A stretch of 64,000 nucleotides of DNA from Lacinutrix neustonica (GTDB lineage Bacteria > Bacteroidota > Bacteroidia > Flavobacteriales > Flavobacteriaceae): the NCBI RefSeq assembly GCF_026625145.1, contig NZ_CP113088.1, forward strand, positions 2,211,501 through 2,275,500. The letters run 5' to 3'. The position numbers and the translations under genes were made by a program. Under the pieces are notes generated by a model that was not told the origin of the DNA, searched no databases, and saw only the letters and a list, made by a program, of their open reading frames with translations. This document shows positions 1 through 64,000 of the stretch, piece after piece (position 1 is the first letter of the stretch; each line of letters begins with the position of its first letter).

Positions 1-429
1 ACAGGCTACAACATTAATACTGTAAAAAAAGCAGCAGGTGAAGACTTGTTTGAGTCTCTAATTAAACCATTTAAGGGCAAAGTTATTCACGTGGATTTTT
101 GGGCCACTTGGTGTGGCCAATGCATACCTAAAATTAAGGCTATTGAGCCACTTAAAGAAGAAATGAAAGATGATGCTATTGTGTTTTTATATATTACAAA
201 CGAAAGATCTCCGGAAGGTCAATGGAAGGATGCGGTTTCGAATATAAGAGGGGAGCATTATAGAGTTACTAATGATCAATGGGAAAGTTTATTAACGAAA
301 TTTAATTTTAGAGGAATTCCACATTATGTTTTAGTAAATAAAAAAGGGGCCGTTGTGAATACAGATTTAGGACATCCTACTATTAAACAACTAAAAACCA
401 TATTAGAAGAAGAAATCGCAAAAGAATAA
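1..429 (+). CDS. thioredoxin-like (TlpA/ResA-type) protein, C-terminal part
   Basis: The reading frame is open from base 1, so the gene begins upstream of the window. The TTG at 46 is only an internal codon. The visible part is a thioredoxin fold: a strand ending in the WATWCGQC active site (CxxC pair at about bases 106-124), a helix, and a late GIPHYVLVNKKG segment holding the cis-proline expected of the family. TlpA/ResA-like proteins of Bacteroidota are usually exported and membrane-tethered and reduce or oxidise disulfides in the periplasm. The N-terminal part that would show the signal or anchor is not visible. The next gene is convergent. Family call is firm; substrate unknown. Confidence 0.85.
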   Translation, partial: TGYNINTVKKAAGEDLFESLIKPFKGKVIHVDFWATWCGQCIPKIKAIEPLKEEMKDDAIVFLYITNERSPEGQWKDAVSNIRGEHYRVTNDQWESLLTKFNFRGIPHYVLVNKKGAVVNTDLGHPTIKQLKTILEEEIAKE

Positions 430-462
430 AAAGTATTTAGCGTTCCTAATGGGTAAACAGGT

Positions 463-1035
463 TTAATAGGCAAATCCTGAAAACCGTCCACAATGGGTCA
501 AAGAGAATGAGGTTGATAGTTTCAAAGCATTGCTAAATACTTGTGGAACACCAGCTGCTGTCTTTTTAATGTCTAACGTTTCAAAAGCTACCCCTTCCTT
601 TTTAGAAATTGCTTTTAGGAAGTTATGTTTTAAGGTGTCACTTTGCGTTTTGTAAGCTGGGTATTCCGTTTTGAACATTGAGGTGTTTACCTTTTGAGCC
701 TTGTCTTGCTTTGCAATTGTGTAGATGTAATCTTTAGTGATTTCTGAACGGGTAAAATAGGTGTCGTCACCTATTGAAACAAGTCCTTTTTTAATAGAAA
801 GAAGCTTGCATTCTAATCGTTTCGGATTAAAAAAACGTGTTCCAAACTGCTGTACCTGCACTTTATACGCCGCTTCTTTCATACTCCAAAGCAGCCAAAC
901 CCTTTGGTGAGGATCTTCCGCAGAAAAAATATAATCTTGTTCTTGTTGTGTGAACACTTTATCTAAAAAACGAGGTCGCTTCCAGTTCGAATCTGTAGCG
1001 GCTTGTTCTAAATCGACAATATCATTGCCTATCAT
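463..1035 (-). CDS. 4'-phosphopantetheinyl transferase superfamily protein
   Basis: A 190-residue protein starting with the GNDIVDL motif and carrying WSMKEAAYK near residue 50. Together these give the Mg/CoA-binding Asp and the W-S-x-K-E-x3-K signature of Sfp/AcpS-type phosphopantetheinyl transferases. These enzymes move phosphopantetheine from CoA onto the serine of an acyl carrier protein. Its ATG overlaps the TGA of the upstream ACP gene by four bases (ATGA), so the two are translationally coupled and this ACP is the obvious substrate. It is the last gene of the minus-strand lipid/polyketide cluster. It appears complete, with no frame break. Confidence 0.85.
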   Translation of the reverse strand: MIGNDIVDLEQAATDSNWKRPRFLDKVFTQQEQDYIFSAEDPHQRVWLLWSMKEAAYKVQVQQFGTRFFNPKRLECKLLSIKKGLVSIGDDTYFTRSEITKDYIYTIAKQDKAQKVNTSMFKTEYPAYKTQSDTLKHNFLKAISKKEGVAFETLDIKKTAAGVPQVFSNALKLSTSFSLTHCGRFSGFAY

Positions 1036-1286
1036 GTTGCGGCTAACTTTTCGTTTACAAGGTCCATGGCTGCTTTTACAGAGATCATTTTTTCCATATC
1101 ATCATTTTCAATGCGAATGTCAAATTCATCTTCAACATCTAAAATAACATCGACCAAATTGGCAGAGTTTATTTTTAAGTCGTTGATGAAATCTGTGTTT
1201 TCATTAAGATTTTTAAAGGCGTCTTCGTCTTGAATATAAGGCTGGACGATGGTTTTTAGTTTGGCGATAAGTTCTTCTTTTGTCAT
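1032..1286 (-). CDS. acyl carrier protein
   Basis: An 84-residue acidic four-helix-type carrier protein. The phosphopantetheine serine lies in the segment DLKINSANLVDVI, where most ACPs have DSL; here the residue before the serine is Asn and the one after is Ala, so this is a divergent, probably pathway-specific carrier and not the housekeeping AcpP. The helix II sequence that follows (ILDVEDEFDIRI) matches the canonical E-x-x-F/I pattern. It overlaps the phosphopantetheinyl transferase gene by four bases. The adjacent ketosynthase, dehydratase and SDR genes imply that it carries a growing acyl chain. Confidence in the family is high; the exact pathway is inferred. Confidence 0.85.
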   Translation of the reverse strand: MTKEELIAKLKTIVQPYIQDEDAFKNLNENTDFINDLKINSANLVDVILDVEDEFDIRIENDDMEKMISVKAAMDLVNEKLAAT

Positions 1287-1349
1287 AGGTTATTTTATCA
1301 TTTTTTATTCTTGAAACTTCAAGAATTTAATGTTTTCTAAAGATCACTA

Positions 1350-1555
1350 TTTTTTAGCACTTCGACAAGCTCAGTGTGACATCTTATCTTCTAATTGGCA
1401 ATGTTGTAATTCAGGTAAAACTGAAATTATTAGTAGGTCTAAGCTTAGTGTAACAGCTGTGTTTTTATTTGTTTGGGTTCTTTTTAATTTCATGACGAAA
1501 TGAAGCCAATTCTGAAATTGAATGTCAGTCTGAGCCTGTCGAAGACTCTAATCCC
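1350..1555. repeat. REP-like repeats flanking GIY-YIG copy 1 (distal side)
   Basis: No gene lies between the ACP and the first GIY-YIG gene. The stretch holds an element of the form TTCGACAAGCTCAGTGTGAC (ending at 1380) and the roughly inverted form GTCAGTCTGAGCCTGTCGAAG (1524-1544). The second belongs to a longer conserved block starting near 1500 that recurs at 2727-2772. The same two forms recur ten or more times between 1350 and 5640. They resemble the extragenic palindromic repeats common in flavobacterial genomes. Confidence 0.75.
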
Positions 1556-1861
1556 TTAAATACGATTATTATTTTGAGTATAATTTTTTGAAAATTCAAT
1601 GAGGTCTTGCCAATTTTCTTCAATCAATGCTTTTTTCTTTCTTTGAGACCATCCTTTAATTTGCTTTTCAATTTTAATAGCTTCTTTTGGGTTTTCACAC
1701 TGTAAATACCAAAGTAGCTTAACAGGTAATCTAGATGCTGTATACGATTCTTTTTTGTGACCCGATTTATGTTGAATCAGTCGTCTTTCTAAATCATTCG
1801 TCATCCCCGTGTAATAGGTTTTATCTGCACATAAAAGGATATAGACGTAATAGAATGTCAT
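1556..1861 (-). CDS. GIY-YIG single-domain nuclease (copy 1)
   Basis: A 101-residue single-domain protein opening with YYVYILLC and containing TYYTGMTNDLERRLIQH, the GIY-YIG signature (here YVY and YTG) with the conserved arginine that follows. It belongs to the small UvrC-N/URI-like family often called YhbQ-like, whose members can cut branched or single-stranded DNA. The C-terminal part, rich in Lys and Trp, is a likely DNA-binding tail. It is intact, unlike the second copy, and lies between oppositely oriented REP-like repeats within a run of cluster genes to which it has no evident biochemical link. Confidence 0.85.
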   Translation of the reverse strand: MTFYYVYILLCADKTYYTGMTNDLERRLIQHKSGHKKESYTASRLPVKLLWYLQCENPKEAIKIEKQIKGWSQRKKKALIEENWQDLIEFSKNYTQNNNRI

Positions 1862-2137
1862 TTTAATACTTCTTTATTTGGATTATACACTTCGATACTT
1901 CGACTTCGCTCAGTACAAGCGAAGCTCAGTGGGTCGTTCACAATTTAATTTATAAATAGCGATAGATACACTTCGACAAGCTCAGTGTGACAGCGACACT
2001 CCTGATTGGCTAAATTGCAAAACATACAACACTGAAATAACTGGCCAGTGTGACAATAGAGATCACAACTGGCAATATAGTTATCTAGACAAATCTAATC
2101 CATATGTCAGTCTGAGCCTGTCGAAGACTCTAATCAA
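1862..2137. repeat. REP-like repeats between the two GIY-YIG genes
   Basis: Non-coding stretch of about 275 bases. It holds an imperfect palindrome of the type CACTTCGATACTTCGAC...GCTCAGTAC...GAAGCTCAGTG (1889-1930), a TTCGACAAGCTCAGTGTGAC element (1971-1991) and a GTCAGTCTGAGCCTGTCGAAG element (2106-2126). The first is the right-hand border of copy 1 and the last is the left-hand border of copy 2, so the intergenic region marks the junction of two repeat-nuclease-repeat units. Confidence 0.75.
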
Positions 2138-2465
2138 TTAAATACACTTATTATTTTGAGTATAATTTTTTGAAAATTGAATGAGGTCTTGCCAATTTTC
2201 TTCAATCAATGCTTTTTTCTTTCTTTGAGACCAGCCTTTTATTTGCTTTTCAATTTTAATAGCTTCTTTTGGGTTTTCGCAAGTTAAATACCGAGACCAA
2301 TTTAATGGGCAATCTAGTTGAAGTATACGAGTCTTTTCTGTGACCAGATTTATGTTGAATCAGTCGTCTTTCTAAATCGTTCGTCATTCCTGTGTAATAG
2401 GTTTTATCTGAACATAATAATATATAGACATAATAGAATTTCTTTTTAATACTTCTTGTTTGCAT
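2138..2465 (-). CDS. GIY-YIG single-domain nuclease (copy 2, frame interrupted at CCGAGA)
   Basis: A second GIY-YIG gene, near-identical in the core (YYVYILLCSDKTYYTGMTNDLERRLIQHKSGH) to the copy at 1556-1861. The raw frame breaks at 2291-2296, where CCGAGA replaces an expected CCAGA. Removing the extra base gives LVWYLTCENPKEAIKIEK and runs to a stop at 2138, giving a C-terminus that matches copy 1. The flanking repeats are also shared, so this is a tandem duplication of a whole unit including its borders. The frame break is of the kind seen across the window and probably not real. Confidence 0.75.
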
Positions 2466-2774
2466 TATACACTTCGATACTTCGACTTAGCTCAGTACAG
2501 GTGAAGCTCCGTGTGACAGCTTAACTTCTAACGGTCTGTTATATTACATATTATTATCACTTCAACACTTCGACAAGCTCAGTGTGACATCTTAACGTCT
2601 AATTGGCACTATAGTATTCAAGACAAATCTAATCCCTTTGTCAGTCTAAGCTAGCCTGCACTAAGCGAAGCTCAGTGATACGTTCCTAATTTTATTTTTC
2701 AATATTCCTTTTTTGTTAAATGGGTTATGAAGCCAATGCTGAAATCGAATGTCAGTCTGAGCTTGTCGAAGACC
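2466..2774. repeat. REP-like repeats downstream of the ketosynthase gene
   Basis: About 310 non-coding bases with at least four repeat elements: an imperfect palindrome at 2469-2517, TTCGACAAGCTCAGTGTGAC at 2567-2588, a degenerate copy around 2640-2684, and a block at 2727-2772 that matches the one at about 1500-1546. A further shared segment, ACAAATCTAATCC followed by TGTCAGTCT, occurs here near 2620 and again near 2090. Nothing else is seen. Confidence 0.75.
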
Positions 2775-4053
2775 CTATTTAATATATCTCTTAAAGATAA
2801 CACAAGCATTCACATCACCAAAACCAAAACTCGCTTTGGCCGCAATATTGAGTTCTGTTTTCAACATTTTTTTTACTATTTTTTCTTCAGAAATAAGTGC
2901 TAAAATCTCGGGGTGCACCGCTTCACAATTTCTATTAGCAAACACAAACTGCTCTTTAATTTGTAGTACCGTTGCGACACTTTCTATACTTCCAGCCGCA
3001 GCCAAACAATGCCCTACCATGGACTTTAAAGAGTTAATATAAGGAAAATCACTACCCTTTCGGCTTAGCGCTTTCGTCCAGTTTTCAATCTCTAAGCTGT
3101 CTTTTGAAGTTGCTGTTAAATGGCCATTGACAGTATCGATGTCTTCTGCAGAAATCCCCGAATCGTTTAGCGCGTCTTTTATGCAACGTTGCACAGCTTC
3201 AGCATTGGGCGCAGTCATGGTACCGCCATCGCGTTGTCCCCCGAATTGATGTTACCACCTAAAACCTCAGCATAAATCGTTGCGTTTCGTTCTAAAGCAC
3301 TTTCTAAAGACTCTAAAACCAAAGCACCAGCACCACTTCCCGGCACAAAACCGGAGGCACTGGCGCTCATTGGTCTTGAACCTTGTTCACGGAGATTCGT
3401 TATGTTTATAGGTCATGACGCGCATGGCATCAAAGCCGCCCCAAATATAAGGCCCATCGTCACTACAACTGCCCACAAGCATGCGTTTTGCTTGTCCGTT
3501 TTTAATACGTTCGTAACCCATTAAAATCGCTTCAGTTCCTGTGGTGCAGGCCGAAGAATTTGTGGTGACTTGATTCCCTAAGCCCAAAATACCGCCTAGA
3601 AACGCACTAATTCCACTTGCCATGGTTTGAACGACGACTGTGCTTCCTAAGCGTTTTACCTCCCCAGCATCTAATTTATAAATGGCTTCTCTAAATTTCT
3701 CAACACCTGAAGTGCCAGTGCCGAAAACAGTACCGCTATCGAAATCCAAGGTGCTTTCAGAATCCAGCTCAAGTCCAGCATCTCTCCAGGCATCTATACC
3801 CGCCATGCAGCCATATAAAATGCCGAGAACTATTGAATCCGCGCAATTGTAAAGGGGTGAGATACTCCAGTTTTTTTGCTTCTGAAATTTGGGGAATACC
3901 GCCTATGCAACACGAAAAATTAAGATCTGCTAAGGATTGATGGAACGTAATTCCGGATTCACCATTTTTTATGGCTTTAGTAAACGCATCGAGACCTACA
4001 CCATTTGGTGCAACGACTCCTAATCCTGTGATGACGACTCTGTTTTTATCCAT
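2775..4053 (-). CDS. beta-ketoacyl-ACP synthase I/II family (frame interrupted three times)
   Basis: A FabF-like condensing enzyme. The N-terminus reads VVITGLGVVAPNG. The nucleophile is the Cys in TNSSACTTGTEAI, and the His residues appear as VNGHLTATSK (standing where VNAHGT is usual) and SMVGHCLAAAGSIE. The raw frame breaks at 3823-3828 (TGCCGAGAA), 3387-3392 (TCACGG) and about 3241 (CCCCGAATT). Repairing each to a CCAGA/CCTGA core gives NSSGILYGCMAGID, ESPEQGSRPMS and NINSGGQRDGGTMTAPN, all family-like. The first catalytic His sits in an unusual GHLTAT context. The enzyme would elongate the chain on the neighbouring ACP. Confidence 0.8.
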
Positions 4054-4102
4054 TTTTTTTTATTTTCGAGAAGACCGGAATCTTATTAATATTAATTTAT
4101 AG

Positions 4103-4152
4103 CACACTTCGATATTTCGACTGCACTCAGTATAGGCAAAGCTCAGTGTGAC
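4103..4152. repeat. REP-like imperfect palindrome
   Basis: Element of the form CACTTCGATATTTCGACTGC...GCAAAGCTCAGTGTGAC lying between the ketosynthase and dehydratase genes. It is the same family as the repeats around the GIY-YIG genes. Confidence 0.7.
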
Positions 4153-4175
4153 ATTTCGATTCATTTATCTTTTGA

Positions 4176-4614
4176 TTACGTTTTTATCATCCCCGAAATT
4201 TGTCCGCGACATATTAACTCCCCTTTTTCATTTAACATCTTTACTTTACATTTTAATTTCTTAAACCGAAACACCTCTTTTTCTGAAATCACAGTCACCC
4301 TTTCATCTCGGAAAAACGGGAATGAAAAAATCAACTTGACTCGCCGTTAAAGCTATTTGAGGCTGTTTTTCTTCTAACAGTTCTGCTTTGAGCATATAAA
4401 TTCCTAAACACACGAGTCCGATTTGCGCCATACATTCTGTTAGAATCACTCCTGGAGTGACTGCGGTGTTTTTGAAATGCCCTTGGTAAAAGTATTCGTC
4501 TGTTCTGAAATGGTAATTGCCTGTAATACCTTCTGAAGAAATTTCAGTTAATTCATCTACAAACAGAAACGGATATTGGTAGGGTAACAGTTTAATAATT
4601 TGATTTGATGTCAT
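4176..4614 (-). CDS. FabZ/FabA-like hotdog dehydratase (frame interrupted)
   Basis: The N-terminal part reads LLPYQYPFLFVDELTEI, then YHFRTDEYFYQGHFKNTAVTPGVILTECMAQIG. This is the FabZ layout with the catalytic His in QGHF and the Glu in LTECMAQ. The frame breaks at 4306-4311 (TCTCGG); with the extra base removed it continues PDERVTVISEKEVFRFKKLKCKVKM and ends at 4176, giving about 145 residues, the usual FabZ length. It would dehydrate 3-hydroxyacyl-ACP made in this cluster. Between ketosynthase and SDR genes on the same strand; an alternative is a 3-hydroxyacyl-ACP thioester-binding paralogue without activity, but both active-site residues are present. Confidence 0.78.
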
Positions 4615-4678
4615 TGTGTTTTCTTATTAAGACCTCTCCTGTTTTAAACACCCGTGAGGTCTGCCTTCCATAATTTAT

Positions 4679-5473
4679 TTAACTAATATGTTCTCCGCCA
4701 TCTACAGGAATCACACAACCATTAATCCAACGCGCTTCATCTTTACACAACAGGTAAACCACATTGGCGACATCTTCAGGTAGTGTTAATCGCTTAAATG
4801 GATTACGAAGCAAGCTATGTTCTTTAATTTTTTCACTCCCAGGAATCATACGTAGTGAGGCGGTATCAGTAACACCTGCCTGAATACAATTCGCACGAAT
4901 GCCATACATCGCAAACTCTAAAGCGATATTTACGGTGATGGCTTCTAAGGTCACTTTTGCGGCAGATACTGCTGCGTAGTTTTGCCACGCCTTAGTATTT
5001 CCTTCACTAGTAAAGCTAATGATTCGGGCATCTTCAGCAAATAATTTAGCTTCAAAAATGGCTTTCGTCCAGTCGTACAAACTAATTGCCATAGCATTGA
5101 TGGTTAAATTGAAATCGTCATTTTTTAAGGTGGGTTGGTCGTCAGACAGCATGGGTTTTAAATTCCCTTTAGCAACACTATGTACCAAGGTGCGTACCCT
5201 CCCTTCTAAACCAAATATGGTTTTTAATTCTGAAACTATTTGCGCTCTTTTTTCTTCTTTAAACGCATCTGCGTTAAAAGACTTAAACCGAACACCTTCC
5301 GCTTTTATTGTTTCAAATTCTGACTGAATGACTTCTTCTTGAGCCCTAGAATTGCGATGAATGATACAGATATTCATCCCGTGTTTCGCTAATTTTTTTG
5401 CTGTAGCCAAGCCTAAACCGCTAGAGCCGCCTAGAATGAGGGCCCAATAATTTTTGTTTTGAAATTCTTTCAT
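4679..5473 (-). CDS. SDR oxidoreductase, enoyl-ACP reductase-like
   Basis: A complete 264-residue short-chain dehydrogenase. It has a glycine-rich nucleotide-binding loop (LGGSSGLGLATAKKL), an NAxA-type segment, a Tyr-Lys pair in NYAAVSAAKVTLEA with Ser in SFTSEGN upstream, and a C-terminal PVDGG. The LVHSVAKGNLKPM segment and overall length resemble FabI/FabL enoyl-ACP reductases, though the Y-x3-K spacing would also fit 3-oxoacyl-ACP reductases. It sits between the dehydratase and the type III PKS genes. I infer reduction of an ACP-bound intermediate in chain building; which double bond or keto group is reduced cannot be decided from sequence alone. Confidence 0.78.
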   Translation of the reverse strand: MKEFQNKNYWALILGGSSGLGLATAKKLAKHGMNICIIHRNSRAQEEVIQSEFETIKAEGVRFKSFNADAFKEEKRAQIVSELKTIFGLEGRVRTLVHSVAKGNLKPMLSDDQPTLKNDDFNLTINAMAISLYDWTKAIFEAKLFAEDARIISFTSEGNTKAWQNYAAVSAAKVTLEAITVNIALEFAMYGIRANCIQAGVTDTASLRMIPGSEKIKEHSLLRNPFKRLTLPEDVANVVYLLCKDEARWINGCVIPVDGGEHIS

Positions 5474-5499
5474 TTTTATTCAAATATTTATTTCAATAA

Positions 5500-5639
5500 G
5501 ACTTCGATACTTCGACTTAGCTCAGTACAGACGTAGCTCCGTGTGCCCTTTAGTTTCTAATTTGTTCCATTGTAACACTTTACTTCGTTAGACCAAAACG
5601 CGATTTATCGCTTTGTGTCTGTCTGAGTCTGTTGAAGAC
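5500..5639. repeat. REP-like repeats between SDR and type III PKS genes
   Basis: Two elements of the same family: an imperfect palindrome CTTCGATACTTCGACTTAGC...GTAGCTCCGTGTG at 5501-5548 and a degenerate GTCTGTCTGAGTCTGTTGAAGAC at about 5617-5639. No gene is present. Confidence 0.65.
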
Positions 5640-6692
5640 TTACCATTCTAATAATATGCGTTGTGCCGAAAATCCAGGGCCAAAACTGAGCATCAATCCG
5701 CGATCCCCTTTTGGTAATTGCTTATCCATAAACCGTTCTAACACATACAACACGGTGGCACTACTCATATTGCCATACAATCTAAGGACTTCTTTGGTGT
5801 CATCAATATTCTTTCCTAAAGACCCAAATAAGTCTTCTACGGTTTGTACAATTTTCTTTCCACCAGGATGAAAAATGAGATGATCTATATTTTCAATGGT
5901 CATATTATTTCGTTCTAAAAACGGATGGACAATGTCAGGGAAATGTTCTGAAATGGTTTCGGGCACCGCTTTATCTAAAATCATTTGTAAACCTGTATTC
6001 ACCAATTTGAAACCCATCATGGTTTCTGCATTGTAAAAGTGATACATGCCTTCATCTATAATTTTGGGGCCTTTTTCATTTTCATAAGAGGATAGAATAA
6101 CACAAGCAGCTCCATCACCAAAAATAGCAGCACTAACGATATTTACCATGGAAAAGTCGTCTAACTGAAACGTTGCTGTTGGGGATTCGACAGCGATAAC
6201 TACCGCCCTTTTGTTGGGGTTCGCTTTTAAAAAATTATTTGCATAAATAATTCCTGAAACACCTGCGGCACAACCCATTTCTGTTACAGGTAATCGCACA
6301 ATGTCCTGCTTCATTTTTAGGTTATTAATAAGATAGGCATCCATAGATGGAATCATAATGCCGGTACAACTCACGGTAATGATGTAATCGATATCAGTTG
6401 GTTTGAGTTTTGCCTTATCTAACGCTTTAACTAAAGATTGTTCTGCTAATTTGACCACTTCTCTTGAGTAAATAGCATTCTTTTCTTCAAAAGAGGTGTT
6501 ATTAAACACTTCTTCAGCATCCATAATAGAATAACGCCTATCGACCCCTGCACTTTCAAATAGTTTAATCACTTTGCGCTGAAACCGCTCTTCTTGTCCG
6601 GTCATCCACAGGTTTAAATAGGGAATAATGTCTTTAGTATCTCTAGTATATTTTGGTAACTGTTTTGCTACTGCTGTTATTTTTACGCTCAT
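5640..6692 (-). CDS. type III polyketide synthase (chalcone/stilbene synthase family)
   Basis: A complete 350-residue protein with all three type III PKS catalytic residues: Cys141 in TEMGCAAGVSG, His275 in IFHPGGKKI and Asn308 in YGNMSSATV. The C-terminal LSFGPGFSAQ matches the family's GFGPG loop. These homodimeric enzymes extend an acyl starter with malonyl units and cyclise it to pyrones, resorcinols or phloroglucinols without an ACP tether. Here it is surrounded by its own ACP, ketosynthase, dehydratase and SDR genes, suggesting that a dedicated fatty-acid-like line supplies its starter. Methyltransferase and FAD oxidoreductase genes upstream on the same strand would tailor the product. 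No frame break. Confidence 0.9.
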   Translation of the reverse strand: MSVKITAVAKQLPKYTRDTKDIIPYLNLWMTGQEERFQRKVIKLFESAGVDRRYSIMDAEEVFNNTSFEEKNAIYSREVVKLAEQSLVKALDKAKLKPTDIDYIITVSCTGIMIPSMDAYLINNLKMKQDIVRLPVTEMGCAAGVSGIIYANNFLKANPNKRAVVIAVESPTATFQLDDFSMVNIVSAAIFGDGAACVILSSYENEKGPKIIDEGMYHFYNAETMMGFKLVNTGLQMILDKAVPETISEHFPDIVHPFLERNNMTIENIDHLIFHPGGKKIVQTVEDLFGSLGKNIDDTKEVLRLYGNMSSATVLYVLERFMDKQLPKGDRGLMLSFGPGFSAQRILLEW

Positions 6693-6735
6693 ATTTTAGC
6701 CTTTACAAGTTTTAATACCTGTTTTGTTTTATCGA

Positions 6736-7450
6736 TTATTTTCTCATCAAAATCCATTGAAAACGAAAGGCCCATTTCCATTGTATTTGATAGGTTGCAT
6801 TTATTTTTTCTGAAATGTCTTCCAGTTCGTTTCTTTTAAACCCTCTTAATACAGACGTTAAGCCATCTTCAATAATGGTTTGGTTTTTTATTGTGGTGCA
6901 CAGGAGCTTAAAAAGATAATAGGCTAATCTATGCCTGTGCAGATCGTTAACCACGACACCTAATTTGGCCTTTTCAATAACTGGCTTTAAAAAAGACACC
7001 AATTCCTTTTCTTTAAAGTGATGTAAAAACAAAGTGGTTAATACGACATCATATTCTATAGCTTTAAAGGCTTCTGAAAAGATGTCCATCGTTTCAAAAC
7101 TTATATTATCATAACTTTCTGATAATTGTCTCGGCGTAATTAACCGTATTAGGGTTGGCATCAATTCCTATTAAGTTCAATTTATAGCCCTTTTGTTTTC
7201 CATATTTTGACACCTCGCGCAAAATATCTCCGCCACCACAACCTAAATCAACAATAGTGATTGGTTCTTTTTTAGACTGGTTTTTCAGTACTTTTTTAAG
7301 TCCGTTTAGCGTTACCTTATTTCCGCCTAACCATTGATTGATCTTTGCTAATTTATTTAAAGCATCATGTAATATGTGACCCTTATAGTCTAAATTGTCC
7401 ATGATTTCCTCTTGTTCGCTCCTGTATTTTGTATTTACTAATACGCTCAT
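6736..7450 (-). CDS. class I SAM-dependent methyltransferase (frame interrupted)
   Basis: The N-terminal part holds the SAM-binding motif I, ITIVDLGCGGGDILREV, and the acidic end of strand 2, LIGIDANPN. The frame breaks at 7129-7134 (TCTCGG). Repair gives NYARQLSESYDNISFETMDIF and joins the second half, which contains VLTTLFLHHF, typical of the post-II region. Repaired length is about 237 residues. The start overlaps the stop of the FAD oxidoreductase gene by four bases, and the end lies 43 bases before the type III PKS. A role in O- or C-methylating the polyketide is inferred from position. Confidence 0.8.
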
Positions 7451-8584
7451 TTTACGTGCATCATTTTGCCATGTGTTCGTTTTATTATTAAAGGCAGAAG
7501 AAATGGAAACAGCTTTAAACCTTGTATTAAAATTTCGGCTAGTTTATTTTTACTGAACAAATTAGCCACAATATGCCCTGTTTTAAGACGCGATTTAAAC
7601 GCCTCGTTCCATGCTTTAAGATATGCACTTTCAAGTGCGGCTCTGGTTTTTAGATCACCATCAAAAAATTTTACAATTAATAAAGAAGCCATCTGAGCAC
7701 TCCTTATGGCCATACTCATCCCATTTCCACATAAAGGATGAATCATGCCCGCGGTATCGCCACACATGAGTATATGGTTTTCTACGGGCGTTTTCGTTTC
7801 AAATGAAATCTGACTTATAGTTAGAGGCGCATCAAAAAGTGGTGAGCTGTTTTCAAAAATACGTTTTAGAGCTTTGTTTTTAAATAGAACGCGCTCTTGA
7901 AACTCTGCAATGTCTTTGTGCTTTTTAAACGCTTCAAAAGTGGTGATATAACATAAATTAATCGCGTTCTTTTCCACATTTGAAACCCCGCAGTAACCAC
8001 CATCAAAATTATGAAGGGCCACTAAATTTTCTCGGAAAATGTCCTTTTACGTGGGTTTTCACTGCCAAAAAAGGGGATTTGTTTTTAATGAAGTCCCGCT
8101 TGAGTTTAGCGTCTAAATGGCCACGCTTGCCATACGCTCCAACAACTATTTTTGAGAAATACATGGCCTGTTTGGTTTCAACGGTAAACGCCTCGTTCGA
8201 AAATTGAATATGGTCAACAGTCTCTTGAATAATGATTGCCTTGTTTTCAATCGCTTTTTGCGCTAAAGCATAATCTAAGCAATACCTACTTATGCCAAAT
8301 CCACCTAAAGGTAATTCGGCTTTTACAACTTTATTTTTAGCTGTGGATAACTCAAAAGTATTGATTTTAACTGCACCCAACTTAAAGACGTCAATATCTA
8401 AAGATTCTAAGTAAGGCAACACTTCATTAGAAATATATTCGCCACAAACTTTATGCTTTGGGTAGGCGTTTTTTTCAATAACCAAAATACGCAACCCCTG
8501 CTTTGATAAATGAATGGCGCTGGTTAAACCCGCTAAGCCACCACCAATAATTATAACATCAAAATTTGAGGGGTCTGTTTTCAA
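7447..8584 (-). CDS. FAD-dependent oxidoreductase, geranylgeranyl reductase/halogenase-like (frame interrupted)
   Basis: The N-terminus carries the FAD dinucleotide motif DVIIIGGGLAGLTSAIHLS. A KHKVCGEYIS segment follows, and HILMCGDTAGMIHPLCGNGMSMAI is the second FAD-binding motif (GD) with the P-xxGxG loop of the geranylgeranyl reductase/aromatic hydroxylase group. The break at 8030-8035 (TCTCGG), once repaired, reads GHFPENLVALHNFDGGYCGV, joining both halves into about 378 residues. It heads the type III PKS gene run and overlaps the methyltransferase start. Likely a hydroxylase or reductase acting on the polyketide; substrate not visible. Confidence 0.8.
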
Positions 8585-8641
8585 CTTCTAATTAGCAATT
8601 CATTTTTACTAAAGGTAAGTCGAATTTATTTTAGATTAAAA

Positions 8642-9103
8642 TTACACAACCTCAATAATGGTAAAATGTTGGTCTCTAAAGGTGATCTCATCCTGAATTG
8701 TTTTTCCTAATAGTAGCTGTGCGATTGGCGTATTGGCAGCAATGGCGTAGAATTTTTGATCTTCAATCTCAAATTCTCCTGCGCTTATGGCAATAAAATA
8801 ATTGGATTTAGAAGTCATTACAAGACTACCCAAAGCCACTGTTTTTGAGGGTTTAGAAATCTCTATTTTTGCTAATAGTTGATTAATCTTCTGAATTTCA
8901 GCCAATTGTTGTCCGGCTTTTTCACGCTCCAATTGTACCATGGCACGCCCTGTTTCATGTTTATCACCAGCACTACTTTTGGTTTCAGAAGTTAAAGACT
9001 CCTGTAATTCTTCAATGGTTTTATTAATGGTGTTTAACCGTCTTTGAGTAAAACCAACACACTTATTGTATAGCGCTTGTTTTATGTTTTCGGTTTTACT
9101 CAT
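8642..9103 (-). CDS. GreA/GreB-like C-terminal domain protein
   Basis: About 153 residues. A predicted coiled coil (residues about 20-85, rich in Glu/Lys/Gln) is followed by a small beta domain, VALGSLVMTSKSNYFIAIS...IQDEITFRDQHFTIIEV, similar to the FKBP-like C-terminal domain of GreA/GreB. The start is set at the MSKTENIKQ ATG because it overlaps the TGA of mtgA by four bases; an in-frame extension upstream lies inside mtgA. Flavobacterial homologues are sometimes annotated as 3-oxoacyl-ACP synthase, for which nothing here gives support. True function, possibly RNA-polymerase secondary-channel binding, is unproven. Confidence 0.65.
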   Translation of the reverse strand: MSKTENIKQALYNKCVGFTQRRLNTINKTIEELQESLTSETKSSAGDKHETGRAMVQLEREKAGQQLAEIQKINQLLAKIEISKPSKTVALGSLVMTSKSNYFIAISAGEFEIEDQKFYAIAANTPIAQLLLGKTIQDEITFRDQHFTIIEVV

Positions 9104-9783
9104 TTTCCTTCTTTGTAAGTTAAGATTCCATAAAAATGCATCTGATTCAAAATCCAAGCTTTTCTTCGTGCTATAAAATTTGAGGCCGGATTAGCTTTAT
9201 ATCTTTTTGGGTTGGGCAATATAGCGGCAATTGCTGATGCTTCATTTTTAGATAGTTTAGACGCTGCTTTTTTAAACCAATATTGAGACGCTGCTTCTGC
9301 ACCATAGACCCCATCACCCTTTTCTATACTGTTTAAATACACTTCCATAATACGTTCCTTAGACCAAAGCAATTCAATTAAAAAGGTAAAATAGGTTTCT
9401 AATCCTTTACGTAACCAAGTACGCTGTGGCCATAAAAAGACATTTTTAGCCGTTTGCTGACTAATGCTACTGGCACCTTTTAAGCGTTTTCCCTTTTTGT
9501 TGCTTTCATAGGCTTTTTCAATGGCTATGAAGTCAAAGCCATTATGCTTTAAAAAATTTTGGTCTTCACTACAAATAACCGCCAATTGCAAGTTTTTTGA
9601 AATATTTTCAATAGGTTCCCAATGGTGTTTTAAAGTTTTAGAGCTGTCTGATTGAACATATCTAATAACCATGAGAGGCGTTATAGGTATTGGTACCCAT
9701 TTATAAATTAGAACCAACCCTACCGATGCAATAATGAACCATAGGATTGTTTTAGTAATAAGTCTGAATAATTTTGTAAGCAT
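9100..9783 (-). CDS. mtgA: monofunctional biosynthetic peptidoglycan transglycosylase
   Basis: A GT51 glycosyltransferase of about 227 residues. It starts with one transmembrane helix (LFRLITKTILWFIIASVGLVLIY). The catalytic Glu lies in AVICSEDQNFLKHNGFD. GASSISQQTAKNVFLWPQRTWLRKGLE is the conserved GGSTITQQ-type motif, and ERIMEVYLNSIEKGDGVYGAEAA the second Glu region. It polymerises lipid II into glycan strands at the inner membrane. The ATG used (9783) overlaps the TAA of the oxidoreductase gene upstream (TAATG); the longer in-frame extension lies within that gene and is rejected. Its stop overlaps the GreA-like gene. Confidence 0.92.
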   Translation of the reverse strand: MLTKLFRLITKTILWFIIASVGLVLIYKWVPIPITPLMVIRYVQSDSSKTLKHHWEPIENISKNLQLAVICSEDQNFLKHNGFDFIAIEKAYESNKKGKRLKGASSISQQTAKNVFLWPQRTWLRKGLETYFTFLIELLWSKERIMEVYLNSIEKGDGVYGAEAASQYWFKKAASKLSKNEASAIAAILPNPKRYKANPASNFIARRKAWILNQMHFYGILTYKEGK

Positions 9784-10895
9784 TATTCTATGAGATTTGC
9801 CAGTTCCTCTCCTACTAGGCTTCCAATCGCAACACCCATGCCCCCTAAACGTACACCACAATACACATGGTTGCTTATTTGTTTTAAAATGGGCTTTTTT
9901 TGACTGCCAACCCCCATAATGCCACTCCACCTGTGGTCAATCTCAAAAACTGTTTTTGGTAAAATAGTCGTTTTAAGGAGTTCTTCTAACTTATTCTGAA
10001 TGCGTGTTGTTTGTGTTAGTTCCATGGTTTCTTCAGCTTTAAAATCTAAATGCCGGCCTCCTCCAAATAAAATCCGGTCGTGAATGTTTCTAAAATAATA
10101 ATAGCCCTCATCTAAATGAAAGGTGCCATGGATGTGCAAGTTTTTAATGGGCTTAGTAATTAATACTTGTGCTCTTGCCGGTTTGACTTTAGGTATATTT
10201 AAAACAGATGCAAAACCGTTGGTGGCTATTAACAGCTTAGACGTAGAAAAACTAAATTGGTCTGTTTCAATTTTAACGGCATTTTGGTCTTCTGAAAAAC
10301 GCTGAACCAACACATTATTAAGTATTTTAATCCCTTTAGAAAGTGCTTTTTGAAGTAAGGCTTCCATCATTTTTCCAGTATCAATTTGTCCCTCAAAGGC
10401 ATTAAAACTGTAATTCTTTTTTATGTTTTGAAAGCCAAGTATATTCTCCTTTAAACTAAAAACGGACGCACTAAAAATGGGTTCTAGTAAGGCATTGATA
10501 TATTCTTTTTTCGTTAAACACTGTTCAAACAGCAGGTCATCTTTAGCAAACAACTCGTAACCCCCTAATTGTTGATAGTCAATGGTTTTGTCTCCTAAAT
10601 TTTGTCTTAGTTTTTGAAGTCCTTTAACCCGTTTTTTTACGAGGTCTATAACCTCTTGTTCGCTATGTGTTTTAAGATCATCTATAATTTCACTAAGACT
10701 ACCAAAACACGCAAAACCTGCATTTTTTGTGCTAGCGCCTTGTGGTAGTATGCCTTTTTCTAAAATGAGAATGTTGGCTTTGGGAAACCGTTCCTTTAAG
10801 CGCAACGCACAATTTATGCCCACAATTCCACTGCCAACAATAGTGTAGTCTACATGAGTGAGCCAAGATTTTATTTCCCAGTAGGATAGATTCAT
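9783..10895 (-). CDS. FAD-dependent oxidoreductase, DAO (glycine/D-amino acid oxidase-like) family
   Basis: A complete 370-residue protein with an N-terminal FAD-binding motif, YTIVGSGIVGINCALRLKERFP, and the acid ending of strand 2, ILILEKG. A KNAGFACFGS segment is typical of the DAO family, and a C-terminal VYCGVRLGGMGVAIGSLVGEELANLI covers the flavin edge. Family members oxidise secondary or primary amines of amino acids; the substrate is not evident. It overlaps mtgA by one base, so the three genes down to 8642 probably form a transcription unit separate from the PKS genes below. Confidence 0.8.
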   Translation of the reverse strand: MNLSYWEIKSWLTHVDYTIVGSGIVGINCALRLKERFPKANILILEKGILPQGASTKNAGFACFGSLSEIIDDLKTHSEQEVIDLVKKRVKGLQKLRQNLGDKTIDYQQLGGYELFAKDDLLFEQCLTKKEYINALLEPIFSASVFSLKENILGFQNIKKNYSFNAFEGQIDTGKMMEALLQKALSKGIKILNNVLVQRFSEDQNAVKIETDQFSFSTSKLLIATNGFASVLNIPKVKPARAQVLITKPIKNLHIHGTFHLDEGYYYFRNIHDRILFGGGRHLDFKAEETMELTQTTRIQNKLEELLKTTILPKTVFEIDHRWSGIMGVGSQKKPILKQISNHVYCGVRLGGMGVAIGSLVGEELANLIE

Positions 10896-11002
10896 GTTAC
10901 GAAGTTACTATTTTCGTGTTAAGGATGGAAGCAACCTTCTTTTTGTTTTAAAAAAACACAGCGTACCACATAACCACAGCTTAGAGAATTAGATGCAAAA
11001 AA

Positions 11003-11030
11003 AAACTCCGAAAATGAATTCGGAGTTTTA
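11003..11030 (-). terminator. rho-independent terminator of the metalloprotease gene
   Basis: Inverted repeat AACTCCGAA/TTCGGAGTT with a short loop, followed on the minus strand by a run of T. It lies just past the stop of the minus-strand gene at 11053. Confidence 0.8.
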
Positions 11031-11052
11031 AGATTATGAAGAGTCGTTGTCG

Positions 11053-13795
11053 TTATTCAACAATGATTTTTTTGGTTACTGTTCTAGAACCGTCATTTAT
11101 ATTTAATAAGTACATTCCCGATTGTACATTGCCTAAATTAATAGTTTCATTAAATACCTTCGATGAATTTTCAAAAGCACTATTTAAAACTGAACGACCT
11201 CTAATGTCGAACACTTTAACTTGCACTTTATCTGTAGATCCATTAAACTTAATATTAAATTCACCATTACTAGGGTTTGGATAAATAGATAAAGAATTCT
11301 CGATATTGAACTCATCTACACCAAGAGTTACCGTTGTAGTACAAAGTTCAATAGACCACTCGTTAACCGTTCCTGTATTTCCACTGTTAAAATCCACAAA
11401 AACTAAATTCCAAGTTCCGGATGGATTCCCTCCATTAAAACCGGTCATAGGATTTGCTGGATTATAAGTTCCTGTTGTTGGAGAGGCACAGGCAATTGCT
11501 GGTGCTCCATCTTTAAAAGTAATATCTACATCTTGAAACGTTCCCGAATTACAAGTCCGTGCCCAGATATTCGAAAAACCAAGACCATTCGGTGCTTGTA
11601 ACTGCATAATTAAATCACCTATGTTACTATGTGTCACATCTGCACTTACTCTAATGTCTGAAATTAAAGTAGATTCTGTTACAGAAACAGGTATAAACAC
11701 AGGTGTCCCTTGTTGATTCACCCCTCCACTATCCGGAATTGGCGAAGAAATTGATCCCGTAGTATATACATTACAAGTTGTCGCTACTGTTGCATTAACC
11801 GCGAAATCAACCGTATTAATATTGAAGAAAATATTTCCAACAGCTTCTACCATAACTCTACAGTATCCGTGAATAGACATCTCCTGGAACAGTAATGTCA
11901 TGACTTCCATCATTAGGTACGTTTGTGGCTAATGTCCTATCATAAGTCAATCCGCCATCAGAAGAAAGTAAAATATTAACACTCGCCGTGTTGATACCAT
12001 TTACTGTTGTTCCTGCCACATCCCATGTAATGGTTTCAGTTGCACCTGCTGTCCAAGAAATACCAGTTGTATTTTGAGAGGTCACTAAAAATGGCCCCGC
12101 TGTATCTACTGTAACCGTAGACATGTTATCTACAGCAGTACGACCACCATTGGTATCATTATCCCTGACTGTTAATCTAAAATCTTGAGATCGTGCGACT
12201 GAAGCTAATTTTTCCCATGTTGTAGAACCACCACTTATTGCTAAGTCTTGTAATCTTGGTATATATCGTGTCGGGTTTTCAGTTCCTTCAAAAGATCTGA
12301 CCATTGGTCCGGAGGGATTCGTTTCTGCTGGTAAACCGGCAGGTCCTAAATCATATTGTTCCCAAGTATAAGTATGTAATGAAGTCCCGTCCGGATCTGT
12401 TGAAGATCCTGTTAATTTATAAGGTGTCGAAATTGGGATTACGAAATTATTTCCTGCTTCAGCGGTTGGCGCATTATTTCCTGTAGCCGTTTGTGTTGCA
12501 CATGTACTATTTCCTGTAGATACGTTGTCCCAAATCATTTGTAAACTCTTTTGGTGAAAATAAGCGTCGCTATTCCCTTGAACATTATCACTACCACAAA
12601 TACCGGCATATGCCATAATAGTTGTTCCACTGCCTACTTCGTATGCATTTGTTGCTGCTCTATTGCCTCCAGCACAATTTCCTTGATTACCGTTGAACGT
12701 GTGTGGTGCCCCAAATTGATGTCCCAATTCATGAGCAACAAAATCAATATCATAAGAATCGCCCACAGGAGAGGGTCCACCTGTAATTCCTCTCGCTTTG
12801 CTTCCAGTACACGGAGAATTCAATTGCGCTAATCCGCCACCACCGGTACTAAAGGTATGTCCTACATCATAATTTGGGAATCCAATAGCTCCATCAATGA
12901 CTGTTTGACTTTCATTAATTAAAGCGTTCGCATTATCATTACTAAAATTATCTGAGTTTATGAATACAACAAGATCGTTATTAGCAACCAAGGTCATAGT
13001 AATTGAAAAATCTCTCTCATAAACAAAGTTATTACGGGTCATCGTTACTACTATTGCCGCCATTACTGCCGTTCTTTTGGCAGCTTCAGTATCACCAGCT
13101 GTTAATCCGGCCGCTGCCCAATGAAATGCAGAATACTCGACAGTTGTTGCTATAGCCGTTCTAAAGTCACGCAACATTCCGTCTCCGGTATCTCTTAATA
13201 AGTAGCTGTCTCCTAATGTTTTTTCGTCCATATTATAGTCACTATCTTTAAAATGGCACTCCCAATATTGGTCTAAAGCAGGTAGGTCTCTTTTAGAATA
13301 TACAATGTAGTTATTATCCGTTTTTGTAAAAGGATCAATAAATTGGGTTCCTTTTTCTGCAGATAAAAACATAGCATGTAATCCTTGCGAGGTTATAGAA
13401 AACCGTATTAATGTGCTAGGGTTATCTATACTTTGTCCTGCATAAGAACGAAGATCAGGATATTTCGCTTGTAGTTACGGAGCCATTACAGATGCTTCGC
13501 TAATTCTAAAAGACTCAAAGGTATCATCTGCAGTTGGAAAACTAATTATGAGATTAGAGTTCTGATTCGTTTTTCTGTCAGGTGCAGTTTGCAACATGTC
13601 TTTTAGACTATTAATATCTAATTGATAATAATTTGCTTTTTTAGGTTGTGTTTTTCTAAAAACTTGTGCTTTTTTAGATAATTGGTTTTGTGTTGTTTTA
13701 GACCATAACGATTTTCCGTTTTGAGCAGAACCGAATGCAGAAAACATTAAAATTGTAACTAGTATTAAAACAAATTTTGAGTAAAATTGCTTCAT
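11053..13795 (-). CDS. secreted reprolysin-like zinc metalloprotease with proprotein-convertase P domain and T9SS sorting tail (interrupted twice)
   Basis: A large secreted protease with, in order: signal peptide (KFVLILVTILMFSAFGSAQ); propeptide-like region; catalytic domain with the zinc site DFVAHELGHQFGAPHTFNG (HExxHxxGxxH); a PKD/Ig-like region; a P-domain (VFIPVSVTESTLISDIRVSADVTHSNIGDLI); and a C-terminal sorting domain LSIYPNPSNGEFNIKF. The first break, at 13475-13480, is an in-frame TAA in CCGTAA; restoring CCAGAA or CCTGAA gives APELQAKYPDLRSYAGQ. The second, at 11867-11872 (CCGTGA), repairs to VPGDVYSGYCRVMVEAVGN. It is probably exported by the type IX system and anchored or released at the cell surface. 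Confidence 0.85.
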
Positions 13796-13875
13796 AAATT
13801 TAATTATTTGATTTATTTAAAGATTAAAGATACCTCTCTGTCTATAAACCACCAAAAAAACAAAGTTAAATAGTA

Positions 13876-13883
13876 TACCTTTG
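13876..13883 (+). promoter_or_regulatory. Bacteroidota -7 box (TACCTTTG)
   Basis: TACCTTTG matches the Bacteroidota TAnnTTTG -7 consensus and ends five bases before the ATG of the lipoprotein gene, so any leader would be very short or absent. No clear -33 TTTG was placed. Confidence 0.5.
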
Positions 13884-13887
13884 TGAC

Positions 13888-14412
13888 ATGAAAAGTATCA
13901 TGTACAATCTAGTTTTATTAATTGTTTTATCTTGTAATTCTCAAAAAACAGTTAAAGAGGATGCTCGTTTAGATAAAACTAGTATCAATTCTCAATGCCC
14001 TGAAAATGGGAGTTGCACCTTTGAAGTGTTAAAAAATAAAACGTTTTTCATTAACGAAAAATTTGGAAATACGTATCCCGAAATTTCTGAGGGAACAAAA
14101 ACAATCTTGAAGTTTGAATACGTTAGAAATGCAATCCCTGATACTCAGGATAGTAGTTACAGAGAGTTAATTTATGTTGAAATAGACGCTAACACCGAGG
14201 GTCTTAAGCTCGAAGATATGGATCTTTTAAAAGCGAAGGTGTCCTTTGGTAGATTGTGTTTTTGCAGAGATCAAACGGGCTATTATGCTGTTAAAGAAGG
14301 TCGATTATCGATTTCCAAAAACGATGATAAAACCTACAGCTTTAAACTCACTTTTAATGTTTCGGAGGTGCCACAAGTTATCACGCGTATCGAAGAATCT
14401 TTCACCTTATAA
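13888..14412 (+). CDS. putative lipoprotein of unknown function
   Basis: A 174-residue protein with an N-terminal hydrophobic stretch ending in LIVLSC, a lipobox, so it is probably acylated and attached to a membrane. The mature part has five cysteines, including a close pair in RLCFCRD, and alternating hydrophobic segments that suggest a beta-sandwich. I do not recognise a family. It stands alone on the plus strand between two minus-strand units and shares a bidirectional terminator with accC. A -7 box lies immediately upstream. Confidence 0.65.
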   Translation: MKSIMYNLVLLIVLSCNSQKTVKEDARLDKTSINSQCPENGSCTFEVLKNKTFFINEKFGNTYPEISEGTKTILKFEYVRNAIPDTQDSSYRELIYVEIDANTEGLKLEDMDLLKAKVSFGRLCFCRDQTGYYAVKEGRLSISKNDDKTYSFKLTFNVSEVPQVITRIEESFTL

Positions 14413-14426
14413 AAAACATCAGACAT

Positions 14427-14463
14427 AAAAAAAGCACCTTATATCGTATAAGGTGCTTTTTTT
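14427..14463. terminator. bidirectional terminator
   Basis: Strong inverted repeat AAAGCACCTTATA/TATAAGGTGCTTT flanked by A and T runs, placed between the convergent lipoprotein gene and accC, so it can serve both strands. Confidence 0.9.
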
Positions 14464-14466
14464 ATT

Positions 14467-15818
14467 TTAGGCTTCATTTGGTTTTTGAATCACAAAATCT
14501 TCCATAAATTTAGTGGTATAATTTCCAGCTAAATAATCCGGGTGATCCATGAGTTGCCTATGGAATGGGATCGTTGTTTTTATGCCTTCGATAACGAATT
14601 CATCTAAGGCGCGTTTCATTTTATTAATGGCTTCTTCTCTTGTTTGCGCCGTAGTAATTAACTTGGCAATCATAGAGTCATAATTAGGAGGAATAGAATA
14701 GCCCGCATAAACATGTGTGTCTAAACGAACGCCATGACCTCCTGGTGCATGCAAAGTCGTTATTCTTCCTGGAGATGGACGAAAATCATTAAAAGGGTCT
14801 TCAGCATTTATTCTACATTCAATCGAATGTAGTTGTGGTAAGTAATTTTTACCGGAAATAGGCACACCTGCTGCAACTAGAATTTGCTCACGAATTAAAT
14901 CAAAATCTATAACTTGTTCTGTAATGGGATGCTCTACTTGAATACGGGTATTCATTTCCATGAAATAGAAATTTCTATGCTTATCTACCAAAAACTCAAT
15001 AGTTCCTGCTCCTTCATATTTAATGTGTTCAGCGGCTTTAACAGCGGCTGTTCCCATTTTTTTACGGAGCGCATCAGTCATAAAAGGAGACGGCACCTCT
15101 TCGGTTAACCTCGGTGACGCCTTTGAATCGAGCAATCTCTTTCTGATAAGTGACAGGCTTTACCGTTGGAATCCCCTACAATTTGTATTTCGATATGGCG
15201 TGGCTCTTCAATAAGCTTTTCCATATACATATCGTCATTTCCAAAGGCCGCTTTAGATTCTTGTCTTGCCGCGTCCCACGCATCTTTAAGTTTTTCAGGC
15301 TTCCATACTGCTCGCATTCCTTTTCCACCACCACCGGCAGTCGCCTTAAGCATGACAGGGTAACCGGTCTCTATTGCAAGTTTTTCACATTCTTTAAAGT
15401 CTTTAATAATCCCTTCACTTCCTGGTACACAAGGGACACCTGCTTCTTTCATGGTTGCCTTTGCCGTAGCTTTATCACCCATTTTAGAAATCATCTCTGC
15501 AGAGGCACCGATAAATTTGATACCATGCTCTTCACATATTTTAGAAAACTTAGCGTTTTCTGACAGAAACCCATAACCAGGGTGAATGGCATCTGCATTT
15601 GTGATTTCGGCTGCAGCAATAATATTTGACATTTTTAAATAAGACTCACTGCTTGCAGGAGGTCCAATACAAACCGCCTCGTCTGCAAATTTTACGTGAA
15701 GGCTATCGGCATCGGCCGTAGAATATACTGCGACGGTTTTAATGCCCATTTCTTTACAGGTTCTAATAACACGAAGTGCTATTTCTCCTCTATTTGCAAT
15801 TAGTATTTTTTTAAACAT
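14467..15818 (-). CDS. accC: acetyl-CoA carboxylase, biotin carboxylase subunit (frame interrupted)
   Basis: A biotin carboxylase of about 450 residues. Seen in order: [24 protein letters not shown] (N-domain), the ATP-grasp glycine loop [26 protein letters not shown], the catalytic [16 protein letters not shown], and the C-terminal [18 protein letters not shown]. The frame breaks at about 15108-15112, where CACCGAGG replaces CACCAGAGG (one base lost); repair gives [16 protein letters not shown]. The gene is essential for fatty-acid synthesis, so a real frameshift is implausible. It lies directly downstream of accB and fabH. Confidence 0.93.
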
Positions 15819-15913
15819 AAATGCTTTAAATTTTCAATATTCAACAATCAAATTCCAAATAGTTTCCTTTTGAAATTTGCCGATTGATCCCGACATATCG
15901 GGAAAGATTTATA

Positions 15914-16411
15914 TTAAGACGGATCTACTAAAAATAATGGTTGATCAAACTCTACTGGAGAGGAATCATCTACTAAAATTTTAACGACTTTACCTGATAC
16001 TTCAGATTCAATTTCATTAAATAGTTTCATGGCTTCAATGATACAAAGTACATCACCTTCAGCTATGGTTTGTCCTACTTCTACAAATAACGGCTTATCT
16101 CGGAGATGGTTTTCTATAAAACGTTCCAATAATTGGCGACTTTATTGTGATGTATTTTGCGTCTTCGCTGGCGGCCGCTGTAGCAGCGGCTTCGGCTGCA
16201 GATACCTCAGGAGCTCCTGCTGCTGGCGCTTGAGCTACCGGCATTTGCATGTGAGGCATTTGTGCTGCCATTGGCATGTGCTGTACATAAGTCGTTTCTG
16301 TATCAGGACCAGTTTTTATTGTAATCTTAACGTCTTCTGTTTCCAATTTAACCTCACTTGCACCGATTTCGCTACAAATTTGATTAAGTTTTGAATGTCT
16401 TTTAAATCCAT
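15914..16411 (-). CDS. accB: acetyl-CoA carboxylase, biotin carboxyl carrier protein (interrupted twice)
   Basis: The start MDLKDIQNLIKFVAKS at 16411 is the canonical AccB N-terminus. A loss at about 16369 (CACCGATTT for CACCAGATTT) shifts it; repair gives AKSGASEVKLETEDVKITIKTG. An Ala/Pro/Met-rich linker follows. A second break at 16098-16103 (TCTCGG) precedes the biotinyl domain, whose IIEAMKLFNEIE holds the biotin-accepting Lys. About 165 residues once repaired. It carries carboxybiotin between biotin carboxylase and carboxyltransferase. It sits between fabH and accC in the usual Bacteroidota order. Confidence 0.92.
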
Positions 16412-16449
16412 AATTAAGAGTTATTTTAAGTGTGTTTTTAGTTAGTTTT

Positions 16450-17445
16450 CTATGAGTTATAGGCCCATTTTAAATAAATAGAGCCCCAGGTAAAGCCACC
16501 TCCAAAGGCAGCAAAAATAATATTATCTCCTTTTTTAAGTTGCGATTCATAATCGCTTAATAATAACGGTAATGTTGCTGAAGTCGTATTGCCGTACTTT
16601 TCAATATTCATCATTACTTTTTCTGGTTCTAATTCAATACGATTTGCAGTAGCGTCAATAATACGCTTATTAGCTTGATGCGCTGCCAACCAAGCAATAT
16701 CGCTTTTCTCCAGATCGTTTCTCTCTAATATTTTTACAGTAACATCTGCCATATTAAAAACCGCATTTTTAAACACTGTTTTTCCGTCTTGAAAAACAAA
16801 ATTTTCTTTTTTGGCAAGTGTTTCAGCAGTCACGGGATAAGAGGAGCCGCTAGACTTTACTTGTAGAAATTCTCTTCCCGCGCCATTACTTCTTAAATAT
16901 TCATCTTGCAACCCAAGACCATCATGATTAGGTTCAAATAAAACAGCGCCAGCACCATCTCCAAAGATGATACAGGTTGAGCGGTCTTCATAATTAATCA
17001 TTGAAGAATTTTTATCGGCGCCAATAAGCAAAACATTTTTATAGCGTCCGGATTCAATGAATTTGGCCGCAGTAGACATTCCAAAAAGAAAACTGGAACA
17101 AGCTGCCTCCAAATCAAAAGAAAAAGCGTTAACAGCACCAATTTGTGTCGCCGTGTAAGCCGCTGTTGAAGCCGCTTGCATATCGGGTGTTGCAGTCGCA
17201 ACGATTACTAATTCTATATCTGTGGGATTGATTTGTCTTTTAGCAATAAGCTGGTTTGCTGCTTTAATTGCCATATAAGAAGTGCCTTTGCCTTCTCCTT
17301 TAAGGATGCGACGTTCTTTGATTCCCGTTCTCGAGGTTATCCATTCGTCGTTTGTATCAACCATAGATTCTAGGATCTTATTAGTTAATACATATTCGCG
17401 TACATAAGCACCTACAGCTGTGATTGCTGCTGAGATTTTACTCAT
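16450..17445 (-). CDS. fabH: beta-ketoacyl-ACP synthase III
   Basis: A complete 331-residue KAS III. The nucleophile is the Cys in DLEAACSSFLFG, the His lies in WLAAHQANKRI, and the Asn in EKYGNTTSATLPLLL. The N-terminal VDTNDEWITSRTGIKERRI is diagnostic. It starts fatty-acid synthesis by condensing acetyl-CoA with malonyl-ACP. It sits immediately upstream of accB and accC, and a terminator separates it from rpmF, so it may have its own promoter in 17446-17576. No frame break. Confidence 0.95.
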   Translation of the reverse strand: MSKISAAITAVGAYVREYVLTNKILESMVDTNDEWITSRTGIKERRILKGEGKGTSYMAIKAANQLIAKRQINPTDIELVIVATATPDMQAASTAAYTATQIGAVNAFSFDLEAACSSFLFGMSTAAKFIESGRYKNVLLIGADKNSSMINYEDRSTCIIFGDGAGAVLFEPNHDGLGLQDEYLRSNGAGREFLQVKSSGSSYPVTAETLAKKENFVFQDGKTVFKNAVFNMADVTVKILERNDLEKSDIAWLAAHQANKRIIDATANRIELEPEKVMMNIEKYGNTTSATLPLLLSDYESQLKKGDNIIFAAFGGGFTWGSIYLKWAYNS

Positions 17446-17576
17446 ACTTTTCGAGTTAATTCGACCAAAAATGGTTCAAAATCGTTCAAAAATGACGAAA
17501 TTTTAATGAAATTAATCATTTCCCGTCAATAATGCGCAAATTAAGTTGTTTTTAACGCATAGAAAAATATATCATA

Positions 17577-17606
17577 AAAAAAACGCCCACAAGTGAGCGT
17601 TTTCTA
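17577..17606 (-). terminator. terminator-like hairpin downstream of rpmF
   Basis: Inverted repeat AAAACGCCCA/TGAGCGTTTT with one G-T mismatch, and an A run that reads as T on the minus strand. It lies just beyond the rpmF stop and would separate the DUF177-rpmF transcript, partly or fully, from fabH. Confidence 0.7.
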
Positions 17607-17623
17607 TATGCATGCATAATAAA

Positions 17624-17827
17624 TTATGCTAAATTTTCTTCAGCAACAGCATTATCAATTAACACTTGACCTCTGTAATATAATTTTCCTTCAAACCAGT
17701 GTGCTCTATGGTATAAGTGAGCTTCACCTGTTGTTGGGCAAGTTGCAACTTGTGGCGCAGTTGCTTTGTAATGTGTTCTTCTCTTATCTCTTCTTGTTTT
17801 CGAGATTTTTCTTTTAGGATGTGCCAT
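17624..17827 (-). CDS. rpmF: 50S ribosomal protein L32
   Basis: A 67-residue protein opening with [20 protein letters not shown], the bL32 signature, followed by [20 protein letters not shown]. The second of the two Cys pairs is absent (only one Cys remains), so it is a zinc-free type. It lies ten bases after the DUF177 gene, the conserved rpmF neighbour. Confidence 0.97.
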
Positions 17828-17836
17828 TTTATTATT

Positions 17837-18376
17837 TTATTTATCCGTTAATAGTTTCTTTAATGTATTCCAACGAGGATCTGTTTCCTCTTCGTCTTCT
17901 TTTATATCCTTTATTTTAGGACTTAATTCTTCTAATTTTTCAAGTATGTCTGAATCCAATGAGCCATCTTCAACACCTGGATGCATCCGTTTGCTCGGCA
18001 TGGCCAACACAATTAACTCATAAACGTATTGTTGAATATTGATTTCATATTCCCCGTGAGGAATGATTAATATGTCTATATTCTCATCGTTAAATTCTTC
18101 ACCAAACTTAACCACTAAATCAAACGCATTTTCTAAAGGTTGATTATAGGGCTCATTAGTAACATCACAATTGACATTTACTGTTCCGGAAACTTCAAAA
18201 TGTAATTCTAAAAGTGTGCTCTTTTTTTCTAAAACAACATTCACTTTTAAATCACTTCTATTGAAGTCTTCGTACTCAAAATATTCAAAGAACTTATTAT
18301 CAATATCGTAATCAAAATGATGTTTTCCAACTTTTAAACCTACAAATGGAATTGTAAACGCTTTCAATGGCTTCAT
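17837..18376 (-). CDS. DUF177 (YceD-like) protein
   Basis: About 179 residues, start chosen at the MKPLKAFTIPFVGLK ATG because it lies after the -7 box at 18399-18406; the longer in-frame start would precede it. Typical DUF177 features are the central FEVSGTVNVNCDVTNEPYNQP segment, with a single Cys where two are common, and an acidic C-terminus ending in EDEEETDPRWNTLKKLL. Homologues next to rpmF are linked to 23S rRNA/L32 accumulation in plants and bacteria. It leads the rpmF unit. Confidence 0.88.
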   Translation of the reverse strand: MKPLKAFTIPFVGLKVGKHHFDYDIDNKFFEYFEYEDFNRSDLKVNVVLEKKSTLLELHFEVSGTVNVNCDVTNEPYNQPLENAFDLVVKFGEEFNDENIDILIIPHGEYEINIQQYVYELIVLAMPSKRMHPGVEDGSLDSDILEKLEELSPKIKDIKEDEEETDPRWNTLKKLLTDK

Positions 18377-18398
18377 TTTCACATCTATTTTGAGCCTG

Positions 18399-18406
18399 CA
18401 AATATA
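18399..18406 (-). promoter_or_regulatory. Bacteroidota -7 box (TATATTTG) for DUF177-rpmF
   Basis: On the minus strand the sequence reads TTTGTATATTTGCAGG about 22 bases before the chosen DUF177 start; TATATTTG fits TAnnTTTG exactly. An upstream TTG lies at about the expected -33 distance. Confidence 0.6.
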
Positions 18407-18459
18407 CAAATTTTTATTTATTCAACAGACTTATCAACAATTTTTTACATTCTAGTTTT

Positions 18460-19527
18460 TTATGCTCTTTTTTGGTCTTCAAATCGCTTTCGTTTTGATA
18501 CCGCTAAAGGGTTTTTATGCAACTCTTCATATTCTCTTCTATTGTTGAAAATACTAACGGCAGTAAAAAGGGCTTCTTTAAAAGAACCGGTGTCTGCCGT
18601 TCCTTTTCCCGCAATTTCATAGGCGGTTCCATGATCTGGTGAGGTACGTACTTTATTTAATCCTGCTGTAAAATTAACACCTTGACCAAAAGACAAGGTT
18701 TTAAAAGGGATTAATCCTTGATCATGATATGCGGCTATAATGGCATCAAAATTCTTATAATTATTAGACCCAAAAAAACTGTCGGCTGCATAAGGACCGA
18801 AGACCAATTTCCCGCTTTCTTTTATTTTTTGTAGTGTTGGCCGCATAACAACATCGTCCTCTTTGCCAATAACACCATTATCTCCTGTATGCGGATTAAT
18901 ACCTAAAACGGCAATACGCGGTTTCCTAATTCTAAAATCTTTTTTTAGTGAATCATAAACCGTTTCAATTTTTTTAGTAATAAGCGCTGGTGAAATATGA
19001 CTCGCAATGTCCTTTACTGGCACATGGTCTGTTAGTAAACCCACTCTTAATGTGTCGGTTACCATAAACATTAAACTATCCCCTTCTAATTCCTGATTTA
19101 AATAATCGGTATGCCCTGGGAATTTAAAGGTTTCAGACTGGATATTGCTTTTATTAATTGGGGCCGTTACTAAAACATCAACATCGCCATCTTTTAAGGC
19201 TTTTGTTGCCGCTTCCAAAGATTGAATAGCATACGCCCCAATTTTGGGGTCTTCTTTTCCAAAACTGATATCCACATTTTCCTTCCAACAATTGAAAACA
19301 TTAACCTTACCTTGCAAAACTTGATTATGACTTTGAACGCTATTTAAATTAACATCTAAATTAAAATGATTTTTTACAAAAGTCATCGTTTTAATTGAGG
19401 CAAAAATAACGGGCGTAAAAAAATCTAACATCCTTGAATCTTCAAAAATCTTAAGTAGAATTTCTGCACCAACGCCATTTAAATCCCCTATAGAGATGCC
19501 TACGATTATTTTTTCTTCTTTCTTCAT
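18460..19527 (-). CDS. pdxA: 4-hydroxythreonine-4-phosphate dehydrogenase
   Basis: A complete 355-residue PdxA. Conserved motifs include VGISIGDLNGVGAEI at the N-terminus, TAPINKSNIQ, FPGHTDYLNQ, LGINPHTGDNGVIGKED, and AAYHDQGLIPFKTLSFGQGVNFTAGL with the metal-binding His and Asp. It oxidises 4-phosphohydroxy-threonine with NAD in the DXP-independent arm of pyridoxal-phosphate synthesis. It is divergent from ribE, with only 66 bases between starts, so both promoters must share that gap. Confidence 0.95.
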   Translation of the reverse strand: MKKEEKIIVGISIGDLNGVGAEILLKIFEDSRMLDFFTPVIFASIKTMTFVKNHFNLDVNLNSVQSHNQVLQGKVNVFNCWKENVDISFGKEDPKIGAYAIQSLEAATKALKDGDVDVLVTAPINKSNIQSETFKFPGHTDYLNQELEGDSLMFMVTDTLRVGLLTDHVPVKDIASHISPALITKKIETVYDSLKKDFRIRKPRIAVLGINPHTGDNGVIGKEDDVVMRPTLQKIKESGKLVFGPYAADSFFGSNNYKNFDAIIAAYHDQGLIPFKTLSFGQGVNFTAGLNKVRTSPDHGTAYEIAGKGTADTGSFKEALFTAVSIFNNRREYEELHKNPLAVSKRKRFEDQKRA

Positions 19528-19593
19528 TAATAATGCTAACTATTGTTCGTAATTTTATAGTCACAAATTTAACCAAATAATACAGTTAAAAGT

Positions 19594-20184
19594 ATGTTTA
19601 CCGGAATTATTGAAACGATAGGGACTGTCACTCAATTACAAAAAGAAGCAATGAACCTTCATATTTCTATTAGAAGCGCTATTACTTCACAATTAAAAAT
19701 TGATCAAAGTGTCGCTCATAATGGTGTTTGCTTGACAGTTGTTGCAATTAATGGTGAAGAATACACGGTAACTGCTATTCAAGAAACGTTGCATAAAACA
19801 AGCCTAGGAAAACTCTATATAGGTGAGCAAGTAAATCTTGAGCGCGCCATGAAATTAGGCGATCGTTTGGACGGCCACCTAGTACAAGGTCATGTGGATC
19901 AAACGGCAACCTGCATTAAAGTAAAAGAAACCAATGGAAGCTGGTCGTATTCTTTTAAATATGATTCTTCTTTAAATAATATAACTATTGAAAAAGGGTC
20001 AATCACTGTTAACGGTGTCAGTCTAACCGTTGTTAATTCTAAAAAAGATGCGTTCAGTGTCGCAATAATTCCTTACACCTTTGAAAACACAAATTTTAAT
20101 ACCTTTCAGGTGGGTACGGAAGTAAATTTAGAATTTGATGTGATTGGCAAATACGTCGCTAGACTAAACGCTTTGTCTCACTAA
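19594..20184 (+). CDS. ribE: riboflavin synthase, alpha subunit
   Basis: A complete 196-residue protein with the two tandem lumazine-binding repeats. Each repeat opens with a typical segment (MFTGIIETIGTV at residue 1; GHLVQGHVDQTATC at about 97) and carries an NGV-x-LTV motif (NGVCLTV and NGVSLTV). IPYTFENTNF near the C-terminus is conserved. It dismutates two 6,7-dimethyl-8-ribityllumazine molecules to riboflavin. The last four bases overlap the convergent PID-CTERM gene. No riboswitch is seen in the short upstream gap. Confidence 0.95.
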   Translation: MFTGIIETIGTVTQLQKEAMNLHISIRSAITSQLKIDQSVAHNGVCLTVVAINGEEYTVTAIQETLHKTSLGKLYIGEQVNLERAMKLGDRLDGHLVQGHVDQTATCIKVKETNGSWSYSFKYDSSLNNITIEKGSITVNGVSLTVVNSKKDAFSVAIIPYTFENTNFNTFQVGTEVNLEFDVIGKYVARLNALSH

Positions 20185-20384
20185 AGGCTTTTACTTTTGG
20201 TTTGATACATTTTATAAATGCCATAAAGAAGTCCCGCAACTAATAACAAGTAAACACTCCCATCAACCGGTAAAGCTGGTGGTCCTGGTGGCCTCCTCAT
20301 TGGAGGTGGTGGCATCCGGGCTGAGCACACAAAACTTATTAATATAAATAAGATTGAGGCGAATGTCTTTTTATATGTTATCAT
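20181..20384 (-). CDS. small PID-CTERM-like membrane protein
   Basis: 67 residues: a signal peptide (KKTFASILFILISFVCSA), a proline/methionine-rich spacer (RMPPPPMRRPPGPP), then ALPVDGSVYLLLVAGLLYGIYKMY, a single transmembrane helix followed by Lys/Arg/Ser. The P-(I/V)-D-G box before the helix and the basic tail match the PID-CTERM sorting signal described in Bacteroidota. Almost nothing remains of a mature protein once signal and tail are set aside, a recurring pattern for this class. Function unknown. Confidence 0.65.
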   Translation of the reverse strand: MITYKKTFASILFILISFVCSARMPPPPMRRPPGPPALPVDGSVYLLLVAGLLYGIYKMYQTKSKSL

Positions 20385-20665
20385 AATCAGGACGTAAATG
20401 TATCAAAAAAAACATCTAAACAAAACTTTTCTACACTTTATTCGTTGTAAAAACACCGCGAACGGTTGTTTTTTTCGACAAACTACCAATTTACTGAAAA
20501 AATTATCCGTTTTTGACGAATAATTCATTTGTTCTTGTTTTTTGGGCTTTCCAGTTGCACCAATCCTACAGAAAACTTAAAAGCATTGACTGTCAACGTA
20601 TAAGGCTACGAATTTACACTTTTTTGAATTTTTATTTGTAAGATCGCTTCTTCTTGTTTCCATAG

Positions 20666-21419
20666 TTAACGATGCATTTGATCTAATATTTCAATAACCT
20701 CAGCCTTTTTTCTCACAGAAACGGGTACGTTTTGTCCATTTTTCAACATTAAATACCCGCCATCTGTTTTGATAAAGGCACTAATACATTGTAAATTGAC
20801 CAAATGACTTTGGTGTACACGCAAGAATTCGTAGGGCTTAAGCATGTCGCTAAAGTATTTCAGCGTCTTTGTAACGAACACCTTTTTACCGTTTTGTAGA
20901 TGAAAAATAGTGTTATTACTGTCTGATTCACAACGAACAATGTCCCCTAAATTGACTATAATTATTTTATCTAGCGTATGCAAGGAGATTTTATCCGGTT
21001 TTTTCTCCGGTGCAGCCAAGGTGTCTTTCAAAATGTTTAACCGCTCTACCGAAGGTTGAATTTGTGATTTAGCTCGTTTTATCGCCTGGTCTAACTCCTC
21101 AGGACTATAGGGTTTTAAAACATAATCGATAGCCGCAAATTTAAAGGCTTTGATGGCAAATTCATCACTTGCTGTTACAAAAATAATCTTAGATTTTAAG
21201 TCCGGAAAAATCTCTAAAACATCAAAACCAGTGCCATCGCCCAACATAATATCTAAAAACAAGATGTCTCGGCTCCTGTTTTCTTAAAGCCTTCGCTGCT
21301 TCAACAACGCTTTGCGCGGTATCAACAATAGTAAGCTCCGGATGTCCGGATTCTATGTCTCTTTTTAAAAGTTCCATGGCGTCCATTAGGTCTTCTATAA
21401 TAATTGCAGTAAGTGTCAT
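20666..21419 (-). CDS. LytTR-family response regulator (frame interrupted)
   Basis: Receiver domain with TAIIIEDLMDA at the N-terminus and the phosphoacceptor Asp in LFLDIMLGDGTGF. This Asp segment appears only after repairing the break at 21267-21272 (TCTCGG), which gives RKQEPDILFLDIMLG. The conserved Lys lies in DYVLKPYSPEEL. A C-terminal LytTR domain follows (IIVNLGDIVRCESDSNNTIFHLQNGKKVFVTKTLKYF...FLRVHQSHLVNL). It directly follows the propeller histidine kinase gene, with adjacent stop and start codons, so the two form a signalling pair. Confidence 0.9.
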
Positions 21420-24400
21420 TTAATAGTCTGTTTCTAGAGGTATATTAAAGGTGATCGTTGTTCCTAAAATTGCTCCATTATGGTTTTTAATTTCCTTTAT
21501 TTGTAACGCATTCTTTCCGAGATATGGACTCCGGACGCTCCGCAGTAACTTTAAGCGCCATGGATTGATGATCGGTTTTTGGTTTGTTTTTTTGCGACTC
21601 AAAAACGCCAATCCCATTATCTGAAATAGAGCATTGTAAGTCCTCTTCCGTCGACTGGAAAGTAATAATTAAATGCCCCGTATTATTCGCTTTTAAAATA
21701 CCATGCCTTATTGCGTTTTCTACAAAAGGTTGAATAAGCATTGAAGGGACCAAAATTTCTTCCGGGTCTAAATCTGAATGCACTGTAATCTCATAGTTGA
21801 AAGCTTTAGCGGCCATGAGTTTTTCAACTTCGATATAATGACGCAAGGTTTTTATTTCCTGAGCCAAACTAATCGTGTCTTTTCTTGAATTCATTAAAGT
21901 GTCGCGTAGCAATGTTGCAAAACTATTAATAGTGACATTCATCTTCTCCTGGTTTGGTACTGGCCATGGCTTTAATACCATTCAAAACATTAAAAATAAA
22001 ATGTGGATTCATTTGTAAACGCAAGGCCTTTTGTTCTAAGGTCAACAAATGATTCGCCAATTCTAATTGCTTCGTTTTTACGGTGTTTTCTTTTTTTACC
22101 CCTCTAATATAACGCCACACTAAAAGCGCTAAAAAAGTAATCATTGCTATTACCAATAACCATTGAAACCATATCTTCTTATATAGTGGACGCTCTATAT
22201 AAAAACCAAAACGAATGGGGTCGCTTTCTTCCCAGCGGTAATTTCTTGATTGTACAGAAAACGTATGTGCGCCAAAAGCTAACCCGGAAAAATTTTGAGT
22301 GCTTTCACTGGACCATGGACTCCATACGGTGTTATTTAATTGCGTACGGAATTGAATATCGTTGGGGTGATCTAAATCTACACTGGCATATTGAAAACTT
22401 ATCTGTCTTTGTTTAGGGTTGAGCTGAAGTATTTTTTTGCTATTCGTCCATTTTTTTAAGTTTATGGAGTCTACGCTTTTATAATTCACTAAAACATCCT
22501 TAAAAAAAAGGTTGGGCTTACTGTTGTTTTGTTTGCCTTCACTTTGTTGGTAATTTGTTAAGCCATATATAGTACCAAACCACAAATTTCCATTGGCGCC
22601 TTTTTCAACAGCATTTAAACAAGTTTCAATGCCTAAAAAACCGTCATTTCTTCCAAAATGAAAGACATCTAAAATGGTATTCGCCTGATTTATTAAAATT
22701 TTATCTACACCGCGTTCGCTTCCAGCCCATAAAAAACCTTGATTATCAAAAATAAGTTGGTAAATGTTTTCTGAATATATTCTTTTAATTCCGTTCAATT
22801 TAGTAAAACGCGTATAGTCTTCTCTTTCACTATACCAGATGCCACGGCCTGCAGTTCCTATAAAAAGGGTATTATTATTAAATTCCATGGCATTAATAGC
22901 CGTTGGGCTTTTTAATACCTGACCAAAATCCTGAACTCTATTATCTTGAATATAACCAATGTGTCCGCTTTTTGTAGAATACCAAAGTTGACCGTCTTTT
23001 GCAATCATGTTTTTAATGTATAAATCTTTTATACCCTCCTGTTCTCCAAAAATTTTTCTAATAACTAAACTATCCTTTTCAGGATAGTAATTCAACTTGA
23101 TAATGCCGCTGGAATAGGTCGCGGCATAAACCGCATCATCAACAACCTGTATTTTACAAATCCAATCGTTGGTAAAACCAGTATCGGTATTGAAGAGATG
23201 ATTTTTAACGGTTTTTACTTTAAACGTTTCTGTGGAATCTGCAGAAAGACTATCTACAAGTTTAGTTTCACGAAATAATAAGCCACGACCGTCTGATCCT
23301 GCCCAAATATTCCCTCTAGAATCACTTGCAATGGTTTTAATTTTTACATCGGAAAAGTGTTTGTAAGGTTTTATGTGATGAATGCCCGCTGAATCCATTC
23401 GGCTCAAACCTGCCTCCGAGCTTGAAAGGTATAAACCATCTTTCGCCTGATGCACGGCATACACGCGATTGCCTTTTAATCCGGTATTTACGGTATAATG
23501 CTTAAAGTTGTTCTGAAAATATTTATAGAGCCCACCTCCGAAGTAGCAATCCACAGATTGGATTGGCTATCGGCAAGAACTTTTCTAATATGTGCAACGG
23601 AGAACCCGTTTTTAGTATTTAAGACCGCTTTCTCTGAGTTTGTTTTTGTTTCAATAATGGAAATGCCATCATTATCTGTAGTTACCCGGAGTTCGTTTTC
23701 GTTTTGAATAGACAAACTATTTATACGCAACGGTTCCCGCATTAAAATAGGAGACTCCAAATCCTCAAGGTCAAAAACAAAAGTCCCGTCGGCAAAGGTT
23801 GAAGCATAAATTTTATTTTGGTATGAAATAGCGGCAGAGAAGTTGTTAGACTCTAACTTTTTCAAATTTTCCAACCCTTCCTTTAAGTCACTTAGCCTAT
23901 AAAACCCTTGGTTTGTTGCCATCCAAAAAAAACCGTTTTTAAAAATAATAGCATTCACAGAACTAGAGTCAATGTCTTTATTTATACTGATCTTTTTGAG
24001 TGTTTCATCTTTATTTAGGCTATAAATGCCGCGTTTTGTAGCGAGATAAATGGTGTTATTAAATTGATAAATTTTATTAACCTGAGGCGCCTCAATGTTT
24101 AAAAATACATTCTTGCTTTTTATAGACAACCCCTTTTTAGTGCCTATGTAAAGTTTTTCTTTTGAGGATAATAATGCAAAAATATAATTAGATTGTAAGC
24201 CATCACTTTCGTTCCAAACTTCGAATGCGTTTCCGTTAAAGCGACTTAATCCGCCACCTTGTGTACCTAACCACAAATAGCCTACCCCATCTTGAATCAC
24301 ATCATACACCTGCGATTGTGGTAAACCGTCTTCAATAGTATAGGCTCTTAGGTTCCTGTTTTGTGAAAAACCGGAGCGTGAAACTATAAAAAGGATTAAA

Positions 24401-24447
24401 CATGTGACAAATCGATTCAAGTGCAATGTATTAGATAATGAAAACAA
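21420..24447 (-). CDS. hybrid sensor: two-component regulator propeller histidine kinase, LytS/YehU-type (interrupted three times)
   Basis: About 1000 residues: signal peptide, many two-component propeller blades (e.g. GLPQSQVYDVIQDGVGYLWLGTQGGGLSRFNG), a Y_Y_Y-type domain, one transmembrane helix (WFQWLLVIAMITFLALLVW), and a cytoplasmic His_kinase domain with the His in LQMNPHFIFNVLNGIKAM plus an ATPase with DNGIGVFE. Breaks at about 23538 (CCTCCGAAG), 21946-21952 (CTCCTGG for CTCTGG) and 21517-21522 (CCGAGA) repair to ATSGGGLYKYF, STKPEKMNVTINSF and RPESISGKNALQIKE. The start is uncertain: a -7 box TATATTTG overlaps the first TTG (24445-24452), so a downstream TTG may be used. Confidence 0.85.
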
Positions 24448-24481
24448 ATATAGTTAAACTCTTATTGTATACTTACCATTA

Positions 24482-24522
24482 AAAACGCTACGAACCATGA
24501 AAGTACGTAGCGTTTATTTTTT
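24482..24522 (-). terminator. terminator of the SH3-like gene's upstream neighbourhood
   Basis: Inverted repeat AAACGCTACG/CGTAGCGTTT followed by a T-rich run on the plus strand and preceded by an A-rich run. It lies beyond the stop of the minus-strand gene at 24542. Confidence 0.75.
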
Positions 24523-24541
24523 GATAATTTAAAACCCCAAG

Positions 24542-25238
24542 TTAATTATCAAAAAGAGAACAACAATCTACTCGAGAGATGGCATTGGTAACCATAACAA
24601 CCTCTGTTGTTTTTTTGAAAGAGTTATTTTTCCAAAGAATATATAGTGCATTATCTATAACATCACAAGCGTCGTCGTTCATTAAGCTTAGGCTTATAAT
24701 ATCGTCTACGTTTTCTAAGCCTTTGTTTCCTAGATTGGTCACGTTTTCATAATTTAATGCTTGTGATGTGATGGTTAGTCTATCGATTTCCACACCATTT
24801 TTCACGGCTCTTATTTGGTAGCTCTTTAAAGCGTCAACATCATCACTTCCTTTTACACCTTGCTCCCCAAAGACAAACCTAATGGCTGAATCTGCTGTGC
24901 TGCTCATTGTTTTTTGTGAGATGAGTCCACCCCATATCCAACCCGTATCTCGGACCTACTTTTATTTTATAAAAACTGCTGGTTACCCCGTTTAACGTTA
25001 TGGGCTTTTCGCTTTTTTCTAATAACCTTACTTTCATGCCAATAGGTAAGGTTGTTAATTTTTGGCATTGTGTTGCTGGGCAGTCTCTTAAAGCAACATC
25101 ATTGGCTAACAAGTATTTTGAAGCTTGTGTTGCTGTTGCATGTGCATACGTGTCAAAAACGACTTCTCTGTTTTGAGCAAATACGTTAGTTGCGATTAAT
25201 AATACTACTGCCAGGATACTGTTTTTTAAAATTTTCAT
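24542..25238 (-). CDS. secreted SH3-domain protein (frame interrupted)
   Basis: About 231 residues with a signal peptide (MKILKNSILAVVLLIATNVFAQ), start chosen at 25238. A bacterial SH3 domain follows: LLANDVALRDCPATQCQKLTTLPIGMKVRLLEK. The break at 24948-24953 (TCTCGG) repairs to KVGPDTGWIWGGLISQ, the typical end of an SH3_3 domain. The remaining part, SDDVDALKSYQIRAVKNGVEIDRLTITS, is not recognised. SH3 domains of this kind often bind cell-wall peptides. Transcribed alone, with a 364-base gap upstream. Confidence 0.75.
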
Positions 25239-25602
25239 AATAAAGTGTTTTAGAGTGTTATTGTTTTGTTTACACTTCAAAGGTATTATGAGACCTTCCT
25301 TTAATTGGGACGGTTTTAGTATTCGTAGCCGTTAAACTAGAATTCGTTTTAAGCGACAACCATTGCTTTTTAATACGGGCAAGATCGTTTAAGGCTTAAA
25401 AAAAATAGAGTATCCTTAATAATTTATCAAAAACCACCAGTTTCATTGAAAAATAATACCCTTTTTTGTTAAAAATTTTAAATAAAATTAAGGAATGGGT
25501 TAAAAAAATTAGATTTAAATAATTTTGTAGGTGTTTTTTATCATAACTTAGGTACTGATTATCAAACCACTAGAATTGAATTAATTTCAAAATCCATTAC
25601 GT
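25239..25602. other. gene-free region upstream of divergent genes
   Basis: About 360 AT-rich bases between the divergently transcribed SH3-like and M28 genes. I see no open frame with a family signature, no RNA gene and no strong hairpin. It must contain both promoters. Confidence 0.6.
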
Positions 25603-28171
<2,569 letters not shown>

Positions 28172-28355
28172 TTATAAAACAAGGTCTATATTCTAAAGAA
28201 AGACCTTATTTATTCTATACATTAATTACAATGCGATATAAAAATTAGGAATGTAATTCTTTTTATCCTGACGTAATGATTTTGAAAAAGGATCCATTAT
28301 CGGCTTCAAAGCTCATAGATTTGTAGTATCATTATGAGTCAATAAAGCATCAAAC

Positions 28356-28383
28356 AAAAAACCCTTCTAAAAAGAAGGGTTTT
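28356..28383. terminator. bidirectional terminator between M28 gene and element
   Basis: Perfect inverted repeat AAAACCCTTCT/AGAAGGGTTTT. On the minus strand it follows the 14-base tRNA remnant at 28388-28401, so it is probably the original terminator of the tRNA-Met gene before element insertion; on the plus strand it lies beyond the M28 peptidase. Confidence 0.8.
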
Positions 28384-28387
28384 AAGT

Positions 28388-28401
28388 GTGGTCCCACTTG
28401 G
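28388..28401. repeat. attL: copy of the tRNA-Met 3' end
   Basis: GTGGTCCCACTTGG is identical to 35526-35539, the 3' end of the tRNA-Met gene with its first flanking base. The tyrosine integrase lies 170 bases away. Integration of an element at a tRNA 3' end leaves exactly this direct repeat. Confidence 0.8.
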
Positions 28402-28515
28402 TCCACCTGAAGTGTTGTCTTATTTTACTCTATTTTATTGTATTTAAGCACTTTAACCCAGTTAATACGGGGGTTTTTAGAAAAGGGAAATAAAGCGAAA
28501 TTCAATCAAATTAAA

Positions 28516-28542
28516 ATTATTCGTCCCCTCATTCGTCCCCTA
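28516..28542. repeat. left arm repeat (double ATTCGTCCCC)
   Basis: Two ATTCGTCCCC boxes separated by about five bases. A matching pair in the same orientation lies inside the right end at 35445-35471. The symmetric position within both ends suggests arm-type integrase or excisionase binding sites; inferred. Confidence 0.6.
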
Positions 28543-28557
28543 GAGATTCTTTTTTAA

Positions 28558-28565
28558 TATCTTTG
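28558..28565 (+). promoter_or_regulatory. -7 box (TATCTTTG) before the integrase
   Basis: TATCTTTG fits TAnnTTTG and ends four bases before the integrase ATG, implying a leaderless or very short-leader transcript. It lies next to the arm repeats, so integrase binding could repress it. Confidence 0.5.
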
Positions 28566-28569
28566 GGTC

Positions 28570-29802
28570 ATGGCAAAAGCAAAATTTGTACTCAAAGAAC
28601 CTCATGCAAAAACAGAGACTTTAATCTATCTCGTTTACAACTACCAATATAATAGATTTAAATATTCTACCGCTGAAAAAGTAAATCCTAAATTTTGGAA
28701 TAAAAACGACCAACGTGTTAAGGCTTCTAAAAACTTTCCCGAGCATCCCGAATTTAATGCGCGATTGGATAAAATTGAGAACGGAATAAATAATGCGTTT
28801 CGAAAATTGTTGAATGATGGCATTCAACCAAACAACAAAAATCTAAAAGACGCACTAGAAAACGAATTATCAGACCACATTTTAAAACCAAAGAAAACCA
28901 CACTCTTAGAATTTATAGAGGATTACATTGAAGAAAGTAAATTAAAAAAATCAATAGGTACGGTTAAAGTTTATAATACCACTTTTAAATATCTTAAAGA
29001 GTATTCACAAAAGCGTAAAAAATTAAATTTTGAAAACATCACACTTGAGTTTTACAGTAATTACGTTGCCTTTTTAAATATAGAATACAACCTTGCTTCT
29101 AATACGATTGGCAAACATATTAAGACTATAAAATCTTTTATGAATGAAGCCACAGACAGAGGGCTTAATGATAATCTTGATTATAGAAAGCGAAAATTTA
29201 AAACCATTCGTGAAGAAGCGGACACCATTTATTTAAGCATAGACGAACTCAAGCGCATTGAAGATTTAAAATTATCGGCTAGCCAAAGATTAGATAGAGT
29301 GCGCGATTTGTTTCTCATTGGTTGCTATACAGGCTTACGGTTTTCCGATTTTACAGAAATTAAACCCGAAAACATTACCTCTAACAATTCACTAATAGAA
29401 GTACGCACAAGAAAAACAAGCCAACGCATTTCTATTCCGTTACACCAAACAGTACGAAGGATATTAAAAAAATACAATAACAAGTTGCCAAAAGCATACA
29501 CGAACCAAACCATGAATCAATATTTAAAAGAAGTGGTTAGTTTAGCAGGCATTAAAGAACTTATAGAAACCTCAATTACAAAAGGCGGAAAAATTGAACG
29601 CACCGTATTACCAAAATTTAAATTGGTATCAACCCACACCGCAAGACGAAGTTTTGCAACAAATTTATATTTAGCACAAGTGCCTACTATCTCCATCATG
29701 AAAATAACAGGGCATAAAACAGAACAATCCTTTTTGAAATACATAAGAGTAACACAAAAAGAAAACGCAGATAAATTATTAACACACCCATTTTTTAACT
29801 AA
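28570..29802 (+). CDS. tyrosine recombinase/integrase
   Basis: A complete 410-residue integrase of the Bacteroidota type. It has an N-terminal arm-binding domain (YRIxYNYQYNRFKYSTAEKVNPKFWN-like), a SAM-like core-binding domain (residues about 120-210) and the catalytic domain. The first catalytic Arg lies in GCYTGLRFSDF, HTARRSF supplies the His-x-x-Arg, GHKTEQSFLKYI supplies the later His and the Tyr nucleophile. It catalyses integration at the tRNA-Met 3' end of this window. Its stop overlaps the next start (TAATG). Confidence 0.95.
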   Translation: MAKAKFVLKEPHAKTETLIYLVYNYQYNRFKYSTAEKVNPKFWNKNDQRVKASKNFPEHPEFNARLDKIENGINNAFRKLLNDGIQPNNKNLKDALENELSDHILKPKKTTLLEFIEDYIEESKLKKSIGTVKVYNTTFKYLKEYSQKRKKLNFENITLEFYSNYVAFLNIEYNLASNTIGKHIKTIKSFMNEATDRGLNDNLDYRKRKFKTIREEADTIYLSIDELKRIEDLKLSASQRLDRVRDLFLIGCYTGLRFSDFTEIKPENITSNNSLIEVRTRKTSQRISIPLHQTVRRILKKYNNKLPKAYTNQTMNQYLKEVVSLAGIKELIETSITKGGKIERTVLPKFKLVSTHTARRSFATNLYLAQVPTISIMKITGHKTEQSFLKYIRVTQKENADKLLTHPFFN

Positions 29803-30500
29803 TGATAATAGATTTTAAAACATTACAGAAGGACTTTAATTCACGCTCAAGTGAACTGAAAAACACAAAAAGATTTGTAGAAGACGAGTTGAAGCAAGTT
29901 GACTTGTTATTAAATCATAGTAATTATGCCCCAGATTTCGGAATGTCAGGTTTAACAGAACGATATAAATCAAAACTCGAGAATTTAAATAGAATATATA
30001 ATTGTGTTCAAAGTGGTTGGAAGATATTTTTATGGGGGTACGAAAAATATTATTATAATGAAAAAGAAACCAAATATAGAAGAGTCTCAAATATTAATGA
30101 TATTTCAGAAAAACACTTAAAAAGCTTTAATGATGAGAATGAAGTATTTCATAATCAAGGATTGGAGTTGGGAAAATATGTTTTATGGCTCAGAAAATTA
30201 GAAAACGAGCCCTCCACAGAAAAAGAATACTCCACTTTAAGCCCTGAACAAAAATTGCTTGCCCTGCATTATTTAGGCCTAGATTTTAGAGACTTTACAA
30301 ATACTCATGTTGCAAATGTACTTAGTCAAATATTAAATGTCGGCCCGTAAAATATTAGAAAAAATCTTTCAAAAATAAACGGTGGCAAAAATGATTTACG
30401 AAATATTACGAATTTTGAAAAACTCACAGAACTATTTGAGAACAAAACCTTTGAGTCTGTTTCTAACAAATTAAAAAGAGAGATTAAGGAGTTAAACTAA
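29802..30500 (+). CDS. hypothetical protein of the integrated element (in-frame stop at CCGTAA)
   Basis: About 232 residues. I do not recognise the family, although the LSPEQKLLALHYLGLDFRDF segment recurs in element proteins of Bacteroidota. A long N-terminal helix with Lys/Glu bias suggests a coiled coil, and the protein lacks signal or membrane segments. The raw frame stops at 30345-30350, CCGTAA; if this was CCAGAA or CCTGAA, the frame continues NVGPENIRKNLSKINGG to a stop at 30500. The start overlaps the integrase stop, so the two are probably co-transcribed. Confidence 0.6.
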
Positions 30501-30583
30501 AAATTGTGGCACCCCAAAACGGGAACCACAGCCATATCTTATTTAATATTTGCACCATTGTTAAACTAAAATAAAGTAAAATA

Positions 30584-30898
30584 ATGGCAAAAATTGAATT
30601 GAACACTTTCGAATTTTCAGACTTCGAAAAAGCTTTTGACAACGCTTTTAATAAAGCAATAAAAAGAGCAGTAGAAAACAAACTATTCCCTCCAAAAATT
30701 GGAGACATTGACTTATTCTCTAGGTCAAACACTGCAAAAAAACTTTGCATCTCACTCCCAACACTTCATGACTGGACTTTAGAGGGAATTATTAAAGCCT
30801 ATCGCATAGGCAGTAGAGTTCTATATAAAAAGCAAGATATAGAAGATGCTTTGACGTTGATTAACCCAAAAGTAAGAAGGGAGGAACTATCATGTTAA
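30584..30898 (+). CDS. helix-turn-helix (excisionase/MerR-like) protein
   Basis: A 104-residue protein. Its C-terminal half is a MerR/excisionase-type HTH: FSRSNTAKKLCISLPTLHDWTLEGIIKAYRIGSRVLYKKQDIEDAL, matching the HTH_17 pattern with the wing ending in a Lys-rich strand. The N-terminal half is a charged helix of unknown role. In integrated elements of Bacteroidota such proteins act as excisionases or regulators next to Rep genes. The next gene starts within its last codons, so the pair is translationally coupled. Confidence 0.8.
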   Translation: MAKIELNTFEFSDFEKAFDNAFNKAIKRAVENKLFPPKIGDIDLFSRSNTAKKLCISLPTLHDWTLEGIIKAYRIGSRVLYKKQDIEDALTLINPKVRREELSC

Positions 30899-31107
30899 AA
30901 AAGAAAAATGATTACTCCGTTATTGTTTTCCTAGAAAATGAAAAAAAGCCTAAAAAGTGGGAATTTGTTCATAAGCTAAATGGCTTCTCTATGTTCTTAT
31001 CTAAAAAACACCCTACTTGGCTATACATGAATGTTTACAACAGGCGAACCAGTCAGTTTATGAAGCAATTCAAGAAAGGCGTTTTCGTCCCGCCGTTCAT
31101 TGAGTAG
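30892..31107 (+). CDS. small basic hypothetical protein
   Basis: A 71-residue protein rich in Lys, Arg and aromatic residues, ending FMKQFKKGVFVPPFIE. No recognisable family. It overlaps the HTH gene by seven bases and precedes the iteron-like region of the Rep gene. Confidence 0.5.
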   Translation: MLKKKNDYSVIVFLENEKKPKKWEFVHKLNGFSMFLSKKHPTWLYMNVYNRRTSQFMKQFKKGVFVPPFIE

Positions 31108-31122
31108 GTCTTTCTTTTTTTT

Positions 31123-31178
31123 AACCTTTTAAAATTAAAAACCTTTAAATAAAAACCTTTAATAAATAACCTTTTAAT
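31123..31178. repeat. iteron-like repeats upstream of the Rep gene
   Basis: Four direct copies of AACCTTTWAA (31123, 31140, 31154, 31168) spaced 14-17 bases apart in a highly AT-rich stretch, ending about 30 bases before the Rep start. Such arrays often bind replication initiators or mark an origin. Confidence 0.6.
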
Positions 31179-31208
31179 GGTTTTAATAATTGTACAACGA
31201 TTCAGATT

Positions 31209-32043
31209 ATGATAGTCAAGAACACATACGGTGTGAGTGTTGCTTTTTCAATTGCAAAATACGGCATTGCTCCAAAAAGTGAGTTTACAGGTTCCGCATT
31301 GCAGAGAAGAAAACCTCTAAATAAACCAAAAGCAAAAAAAAAGGAAAGTAAAGACAGGGAGCGAAGAGAACGCTCCTTGTCTAGGCGCTCGAAACAAAAA
31401 ATTAGAAAAAAAATTACGTGTTTCTCTAGAACTCAAAAAAGACTAAGTTTTGTCACGCTTACCTTTTTAAACAAAGTTTCAGATGAACAAGCGGTAAATG
31501 TTCTAAGAAAATTTATTGATAACGTTAAAAAACGAAGTGACGATTTTCAATATTTATGGGTGGTAGAGCGACAAACCAAAAACGATGAATTTAAGGGAAA
31601 CCCACATTTTCACATGATAACCAACAAGTATTGGAAAATTGAAAAATGGTGGAATTACTGGTTGGCTCTCCAACACAAGAACGGCATTGTTCCCGAGAGA
31701 TAAGGATTTTAAACCCTCCTCGGCTTTTGATGTAAAACAATTAAACACAAACAATATTAAAAGAATATCTTCTTATGTCACGAAATACGTCACCAAGAAT
31801 AATGCAAAGTTTAAATGTCAAGTTTGGAATTGCTCGAGAAAAGTATCTGAGCTATATACAGATTTCTATACCACAACCGAATTTACAGACCAATTTAAAC
31901 GCCTTAACGCAGTGACTAAGGAGATAACAAACAGCGAAAGAAACAACCCAGTAGTTGACGTTAAAATGATTGATTTAAACAGGAATACCTTGCCACTTTA
32001 TAAAAGGCTTGATGATAAAAATATAAACACTATAAAAAATTAA
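31209..32043 (+). CDS. HUH-type replication initiation protein (frame interrupted)
   Basis: About 278 residues. An N-terminal Lys/Arg-rich region leads into motif FVTLTF (HUH motif 1), NPHFHMI (motif 2 with the metal-binding His pair, here HFH) and ISSYVTKYVTKN, a Tyr-x3-Tyr motif 3. This is the layout of rolling-circle replication initiators and related relaxases. The break at 31693-31698 (CCGAGA) repairs to NGIVPRDKDFKPSSAFDVKQ, joining the two open frames. Together with the integrase it makes the element an integrated replicon, perhaps able to replicate after excision. Confidence 0.8.
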
Positions 32044-32045
32044 AT

Positions 32046-32390
32046 ATGAATAAAAAAATTATTGAAAACATAGTATTTGACACGAAAGTAACGGATAACT
32101 TTTACGTTATAAAAGATAAAGAAAAGCACGAAATAAACTCAACTTTTATAAGCGAAAATTTTGATAACATAATAATTGAAGAGGGTTACAACTATGGATA
32201 CGCAACTTTAAAGTATAAAAACTGCCTTTTGCTATCATTTGGCAATGAATATGAATTTAGACTTGATTTTATCATACTAGACACTACAAAAGAAATAAGT
32301 CACGAGATTATAAATTATCTATCAGAAAACTATGATGATGAAATACGTAGTACTACGATAGATATCTATGAATATTCAGATGATTTTTAA
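32046..32390 (+). CDS. small acidic hypothetical protein
   Basis: A 114-residue protein, strongly acidic overall (many Asp/Glu, ending DIYEYSDDF). No signal peptide or transmembrane segment. It starts two bases after the Rep stop. I do not recognise a family. An acidic small protein next to a restriction-modification pair could be a DNA mimic or immunity factor, but there is no motif to support this. Confidence 0.5.
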   Translation: MNKKIIENIVFDTKVTDNFYVIKDKEKHEINSTFISENFDNIIIEEGYNYGYATLKYKNCLLLSFGNEYEFRLDFIILDTTKEISHEIINYLSENYDDEIRSTTIDIYEYSDDF

Positions 32391-32435
32391 ATTTAATCAT
32401 GAAATAGCTAATTTCGTTTAAGACTTTTTTTAACA

Positions 32436-32481
32436 ATAAAAGGGGAGCCTGTACATTTTAGTAACAGGTTCTCTTTTTGTT
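32436..32481. terminator. terminator after the Rep operon
   Basis: Inverted repeat AAAGGGGAGCCTGT/ACAGGTTCTCTTTT with G-U pairs and a T run. It separates the plus-strand Rep operon from the minus-strand restriction genes that end opposite. Confidence 0.75.
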
Positions 32482-32599
32482 TCAACTCCAATTACATACT
32501 TCTCAAAACATGTTTACGCTCTTAGGTTAGGTTTCTTCAGAAACTTTTCACCTTAGTATCGATCCATATTATATAGTTATTATTTAATAACCTGTTTTT

Positions 32600-33724
32600 T
32601 TATATCAAATCATTTATATCATCTTGAAACACATTATTTCTGTGATAATCCAAATACTTTTCTCTGTCTTCGGGGAATATTCTCATTCTGTTTTTTGCAT
32701 TAGGGTTAATGCTTAATTTCTCCCAAGTATACGAGCTTAATTGAGTGCCACAAATCAGTTCTCCATTGTCGGTGAAAGTTATATACCCTTGATCAAATAA
32801 TTTATCATAAGTAGGAGATAGTGCCAATCCATTTAAATAGTCTAATGCTTGATCATTTTCGTTGTTTTTAATGCAGATACTGTAGGGTTTAATATGACTT
32901 GCAATTAATAAACGTTCATCTGTTATTTTTGTAAATGGGCACTGAGGCATATAATTGATAACTTCTTTTCTATATTTTATAGAACCTTTTCTATGAGAAC
33001 TTTTTATAATAACACCAGTTTCCATTTCTTCTATTTCCAATTCTTGCTCTGTATTTAGTGATTTTGGATGAACAAATGATCTAAATTGATAATCTAACAG
33101 TATTCTAAAGTAAAATAGTGGTTCTGCGTTTTTGTTGTCTGTGGGAACTAATTTTAAGATTGACAAATAGCTTATACTAGGTAATATTAATTCTCGCCAC
33201 AACTTCCATATGGAATCGTCAGAACGAACATAACCCCTGTTTTGGCTTTGGGATAAGTTATCTGAGGCATCATAAATACTGAAAAACAAGAGATTTGTTT
33301 CTAGGCTATTTACTTTTTCAAATCGTTCGTTGTAGAATTCACTTATATTATTATGATATTGCTGTTCTTGAGAAAAGTATTCTGTTTTAGCATCATTTAA
33401 ATATTTTTGAAAGTTTGATTTACTAAAAAAGCATCTGTTTTCGCTTATTATCGCTCCCTTTTCTTTTGCTGAATTAATTGATTTTCTTTTTTTATTTAAA
33501 TCATAATGTTCTAAACCCCAATTAGAATAATTGAAAAAATTAGAAATTCTATCGCCTTTTTCTCCTGCATAAGTTCCGACATGTTTTTTAGACTCACCAT
33601 TCCCTCGAAATTGTGCTAACTTGTTTTTTCTATGAATAAAACTATCTTCTGCTCTAAAATCTTGTATAGAATCGATTATTAAATATTCTATACCTTCAAT
33701 TTTAATTTTCTGTAAATTCTCCAA
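32600..33724 (-). CDS. HNH endonuclease, probable restriction enzyme
   Basis: A 374-residue protein. Residues about 265-335 form an HNH-type nuclease region: CPFTKITDERLLIASHIKPYSICIKNNENDQALDYLNGLALSPTYDKLFDQGYI, the SHIKPW-like variant often seen in restriction HNH proteins. The N-terminal 260 residues are charged and not recognised; they would hold DNA recognition. It follows the cytosine methyltransferase gene with no gap (adjacent stop and start) on the same strand, the usual layout of a type II restriction-modification pair. Cleavage motif cannot be read from sequence. Confidence 0.8.
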   Translation of the reverse strand: MENLQKIKIEGIEYLIIDSIQDFRAEDSFIHRKNKLAQFRGNGESKKHVGTYAGEKGDRISNFFNYSNWGLEHYDLNKKRKSINSAKEKGAIISENRCFFSKSNFQKYLNDAKTEYFSQEQQYHNNISEFYNERFEKVNSLETNLLFFSIYDASDNLSQSQNRGYVRSDDSIWKLWRELILPSISYLSILKLVPTDNKNAEPLFYFRILLDYQFRSFVHPKSLNTEQELEIEEMETGVIIKSSHRKGSIKYRKEVINYMPQCPFTKITDERLLIASHIKPYSICIKNNENDQALDYLNGLALSPTYDKLFDQGYITFTDNGELICGTQLSSYTWEKLSINPNAKNRMRIFPEDREKYLDYHRNNVFQDDINDLI

Positions 33725-35206
33725 TTATTTTTTCGCAAATTTAGTTATGTCCATTTGTTTTAATAATGCTATAAGAACATCTACCACAATACTGTTCCCT
33801 GCTTGTCTATATATTTGGGTATCACTAACTTCTTGCTTGAAATCATCTCTAAAACCCATCAATCTTAGACACTCTTTCGGAGTTAGTTTTCTTATTCTAC
33901 CTTTATTGTGGGTAACGTAGTTATCAACTCCTGCACGATGCATTTTGTGCATAGATTGCAATAAGGGTCTTGCAATTTCTAGATCTGTTTTTATTGATGT
34001 TTTGAAGTTTTTAGTTCCCTCAGTCAAAACATATTTTTTTGTTTTTTCAAGTAAGTAATATTTTTCTTCAACTTCATTTACATCAAAAATCAATTCGTTA
34101 AACTCTGGTGAGTCTTTGCTTTCGAAAATAAAATCACCATGCCAATTAAATTGTTGATTTGCTTTTTGGCAAATTGCTATATCCCCATTAATTTGAGTGT
34201 ATCGTTTTTTTCTGTTTTTTGAACTTGTTACAAACTTCACCCCTTTTTCTTTCAAATAATATTTACTGTCAATATAATCTTCTAGAAAATCTTGCATTTT
34301 ATACTCTAACTTTATCGGCTTAGGAAACTCAAATTCTATTGAATTATCTTTAAAACCAACAACAAAAATTCGTTCTCTGTGTTGTGGAACACCATAATTT
34401 TTAGAATTTAAAACTTGATAAAAGTATTTATACCCTAATTCATCAAAGGTTGCTTTTATTGTTTCAAATGTATTTCCGTTGTCGTGATTTATTAAACCTT
34501 TTACATTTTCAAATATAAATACTTTGGGCTGACTTTCTTTAACAACTCTCGCAAAATCATAAAAAAGAGTCCCTCTTGTGTCCGCAAACCCTTTTCTTTT
34601 TCCAACCATTGAGAATGATTGACAAGGACTTCCTCCAACTAATAAATCAACTTTGCCTTTATATTTTTTTCCATTAATGTTTTGAACATCATCATACCAA
34701 TTTTCTTCATCAATTTTGTAATTAGCAAAATAACTTTGCTTTGCGAATTTGTCTATATCACTTGCAAAAATTATTTCTGTTGCTATTTTCAATCTTTTAA
34801 AAGCATATTCAATAGCTCCAATTCCTGAAAACATTGTCGCAATTCTTAATTTGGCTTTAGGATTTTCAAACTCTTTTTCTGTCCAATTTTCTTTATGTTC
34901 GGTATTAGAAAAGTATAATTGTAATTGTTCCTCAACAATATTCAAAACATCTTTATAGTAAGGATAGTTTTTAATTTCTTGTGTTACTTTTGATGAGTAA
35001 TAGTAATTTAAAACTTTTCTTTGCTCCGTTTGAAGTATATCTGCTAGAGGGCTTAATAGGTGTTCAGATAGATTTCTTTCTTCTCTTTCTATCTTTCCAA
35101 GAGAGGAAGTATCAATATCTAAATGCAATGCAACTTTTTTCAGTGGAAATCCAAGTTCAGTTCTACGTTGCTTAATATATTCTCCAAAGGTTGGTGTCAT
35201 ATTCAA
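33725..35206 (-). CDS. C5-cytosine DNA methyltransferase with N-terminal HTH
   Basis: A complete 493-residue protein. Residues about 1-70 are an XRE-type HTH (FGEYIKQRRTELGFPLKKVALHLDIDTSSLGKIEREERNL). The Dcm-like domain starts at LRIATMFSGIGAIEYAFK (motif I), with the catalytic Cys195 in GGSPCQSFSMVGKRKGFADTRG, FENVKGL (motif VI), and RLMGFRDDF / YRQAGNSIVVDVL (motifs IX-X). It transfers a methyl group to C5 of cytosine. The fused HTH may repress its own promoter. It pairs with the adjacent HNH gene and is a candidate source of the modified motif discussed in the findings. No frame break. Confidence 0.92.
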   Translation of the reverse strand: MNMTPTFGEYIKQRRTELGFPLKKVALHLDIDTSSLGKIEREERNLSEHLLSPLADILQTEQRKVLNYYYSSKVTQEIKNYPYYKDVLNIVEEQLQLYFSNTEHKENWTEKEFENPKAKLRIATMFSGIGAIEYAFKRLKIATEIIFASDIDKFAKQSYFANYKIDEENWYDDVQNINGKKYKGKVDLLVGGSPCQSFSMVGKRKGFADTRGTLFYDFARVVKESQPKVFIFENVKGLINHDNGNTFETIKATFDELGYKYFYQVLNSKNYGVPQHRERIFVVGFKDNSIEFEFPKPIKLEYKMQDFLEDYIDSKYYLKEKGVKFVTSSKNRKKRYTQINGDIAICQKANQQFNWHGDFIFESKDSPEFNELIFDVNEVEEKYYLLEKTKKYVLTEGTKNFKTSIKTDLEIARPLLQSMHKMHRAGVDNYVTHNKGRIRKLTPKECLRLMGFRDDFKQEVSDTQIYRQAGNSIVVDVLIALLKQMDITKFAKK

Positions 35207-35444
35207 TATTCTATTTAGGACAAAAATAGTCCAAAAATATGGAATAATTTATTTAGCTATACAATATTTTCTCACATTGTTATCAACCAAAATAGTATGT
35301 TTTTATTGTCAGAATATCTACTATAAAATTAATTAAAATATCATAATTATATGAGGGAAAGCAAACAAGATTTATTAATCTTAATACAGTATCAAAATTC
35401 TAATAGTTATAAACTACGTTAATTGTTCAATCCAATAACACTAT
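35207..35444. other. gene-free AT-rich region inside the right element end
   Basis: About 240 very AT-rich bases upstream of the methyltransferase. It should contain the promoter of the restriction-modification pair; no specific box could be placed. Confidence 0.5.
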
Positions 35445-35471
35445 ATTATTCGTCCCCCAATTCGTCCCCTA
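35445..35471. repeat. right arm repeat (double ATTCGTCCCC)
   Basis: Same double box in the same orientation as 28516-28542 (one base shorter spacer). It lies about 55 bases inside the right attachment site, mirroring the left end. Confidence 0.6.
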
Positions 35472-35475
35472 AAAA

Positions 35476-35512
35476 AGCAAAAGCCTCATAAACTTAACGT
35501 TTACAAGGCTTT
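35476..35512 (-). terminator. terminator-like hairpin after tRNA-Met (element-borne)
   Basis: On the minus strand: GCAAAGCCTTGTAAACG...GAGGCTTTTGC followed by a T run. It lies just downstream of the tRNA on its strand, and appears to replace the original terminator now at 28356-28383. Confidence 0.65.
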
Positions 35513-35525
35513 GCAATCTATAAAA

Positions 35526-35539
35526 GTGGTCCCACTTGG
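35526..35539. repeat. attR: 3' end of tRNA-Met
   Basis: GTGGTCCCACTTGG, identical to 28388-28401. The tRNA remains intact at this side, so the element carries the 3' end copy that restores it. Confidence 0.8.
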
Positions 35540-35600
35540 GCTCGAACCAAGGACCACCTGATTATGAGTCAGGTGCTCTAACCAACTGAGCTATGGGACC
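35527..35600 (-). tRNA. tRNA-Met (CAU anticodon)
   Basis: 74 bases on the minus strand. Acceptor GGTCCCA pairs with TGGGACC, with a D arm (GCTCAGTTGGTTAGAGC), anticodon loop CTCATAA giving anticodon CAU, and TTCGAGC in the T loop. The discriminator is A and CCA is not encoded. Elongator Met is the most likely identity; tRNA-Ile with a modified CAU anticodon is the alternative. Its 3' end is the attachment site of the element. Confidence 0.9.
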
Positions 35601-35647
35601 GAAATCGGGTGCAAATCTAATATTATTTTTAAAACTCTACAAGATTT

Positions 35648-36067
35648 TTATTCCTTTATATCATCTTTAATTTCTTGGCAAAGCTCGATTAATACACCGT
35701 TAGCCGATTTTGGATGCAAAAAAGTCACTAATTTATTATCTGCGCCTTTCTTAGGTGTTTCATTTAAAACAGTAAACCCTTCTGCTTTTAGTCTTTTAAT
35801 TTCGGCATGAATGTCGTCAACATCAAAAGCAATGTGGTGAATACCCTCCCCCTTTTTTTCTATAAATTTAGCGATGGGGCTGTCGTCTTTTGTGGCTTCC
35901 AGCAGTTCTATTTTATTATCTCCAACTTTAAAAAACGAGGTGTTTACACCTTCAGAGGCTACTTCCTCTATTTTATAATGTGGCGCACCAAATAACTTAG
36001 CAAACAACGCGTTTGATTTTTCTAGGCTTTTTACAGCAATACCTACGTGTTCTATCTTTTTCATCAA
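35648..36067 (-). CDS. mce: methylmalonyl-CoA epimerase
   Basis: A complete 139-residue glyoxalase-fold protein. It has KIEHVGIAVKSLEKS (first His), FFKVGDNKIELLEAT (Glu), GIHHIAFDVDDI (second metal His) and NGVLIELCQ (last Glu), the metal ligands of the vicinal-oxygen-chelate fold arranged as in methylmalonyl-CoA epimerase. It interconverts (R)- and (S)-methylmalonyl-CoA. It is divergent from rbfA and follows the tRNA, outside the integrated element. Confidence 0.9.
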   Translation of the reverse strand: MMKKIEHVGIAVKSLEKSNALFAKLFGAPHYKIEEVASEGVNTSFFKVGDNKIELLEATKDDSPIAKFIEKKGEGIHHIAFDVDDIHAEIKRLKAEGFTVLNETPKKGADNKLVTFLHPKSANGVLIELCQEIKDDIKE

Positions 36068-36204
36068 AAAAGTGTTTCATTTCCATAAAATGGAAATCTG
36101 ATTATTATAATTTCGTAACTTGTTTGAGCATTTAAAAAAGGTACGAATTTTGCTTTCAAAAGTAATAAATACTGTTGGTAAATGGTATTAAATTTAAATA
36201 AGCG

Positions 36205-36212
36205 TATTTTTG
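36205..36212 (+). promoter_or_regulatory. -7 box (TATTTTTG) before rbfA
   Basis: TATTTTTG fits TAnnTTTG and lies about 31 bases before the rbfA ATG. Confidence 0.5.
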
Positions 36213-36243
36213 CATTATATTCTTGCGAAAACGCATCAAAGAA

Positions 36244-36645
36244 ATGAAAACAGAAGAAAGTCAAAGACAAAAGAAAATAGGATCGGTTTTACAGCGTGAT
36301 TTAGTAGACATCTTACAAACAGCTGCCACACAGGGCGGTATGCGTGGTGTTATTATTTCGGTATCTAAAGTTGCAGTCACTGTAGATTTATCTGTCGCCA
36401 AAGTATATTTAAGTATTTTCCCAAATAATAAGGCGGCAGAGTTATTAGAAGGTATTAAATCCAATCAGCCATTTATTCGTCATGAATTGGCACAACGTAC
36501 CAAAAATCAACTACGAAGAATGCCTCAACTCTACTTTTTTGTAGATGATTCTCTAGAGCATATCGATAAAATTGAACAGTCTTTAAAAGGAAAAGATAAT
36601 CCTATAAAAAATCCGGACCTTTTAGACAAGCATAAAAAATCTTAA
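36244..36645 (+). CDS. rbfA: 30S ribosome-binding factor A
   Basis: About 133 residues: MKTEESQRQKKIGSVLQRDLVDILQ, then VIISVSKVAVTVDLSVAKVYLSIFPN and LAQRTKNQLRRMPQLYFFVDDSLEHIDKIE, matching the KH-like RbfA fold with its conserved LxRxLR and PxLxFxxDxS blocks. It assists 16S rRNA 5' maturation and cold growth. Start chosen at ATG 36244. It leads the following permease gene, six bases downstream, so co-transcription is likely. Confidence 0.93.
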   Translation: MKTEESQRQKKIGSVLQRDLVDILQTAATQGGMRGVIISVSKVAVTVDLSVAKVYLSIFPNNKAAELLEGIKSNQPFIRHELAQRTKNQLRRMPQLYFFVDDSLEHIDKIEQSLKGKDNPIKNPDLLDKHKKS

Positions 36646-36651
36646 TGCATT

Positions 36652-37859
36652 TTGAGCTTTCCTTATTACATTGCTAAACGCTATCTACGCTCAAAAAGCA
36701 GTAATAATGCTATAAATTTTATCACTTATATTGCTATTGGCGGTATTATATTAGGTGCTGCTGCACTTTTTATTGTGCTTTCTCGGATTCGCAGGTTTAA
36801 AAGATTTTACTTTAGAATTTACCACCATTATCGATCCCGATTTAAAAGCCGAATCGACTGTTGGAAAATCGTTTACCTTAACACGAGATATAGAAGAAAA
36901 GCTGAATCGTGTTAATGGCATCGCTGCTTACTCCAAAATTATTGAAGAACGTGTTATTGCATCATTTGATGGCAATAAACAAGCCTGTTTCCTTAAAGGA
37001 GTCGATGAAAATTATGCTACAGTTTACAAGGTAGATTCCATTGTTGAACTCGGGAGCTGGTTGACTAAAAACACGTCTCAAGTTGTGGTAGGCTGGGGCG
37101 TCTCAAGGAGTTTAAATATTGGTGTTTTAGATTATGGCAAACGCTTATCGCTTTATGTACCAAAACCTGGTAAGGGACAAATAACCTCTGTGCAACAAGC
37201 ATTCAACCAAACAGACGCGATTAACGTTGGTGTGTTTTCAGTTAATGAGAAATTTGATGATACCTACATTTTCTCTTCCATTGGCTTAGCCCAAGACTTA
37301 TTAAGTTTACCTAATGGTCAATTCTCAAGTATTGAGTTTCGTCTAACAGAAAATGCTGACGAAACACTAATAAAAGAAGAACTTCAAACGATTCTTGGAA
37401 ATCAAATTGTACTTAAAAATAAGGAAGAACTTAACGAGTCATTACATAAAATGTTAAACACGGAAAACCTCTTTGTGTATTTATTACTTACTTTGGTGTC
37501 TATAATTCTTATTTTTAATGTCATTGGCTCACTCATCATGATGATTCTAGATAAAAAACAAACCTTATCTACACTCTATAATATTGGTGCAACCTTAAAA
37601 GATATTCGGAAAATTTTCTTTTTGCAAGGCACTATAATGACCACCTTGGGCACCTTGATTGGACTTTTTATCGGGTATTTAATTGTGATGATGCAACAAG
37701 CGTTTTCTTTAGTGATGATCACCCCGTCTCTCGGCCTATCCCGTTGCTGTTCATGCACAAAACTTTGTTATCGTCTTTTTAACGATTACCATTTTAGGCA
37801 TTATGGCCTCTAAAATTGCCTCGGTTCGTATTAACAAGGCTATGGTAAAAGTGAATTAA
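36652..37859 (+). CDS. FtsX/LolE-like ABC transporter permease (interrupted twice)
   Basis: The N-terminus is IAKRYLRSKSSNNAINFITYIAIGGIILGAAALFIVLS, the MacB/LolC-type cytoplasmic lead plus first transmembrane helix. A periplasmic domain of about 220 residues follows, then three C-terminal helices (FVYLLLTLVSIILIFNVIGSLIMMI, TIMTTLGTLIGLFIGYLIVMM, FVIVFLTITILGIMA). Breaks at 36781-36786 and 37729-37734 (both TCTCGG) repair to IVLSGFAGLKDFTLEF and TPSLAYPVAVHAQNF. The start is a TTG, since the nearest ATG (36645) is out of frame. It likely moves lipoproteins or other cargo, with an ATPase encoded elsewhere. Confidence 0.85.
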
Positions 37860-37864
37860 TCCCT

Positions 37865-38860
37865 TTATTCTGTAAATTGATAATCACTAAACAGCGCTTC
37901 GACTTCATCAAAAGCCGCAAACACATCTTTTGAAGCATCGCTGGTTACCATTTTCATACGGTGTTCTTTAAAGTGTGGAATGCCTTTAAAATAGTTAGTG
38001 TAGTGTCTTCTGGTTTCAAATACGCCAAGTATTTCGCCCTTCCAATCAATAGCCATTTGTAAATGTCTGCGAGCTGCATCAACCCGCTCAGCTAGAGAAA
38101 TTGGCGCTAAATGCTCTCCTGTTTCAAAAAAGTGTTTTACTTGTTTAAAAAACCAAGGATTACCAATCGTAGCACGACCAATCATACAACCATCTAAACC
38201 ATAGACATCTCGCATTTCCATAGCGCGCTCTGGAGAGGTTACATCTCCATTGCCAAAGACAGGAATGTGCATTCTTGGGTTGTTCTTTACTTGGGCAATA
38301 GGTTCCCAATCAGCTTCCCCTTTATACATTTGTGCTCCGGTTCTCCCGTGAATAGCAATGGCCTTACAGCCCACATCCTGGAGCCTTTCAGCAACCTCAA
38401 CAATTCTAATAGAATCGTGATCCCAGCCTAATCTCGTTTTTACAGTAATAGGAATATTGGTGCGCTTTACCATTTCGGCCGTCAGTTGTTCCATGAGACA
38501 CACATCTTTTAAAATGCCTGCGCCCGCACCCTTACTTACCACTTTTTTTACTGGGCAACCAAAATTAATATCAATAATATCAGGTTTCGATGCCGAAACG
38601 ATGTCAATGGTTTCTAACATGCTTTCCATATTGGCTCCAAAAATTTGAATCCCAACAGGACGTTCTTTTTCATAAATGTCTAATTTCATAACACTTTTTG
38701 CAGCATTACGAATTAAACCTTCACTCGATACAAACTCGGTATAAACAACATCTGCACCTTGTTCTTTACATAAGGCACGAAACGGTGGATCGCTAACATC
38801 TTCCATGGGTGCTAAAAGCAACGGAAAATCGGGAAGTTCTATGTGGTCTATTTTTACCAA
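37865..38860 (-). CDS. dusB: tRNA-dihydrouridine synthase
   Basis: A 331-residue flavoenzyme with LLAPMEDVSDPPFRALCKE, INFGCPVKKVVSKGAGAGIL (conserved Cys and Lys), VKTRLGWD, IAIHGRTGAQMYKG and PVFGNGDV: all Dus-family FMN- and substrate-binding motifs. It reduces uridines in tRNA D-loops. Length and motif spacing favour a DusB-like member. The start is TTG at 38860; no better ATG upstream. Ends five bases from the convergent permease stop. Confidence 0.92.
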   Translation of the reverse strand: MVKIDHIELPDFPLLLAPMEDVSDPPFRALCKEQGADVVYTEFVSSEGLIRNAAKSVMKLDIYEKERPVGIQIFGANMESMLETIDIVSASKPDIIDINFGCPVKKVVSKGAGAGILKDVCLMEQLTAEMVKRTNIPITVKTRLGWDHDSIRIVEVAERLQDVGCKAIAIHGRTGAQMYKGEADWEPIAQVKNNPRMHIPVFGNGDVTSPERAMEMRDVYGLDGCMIGRATIGNPWFFKQVKHFFETGEHLAPISLAERVDAARRHLQMAIDWKGEILGVFETRRHYTNYFKGIPHFKEHRMKMVTSDASKDVFAAFDEVEALFSDYQFTE

Positions 38861-38953
38861 GGGATTTGATTTTGCTGCAAAATTAATGCTTTTTAAGTAA
38901 ACCTACTATTCGCATGATAATTATTGTATTTTTAAACTTCAAAACGCAACTCA

Positions 38954-39698
38954 TTGACTATTCCTTTCGAACCCACACTTTTAGGTTACCATATAAACAT
39001 TCATCTCATATTAGAGTATCTCGCTTTTTTTATTGCCTTTCGGTATTACGTGTTTTTAAGAAAACGCTCAGTCGACAGTATTTCCGGAGGCAACAGACTC
39101 TCTATTATTTTAGGTGCCGCCATTGGCGCTTTACTGGGATCACGACTCATTGGGCTCTTAGAAAACCCGCTTGTAGCATGGTCTCAAGCCAATCTTATTA
39201 TGCTTTTAAATACCAAAACCATCATGGGTGGATTATTTGGCGGATTACTTGGGGTCGAATTAGCTAAAAAACACATTGGCGAAACACAGTCTTCAGGCGA
39301 TTTATTTACGCTTCCTATAATCCTAGGAATTTTTATAGGTCGCATCGGGTGCTTTTTATCTCGGAATCAATGAATTTACCTATGGTAAAGAAACCACTTC
39401 CCTTTTCGGAATGGATTTAGGGGATGGCCTCCTCAGGCATCCCTCGGCATTATACGAATTGGTTTTTCTAATGCTGTTGTTTTTGGGATTAAAACGATTG
39501 CAAAACCATGCTTCTATAAAAAATGGGGACCTGTTTAAATGGTTTATGCTCCTCTATTTTGGCTTTCGCTTTTGTATTGAATTTTTAAAACCGAATGTGT
39601 TTTATTTCTTAGGATTGAGCACCATTCAAATTTTATGTGTAATTTGTTGGTTATACTATTCTCGCTTTATACTTCAAAAACTTAATTATGCCCGTTAG
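38954..39698 (+). CDS. Lgt-family (prolipoprotein diacylglyceryl transferase-like) membrane protein (frame interrupted)
   Basis: About 248 residues with some seven transmembrane segments. It shares the Lgt fold marks: GALLGSRLIGLLENP, TIMGGLFGGLLGVELAKKH, GRIGCFLSGINEFTYGKETT and HPSALYELVF, corresponding to Lgt's GR-x-G-N-F, glycerol-lipid and HPxxLYE segments. The central GRIGCFLSG replaces the GRIGNFINGE of authentic Lgt, so the active site is altered. The break at 39359-39364 (TCTCGG) repairs cleanly. It is followed, in the same direction, by a tetraether-synthase-like radical SAM gene, whose ATG lies just before this gene's stop. Confidence 0.7.
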
Positions 39699-41080
39699 AA
39701 ATTATACCTATTACGATTTTACCTTAAGCCTTTGCCCGAATGTTTACGACGTGTAGATGCTAAAATCGTTTTTGAAGTAGGAAACGTTTACATGTTAAAA
39801 CGCTGTAAAGAACACGGGAACTCTAAGGTATTGATTGCCGATGATATTGAATACTACAAAAATATAAGAAACTACAATAAACCAAGTGAAACGCCCTATA
39901 CCTTTAATACTAAAACAGACTATGGGTGTCCTTACGATTGCGGGTTGTGTCCGGACCACGAACAGCACAGTTGCTTGACGGTTATCGAGGTGACCGACCG
40001 GTGTAATTTAACCTGCCCAACCTGTTATGCGGGCTCATCACCAACGTATGGGAGACATCGTACTCTAGAGGAAGTCAAAGTGATGTTAGATACTATTGTA
40101 AAGAATGAAAAAGAGCCGGATGTGGTACAAATTTACGGTGGCGAACCCACGATTCACCCGCAGTTTTGGGAGATTATGGATTATGCTAAATCTTTACCCA
40201 TTCGACATTTAATGCTGAATACCAATGGTATAAAAATAGCTAAAGACCTCGCTTTCGCAGAACGACTAAAAACCTATGCGCCGATTTTGAAGTGTATTTA
40301 CAATTTGATTCTTTCGAAAATAGCGTGCTTCGTGAATTACGGGGTGCCGATTTGAATGACATAAGAACCCAAGCCATTTCGCATTTGAATGCCGTGAACC
40401 TCTCAACGACCTTGGTCGTGACGCTTCAAAAGGGGTTGAATGATCATGAAATTGGAAAAATTATTGATTACGCCCTACTACAAAAATGTGTTCGTGGTGT
40501 CACCCTTCAGCCTACACAAATTGCTGGACGGTTAGAACATTTTAATCCGGAGACGGATCGTATGACCCTTACCGAAGTGCGCAGAAAAATCATTGAGCAA
40601 ACCACTATATTTAATAGTGATGATCTTATTCCTGTGCCCTGTAACCCTGATGCTTTAGTCATGGGTTATGCGCTTAAATTAGACGAAGCCGTGTTTCCGT
40701 TAACACGCTATATTAATCCAGCAGATTTATTAGACAACAGTAAAAACACCATTATTTATGAACAGGATGAACAGCTTCAAGATAAAATGATAGAGTTGTT
40801 TAGCACAGGGAATTCTGTAGAAGTTGCAGAAGAAAATTTGAAATCTATAATGTGTTGTTTGCCAAATATTGAGGCTCCAAACTTAGGCTATGATAATTTA
40901 TTTCGCGTCATCATTATGCAGTTTATTGACGCCTATAATTTTGATGTACGCGCTATTAAAAAGTCGTGTGTTCATATTGTAGACAAAGACAATAAAATCA
41001 TTCCTTTTGAAACCATGAATTTGTTTTATCGTGATGATAAAAAAGAGCACTTAGAACGCCTTAGAAATGAAATGATATGA
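39688..41080 (+). CDS. radical SAM protein, Tes (tetraether lipid synthase)/MJ0619-like (interrupted twice)
   Basis: About 464 residues once repaired. Order of motifs: N-terminal CPECLRRVDAKIVFEVGNVYMLKRCKEHG, then DYGCPYDCGLCPDHEQHSC, then the radical SAM cluster IEVTDRCNLTCPTCYAG (Cx3Cx2C), GGEPTIHPQFWEI, and a C-terminal KKSCVHIVDKDNKIIPF. This cysteine layout matches the COG1964/Tes family, whose archaeal member couples lipid tails. Breaks at 39736 (TGCCCGAATG) and 40281 (GCGCCGATTT) repair to LSLCPECLRR and KTYAPDFEVYLQF. The gene overlaps the Lgt-like membrane gene by 11 bases. Substrate unproven. Confidence 0.85.
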
Positions 41081-41283
41081 GGTATTTTCTATTAGAAGTT
41101 GGGAATCTTAACGGGTTGTTATTTATGCTTATTGCCATCATGCTTGGTCCAGCCATTGTTTTAGCAATCATTGGGTTTGCTGTCAAGAATAAAAACAAAA
41201 AAGCAGCCAAAATTTTATTTATTCTAGCTGCCGTATATGTTATTGTTAGTTTAGGGATTTGTGGGGCGCTTCTTACTGGTTAA
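41077..41283 (+). CDS. small two-helix membrane protein
   Basis: 68 residues with two hydrophobic helices (LLFMLIAIMLGPAIVLAIIGFAV and ILFILAAVYVIVSLGICGALL) separated by a Lys/Asn loop. It starts four bases before the radical SAM stop. No family recognised. A membrane partner for the lipid-modifying genes upstream is possible but not shown. Confidence 0.6.
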   Translation: MRYFLLEVGNLNGLLFMLIAIMLGPAIVLAIIGFAVKNKNKKAAKILFILAAVYVIVSLGICGALLTG

Positions 41284-41662
41284 GCCTCTTAAAAACCCAA
41301 AGGCCATAACAACCCGTAAACAATTCTGCAGCGGTTCCAAAAACGTAAGCTGAAGTGGGTATGCCATCTGTAATAAGGCTTAGCAGTCTTCCTAAACCCA
41401 AACCTAGCATAAAAATAAAATTGGTAACTATTGCTGTTTCAAAATATCGTTTTTTAATGAATCCCAAAATCCATAACGCAGAAAACCCCAAATACAGTCC
41501 CATAATGGCTTTGTAAAAATTATGCTCATCGGTAGTTTCTAAAAGCATATCGAAGCTTAGTTCTGGTTTAAAACCGTAAACAAAAGCCACAGGAATAACG
41601 ATACACACCGAAATAATGAGGTGGATTTTATTAATGAAGTCCTCTTTAGTTTTAATCATCAT
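41273..41662 (-). CDS. DUF4345-like four-helix membrane protein
   Basis: About 129 residues with four hydrophobic helices and short loops (KIHLIISVCIVIPVAFVYGF, FYKAIMGLYLGFSALWILGF, TAIVTNFIFMLGLGLGRLLSL, AAELFTGCYGLWVFKRL). The FYKAIMGLYLGFSALW and RLLS-D blocks resemble DUF4345 proteins. The start is set at the second Met pair (41662); an in-frame extension upstream lacks hydrophobicity. Function unknown. Convergent with the small membrane gene, overlapping its end. Confidence 0.6.
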   Translation of the reverse strand: MMIKTKEDFINKIHLIISVCIVIPVAFVYGFKPELSFDMLLETTDEHNFYKAIMGLYLGFSALWILGFIKKRYFETAIVTNFIFMLGLGLGRLLSLITDGIPTSAYVFGTAAELFTGCYGLWVFKRLNQ

Positions 41663-41730
41663 TCTACTTCGGATATGATTTCCTATGGTTTCGAAATGAC
41701 CCAAAATTCAACATTTTTTAATTACTTCTT

Positions 41731-42955
41731 TTAGAATGTTACCGCAACCACAACCAAGTCATCCCCCCTTTTCAGAGTTACATCAGTTGTGTCGCCTTTT
41801 TTATAGTTTGATAAGGCTTTCATATACGTCATCATATCTGAGATGTCATGAGCTCCAATTTTAACTACAATATCACCTTTTTGAATGCCCGCATTGGTGG
41901 CTGGAGTATTTGCTCTTGTACCATCGATTCGCATGCCTTTACCATCAAATAAATAATCTGGTGTAACCCCCAATCCCACCTCAAATTTTGGTACGGCATC
42001 GCTTTCGTTTATGGTTGCTCTAAAAGGTAATGTTCCATTATTATCTAAATCGGTAATGATTTCAAAAATATAGTTAGCTATGGTTTGCATGCCTTCATAA
42101 TTAAGTTTTTCAAAATCGTCACTCGGTTTGTGATAGTCTTCGTGCTGTCCAGTAAAAAAATGGAGTACGGGAATATCAACGTTATAAAAAGAGGTATGAT
42201 CGCTGGGCCCAACACCAGATTCCTTTGGCACTAATTTAAAATTAGAGTTGTTCGCTTTTACCGTCTGCTTTAAAACAGGCGATGTTCCCACACCGTAAAC
42301 CGCTAAGGTGCTGTCTGTTTTTAAACGCCCAACCATATCCATGTTTATCATGTAATTCACTTTTTTGATATCAATCGTGGGGTGTTTTACAAAATAGTTT
42401 GAGCCCAACAAGCCCATTTCTTCACCGAGAGAACGTGATAAATAAATAGTTGTTATTGGTGTTTACTGATTTTAGTTTTTCGGCTAAATTTAAAAGGACG
42501 GCGACCCCACTGGCATTATCATCGGCGCCATTATGAATGGCTGTTTCTCCACGGTGTAATGATCCCTCTGCACCTAAACCTAAATGATCATAGTGTGCTC
42601 CAATGATAATCGTGTTTTCTGCTTTGTGGTCTATAAAACCGATAACATTAGTTCCTGTAATAGTACTATCTCCATCCTTTATTGTATAGTTCACGGCTTG
42701 GTGAGGATCGGTCTTTGGTCTAAAAGAAAAGGTTTGAAAATACGTGTTTGTGCCTTGAGCTTTTAGCCCCATATTTTGAAAACGTTCGGCAATATATGCT
42801 GCTGCTTTTAGTTCGCCATTGCTTCCCGTTTGTCGGCCTTCTAAAGCATCAGAAGACAGAAAAGCGACATCCTCTTTTATGGTGACGGTCTTTGTTTTTT
42901 CTTGTTGGCAAGCCATTAAAAGCAGTAAAAAAACGACTGCAATTCCTTTTTTCAT
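41731..42955 (-). CDS. M28 peptidase lipoprotein with PDZ domain (frame interrupted)
   Basis: Signal peptide with lipobox (AVVFLLLLMAC). The M28 zinc domain shows [50 protein letters not shown] and HTSFYNVDIPVLHFFTG. The FSGEEMGLLGS join appears only after repairing 42425-42430 (CCGAGA). A C-terminal PDZ-like domain (GLGVTPDYLFDGKGMRIDGTRANTPATNAGIQKGDIVVKIG) follows. It probably trims peptides at the outer membrane or periplasm. About 407 residues. Confidence 0.87.
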
Positions 42956-43010
42956 TGTGAGAAGTATTAATTTTACACAAAACTATACAATATTTATTAC
43001 TTTACTCCTC

Positions 43011-44114
43011 ATGAAAATCACATACCTCAGCTTCCTTTTTCTAATTTTATTTTCTTGTAAAAATGAAGACAACGCGAAAGAGACCGATATAAATTCTGAA
43101 GTTTCAGAAACAAAAAACCCATTAATTTATCCGGAAGAAGTGCATTTTAAAAACTTACGACAAGTGACGTTTGGGGGTGATAATGCTGAAGCATATTGGA
43201 GTTTTGATAATAAGCAAATAGTATTTCAGTCTAATTATGAAAAATGGAATGTGAGCTGTGACCGAGATGTTTTTAATGCAGGTCAACGACACTTTCGATA
43301 GTGTCCCGCCACCCATGGTAAGCACAGGCAAGGGGCGCACAACCTGTTCTTATTTCCTTCCGGACAATAAACATATTATATATGCATCCACGCATTTAAG
43401 CGATGAAAACTGTCCGAGAGACACCCTTGCGTAAAAATGGAAAATACATTTGGCCGGTGTATGATACCTTCGATATTTTTGTTGCAGATTTACAAGGTAA
43501 CATCGTAAAGCAGTTGACACATGAAAAAGGGTATGATGCTGAGCCAACGGTATCTCCTCAAGGTGATAAAATAGTATTTACCTCAACAAGAAGTGGTGAT
43601 TTGGAATTATATACCATGAATTTAGATGGTAGTGATGTCCAGCAAATTACAGACGAATTAGGCTACGATGGTGGTGCTTTTTTCTCACCGAGATGGGACC
43701 AAAATTATCTTCCGTTCGTCTCGACCAAAAACAGAGCAGGACATCAAAGCATACAAAGAGTTGTTAGCCGAAGGCTTGGTGGAACCAACAGATATGGAGC
43801 TTTATATCTGTAATGCTGATGGTAGTGAACTAAGGCAATTAACCGATTTAGGCAATGCGAATTGGAGCCCGTTTTTTCATCCAAGTGGTAAGAAAATATT
43901 GTTTTCATCAAACTTTGAAGCCTCGCGTGGCTTCCCTTTTAACTTATATCTGATTGATATAGATGGGAAAAATTTAGAACGGGTGACCCACGGCGAAACC
44001 TTCGATGCCTTTCCTGTGTTTTCCAATGACGGCAAAAAATTAGCCTTTTCTTCCAATAGAAATAATGGAGGTGGTCGCGACACCAATTTGTTTATTGCAG
44101 AGTGGCAGGATTAA
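43011..44114 (+). CDS. TolB-like beta-propeller lipoprotein (interrupted three times)
   Basis: Signal peptide with lipobox (LSFLFLILFSC) then repeated WD40-like PD40 blades, e.g. EPTVSPQGDKIVFTSTRSGDLELYTMNLDGSDVQQIT, PFFHPSGKKILFSSNFEAS and FPVFSNDGKKLAFSSNRN. Breaks at 43262 (CCGAGA), 43414 (CCGAGA) and 43688 (CCGAGA) repair to VSCDQMFLMQVND, DENCPETPLRKNGKY and FFSPDGTKIIFRSSRP. About 367 residues. Such propellers commonly act in envelope protein interactions or carry peptidase-like activity; partner unknown. Confidence 0.83.
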
Positions 44115-44139
44115 AAAAGTGCAAAGGGGTAATTCCCAT

Positions 44140-46534
44140 TTATTTCTCTAAGCGCTCACGCTCCACGCGTTCTTTAGTTCGGGCATTGGTTTTTAGAGTC
44201 GTATTTCCAAACTTATAACTAAACCCAAGTTTAATATAGCGATTGTCATCATCAGTAAAAAGATAATTATCTTGAGTTCTGTATCTCGTTGTAACGCCGA
44301 ATCTTGAGTATTAAAGAGATCTGCAATGGCCGGAGACACAGTCCCTTTTTTACTAAAAACAATTTTCTTGATTGAAAGGTTGGACACCAACCGAGCATCT
44401 ATTCTTTGCAACCCAATAATATTTTTACCAATATGTACTAAAGATAAATTTGCAGATAAACTATTGTCTTTCAAAAAACTATAATCTGCACTTAAAATAG
44501 AATAGTTGTACCATTGATTTTGGTTTATTTCAGCGGTATCAACAATTAAGCGCTCTTCAATATTTGCAATTCTATTTGCCAAATACAAAAACCAGCGGTC
44601 TGTAATGTTCTTATAGAACTCAACATCTAATCCGTACTCATTGGATTTATTGATGTTGGTTGGTGTGAAAGCAATAATGCTATTATTATTATCCTGAATT
44701 GGAATCTCGAAAATAGCATCTTTTCGAGCTTGATAAAAAACATCAACGGTTAGGAAATCGAATAATCCAGTCCCCAATAAAAACTTATTAGTAAAGGCCG
44801 GTTTCAAAAAAGGGTTTCCAGTAACCACTGTATTGTCATTCAAGAAGAAATTAAATGGATTTAACAGTTGGTAACTCGGTCTAGAAATACTGCGTTTGTA
44901 GTTGGTATAGATATTAGCATTCTTTGAGGCTTGAAAACTTAAATTTAAGGTAGGAAACACTTCAAAATAATTTTGCTTATTTTTTTGATTGTCAGATATA
45001 GAAAGTCCATCGACATCTGTCTGTTCTACTCTTAGCCCACCACTAAAATTCCATTTTTCCCAATTTTTGTTATAACTCAAATATCCTGCAAATATAGATT
45101 CTTCATAGTCATACGCGTTTGAATTGGTTGGATCGAAAATAAATCTGCCTGAAGTTTCGTCAAAATCAAAATGATCAATAGCACTCTCTGTTGTTATGCT
45201 AGAGGTTTTTATCCCAGCAGTAAACTCTGAACTGTCATTTATTGGCCAAGTATAATCTAATTGAGAGGTTAATATATTGGTGTCCTGATTACTATTGGTG
45301 TTAAAAGCGGTACTAAAATTATTGATGCTATTCGGAAAAAAATAATTGCTATTAACCTTTTGGTCTCTAGCATAATTATAATCTGTAAAATGCGTGTTCA
45401 AAGATATTTGAGCGCCATTTTTGAAGCGATGTTCAAAATCTAGATCGAATCCCAGATTGTATTTTTCATCTTCTGAGTGATTTTTTGAATTAAAGTTAAA
45501 AATCCTATTACCATTCACACGGGTTAGTCCTTTAATTCTATAATCGTAAAAAGGAACCAATAACGTGTTGGCTGAAAGACTTAATGTGTTTTTGCCATCT
45601 ATAAAATAATCAAAATTCAAATTCACATTATGTGTATTGGAACGTGTATTCCGGTTATTATTGGTTAACCATTGTTCATCTAAAGCGCCAGTGTTCTCTA
45701 AATAATTAATACGATCATCTTGTTCTCTATTAATTTTACTTTTTGTAAAACTGTAGTTTAAATTAACATTTACTTTGTTTGTCTTATAAAACTGATTGAG
45801 TCCCGCACTATGCCTAGGAAAAACACCTTGTGTGTAATTAGTGAAAATGTTGCCACGATACCCTGTAATCAAGTTTCTACTCATCACGATGTTTAACACC
45901 GCACCACTTTCTGCGTCATATTTTGCTGGAGGATTGGTTATAACCTCCACTTTTTTAATGCTATTTGCTGGTGAATTTTCAAGCAATTGGGTAATCTCTC
46001 CTGCCGAGAGATTCACTTTTCGATCATTAATATAAACCGTTGGTATACTGTTTTTAACCGTTATCACATTGTCTAAAATTAAAACACCTGGGGTGCTCCG
46101 TAAGACTTCTAGCAAGTTACCTTCGCTTAAAGCTGTGTTTTCAACATTAAAAATAAAACGATCAGCTTCTTTTTTTAAGGTGGGTTGCTTTGAAGTAATA
46201 TTAACCTCTTCTAATGCTTCCGTATTATTCTTAAGCATAATGGTCCCAAAATTTTTGCTTTGAGTAAGTTCAAAACGTTCTAATGCTTCATTATAACCAA
46301 CAAATGTGATTTTTAATGTATAGGCGTTTGCCGAAAGGTCTTTTAATAAAAAAGTACCGGATTCACTAGAACTAACACCCGTGACAATGGTCTCATCTTC
46401 AGCTAAAAGCAAAACAGAGGCAAAGGCTACCGGCACATTGCTTTCATCAACCAAAGTTCCGTAAATAGTAAATTCTTGTGCCGAATTTCTGAGCAAAAAA
46501 GACAAATAAATATGTAAAGTATGTATCGCAACAA
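44140..46534 (-). CDS. TonB-receptor-like outer membrane beta-barrel protein (interrupted twice)
   Basis: An N-terminal carboxypeptidase-regulatory-like domain (TIYGTLVDESNVPVAFASVLLLAEDET) is followed by a plug-like region (LRSTPGVLILDNVITVKNSIPTVYINDRKV...VEVITNPPAKYDAESGAVLNI) and a large barrel with many alternating strands, about 800 residues. Two losses: at about 46481 (GCCGAATT), whose repair turns the start into a signal peptide ending SEILAQEF, and at about 44297 (GCCGAATC), whose repair gives QDSGVTTRYRTQDNYLF and a stop at 44140. The start (TTG about 46534) is tentative. Confidence 0.78.
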
Positions 46535-46651
46535 AGGAGAAATATTTAAAGGCAATATACCAATTGTTTTTTACTTTTTGCTGTGGTTAAAACCGTAAAC
46601 CCCAAGACCATTCTATTCCTAAGAAAAAAGAAAAAATCGACAATAATGCAT

Positions 46652-46659
46652 TATATTTG
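46652..46659 (+). promoter_or_regulatory. -7 box (TATATTTG) before lepA
   Basis: TATATTTG fits TAnnTTTG and lies about 30 bases before the lepA ATG. Confidence 0.6.
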
Positions 46660-46689
46660 CACTCCCGTTGTTTTTAGAGGAATTTGATT

Positions 46690-48488
46690 ATGAAGCACAT
46701 TAGAAATTTTTGTATTATCGCACATATCGATCACGGTAAAAGTACACTTGCCGATCGTTTATTAGACGCTACCGGTTCGGTAACGGCCCGTGAGCAACAA
46801 AACCAGTTATTAGATAGTATGGATTTAGAGCGTGAGCGTGGTATTACCATTAAATCGCACGCCATACAAATGGACTATACCTATGAAGGTGAAAAATATG
46901 TTTTAAATTTAATAGATACTCCAGGCCACGTCGATTTCTCTTATGAAGTGTCTCGATCTATTGCTGCCTGTGAAGGGGCTTTACTAATTGTAGATGCCGC
47001 CCAAAGTATTCAGGCACAAACGATTTCAAATTTATATTTGGCATTAGAAAATGATTTAGAAATCATTCCTGTTTTAAATAAAGTCGATTTACCTAGTGCA
47101 AATCCTGAAGAAGTAACAGACGATATTGTCGAGCTTTTAGGCTGTGATCCTAGTGAAGTTATTCATGCTAGTGGAAAAACAGGCTTTGGTGTAGAAAACA
47201 TCTTAAAAGCCATTATAGAGCGTGTTCCAGCGCCTAAAGGCGATCCAAACGCGCCACTTCAAGCCCTTATTTTCGACTCGGTTTACAATACCTTTAGAGG
47301 TATTGAAACCTATTTTAGAGTTTTTAACGGCGAAATTAAAAAAGGACAAAAAATTAAATTTGTTGCCACAGAAAAAGAATACTATGCCGATGAGGTGGGT
47401 ACCTTAAAATTAACTCAAGTAGCTAAGCAAAGTGTAAAAACGGGAGATGTAGGCTATTTAATTACAGGCATCAAAACAGCAAAAGAAGTTAAAGTTGGAG
47501 ATACCATTACCGATTTTGATAACCCAACGACAAATATTGTTGAAGGTTTTGAGGATGTAAAACCTATGGTTTTTGCGGGTATTTATCCAGTGGACACAGA
47601 AGATTATGAAGAGCTAAGAAACTCTATGGAAAAGCTGCAATTAAACGATGCCTCTTTAGTGTTTCAACCGTGAAAGCTCTGCGGCTTTAGGTTTTGGTTT
47701 TCGTTGTGGATTCTTAGGAATGTTACACATGGAAATTATTCAAGAACGACTAGAGCGTGAATTTGATATGACCGTGATTACAACTGTACCAAACGTGTCT
47801 TATTTTGCGTATACCAATAAAAACCCGGAAGAACCTTTTATAGTTAATAACCCTAGTGATTTACTGGACCCAACTACGATTAATCGTGTTGAAGAACCTT
47901 TTATTAAAGCCACGATAATCACTAAAGCCGACTTTGTGGGTAACGTTATGTCTTTATGTATTGAAAAACGTGGGATGATTACCAATCAAACCTATTTAAC
48001 ACCGAGAGCGTGTTGAACTAACGTTTGATATGCCTTTGGCAGAAATTGTTTTCGATTTTTACGATCGATTAAAAACGGTTTCTAAAGGGTATGCTTCATT
48101 CGATTATTCACCAATTGGGATGCGTACTTCAAAATTAGTGCGTTTAGATGTCTTATTAAATGCACAACCCGTAGATGCGCTTTCAGCATTAATTCATGCC
48201 GATAATGCACAGAGTATTGGTAAAAAAATGTGTGAAAAACTAAAAGAACTCATTCCCCGTCAACAATTTGATATTCCAATTCAAGCTGCCGTTGGCGCCA
48301 AAATTATTTCTCGTGAAACCATTAAAGCCCTGCGTAAAGATGTAACCGCTAAATGTTACGGTGGTGATATTTCACGAAAGCGTAAACTTCTTGAAAAGCA
48401 GAAAAAAGGTAAAAAACGTATGCGTCAAGTGGGTAATGTGGAAATACCACAACAAGCGTTTATGGCTGTTTTGAAGTTGAACGACTAA
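46690..48488 (+). CDS. lepA: elongation factor 4 (interrupted twice)
   Basis: A translational GTPase of about 598 residues. G-domain motifs are [16 protein letters not shown] (G1), [12 protein letters not shown] (G3) and [11 protein letters not shown] (G4). The C-terminal domain typical of LepA ends in [24 protein letters not shown]. The raw frame breaks at 47668-47673 (CCGTGA) and 48002-48007 (CCGAGA); repairs give [20 protein letters not shown] and [15 protein letters not shown], both invariant LepA segments. Starting codon chosen at ATG 46690 ([14 protein letters not shown]), not the TTG upstream. Preceded by a -7 box. Confidence 0.95.
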
Positions 48489-48688
48489 TACCCTATCGGG
48501 TTGTGATGTTCATTTGTTTTAGTATCGCATTAAGACTTTTGTCCTGATAGATGTTTTCTAATTCTTATTAGATGGTTCATGTGTTTTATACGCATACATG
48601 GATTCATAAAAAGTATACAATATTTAACAAACATTCTTTTTTTTAAGTTTATATCATTAGCTTTATAGGACGCTTATAAACTTTCTTA
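48489..48688. other. gene-free region between lepA and glgA
   Basis: About 200 AT-rich bases with no open frame or strong hairpin seen; presumably contains the glgA promoter. Confidence 0.5.
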
Positions 48689-50090
48689 ATGACCATTGTT
48701 CATATTAGTGCAGAATGTTATCCCATTGCCAAGGTTGGCGGCTTGGCAGATGTTGTTGGGGCATTACCTAAATATCAAAATGACTTAGGCCACACCGCCT
48801 CTGTCATTATGCCTTTTTATAATAATGTGTTCACAACAGCTCACCGGTTTACTCCTGTTTTCATGGCGACACTACAATTTGGGGACAAAAGTGTTCCTTT
48901 TGAAGTGTTAACCCTGACAGAGAATACATTAGATTTCGCCGTTTATTTTATAAATATCGAACCTTTACTCTATAAAGACTATGTGTATTCTAATAAGGAC
49001 ACCAAACGGTTTTTAGGCTTTCAAATTGCTGCTTTAGATTGGCTGAAATCCCTCGACAATACACCGGACATCATACATTGTCATGATCATCACACGGGCT
49101 TAATCCCGTTTATGCTACAACAGTCTTTTGAGTATCAATCACTGAATAGAATTCCTGTGGTCTTCACTATTCATAATGCACAATATCAAGGTGAGTTTTC
49201 TCATGATTTAATACACTTCATTCCGGACTTTAATTTTGATCATGTGGGCTTAATCGACTGGAATCACCAAATTAATCCTTTAGCGGCAGCCATAAAAAGC
49301 GCCTGGCAAGTCACAACAGTCTCTCCAAGTTACATGGAGGAATTAAAAAACAATGCCAACGGTTTGGAGTGGCTTTTATCTCATGAACACGAAAAATGTG
49401 TCGGTATTTTGAATGGTATTGATACCACGGTGTGGAATCCGAGAAACAGATGCCTTTCTTATTAAAAATTATAAAAACACTTCCGTCATCTCTGGTAAAA
49501 AGGCAAACAAAAAATGGTTGTGTGACACTTTTGGTTTAGACGAAAAAAAACCACTCTTTACGTTTATTGGACGACTGGTTGGTGAAAAAACTGCCGATTT
49601 ATTCCCTGAAATTTTCAGTCAAGTATTAAGAAAAAACGATCTATCAATTTTGCTCTTAGGCTACGGTGAAACAAAAACAGAACAGGCCCTAAAATTGTTG
49701 TCTTCAGCGTTTGAGAATTATAATCATTTTATTGGATACGACGAAAAACTCTCACATATTTTATACGCTGGTGCCGACTTTTTAATTATGCCGTCTCGAG
49801 TGGAGCCTTGCGGTCTCAATCAATTATATGCACTACGCTATGGCACCATTTCTATAGTAAACAATATTGGTGGTTTAAAAGACACGATAAAAGATCTTTC
49901 AAACGACGGGTTTGGAATTGTAATCCCTTCTGCTACAACCGAAGCAACGGTTGCCGGCATTATTAAAGCGAAAGCCTTTTACGACAACAAAGCGGCTTTC
50001 AAAAAAACACAAAAACACATCATGTCTATTGACCATTCTTGGCTACAATCGGCTAAAGCATATCAGGAACTTTATATAAAAATCAGCTAA
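48689..50090 (+). CDS. glgA: glycogen synthase (frame interrupted)
   Basis: A GT5 glucosyltransferase of about 466 residues: [23 protein letters not shown] (the KVGGL nucleotide-sugar motif), [14 protein letters not shown] and [14 protein letters not shown] in the N-domain, and [29 protein letters not shown] in the C-domain with the catalytic Glu. The break at 49439-49444 (CCGAGA) repairs to [16 protein letters not shown]. It elongates alpha-1,4-glucan from ADP-glucose. Together with glgC and glgB it forms a glycogen synthesis operon. Confidence 0.94.
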
Positions 50091-50091
50091 A

Positions 50092-51357
50092 ATGATAAAC
50101 AACAAAGTCATTTCAATTATTTTGGGAGGCGGACAGGGATCGCGCTTATATCCGCTTACCGAAGCCCGATCAAAACCAGCAGTGCCCATTGCAGGAAAAT
50201 ACCGTTTGGTAGATATTCCCATTTCGAATTGTATCAATTCCGACATCAAACGCATATTTGTATTAACACAATTCAATTCAGCATCATTAAACAGACACAT
50301 TAAAAACACCTATCACTTTAGCTTTTTTAGCTCCGGATTTGTAGACGTTTTAGCAGCAGAACAAACACCGAGAAAACAAAACCTGGTTTCAAGGGACTGC
50401 TGATGCCGTGAGACAGAGTATGCACCATTTTAAAAGACATGATTATGAATATGCTCTCATTCTATCGGGTGACCAATTGTATAGTATGGATTTTAATGAC
50501 ATGCTCAACAAGCATATAGAAAATAATGCTGCTATCTCTATAGCGACTTTACCAGTAAAAGAAAAGGACGCCACAGCCTTTGGTATTTTAAAAACCGATA
50601 AAGAAAACGTCATCACATCATTTATAGAAAAACCGAGATGAAACACTGTTACCTGATTGGACTTCTGAGGTGAGCACTGAAATGCAAGCGCAAGAACGGA
50701 ATCACCTGGCGTCGATGGGTATTTATATTTTCAATAAAGCCCTTTTAGAGGAACTTATGGCAGATACAACTACTATTGATTTTGGAAAAGAAATCATACC
50801 ACAATCCATTCATAATCACAAAGTACTGAGTTATCAATTTGAGGGCTATTGGACAGATATTGGGAATATAGATTCTTTCTTTGAAGCCAATATTGGTTTA
50901 ACAGATGATCTCCCAAAATTTGATCTTTACGACATAAAAAACCGTGTCTACACTAGAGCTCGCATGCTACCCACTTCAAAAATTACGGGAACAAAATTAA
51001 CAAAAACAGTAATTGCCGAAGGTTGCATTATAAGCGCAGAAAGCATAGAGCGTTCCGTTATAGGCATTCGCTCCGAATTGGAGACAACAGTATTATTAGC
51101 CACGTATATACTATGGGAAGTGATTATTACCGAGTCTTGAAGATTTGTCTGATGATCACAAAGTGTTAATAGGCATTGGAAAGCGTTGTAAAATTAGTCA
51201 TGCCATTTTAGACAAAAATTGCAGCATTGGTAACGATGTTGAGATTAAAGGCGGGAAACACCTCCAAGATATTGAAACCGAAAACTACCTAATAAAAGAG
51301 GGCATCGTCGTGATTAAAAAAGGCGCCATAATCCCTGCTGGTTTTAAAATAGTTTAA
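50092..51357 (+). CDS. glgC: glucose-1-phosphate adenylyltransferase (interrupted at least three times)
   Basis: Conserved motifs: [38 protein letters not shown] (catalytic and regulatory sites), [40 protein letters not shown] and [16 protein letters not shown]. Breaks at 50368 and 50633 (both CCGAGA) repair to [20 protein letters not shown] and [16 protein letters not shown] third, near 51100-51135, needs two corrections and appears only partly motif-linked; expected text is [21 protein letters not shown]. It makes ADP-glucose, the donor for glgA. Confidence 0.92.
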
Positions 51358-53265
51358 TGAGCAAAACAAAAGTATACAGTCTTTTTACTGATTTTGATAT
51401 TACACTTTTCAAATCGGGGAAACATTTTAAATTATACGAAAAGTTTGGAGCACATCTTGTGACGTATAATACCGAAACAGGTGTCTATTTTGCCGTTTGG
51501 GCCCCTTCCGCAAAGACGGTTTCTGTAGTCGGTGATTTTAACTCCTGGGATGACTCACAGCATGTTTTAAATGTACGCTGGGACGCTTCGGGGATTTGGG
51601 AAGGCTTTATCCCCGAGGCAAAAAAAGGCATGCGCTATAAGTATAAGATCGTATCAAATAGCAATGGTGTAGTTACTGAAAAAATTGATCCGTATGCGCT
51701 ATACTTTGAAAAATCTCCCAAGACAGCATCCATAATTTGGGATATTTCAGACTATAAATGGAGCGACACGCAATGGCTTAGCTATCGGAAAGATAAAAAT
51801 GCATTAGATAAGCCCTATTCGGTATATGAAATTCATTTAGATTCCTGGCGAAAAAATGAGGATGGAACAAGTCTTAGTTATAACGAGTTCGCAAAAGAAT
51901 TAGTTCATTATGTAAAAGACATGAATTTTACACATGTAGAATTTATGCCTATAATGGAGTATCCATATAATCCGTCTTGGGGATACCAATTGGTAGGTTA
52001 CTTTGCACCAACCTCTCGTTTTGGAAACCCTCAAGAGTTTATGCAGCTCATTGATGCCTTACATCAAAATAATATCGGTGTGATTTTAGACTGGGTACCG
52101 TCTCATTTTCCTTCTGATGACCATGGTTTAGGTTTTTTTGATGGCACTCATTTGTATGAACATCCGGACCCAAAAAAAGGGTATCATCCGGACTGGAAAA
52201 GTCTTATTTTTAACTATGAAAGGAATGAGGTTCGCTCCTTTTTAATAAGCAATGCACTATTTTGGTTAGACCATTATCACATCGATGGGTTACGTGTAGA
52301 TGCTGTAGCTTCCATGCTATATTTAGATTACTCCGGAGAACATGGCGCATGGGATCCCAACGCATTTGGTGGAAACGAAAACCTAGCCGCTATTTCCTTT
52401 CTAAAAGAATTTAATGAAGCTGTTTATAGTCATTATGATGATGTTCAAACCATTGCTGAAGAATCTACAGCATTTCCAGGCGTTACAAAACCTGTGAGTC
52501 TTGGTGGCTTAGGTTTTGGGATGAAATGGATGATGGGCTGGATGCATGATACGCTGCATTACTTTGCTCGAGATCCTATTTATAGACCACACCATCAAAA
52601 CGACATTACCTTTAGCTTAACATATGCGTTTACTGAAAATTTTATGTTACCATTGTCGCATGATGAAGTGGTTCATGGTAAAAATTCTATTTTAGGTAGA
52701 CTCCCGGGCGATGAGTGGCAGCGCTTTGCCAATTTAAGATTACTATACACCTATATGTACACGCATCCTGGTGCAAAACTCCTCTTTATGGGTAATGAAT
52801 TTGGGCAATATACAGAATGGAACTTTCAAAAGAGTTTAGACTGGAATTTATTAGAGTATTTACCACATATTGGACTTAAAAATCATATTAAAGCACTTAA
52901 TCTATTTTACAAAAACACACCGGCCCTTTTCGAAAAAGGCTTTAGTGTAGAAGGTTTTGAATGGATCAGTCATGACGATGCCAAAAACAGTGTGATCGCG
53001 TTCCTTAGAAAAGGTCATGATCCGAGAAAACGATGTCATTGTCGTGTGTAATTTTACCCCCAATACTCATAACAAATATAAAATAGGAGTGCCAAAAAAA
53101 GGAAACATTATAGAAATATTTAATAGTGATGCTGAAGACTTCGGAGGGAGCAATTCATTAAATACTAAACCAGTTAAAACGATTAAGGAACGCTGGAACA
53201 ATAATCCGTTTTCTGCTGATATAACAATACCACCATTGGCGGTCACGGTCTTTAAATATGAATAA
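51357..53265 (+). CDS. glgB: glycogen branching enzyme (frame interrupted)
   Basis: About 635 residues. An N-terminal CBM48 (GVYFAVWAPSAKTVSVVGDFNSWDD) is followed by the GH13 barrel with DGLRVDAVASMLYLDY (catalytic Asp), a Glu in TIAEESTAFP and PLSHDEVVHGKNS. A C-terminal all-beta domain follows. The break at 53022-53027 (CCGAGA) repairs to KGHDPENDVIVVCNFTPNT. It makes alpha-1,6 branches. The ATG overlaps the glgC stop by one base, indicating an operon. Confidence 0.94.
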
Positions 53266-53389
53266 TGGAAAAACAGTTTTTTTAAGGTCCTAAAATTCAT
53301 TTTTATATAATAAAACGCATCTATTTTTAAAGAATTAAAAGCCTTTATCATGGTGTAAATCACTACGTTTATAATTAAAACACCCGAAC

Positions 53390-55789
53390 ATGATTACAAA
53401 TACAGAGCTTGAAAAAAAAGGCAATCAGTTTCCTTCAAAAGTCATTTCTTATTCGAAAAATATTGATGTGCTTCACTTTAAAACAGAAAACAATGTCGCC
53501 CTTCAAATCACCGTCATTCGAGATAGTGTTTTACGTTTTAGATACGCCACAAGTTTAAGTTTTGAAAAAGACTTTTCTTATGCCATAACACGATATGCTG
53601 GCCGCGGTTATAATCTTCTAGAGATTACGGAAGACCTTAAAAACTATACCATCAAGACGCAAAAATTAATTTGTAAAGTGAATAAATCTAATTTAAAAAT
53701 TACGCTTTACGACGCAAAAGATAATAGTTTAATTAATCAAGATGAGTTAGGATTTCACTGGGAAGATAGTTATGAATTTGGTGGTGATGTCGTGAAAATG
53801 AGTAAAACCGCTCAAGATGGTGAGAGTTATTATGGTTTAGGAGATAAGCCGGAGCACCTAAACTTAAAAGGTAAACGCTTTCAAAATTGGGTGACCGATT
53901 CTTATGCCTATGGTAAGCAAACAGATCCCATTTACAAAGCAATCCCGTTTTTTACAGGGTTGCATCACGGTAAATCGTATGGTATTTTCTTTGATAATAC
54001 CTTTCGTTCCTATTTTGATTTTGCCCACGAACGTAAAAATGTAACCAGCTTTTGGGCACAAGGGGGTGAAATGAATTACTACTTTATTTATGGCCCGAAA
54101 TGACAGACGTTGTTGAAAGTTATACCGATTTAACGGGTAAACCTCATCAACTCCCTGCGTTATGGGCTTTGGGGTATCACCAATGTAAATGGAGTTATTA
54201 TCCGAATCCAAAGTTAAAGAAGTTGCCCGGAAATTTAGAGAACTAAAAATCCCTTGTGATGCGATCTATTTAGATATTGATTATATGGATGGTTTTAGAT
54301 GCTTTACTTGGAACAAGGAGTATTTCCCTGACCCAAAACGCATGGTTAGCGAATTACTAGAGGATGGTTTTAAAACCATTGTTATCATCGATCCAGGCAT
54401 TAAAATAGATTTAGATTATAGTGTTTTTAAGGAAGGTTTAGACAACGATTATTTTTGTAAACGTGCCGATGGACCTTATATGAAAGGTAAAGTGTGGCCT
54501 GGAGAATGTTACTTCCCAGATTTTACAAAACGAGAAGTAAGAGACTGGTGGTCCGGATTATTTAAAGAATTGATTGAAGATATTGGTGTAAAAGGCGTGT
54601 GGAATGACATGAATGAACCCGCCGTAATGGAGGTTCCTAATAAAACATTTCCGAGACGATGTAAGACATGATTATGACGGCAACCCGTGTAGCCATAGAA
54701 AAGCCCATAACATCTACGGGATGCAAATGGTTCGCGCTACCTATCACGGATTAAAAAAATATTCGTACCCCAAACGCCCTTTTGCTATAACCCGTGCCGC
54801 TTATTCCGGTACACAACGCTATACCTCGTCTTGGACGGGCGACAATATCGCGACCTGGGAACATTTATGGATTGCTAATGTACAAGCGCAGCGCATGGCC
54901 TTGTCTCGGCTTTTCCTTTATTGGAAGTGATATTGGTGGTTTCGCAGAACAGCCTAATGGTGAACTCTATGCGCGTTGGATTCAATTGGGTGTGTTTCAC
55001 CCTTTTTGCCGTACCCATTCTTCGGGAGATCATGGTGAACAAGAACCCTGGATGTTTGGTGATGAAGTGACAGACGTAGTAAGAAAATTTATAGAGTTAC
55101 GCTACCAGTTATTGCCGTATTTATATACCTCTTTTCGGCATTATTTAAATCAAGGCACCCCCATGTTAAAGTCATTGGTGCTGTACGATCAGCATGACAT
55201 ACAAACGCACTATAGAACAGACGAATTTATTTTTGGAAGTCAAATGCTTGTATGCCCTATTTTAGAACCCAATTCAAAAGGCAGGCGTTTATATGTCCCA
55301 AAAGGGATATGGTACGACTACTGGAAAAACGAATCTTTTCAAGGTGGCAAAGAGGTTTGGGTTGATGCCACCTTAGATAGTATGCCTATTTTTGTGAAAG
55401 CCGGCGCGATTATTCCTAAGTACCCTATTCAACAATATGTTGGCGAAATAGAAGTTGACCAAGTGACTTTAGATATCTATTACAAAAAAGGAAAAGAACA
55501 TTCAGATTTATATGATGATGCGCATGATGGCTACGATTATACCAAAGGACGCTACAGTTTACGTCACTTCAAATTAACAGGGAAATCTAATGAATTAATC
55601 ATTCAGCAACATAAATCGGGAAAGTATATATCACCGTTCAAAACCTTTAAATTGAACTTAATTGGATTGCCCTTTGAAATTAAAAAGATTGAAATTGATA
55701 ACGTTGAGGTGCTTTACAAAGACATAAAATTCACAAAAAATCAGGCCATGATTATTGATAAAGATTTTACTGAGTTACATATTATGTAA
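53390..55789 (+). CDS. GH31 alpha-glucosidase (interrupted four times)
   Basis: About 800 residues of a GH31 enzyme: an N-terminal beta-sandwich, then the barrel with GVWNDMNEPAVMEVP (catalytic Asp in WNDMNEP) and WTGDNIATWEHLW with the second acid, and a C-terminal beta-sandwich. No signal peptide is visible, so it may act on cytosolic glucans. Breaks at 54095 (GGCCCGAAAT), 54202 (TATCCGAATCC), 54651 (CCGAGA) and 54904 (TCTCGG) repair to IYGPEMTDVVESY, SYYPESKVKEVARKF, NKTFPDDVRHDYDGNP and MALSGFSFIGSDIGGF. Position after glgB suggests a glycogen-linked role. Confidence 0.9.
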
Positions 55790-55797
55790 ATCAAGAC

Positions 55798-55843
55798 AAA
55801 AGTTGAAACCGTTTTATAAGCATTAAACCGTTTCAACTTTTTC
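55798..55843. terminator. bidirectional terminator
   Basis: Inverted repeat AAAAGTTGAAACGG/CCGTTTCAACTTTT with a loop of about 15 bases and flanking A/T runs. It overlaps the last codons of the antiporter gene and also serves the GH31 gene. Confidence 0.85.
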
Positions 55844-57669
55844 AACATCCAACGGTTTTCCTAGATAAACTAAAAAATCACCGTCTTTAATTTCTTCAAT
55901 GCTTGTATTATACGAAGAGATAATAAGTATGTCGCCTTCTGCCTTTTTTAGAAATAAAGGTATAATATCTTTATCGGCGTTTGTTATTTTTATTAAATCT
56001 TCATAATGTGCCTTGTCTTTAAGTTCAATTTCCTGAATGCTTGGAAACTTTCTCGGTTACATTAGTTAAGGTTGTAAAATCATCGGTGTGCGAAAACAGG
56101 CCTTCTGTTGGGTTGTTCTTTTCATCACGCATTTCATCAACGCTAACCAGTCTAAAGGAACCATTTTCTCCAAATTGCTTACTAAATTTACCAATCGCAT
56201 ATTTGTTAATATCAGTACTTCCAGTTAAAGCCATTAAGTACCCAACATCGTTTAATTCTATATTATCCATCAACGTATCTGAATAAATATTCGTGGTAAT
56301 GGCTTCAAGACCTAATTCTTTTGCTTTGGCAATATTACCGGGGTTACTATCAATTAGGACCACGTGTCTTCCATTAGACTCTAAATAATGTCCGATTAAT
56401 CTGGAGACTTTAGAGGCGCCTACAATTAAAATACCGTCAGATTTAGTTAAAAACACACCTACCATTTTAGCAAATAATCGTGCTGTTGTCGCATTCAATA
56501 ATACGGTACCTAGTACAATCATAAACACCAATGGTGTAATATACTCTGCGCCAGGAACCCCTTCCTTTGCTAATTTTAAACCAAAAAGAGAAGCAATACC
56601 CGCAGCGACAATACCTCTTGGCCCAACCCAACTAATAAATAGTTTTTCATTAAGTTTTAAAGAAGATCCTTGTGTACTTATAAAAACACCCAAAGGTCTT
56701 ATTAAAAACACAATAGCTGCAAATAAGGCCGCTGTATTCCAATTGTAAATGAGATAGAGCTCTTCCATATTAATGTTGGCTGCTAATAAGATGAAAAGAA
56801 TAGAAATAAGAAGAACACTTAGTGATTCTTTAAAGTATAGAATATCTTTCAAATAAGGAGATTTAGAATTCCCCAAAACCATACCCATCACAACGACAGC
56901 CAATAATCCGAGACTCATGAGCAAAGGCATCTGATAGAACAAAAACACCTAAAACAGCGGCTAAAGTAAAGACGTTCATTAAATAATGAGGGACTAATTT
57001 TCTATTCAATATTAAATTCAATGCATGTGCAAAAGTAAAACCAAAACTGGCACCAAATAATACAATTTTACCAAATTCAATCAGAGCCGTTTTGGTAAAT
57101 TCCCCACCAGCATCCACACTTATAAATTCGAAAACTAAAACGGCAACTAATGCCCCTATTGGATCAATTAGAATTCCTTCCCATTTTAATACAGCAGATA
57201 CGTCTTTCTTTAAAGGAATATTTCTTAAAATAGGTGTAATCACTGTTGGTCCAGTAACAATAATTAACGCAGAAAATAAAAATGAAATTTTCCAACTTAA
57301 ATTAAAAGTAAAATGCGCGGCCACTGCTGCTCCAAAAAAAGTAATGAGTGATCCAATTGAAATTAACTTGGTAATTACTGGTCCAACATTTTTTATTTCT
57401 CCTGTTTTTAGAGTTAAGCCGCCTTCAAAAAGAATGATACTAATGGCTAGCGATACAAAATAAAACAAACTTTCTCCGGGGAATAAGCCCTCATCTCCGT
57501 TCCGGATAGGTTCTATCCATTTAGTGCCGTCTTCACTTAAAAATTCGGCAGCAATTGGTCCAACTAACAGCCCTATTAAAATTAATGGTAAAATGGCAGG
57601 GATTTTAAATTTCCAAGCCACCCATTGTGCCAAGATTCCTAATATAATAATACCTCCTAACTCTAACAT
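55823..57669 (-). CDS. CPA-family cation/proton antiporter with TrkA-N domain (interrupted twice)
   Basis: About 615 residues: roughly a dozen hydrophobic helices with SALIIVTGPTVITPILRN and WVGPRGIVAAGIASLFG (antiporter core), then a Rossmann TrkA-N domain with GILIVGASKVSRLIGHYLESNGRHVVLIDSN. A TrkA-C-like end follows, extending to 55823. Breaks at 56908-56913 (CCGAGA) and 56051-56056 (TCTCGG) repair to AHESGLLAVVVMGMVLG and TNVTRKFPSIQEIELKDK. It exchanges Na+ or K+ for H+; the cation is not evident. Divergent from the UspA/SulP pair. Confidence 0.85.
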
Positions 57670-57826
57670 AAATTTGATTTTTTCGTGAAATTAACATTTA
57701 AAACCGTAATGAAAAGTATAATTAAGCAAAAATTGGGAGAACAGGTTCCAAAAGAGTCTGTGTGAATGGATTTTTTTAAACTGAAAAAAATGTTATCTTT
57801 CAATTTTTTAGAAATCCAACAGATTA

Positions 57827-58675
57827 GTGTCTTTAAAACCCTTTAAAACCTTAGGAATCGGTGTCGCTTTTTCACCAAATTTAAAACCGAATTTATATGA
57901 AGCCGCTCGACTGTCTTTATATTTCGATGCCAAATTGGTACTTATTCATGTTGGTGAAGAGTCTGAAGACAAAATAAAAACCCTGAAGATAATTCTAAAT
58001 ACCTTTAAAAAAGACCAACTTAACTATGAGGTAATCTTCAAGCCCGGAGACCCTGTAGATGTTATTTTAAGTGCTTCTAAAGAAAATAATATTGATTTAT
58101 TAATCATTGGTGCCGCAAAACGTGAAAAACTCTTAACCTATTATGTGGGATCTATTGCTCGTAAAATTACGAGACAGGCAACATGCTCGTTGCTGCTATT
58201 AATCAACCCCTCGGTAGATCGAGTCTCGTGCAAACACATTGTGGTTAATGGGTTAAAAGACCCTAAAACCGAAAGAACTATCGCTACAGCTTTTTACGTT
58301 GGTTTAAAATTAAGGTCTGAAAAGCTTACTATTGTTGAAGAAATAAAACAAAATGAAATCGCTGTTAAAGTTGAAGATGATAAATCTTTACGAAAAGCAA
58401 CGATTTTGAAAGAGCGTTTACGTAATCGTGAACGTTCGAGAGTCAATCATATTATAGAAAATATTCCAAAAGAATATACTCAAAATATAGCTGTTAAATC
58501 TCAACCTATCTTTGGAACACAAGGTTATTCTATCGGGCATTACGCACAAATTAAGCGCGCTGATTTATTAATCATGAATGCACCCTCAAAAATGACCTTT
58601 TGGGATCGTTTATTTCCACACGATATAGAACACATTTTAACCGAGCTACCAACCGATGTTTTAATTATTCAATGA
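57827..58675 (+). CDS. universal stress protein (two UspA domains)
   Basis: A 282-residue protein with GTG start (MSLKPFKTLGIGVAFSP). Two UspA-like halves: the first has VLIHVGEESED and GAAKREKLLTYYVGSIARKITRQATCSLLLL, close to the G-2x-G-9x-G(S/T) ATP-binding pattern; the second half, RTIATAFYVGLKLRSEKLTIVEEI, is degenerate. Its stop overlaps the SulP gene start (ATGA), so the two are coupled; UspA proteins are known to associate with transporter genes and respond to stress or ion balance. Confidence 0.85.
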   Translation: MSLKPFKTLGIGVAFSPNLKPNLYEAARLSLYFDAKLVLIHVGEESEDKIKTLKIILNTFKKDQLNYEVIFKPGDPVDVILSASKENNIDLLIIGAAKREKLLTYYVGSIARKITRQATCSLLLLINPSVDRVSCKHIVVNGLKDPKTERTIATAFYVGLKLRSEKLTIVEEIKQNEIAVKVEDDKSLRKATILKERLRNRERSRVNHIIENIPKEYTQNIAVKSQPIFGTQGYSIGHYAQIKRADLLIMNAPSKMTFWDRLFPHDIEHILTELPTDVLIIQ

Positions 58676-60861
58676 GTCCCAAAAAGAATAACATAAAAAG
58701 TTTTTTTAAAACCCTACCAAGAAACATTTTTTCGGGATTTGTGGTAAGTCTTATCGCTCTACCGCTAGGTTTAGGCCTTGCTATGGCTAGTGATGCACCG
58801 CCTATATCGGGGGTTATTGCAGCCGTAATTGGAGGTGTTGTTGTGTCTATTTTGGGAGGAAGCCATGTGACTATTTCTCGGACCAGGAAATGGATTGGTG
58901 GGCGTCCTTTTAGTCGCTATATCCACATTAGGACTAGAAAGTGCTTTTGCTGCCATCATCTGTTCTCGGAATATTGCTTCTAACCTTAGGTTTTTTGCGC
59001 TTAGGAAAGTTAGCAAACTTCTTTCCTTCCAGTGCTATACAAGGGATGTTAGCTGCTATTGGTCTTATAATTTTAGGCAAGCAATTCCATATCATGCTAG
59101 CCCACAGAATAAAACGTGAGGATACTTTAGATTACCTGTTTGAGATTCCCTTTACCATAAATGACGCCATTCATTACCATAAAACCGCGTTAATTTATGC
59201 GGCATTGGCTGGTGCTATAAGCTTTCTAATTATGAGTTTATACTCTAAAATTAGAAACAAGTATTTGCAATTAATCCCTGCCCCCATGTGGATTGTTTTA
59301 CTCTCTATTGGTTTTAGTTATTATTTTGAGTTCGTAATCCATGAAAACAATCCAATAGACCGAGAGTACATGATTTCCGGCATTCCCCAATTTTCAGAAA
59401 TTATATCGCAAATACCAACTGTAGATTTTAGTCAGGTTGGCACCATTTCGTTTTGGATCAGTGTTTTAGCACTCACCTTAATCGCCAGTATCGAATCCCT
59501 TTTAAGTATAAAAGCTGTAGATAAATTAGATCCTGAGAAACGTCGGAGTAATGTTAATAGGGATTTAAAAGCCCTTGGTTTAGCTACCATAGGGAGTGGT
59601 TTTTTGGGAGGTTTAAACGTCGTAACTGTTATTGCGCGAAGTTCTGTAAATGTTAACAACGGAGGGAGCAACCGCTCCTCTAACTTTTTTCATGCTACAT
59701 TTTTAGTGATTTTTATCGTTTTATTTAGCACACAATTAACCCGTATCCCTTTGCCTGCTTTAATGGCTATTTTAGTATATACGGGTTACAAATTAGCCTC
59801 GCCGGAGAACATAAAAAAGATTTTTAGAATTGGTAGAGAACAACTCATTATCTTCTTTGTAACGCTTATTGTCACCCTTAAAGTGGGTTTAATTTACGGG
59901 ATTACATCGGGTGTTTTAGTCACTTTTATAATTCATGTGTTTATTAATAAGAGTGTCGCGCTTTTTGCGAGAAACTTATTAAAACCCAATGTTTTAATGT
60001 TTCAAGAGGACCGTAATTATTATGTGAGTGTTAAACACTTTTGTAGTTTTTTAAATTTTTATAAATTAAAAGAAAAACTAGACGCTGTTCCGAGAAACCG
60101 AAGATATTATTGTCGATTTTTCTCTCTGCCCTTTTGTAGATCATACCGTTATGGAAAACCTGAATAACTATCAAGAATTGTTCTCTAAGCGTGGGGGCCA
60201 CTTTGAAGTGTTAGGTTTAGATTTACACGATACAGATTCTAAACATCCCTTTGCGCTTAGACGTTTATTGCCCGTACCTAATATGATTAAAAAGAGTTTG
60301 ACACGCAGACAAACGTCTATTGAAGAATTGGCAGAAAAGTACGCGCTAAATTATAAATCTATAAAACAAAGAGAGACGCATTTTCTTGATAATTTTTTAT
60401 TCTTCAGGACCAAGAAAATAAATTACATTTACAATCAACTCAACAGTAAAAATGGAGCGTTAAACGCCTTTGATATTGAATTTTCTGAAGGCGAGTTTAT
60501 TGCGAAAGAAGTCATGCGCTCTACCATGCTTCATATTAAACTTAACAAAGATATTCCTGAATTTACTTTAGATCGCGAGGGCTTTTTAGAAAAAGTCTAT
60601 GCCTTTGCTGGCTTCAAGGATATTCCTATTGATAATCATTCTGATTTCTCAAGACACTTCTATTTATTAGGGGAGGACACGCAGGCCATTCAAGCTTTTT
60701 TTACTGATAAAATCACCCACTTTTTTGAAAACAATCCTTACTATCACGTAGAATCTAACGGCAACGACTTACTTATTTTTGGTCGAGAACGTTTAGCTAG
60801 TATACAAGAAATAGAGGCGCTTTATGATTTTGGTAGACGATTAAAGGCTATTGTTTCATAA
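58672..60861 (+). CDS. SulP-family anion transporter with STAS-like C-terminus (interrupted three times)
   Basis: About 730 residues. The transmembrane region begins FSGFVVSLIALPLGLGLAMASDAPPISG, the SulP family signature, and continues with GGSHVTISGPGNGLVGVLLVAIS. A STAS-like region follows after about residue 470 (DIIVDFSLCPFVDHTVMENLNNYQELFSKRGG), then an unusual extra C-terminal domain of roughly 190 residues (EELAEKYALNYKSIKQRE...ERLASIQEIEALYDFGRR). Breaks at 58876, 58964 (TCTCGG) and 60090 (CCGAGA) repair cleanly. Likely transports sulfate, bicarbonate or another anion. Confidence 0.85.
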
Positions 60862-60912
60862 GAAAAACTTAATAGTGACTCACTTTTCTATCCTTTTTCA
60901 TAATTTGCAAGA

Positions 60913-61776
60913 ATGAATTTATATCCAATTAATGCTGGCAATTTTAAACTTGATGGGGGCGCTATGTTTGGCGTGGTACCAAAATCGCTATGGACCCGAA
61001 CAAATCCTGCCGATAGTAATAACATGATTGATATTGCGGCGCGCTGTCTCTTGATTGAAGATAGCGATCGGTTAATTTTAATCGATACTGGAATGGGAAA
61101 CAAACAAAGTGAAAAGTTTTATGGGTATTACCATCTTTGGGGTGACGATACTATAGATAAGTCTTTGGCAAAATATGGGTTTCACCGGGATGATATTACC
61201 GATGTGTTTATGACACATCTGCATTTTGATCATTGTGGGGGAAGCATTCAATATAACAAAGACCGCACACTTTTAGAACCTGCCTTTAAAAACGCCGTTT
61301 TTTGGAGCAATGACAAACATTGGCAATGGGCAACACAGCCCAACCGTCGCGAAGTGGCCTCTTTTTTAAAAGAAAACATCTTACCTATGGAAGCATGCGG
61401 GCATTTAAAGTTTACTTCGCTTCCTAAAAAAGATCTTTTAAAAAACTCGGCATTAGGTTTTGATATTTTCTTCGCCAATGGTCATACAGAAAAACAAATG
61501 ATTCCTATGATAAGGTATCAAGACAAAACCATTTGTTTTATGGCCGATTTATTACCTACCGTGGGACACCTACCAATTCCATTCGTTATGGGCTATGACA
61601 CAAGACCACTATTGAGTTTAGACGAAAAAGAAAAATTCCTCAATTTAGCGGCAGATAATAATTATTACTTATTTTTGGAACACGATGCACATCATGAACT
61701 AATAACCGTTCAACATACGGAGAAAGGTGTGCGTTTAAAAGAAATTCACACCAGTAAAGACATATTTAATTTATAA
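60913..61776 (+). CDS. MBL-fold metallohydrolase
   Basis: A complete 287-residue protein with LLIEDSDRLILIDTGMGN, the HxHxDH zinc motif in FMTHLHFDHCGGSIQYN, a second His in FANGHTEKQMIPMI, an Asp in FMADLLPTVGHLPI, and a C-terminal His (EHDAHHELI). This is the metallo-beta-lactamase fold of quorum-quenching lactonase-like hydrolases. Substrate not evident. Plus strand, 51 bases after the SulP gene. Confidence 0.88.
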   Translation: MNLYPINAGNFKLDGGAMFGVVPKSLWTRTNPADSNNMIDIAARCLLIEDSDRLILIDTGMGNKQSEKFYGYYHLWGDDTIDKSLAKYGFHRDDITDVFMTHLHFDHCGGSIQYNKDRTLLEPAFKNAVFWSNDKHWQWATQPNRREVASFLKENILPMEACGHLKFTSLPKKDLLKNSALGFDIFFANGHTEKQMIPMIRYQDKTICFMADLLPTVGHLPIPFVMGYDTRPLLSLDEKEKFLNLAADNNYYLFLEHDAHHELITVQHTEKGVRLKEIHTSKDIFNL

Positions 61777-61798
61777 AAATAACTAAACACCTTACACC

Positions 61799-63415
61799 AT
61801 GAAATTTATTAATAAGACACTATTATTCTCCCTCTTTTCAGCAGTGATGTTATCAAGCTGTGGTGGTGGAGCCCCAATATTATCAACGCCTATTGAAAAT
61901 ATTGACACAACACCTATTAAAGAGGCCGATTTAACTACTGCCGAAAAGCAGAATTGGGGTCACTTGGATCTAGTAAAAGATACGATTCCAGGAATGAGTG
62001 TTGACAAAGCATATGCCGAAATTATAAAAGGCAAAAAAGGACAAAAAATTATTGTTGCCGTTATCGATTCCGGAATTGATATCACTCACGAAGATTTAGA
62101 TGGTGTCCTGTGGACCAATAAAAAAGAAATCGCCGGAAACGGGAAAGATGATGATGGTAATGGGTATATCGATGACATCCACGGATGGAATTTTCCGGGT
62201 ACTGGCTATGATGAGCAATTAGAATACGTGCGCTTAATTGCTAGTGGTGACACCAGCGCGCCAAGATATGCTGAAGCTAAAGCGAAATATGATACCGATT
62301 ATGGACAAGCGTTATCAAGAAAACAATACTATGATCAAGTATACGCGAAGGTGAATGATGCTAATAAAGTACTGTCGGCTCATTTTAAAAAACGCAGTTA
62401 TACAGCAAAAGAAGTTGCCGCAATTGAAACTGAAGACGCAGAATTAAAAGCAGCTATAGAAACCGCTAATTTAATGTATAGTAATGGTATGACGTCTCTT
62501 GAAGAAGGTTTGGAACAAGTTAAGGGAGGTGTAGAGTACTTTACAGATCAAGTAAATTTTAATTTAAACAAAGACTTTAAAGGTAGAAAAACAGGGGATA
62601 ACCCAAACGATTTTAACGATAAATCAGGCTACGGTAATGGAAATGTTTTGCCAGTAAAAAAATCTGAAGCTCATGGAACGCACGTTGCAGGTATTATTGC
62701 TGCCGAACGTAATAATGGAAAAGGAGCAAATGGCGTTGCTAATAATGTTGAAATCATGAGTATTCGTGCTGTTCCAAATGGTGATGAGTATGATAAAGAC
62801 GTTGCAAAAGCCATTCGCTACGCTGTTGATAATGGTGCAAAAATAATTAATGGTAGTTTTGGAAAAAGTTTTTCTCCACATGCAGATTGGGTAAGAGATG
62901 CTATTAAGTACGCTAGTGATAAAGGTGTGGTCTTTGTCCATGCTGCAGGAAATGATGGTAAAGATGTCGATACAGCCCCAAATTTTCCGAGACGATAACA
63001 TAAATGGTGAGGAAGTGAGCAATACGTATATTCGTGTTGGTGCTTTAGCCCCTAGTTATGGCACCAATATGGTTGCAGGGTTTTCTAACTATGGAAAGAA
63101 AAATGTAGATGTTTTTGCGCCTGGTGCTCAAATATATTCTACAACACCGTGAAAACGAATATAGTACTTTTGGTGGTACATCTATGGCTGCTCCTGCGGT
63201 TGCTGGGGTTGCTGCTTTAGTATGGTCTCAGTATCCAAAACTAACCGCTGCTCAAGTGAAGCAAATTATTTTAGATTCTCGGTTTAGCGGTTACAACTAA
63301 GGTTGTTGTTGGTGGTGATGCTAATAATATACAAGCCTTTGGAAGCTTAACAAAATCAGCAAAAATGGTTAATGCTTACAATGCATTGGTTATGGCTGCT
63401 CAATTATCTAAATAA
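61799..63415 (+). CDS. subtilisin-like S8 protease lipoprotein (interrupted three times)
   Basis: Lipobox at residues 18-21 (MLSSC), so it is probably anchored in a membrane. Catalytic Asp90 in VIDSGIDITHEDLDG, His295 in AHGTHVAGIIAAE, and Ser in FGGTSMAAPAVAGVAALVWS. Between Asp and His there is an insertion of about 140 residues, rich in Lys/Glu and Asn/Gly, far longer than usual. Breaks at 62987 (CCGAGA), 63147 (CCGTGA) and 63277 (TCTCGG) repair to APNFPDDNINGEEVSN, YSTTPENEYSTFGGTSM and ILDSGLAVTTKVVVGGD. Ends at 63415 after MVNAYNALVMAAQLSK. Confidence 0.9.
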
Positions 63416-63426
63416 TTAGTAATTAA

Positions 63427-63478
63427 CAAACCGCTTAATATAGTTATCCTCTTGGTTAACCATTAAGCGGTTTATTTT
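63427..63478 (+). terminator. terminator after the S8 protease
   Basis: Inverted repeat AAACCGCTTAAT/ATTAAGCGGTTT with a long loop and trailing T-rich run. Confidence 0.8.
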
Positions 63479-63491
63479 TAAATAAATTCAA

Positions 63492-64000
63492 ATGAAAAAG
63501 CTTTTTTTCTTCGCGGTATCGGTGTCTCTTATTTTAGCCTCATGTGGCTCATCTAAAAGTGTTTCAAAAACTTCAAGCCCTTCACTAAGCAGTCCCATGG
63601 CCGTGACAGCTAGTTCTGCTAAGTCTACCTATTGGCAACAACATGTTGACTACAAAATGGATATAGATATGAATGTGAATGACTACCAATATCAAGGCAA
63701 GCAGACATTAGTGTATACCAATAATTCTCCGAGATGTTTTAGACAAAGTATTCTATCACTTATACTTTAATGCGTTTCAACCAGGAAGTGAAATGGATAT
63801 TCGATTACAAACCATAGAAGATCCGAGACGGCAGGATGGTTACTCAAGTTGGCGATGTCAAAGAAAGTAGAATAAGTAAATTAAAACCCAATGAAATTGG
63901 GTACATCAATGTCTCCTCTTTGAAGCAAAATGGAAACAAAGTAGAGCATATAACTGCAGGAACTATTTTAGAGGTAACATTGAACAAAGCCATTCAGCCC
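63492..64000 (+). CDS. M1-family metallopeptidase, N-terminal part (interrupted twice)
   Basis: Signal peptide with lipobox-like SLILASC. The start of an aminopeptidase-N-like N-domain follows: YWQQHVDYKMDIDMNVNDYQYQGKQTLVYTNNSPDVLDKVFYHLYFNAFQPGSEMDIR. This opening is typical of Bacteroidota M1 peptidases. Breaks at 63729 and 63823 (both CCGAGA) repair to NNSPDVLDKVFY and EDPDGRMVTQVGD. The gene continues past the end of the window, so the zinc motif HExxH is not visible. Confidence 0.8.

Follow-up and report, generated by a model that had tools for sequence, protein, structure and literature searches.

The window analysed here is a 64,000-nucleotide stretch of the Lacinutrix neustonica genome in which numerous genes are interrupted. 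It raises the question of whether these interruptions belong to the organism or to its assembly. The preliminary description ascribed them to systematic mis-calling at a modified motif, roughly CCWGA, read as CCGAGA, CCGA, CCGTGA or CCGTAA. The window was extended by 100 kb on each side, and the resulting 264 kb were aligned to a syntenic genome of the same genus (G004, about 84% identity), called the relative below. Isolated frame breaks coincided with the motif in 41 of 44 cases in the window and in 121 of 142 over 264 kb, against 7.3% of random coding columns (loose test). When bare CCGA was excluded (strict test), 40/44 and 107/142 breaks, respectively, were still at the motif. The 21 isolated breaks away from it (of 142 in 264 kb) include several within A/T runs. 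Two of the affected genes are as follows:

46684..47673, + strand: 5′ part of lepA, matching profile positions 1-326 of 595; the frame stops at CCGTGA near 47670
51357..53051, + strand: 5′ part of glgB; the match reaches position 549 of the 633-position profile and ends next to the CCGAGA at 53022

The CCGAGA sites of the window are located at the following positions:

1..64000, both strands: CCGAGA/TCTCGG sites (n = 37), 32 of which are one base longer than in the relative
+ strand, CCGAGA, first part: 2291, 3823, 21517, 26224, 31693, 42425, 43262, 43414, 43688, 46004, 48002
+ strand, CCGAGA, second part: 49439, 50368, 50633, 53022, 54651, 56908, 59360, 60090, 62987, 63729, 63823
minus strand, TCTCGG, first part: 2906, 4306, 7129, 8030, 16098, 21267, 24948, 36781
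minus strand, TCTCGG, second part: 37729, 39359, 54904, 56051, 58876, 58964, 63277

All 15 insertion coordinates named in the preliminary description hold CCGAGA or TCTCGG. Its statement that every CCGAGA breaks a gene is nearly right, with 32 lengthened sites; three of the other five window sites have the same length as in the relative, one falls within a 13-base difference and one is unaligned. Over 264 kb, 80 of 114 CCGAGA sites carry one extra base, 4 differ in another way, 14 are unaligned and 16 are unchanged; these last, like the 21 breaks away from the motif, count against the error reading. Among the other CCGA/TCGG sites of the window, 18 of 196 are one base shorter than in the relative, which is close to the 14 or so losses reported earlier. 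Seven of the eight deletion coordinates given for such losses lie on CCGA or TCGG, but the event placed at 16369 aligns at 16364.

The motif was determined by an unbiased k-mer comparison of the aligned parts. The most depleted of all 5-mers was CCAGA (74 vs 423 in the relative) and the most enriched was CCGGA (293 vs 80). In the window, CCAGA was observed 19 times, while a Markov model predicts 56. Genome-wide, CCGAGA occurs 1,631 times, as compared with 65-360 times in 12 further congeneric genomes, and CCAGAA is scarcer here, by count and per Mb, than in any of 298 other genomes drawn from the family. CCTGA shows no depletion, with 255 copies per 264 kb here and 312 per 295 kb of the relative. 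For sense-strand sites at codon position 3, the share of intact CCTGA (28/79) matches that of GCTGA (54/151). Since the CCTGA count is normal, the W of CCWGA was dropped, and the affected motif is CCAGA only. CCGTAA, proposed earlier as one of the products, is likewise not confirmed: it shows no clear enrichment (118 vs 100), and an extra base is present at just 4 of the 118 sites. Of the 54 CCGTGA sites in 264 kb, 10 are one base longer than in the relative. The suggestion that longer context matters holds, as ACCAGAT makes up 25 of the 86 intact CCAGA sites in 264 kb and 36 of 560 in the relative. Of the five intact CCAGA sites singled out before, the one at 29931 is exact and the other four are off by 4-21 bases, the true sites being at 16622, 38009, 41562 and 54516.

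The fate of each site was followed from the 423 aligned CCAGA sites of the relative. Here 36 are intact, 96 are CCGGA and 91 have changed in length (39 CCGAGA, 34 CCGA); CCGTA is a minor outcome (17/423). The change to CCGGA is thus the largest misreading class and exceeds each single indel type. The control contexts were far more stable: GCAGA was intact at 202 of 398 sites (16 length-changed), ACAGA at 211 of 460 (14) and TCAGA at 150 of 297 (15). The errors are centred on the third base, an adenine. They fall on either strand and in every reading frame, and selection does not filter them. At codon position 3, the controls predict 177 intact CCAGA sites, and 178 were found when intact CCAGA, excess CCGGA and excess indels were added. 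From this closure, the outcomes at CCAGA were estimated as 16% correct, 45% substituted and 40% indel, meaning that about five in six sites (~84%) are misread.

The CCGGA class (96/423) does not appear in the preliminary description. This substitution keeps the frame open and therefore escapes frame-based inspection.

A strong depletion of CCAGA, with many changes at synonymous third positions, would also be expected if the site had been lost by mutation under nuclease cutting. We consider such restriction avoidance highly improbable: the depletion is fully balanced by CCGGA and indels, the changes cover Trp to Arg replacements and frame breaks, and third-base A to G changes in neighbouring contexts are rare (21 of 835 control sites). 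Trp to Arg changes relative to G004 were found at 8 of 13 positions at the motif and at 5 of 577 elsewhere, and AGR Arg to Gly changes at 10 of 27 and 6 of 808, respectively. The Trp to Arg excess at the motif makes evolution an unlikely cause. Frames that are open in the relative and broken here could also reflect genuine decay or phase variation, should the motif be hypermutable, or else frameshifting or recoding programmed at CCGAGA. Nevertheless, genes such as lepA are affected, substitutions, deletions and insertions alike fall on one motif, and their total matches the expected count of unmutated CCAGA. A recoding signal would, in addition, leave CCGGA unexplained, and we give these processes hardly any credence.

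Mis-calling, as opposed to decay or phase variation, is therefore upheld, since the breaks match CCAGA sites of an intact relative and the arithmetic closes (178 vs 177). The observation itself is partly confirmed and its interpretation as miscalling is supported. In our judgement, the interruptions are very probably base-calling errors at CCAGA, likely caused by a modified base foreign to the training of the base-caller, and the affected genes themselves are probably whole. The comparison establishes the position of the errors, their motif and spectrum, their spread over frames and strands, and the arithmetic closure. The mechanism that we propose is that a base in CCAGA is chemically modified, presumably methylated, and that a long-read base-caller, predicted to lack training on this modification, would misread CCAGA as CCGGA, CCGAGA or CCGA. 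The assembly would then have been built from long reads of native DNA, probably nanopore, and not polished with short reads. It is one contig with a completeness of just 84.5%, and this estimate of 84% is probably depressed because of the CCAGA errors.

Errors at modified motifs are already a known kind. In the available text of one study, Dcm-type m5C at CCAGG/CCTGG accounts for ~70% of the consensus errors that current ONT base-callers leave, and these errors are ascribed to m5C missing from the base-caller training data (PMC6591954). The Dcm-type errors described there are likewise concentrated at one short motif, and the CCAG core is common to both. As in that type, the errors studied here gather at one motif far beyond chance and hit all frames without selective filtering. 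Unlike that type, the motif is CCAGA, asymmetric and flavobacterial, an estimated ~84% of sites are wrong, and the modification would be deduced from the errors. Our literature searches found no paper joining CCAGA, methyltransferase and nanopore, and none joining nanopore, TCTGG and methylation; a broader search for consensus errors in nanopore data of Flavobacter gave no match.

By extrapolation, about 6,200 sites are wrong genome-wide. Some 40% of them would be false frame breaks, and a similar number would be false amino-acid or silent changes, invisible to frame checks. Counts of pseudogenes, substitutions or missing marker genes taken from the assembly would mislead. On the other hand, where the loss of a k-mer in comparison with a relative is made up by miscalls, the assembly by itself can expose the recognition site of a methylase and indicate the gene.

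A candidate gene is carried by the window on an integrated element of ~7.1 kb that is absent from the relative, whose alignment halts at window position 28401 and restarts at 35521, at overlapping positions of the relative. The element is flanked by a 14-base direct repeat. Its features are as follows:

28388..35539: integrated element, at tRNA-Met
28388..28401, + strand: left 14-base repeat, putative attachment site
28570..29802, + strand: tyrosine integrase (PF00589, PF13102, PF17293)
31209..31703, + strand: REP_ORF2-G2P-like gene (PF23343); the frame closes just past the CCGAGA at 31693
32600..33724, - strand: HNH restriction endonuclease, 374 aa, immediately behind the methyltransferase gene
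33725..35206, - strand: 493-aa C5 cytosine DNA methyltransferase, helix-turn-helix at the N-terminus (PF00145, HTH_3, TIGR00675)
35526..35539, + strand: right 14-base repeat; lies at the tRNA 3′ end
35526..35600, - strand: tRNA-Met (cat), the integration target; a tRNA was the sole Rfam match

The methyltransferase matches PF00145 with an E value of 4.7e-85 (residues 121-485) and HTH_3 with 9.8e-6, and contains the C5 motifs PCQ (194), ENV (233), QHRER (275) and QAGNS (468). It is the one PF00145 match in this genome, which, together with the absence of the element from the relative, counts for this enzyme as the writer; the relative has C5 methyltransferases of its own (6 PF00145 matches), which counts against it. 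Judging from the sequence, the chances that this enzyme writes the mark at CCAGA are about even. The mark would then be 5-methylcytosine, and the methylase would shield chromosomal CCAGA from the partner HNH nuclease, so that the errors would trace the methylase specificity. For the N. meningitidis gene NEIS0771, m5C at CCAGA, confirmed with MspJI, has been reported (PMC7973814, PMC7046676). In the passages of these papers on CCAGA, NEIS0771 is of type IIS; its five-base motif is the one misread here and its C5 class is that of our candidate. The same passages mention no read errors, unlike the situation here. The available main text of a paper on Bacteroides methylases contains no CCAGA.

C5 enzymes mostly recognise palindromic sites and CCAGA is non-palindromic, which counts against this assignment. 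Three plasmids with 57% identical enzymes show no CCAGA depletion, a result whose weight depends on their sequencing method. The element contains 2 intact CCAGA and 1 CCGAGA, too few for any judgement. Palindrome avoidance was rejected as a clue to the site of the C5 enzyme, because the relative has AGCT, CTAG and others at equally low levels.

Among the closest known systems are those of the LlaJI type (McrBC-like), from Acinetobacter and Vitreoscilla plasmids. Their methyltransferase is 57% identical to the window enzyme over 407 columns and 67% identical (63/94) in the recognition region, and the N-terminus of their R1 subunit is ~30% identical to that of the window endonuclease, being the one part of these systems that matches in this N-terminal region. 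Weak evidence likens the same N-terminal part to B3-type DNA-binding domains; a structure model of the endonuclease, poor in the HNH half, gave no significant Foldseek match. LlaJI-type systems have a McrB-like AAA ATPase (R1) and a McrC-like LlaJI subunit (R2) as nuclease, whereas the partner here is a single HNH protein of 374 aa, and the window system was not placed among them. It is conceivable, although we rate it somewhat below an even chance, that errors in deposited long-read assemblies left unpolished read out the methylome of the organism, that those studied here spell CCAGA, and that the window carries the writer: an HTH-C5 methyltransferase which, paired with a B3-HNH endonuclease on the integrated element, would form a new restriction-modification architecture with recognition parts common to the LlaJI-type systems.

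The same miscalling could arise from N6-methyladenine written by one of two enzymes encoded elsewhere in the genome:

G000:C1:850025-853066: predicted type IIL (MmeI-like) restriction-methylation enzyme, intact frame, 1,014 aa
3107537-3108220: small beta-class methylase

The former has Eco57I, MmeI_Mtase, MmeI_N and TaqI_C domains and matches the PADLOC type IIG profile (E reported as 0). In the relative, PF01555 has no match and PF07669 reaches 41 bits at best, vs 150 here. The error centre is an adenine, while TCTGG has no adenine; a type IIL enzyme would mark just the CCAGA-bearing strand. Type IIL enzymes recognise asymmetric sites, which counts for N6-methyladenine, but the sites of the MmeI family are usually longer than 5 bases, which counts against it. 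The available parts of the literature found assign CCAGA to an m5C enzyme, not to m6A. G314, a genome carrying a 99% identical copy, has CCAGAA in normal numbers, an observation that tells nothing if short reads were used to sequence it. Carriers of the type IIL and beta-class methylases among 299 genomes have ordinary CCAGAA counts, which are uninformative unless the sequencing platform of each carrier is known. We regard N6-methyladenine as a tentative alternative, with roughly one chance in three.

The error spectrum does not fix the chemistry, and miscalling due to another modification, such as phosphorothioate or an unknown base, was also considered. It seems unlikely to us; of the systems of this kind (Dnd, Ssp, Dpd), the search covered DndC, which has no match in the genome. 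The methylase family searches covered some, not all, methylase classes, and D12-class methylases had no match in the genome. Type I HsdM was found both here and in the relative; type I sites are bipartite, and it was therefore set aside as a poor fit to CCAGA. At 3681107, a stretch of 292 aa weakly matches PF02384, again with a counterpart in the relative.

The L. neustonica assembly (G000) is a single contig of 3.905 Mb with a completeness of 84.46 and a contamination of 4.93; the window spans G000:C1:2211501-2275500. G004, a genome of the same genus (2 contigs, 100% complete), was used as the reference, being the closest among the genomes compared. The two are syntenic across the region with ~84% nucleotide identity, and GlgB of the window is 89% identical to that of G004. 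The relatives of the window glgB are flavobacterial. A flavobacterial-type GlgB, 70-71% identical to that of the window, also occurs in two records titled MAG: Bifidobacterium breve (L016 and L078); these titles look wrong.

All 5-mers were compared in 222 kb of aligned DNA, with no motif presupposed. The most depleted was CCAGA (74 in G000 vs. 423 in G004), and the most enriched was CCGGA (293 vs. 80). The preliminary description had proposed mis-calling at roughly CCWGA; the kind of fault was recognized correctly, but the motif was slightly wrong, since CCTGA is normal. CCAGA was under-represented in G000 (z -13.1), whereas both G004 (z +6.4) and a set of 80 outgroup loci (z +13.3) showed an excess of it; therefore, G000 is the odd one out, and the CCAGA usage of G004 agrees with the outgroups. 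Among the 13 genomes of the genus, G000 included, CCGAGA was counted 1,631 times in G000 and 65-360 times in the remaining ones. CCAGAA was lowest in G000 among 299 family genomes (339, against 1,785 occurrences of the reversed pattern used as a control). All one-base contexts on both sides of CCAGA were affected, to an unequal degree. In the 264 kb comprising the window and 100 kb on each side, ACCAGAT made up 25 of the 86 intact CCAGA sites in G000 vs. 36 of 560 in G004, and GCCAGA was nearly absent among the intact sites, which indicates that base-calling depends on neighbouring bases.

The 15 CCGAGA coordinates named in the preliminary description were all right. In the window, 32 of 37 CCGAGA/TCTCGG sites were one base longer than in G004, and 18 of the remaining 196 CCGA/TCGG sites were one base shorter. 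The motif coincided with 41 of 44 isolated frame-breaking indels within G004 open frames in the window and with 121 of 142 in 264 kb; lepA is one of the interrupted genes. A break was scored at the motif when, within a few bases, G004 had CCAGA/TCTGG or G000 had either CCGAGA/CCGTGA or CCGA/TCGG; 7.3% of random coding columns also satisfied this loose criterion. When bare CCGA/TCGG, the loosest element, was dropped, 40/44 and 107/142 breaks were retained. Several of the 21 breaks away from the motif were length changes in runs of A or T; the assembly is thus fairly clean in other respects.

The 423 aligned G004 CCAGA sites appeared in G000 as intact (36), CCGGA (96), CCGAGA (39), CCGA (34), CCTGA (37), CCCGA (27), CCAAA (20), CCGTA (17), and others, with length altered at 91. 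The CCTGA and CCCGA outcomes were about as frequent as ordinary synonymous substitution would give. GCAGA, ACAGA, and TCAGA at codon position 3 served as controls; from 835 pooled sites, 472 were intact, 21 showed A to G, and 16 changed length. These controls predict 177 intact CCAGA among 313 codon-position-3 sites. We observed 29 intact sites, 79 excess CCGGA, and 70 excess length changes, 178 altogether, which leaves no room for real CCAGA loss. The estimated calls were 16% correct, 45% substituted, and 40% indel (rounded). Extrapolated at the CCAGA density of G004, the whole genome would hold ~7,400 sites and ~6,200 errors.

The CCGGA substitution is silent in some frames and amino-acid-changing in others. 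Where TC in G000 precedes a G004 tryptophan codon, Trp became arginine in 8 of 13 cases (5/577 elsewhere); where CC precedes an AGR arginine codon, Arg became glycine in 10 of 27 (6/808 elsewhere). Such changes argue against evolution, and errors of the assembly at CCAGA very likely account for the gene interruptions. These errors are a new case of a known artefact class. As with Dcm, a short fixed motif is misread: CCAGG/CCTGG is reported to have held about 70% of consensus errors with then-current ONT base-callers (PMC6591954). Methylation-related errors are described as persisting despite deeper sequencing (PMC12392509). Misreads at CCAGA were found on both strands and all through the 264 kb. 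Long reads of native DNA, with a modified site unlearned by the base-caller, would give one short motif misread in most copies, and we infer such a platform and a modified base as the cause.

A useful by-product of the artefact is a candidate methylase within the same window. Family searches of G000 for PF00145, PF01555, PF07669, and HsdM gave one C5 methyltransferase, one beta-class N6/N4 methylase, one type IIL-like enzyme, and one HsdM with a further weak 292 aa match, respectively; those for D12-class methylases and DndC gave no match. The C5 gene lies in an integrated element:

28388-35539, integrated element at tRNA-Met, about 7.1 kb, with a 14-base repeat at both ends
32600-33724, HNH endonuclease, next after the C5 methyltransferase gene
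33725-35206, minus strand, C5 methyltransferase (PF00145), candidate writer of the CCAGA mark

The element carries a tyrosine integrase, a G2P-like replication gene, the C5 methyltransferase, and the HNH endonuclease. The G004 alignment halts at one end and restarts at the other at overlapping G004 positions; thus, G004 has the empty site. Only three sites in the element are informative (two intact CCAGA and one CCGAGA). For the type IIS system NEIS0771 of N. meningitidis, the recorded m5C site is CCAGA (PMC7973814; PMC7046676). MspJI cleavage is described as having confirmed this modification, which SMRT sequencing did not detect (PMC7973814). This record makes a C5 enzyme with so odd an asymmetric site credible. 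Methyltransferases of LlaJI-type systems (L152-L154) are 57% identical to the window methyltransferase, and their R1 ATPase has an N-terminal part in common with the HNH endonuclease. This part is probably DNA-reading, one recognition module serving two nuclease architectures.

The type IIL-like enzyme (G000:C1:850025-853066; L115, L126) is a serious rival as writer of the mark, since an adenine is the focus of the errors and enzymes of this type modify a single strand. It is 99% identical to a protein in another genus (G314:C54:12159-15200), which suggests recent transfer; in further homologues, the similarity covers no more than the N-terminal half or the N-terminal two thirds. The small beta-class methylase (G000:C1:3107537-3108220; L114, L146) has counterparts of 86-90% identity in five genomes from other genera, apart from which its matches are distant.
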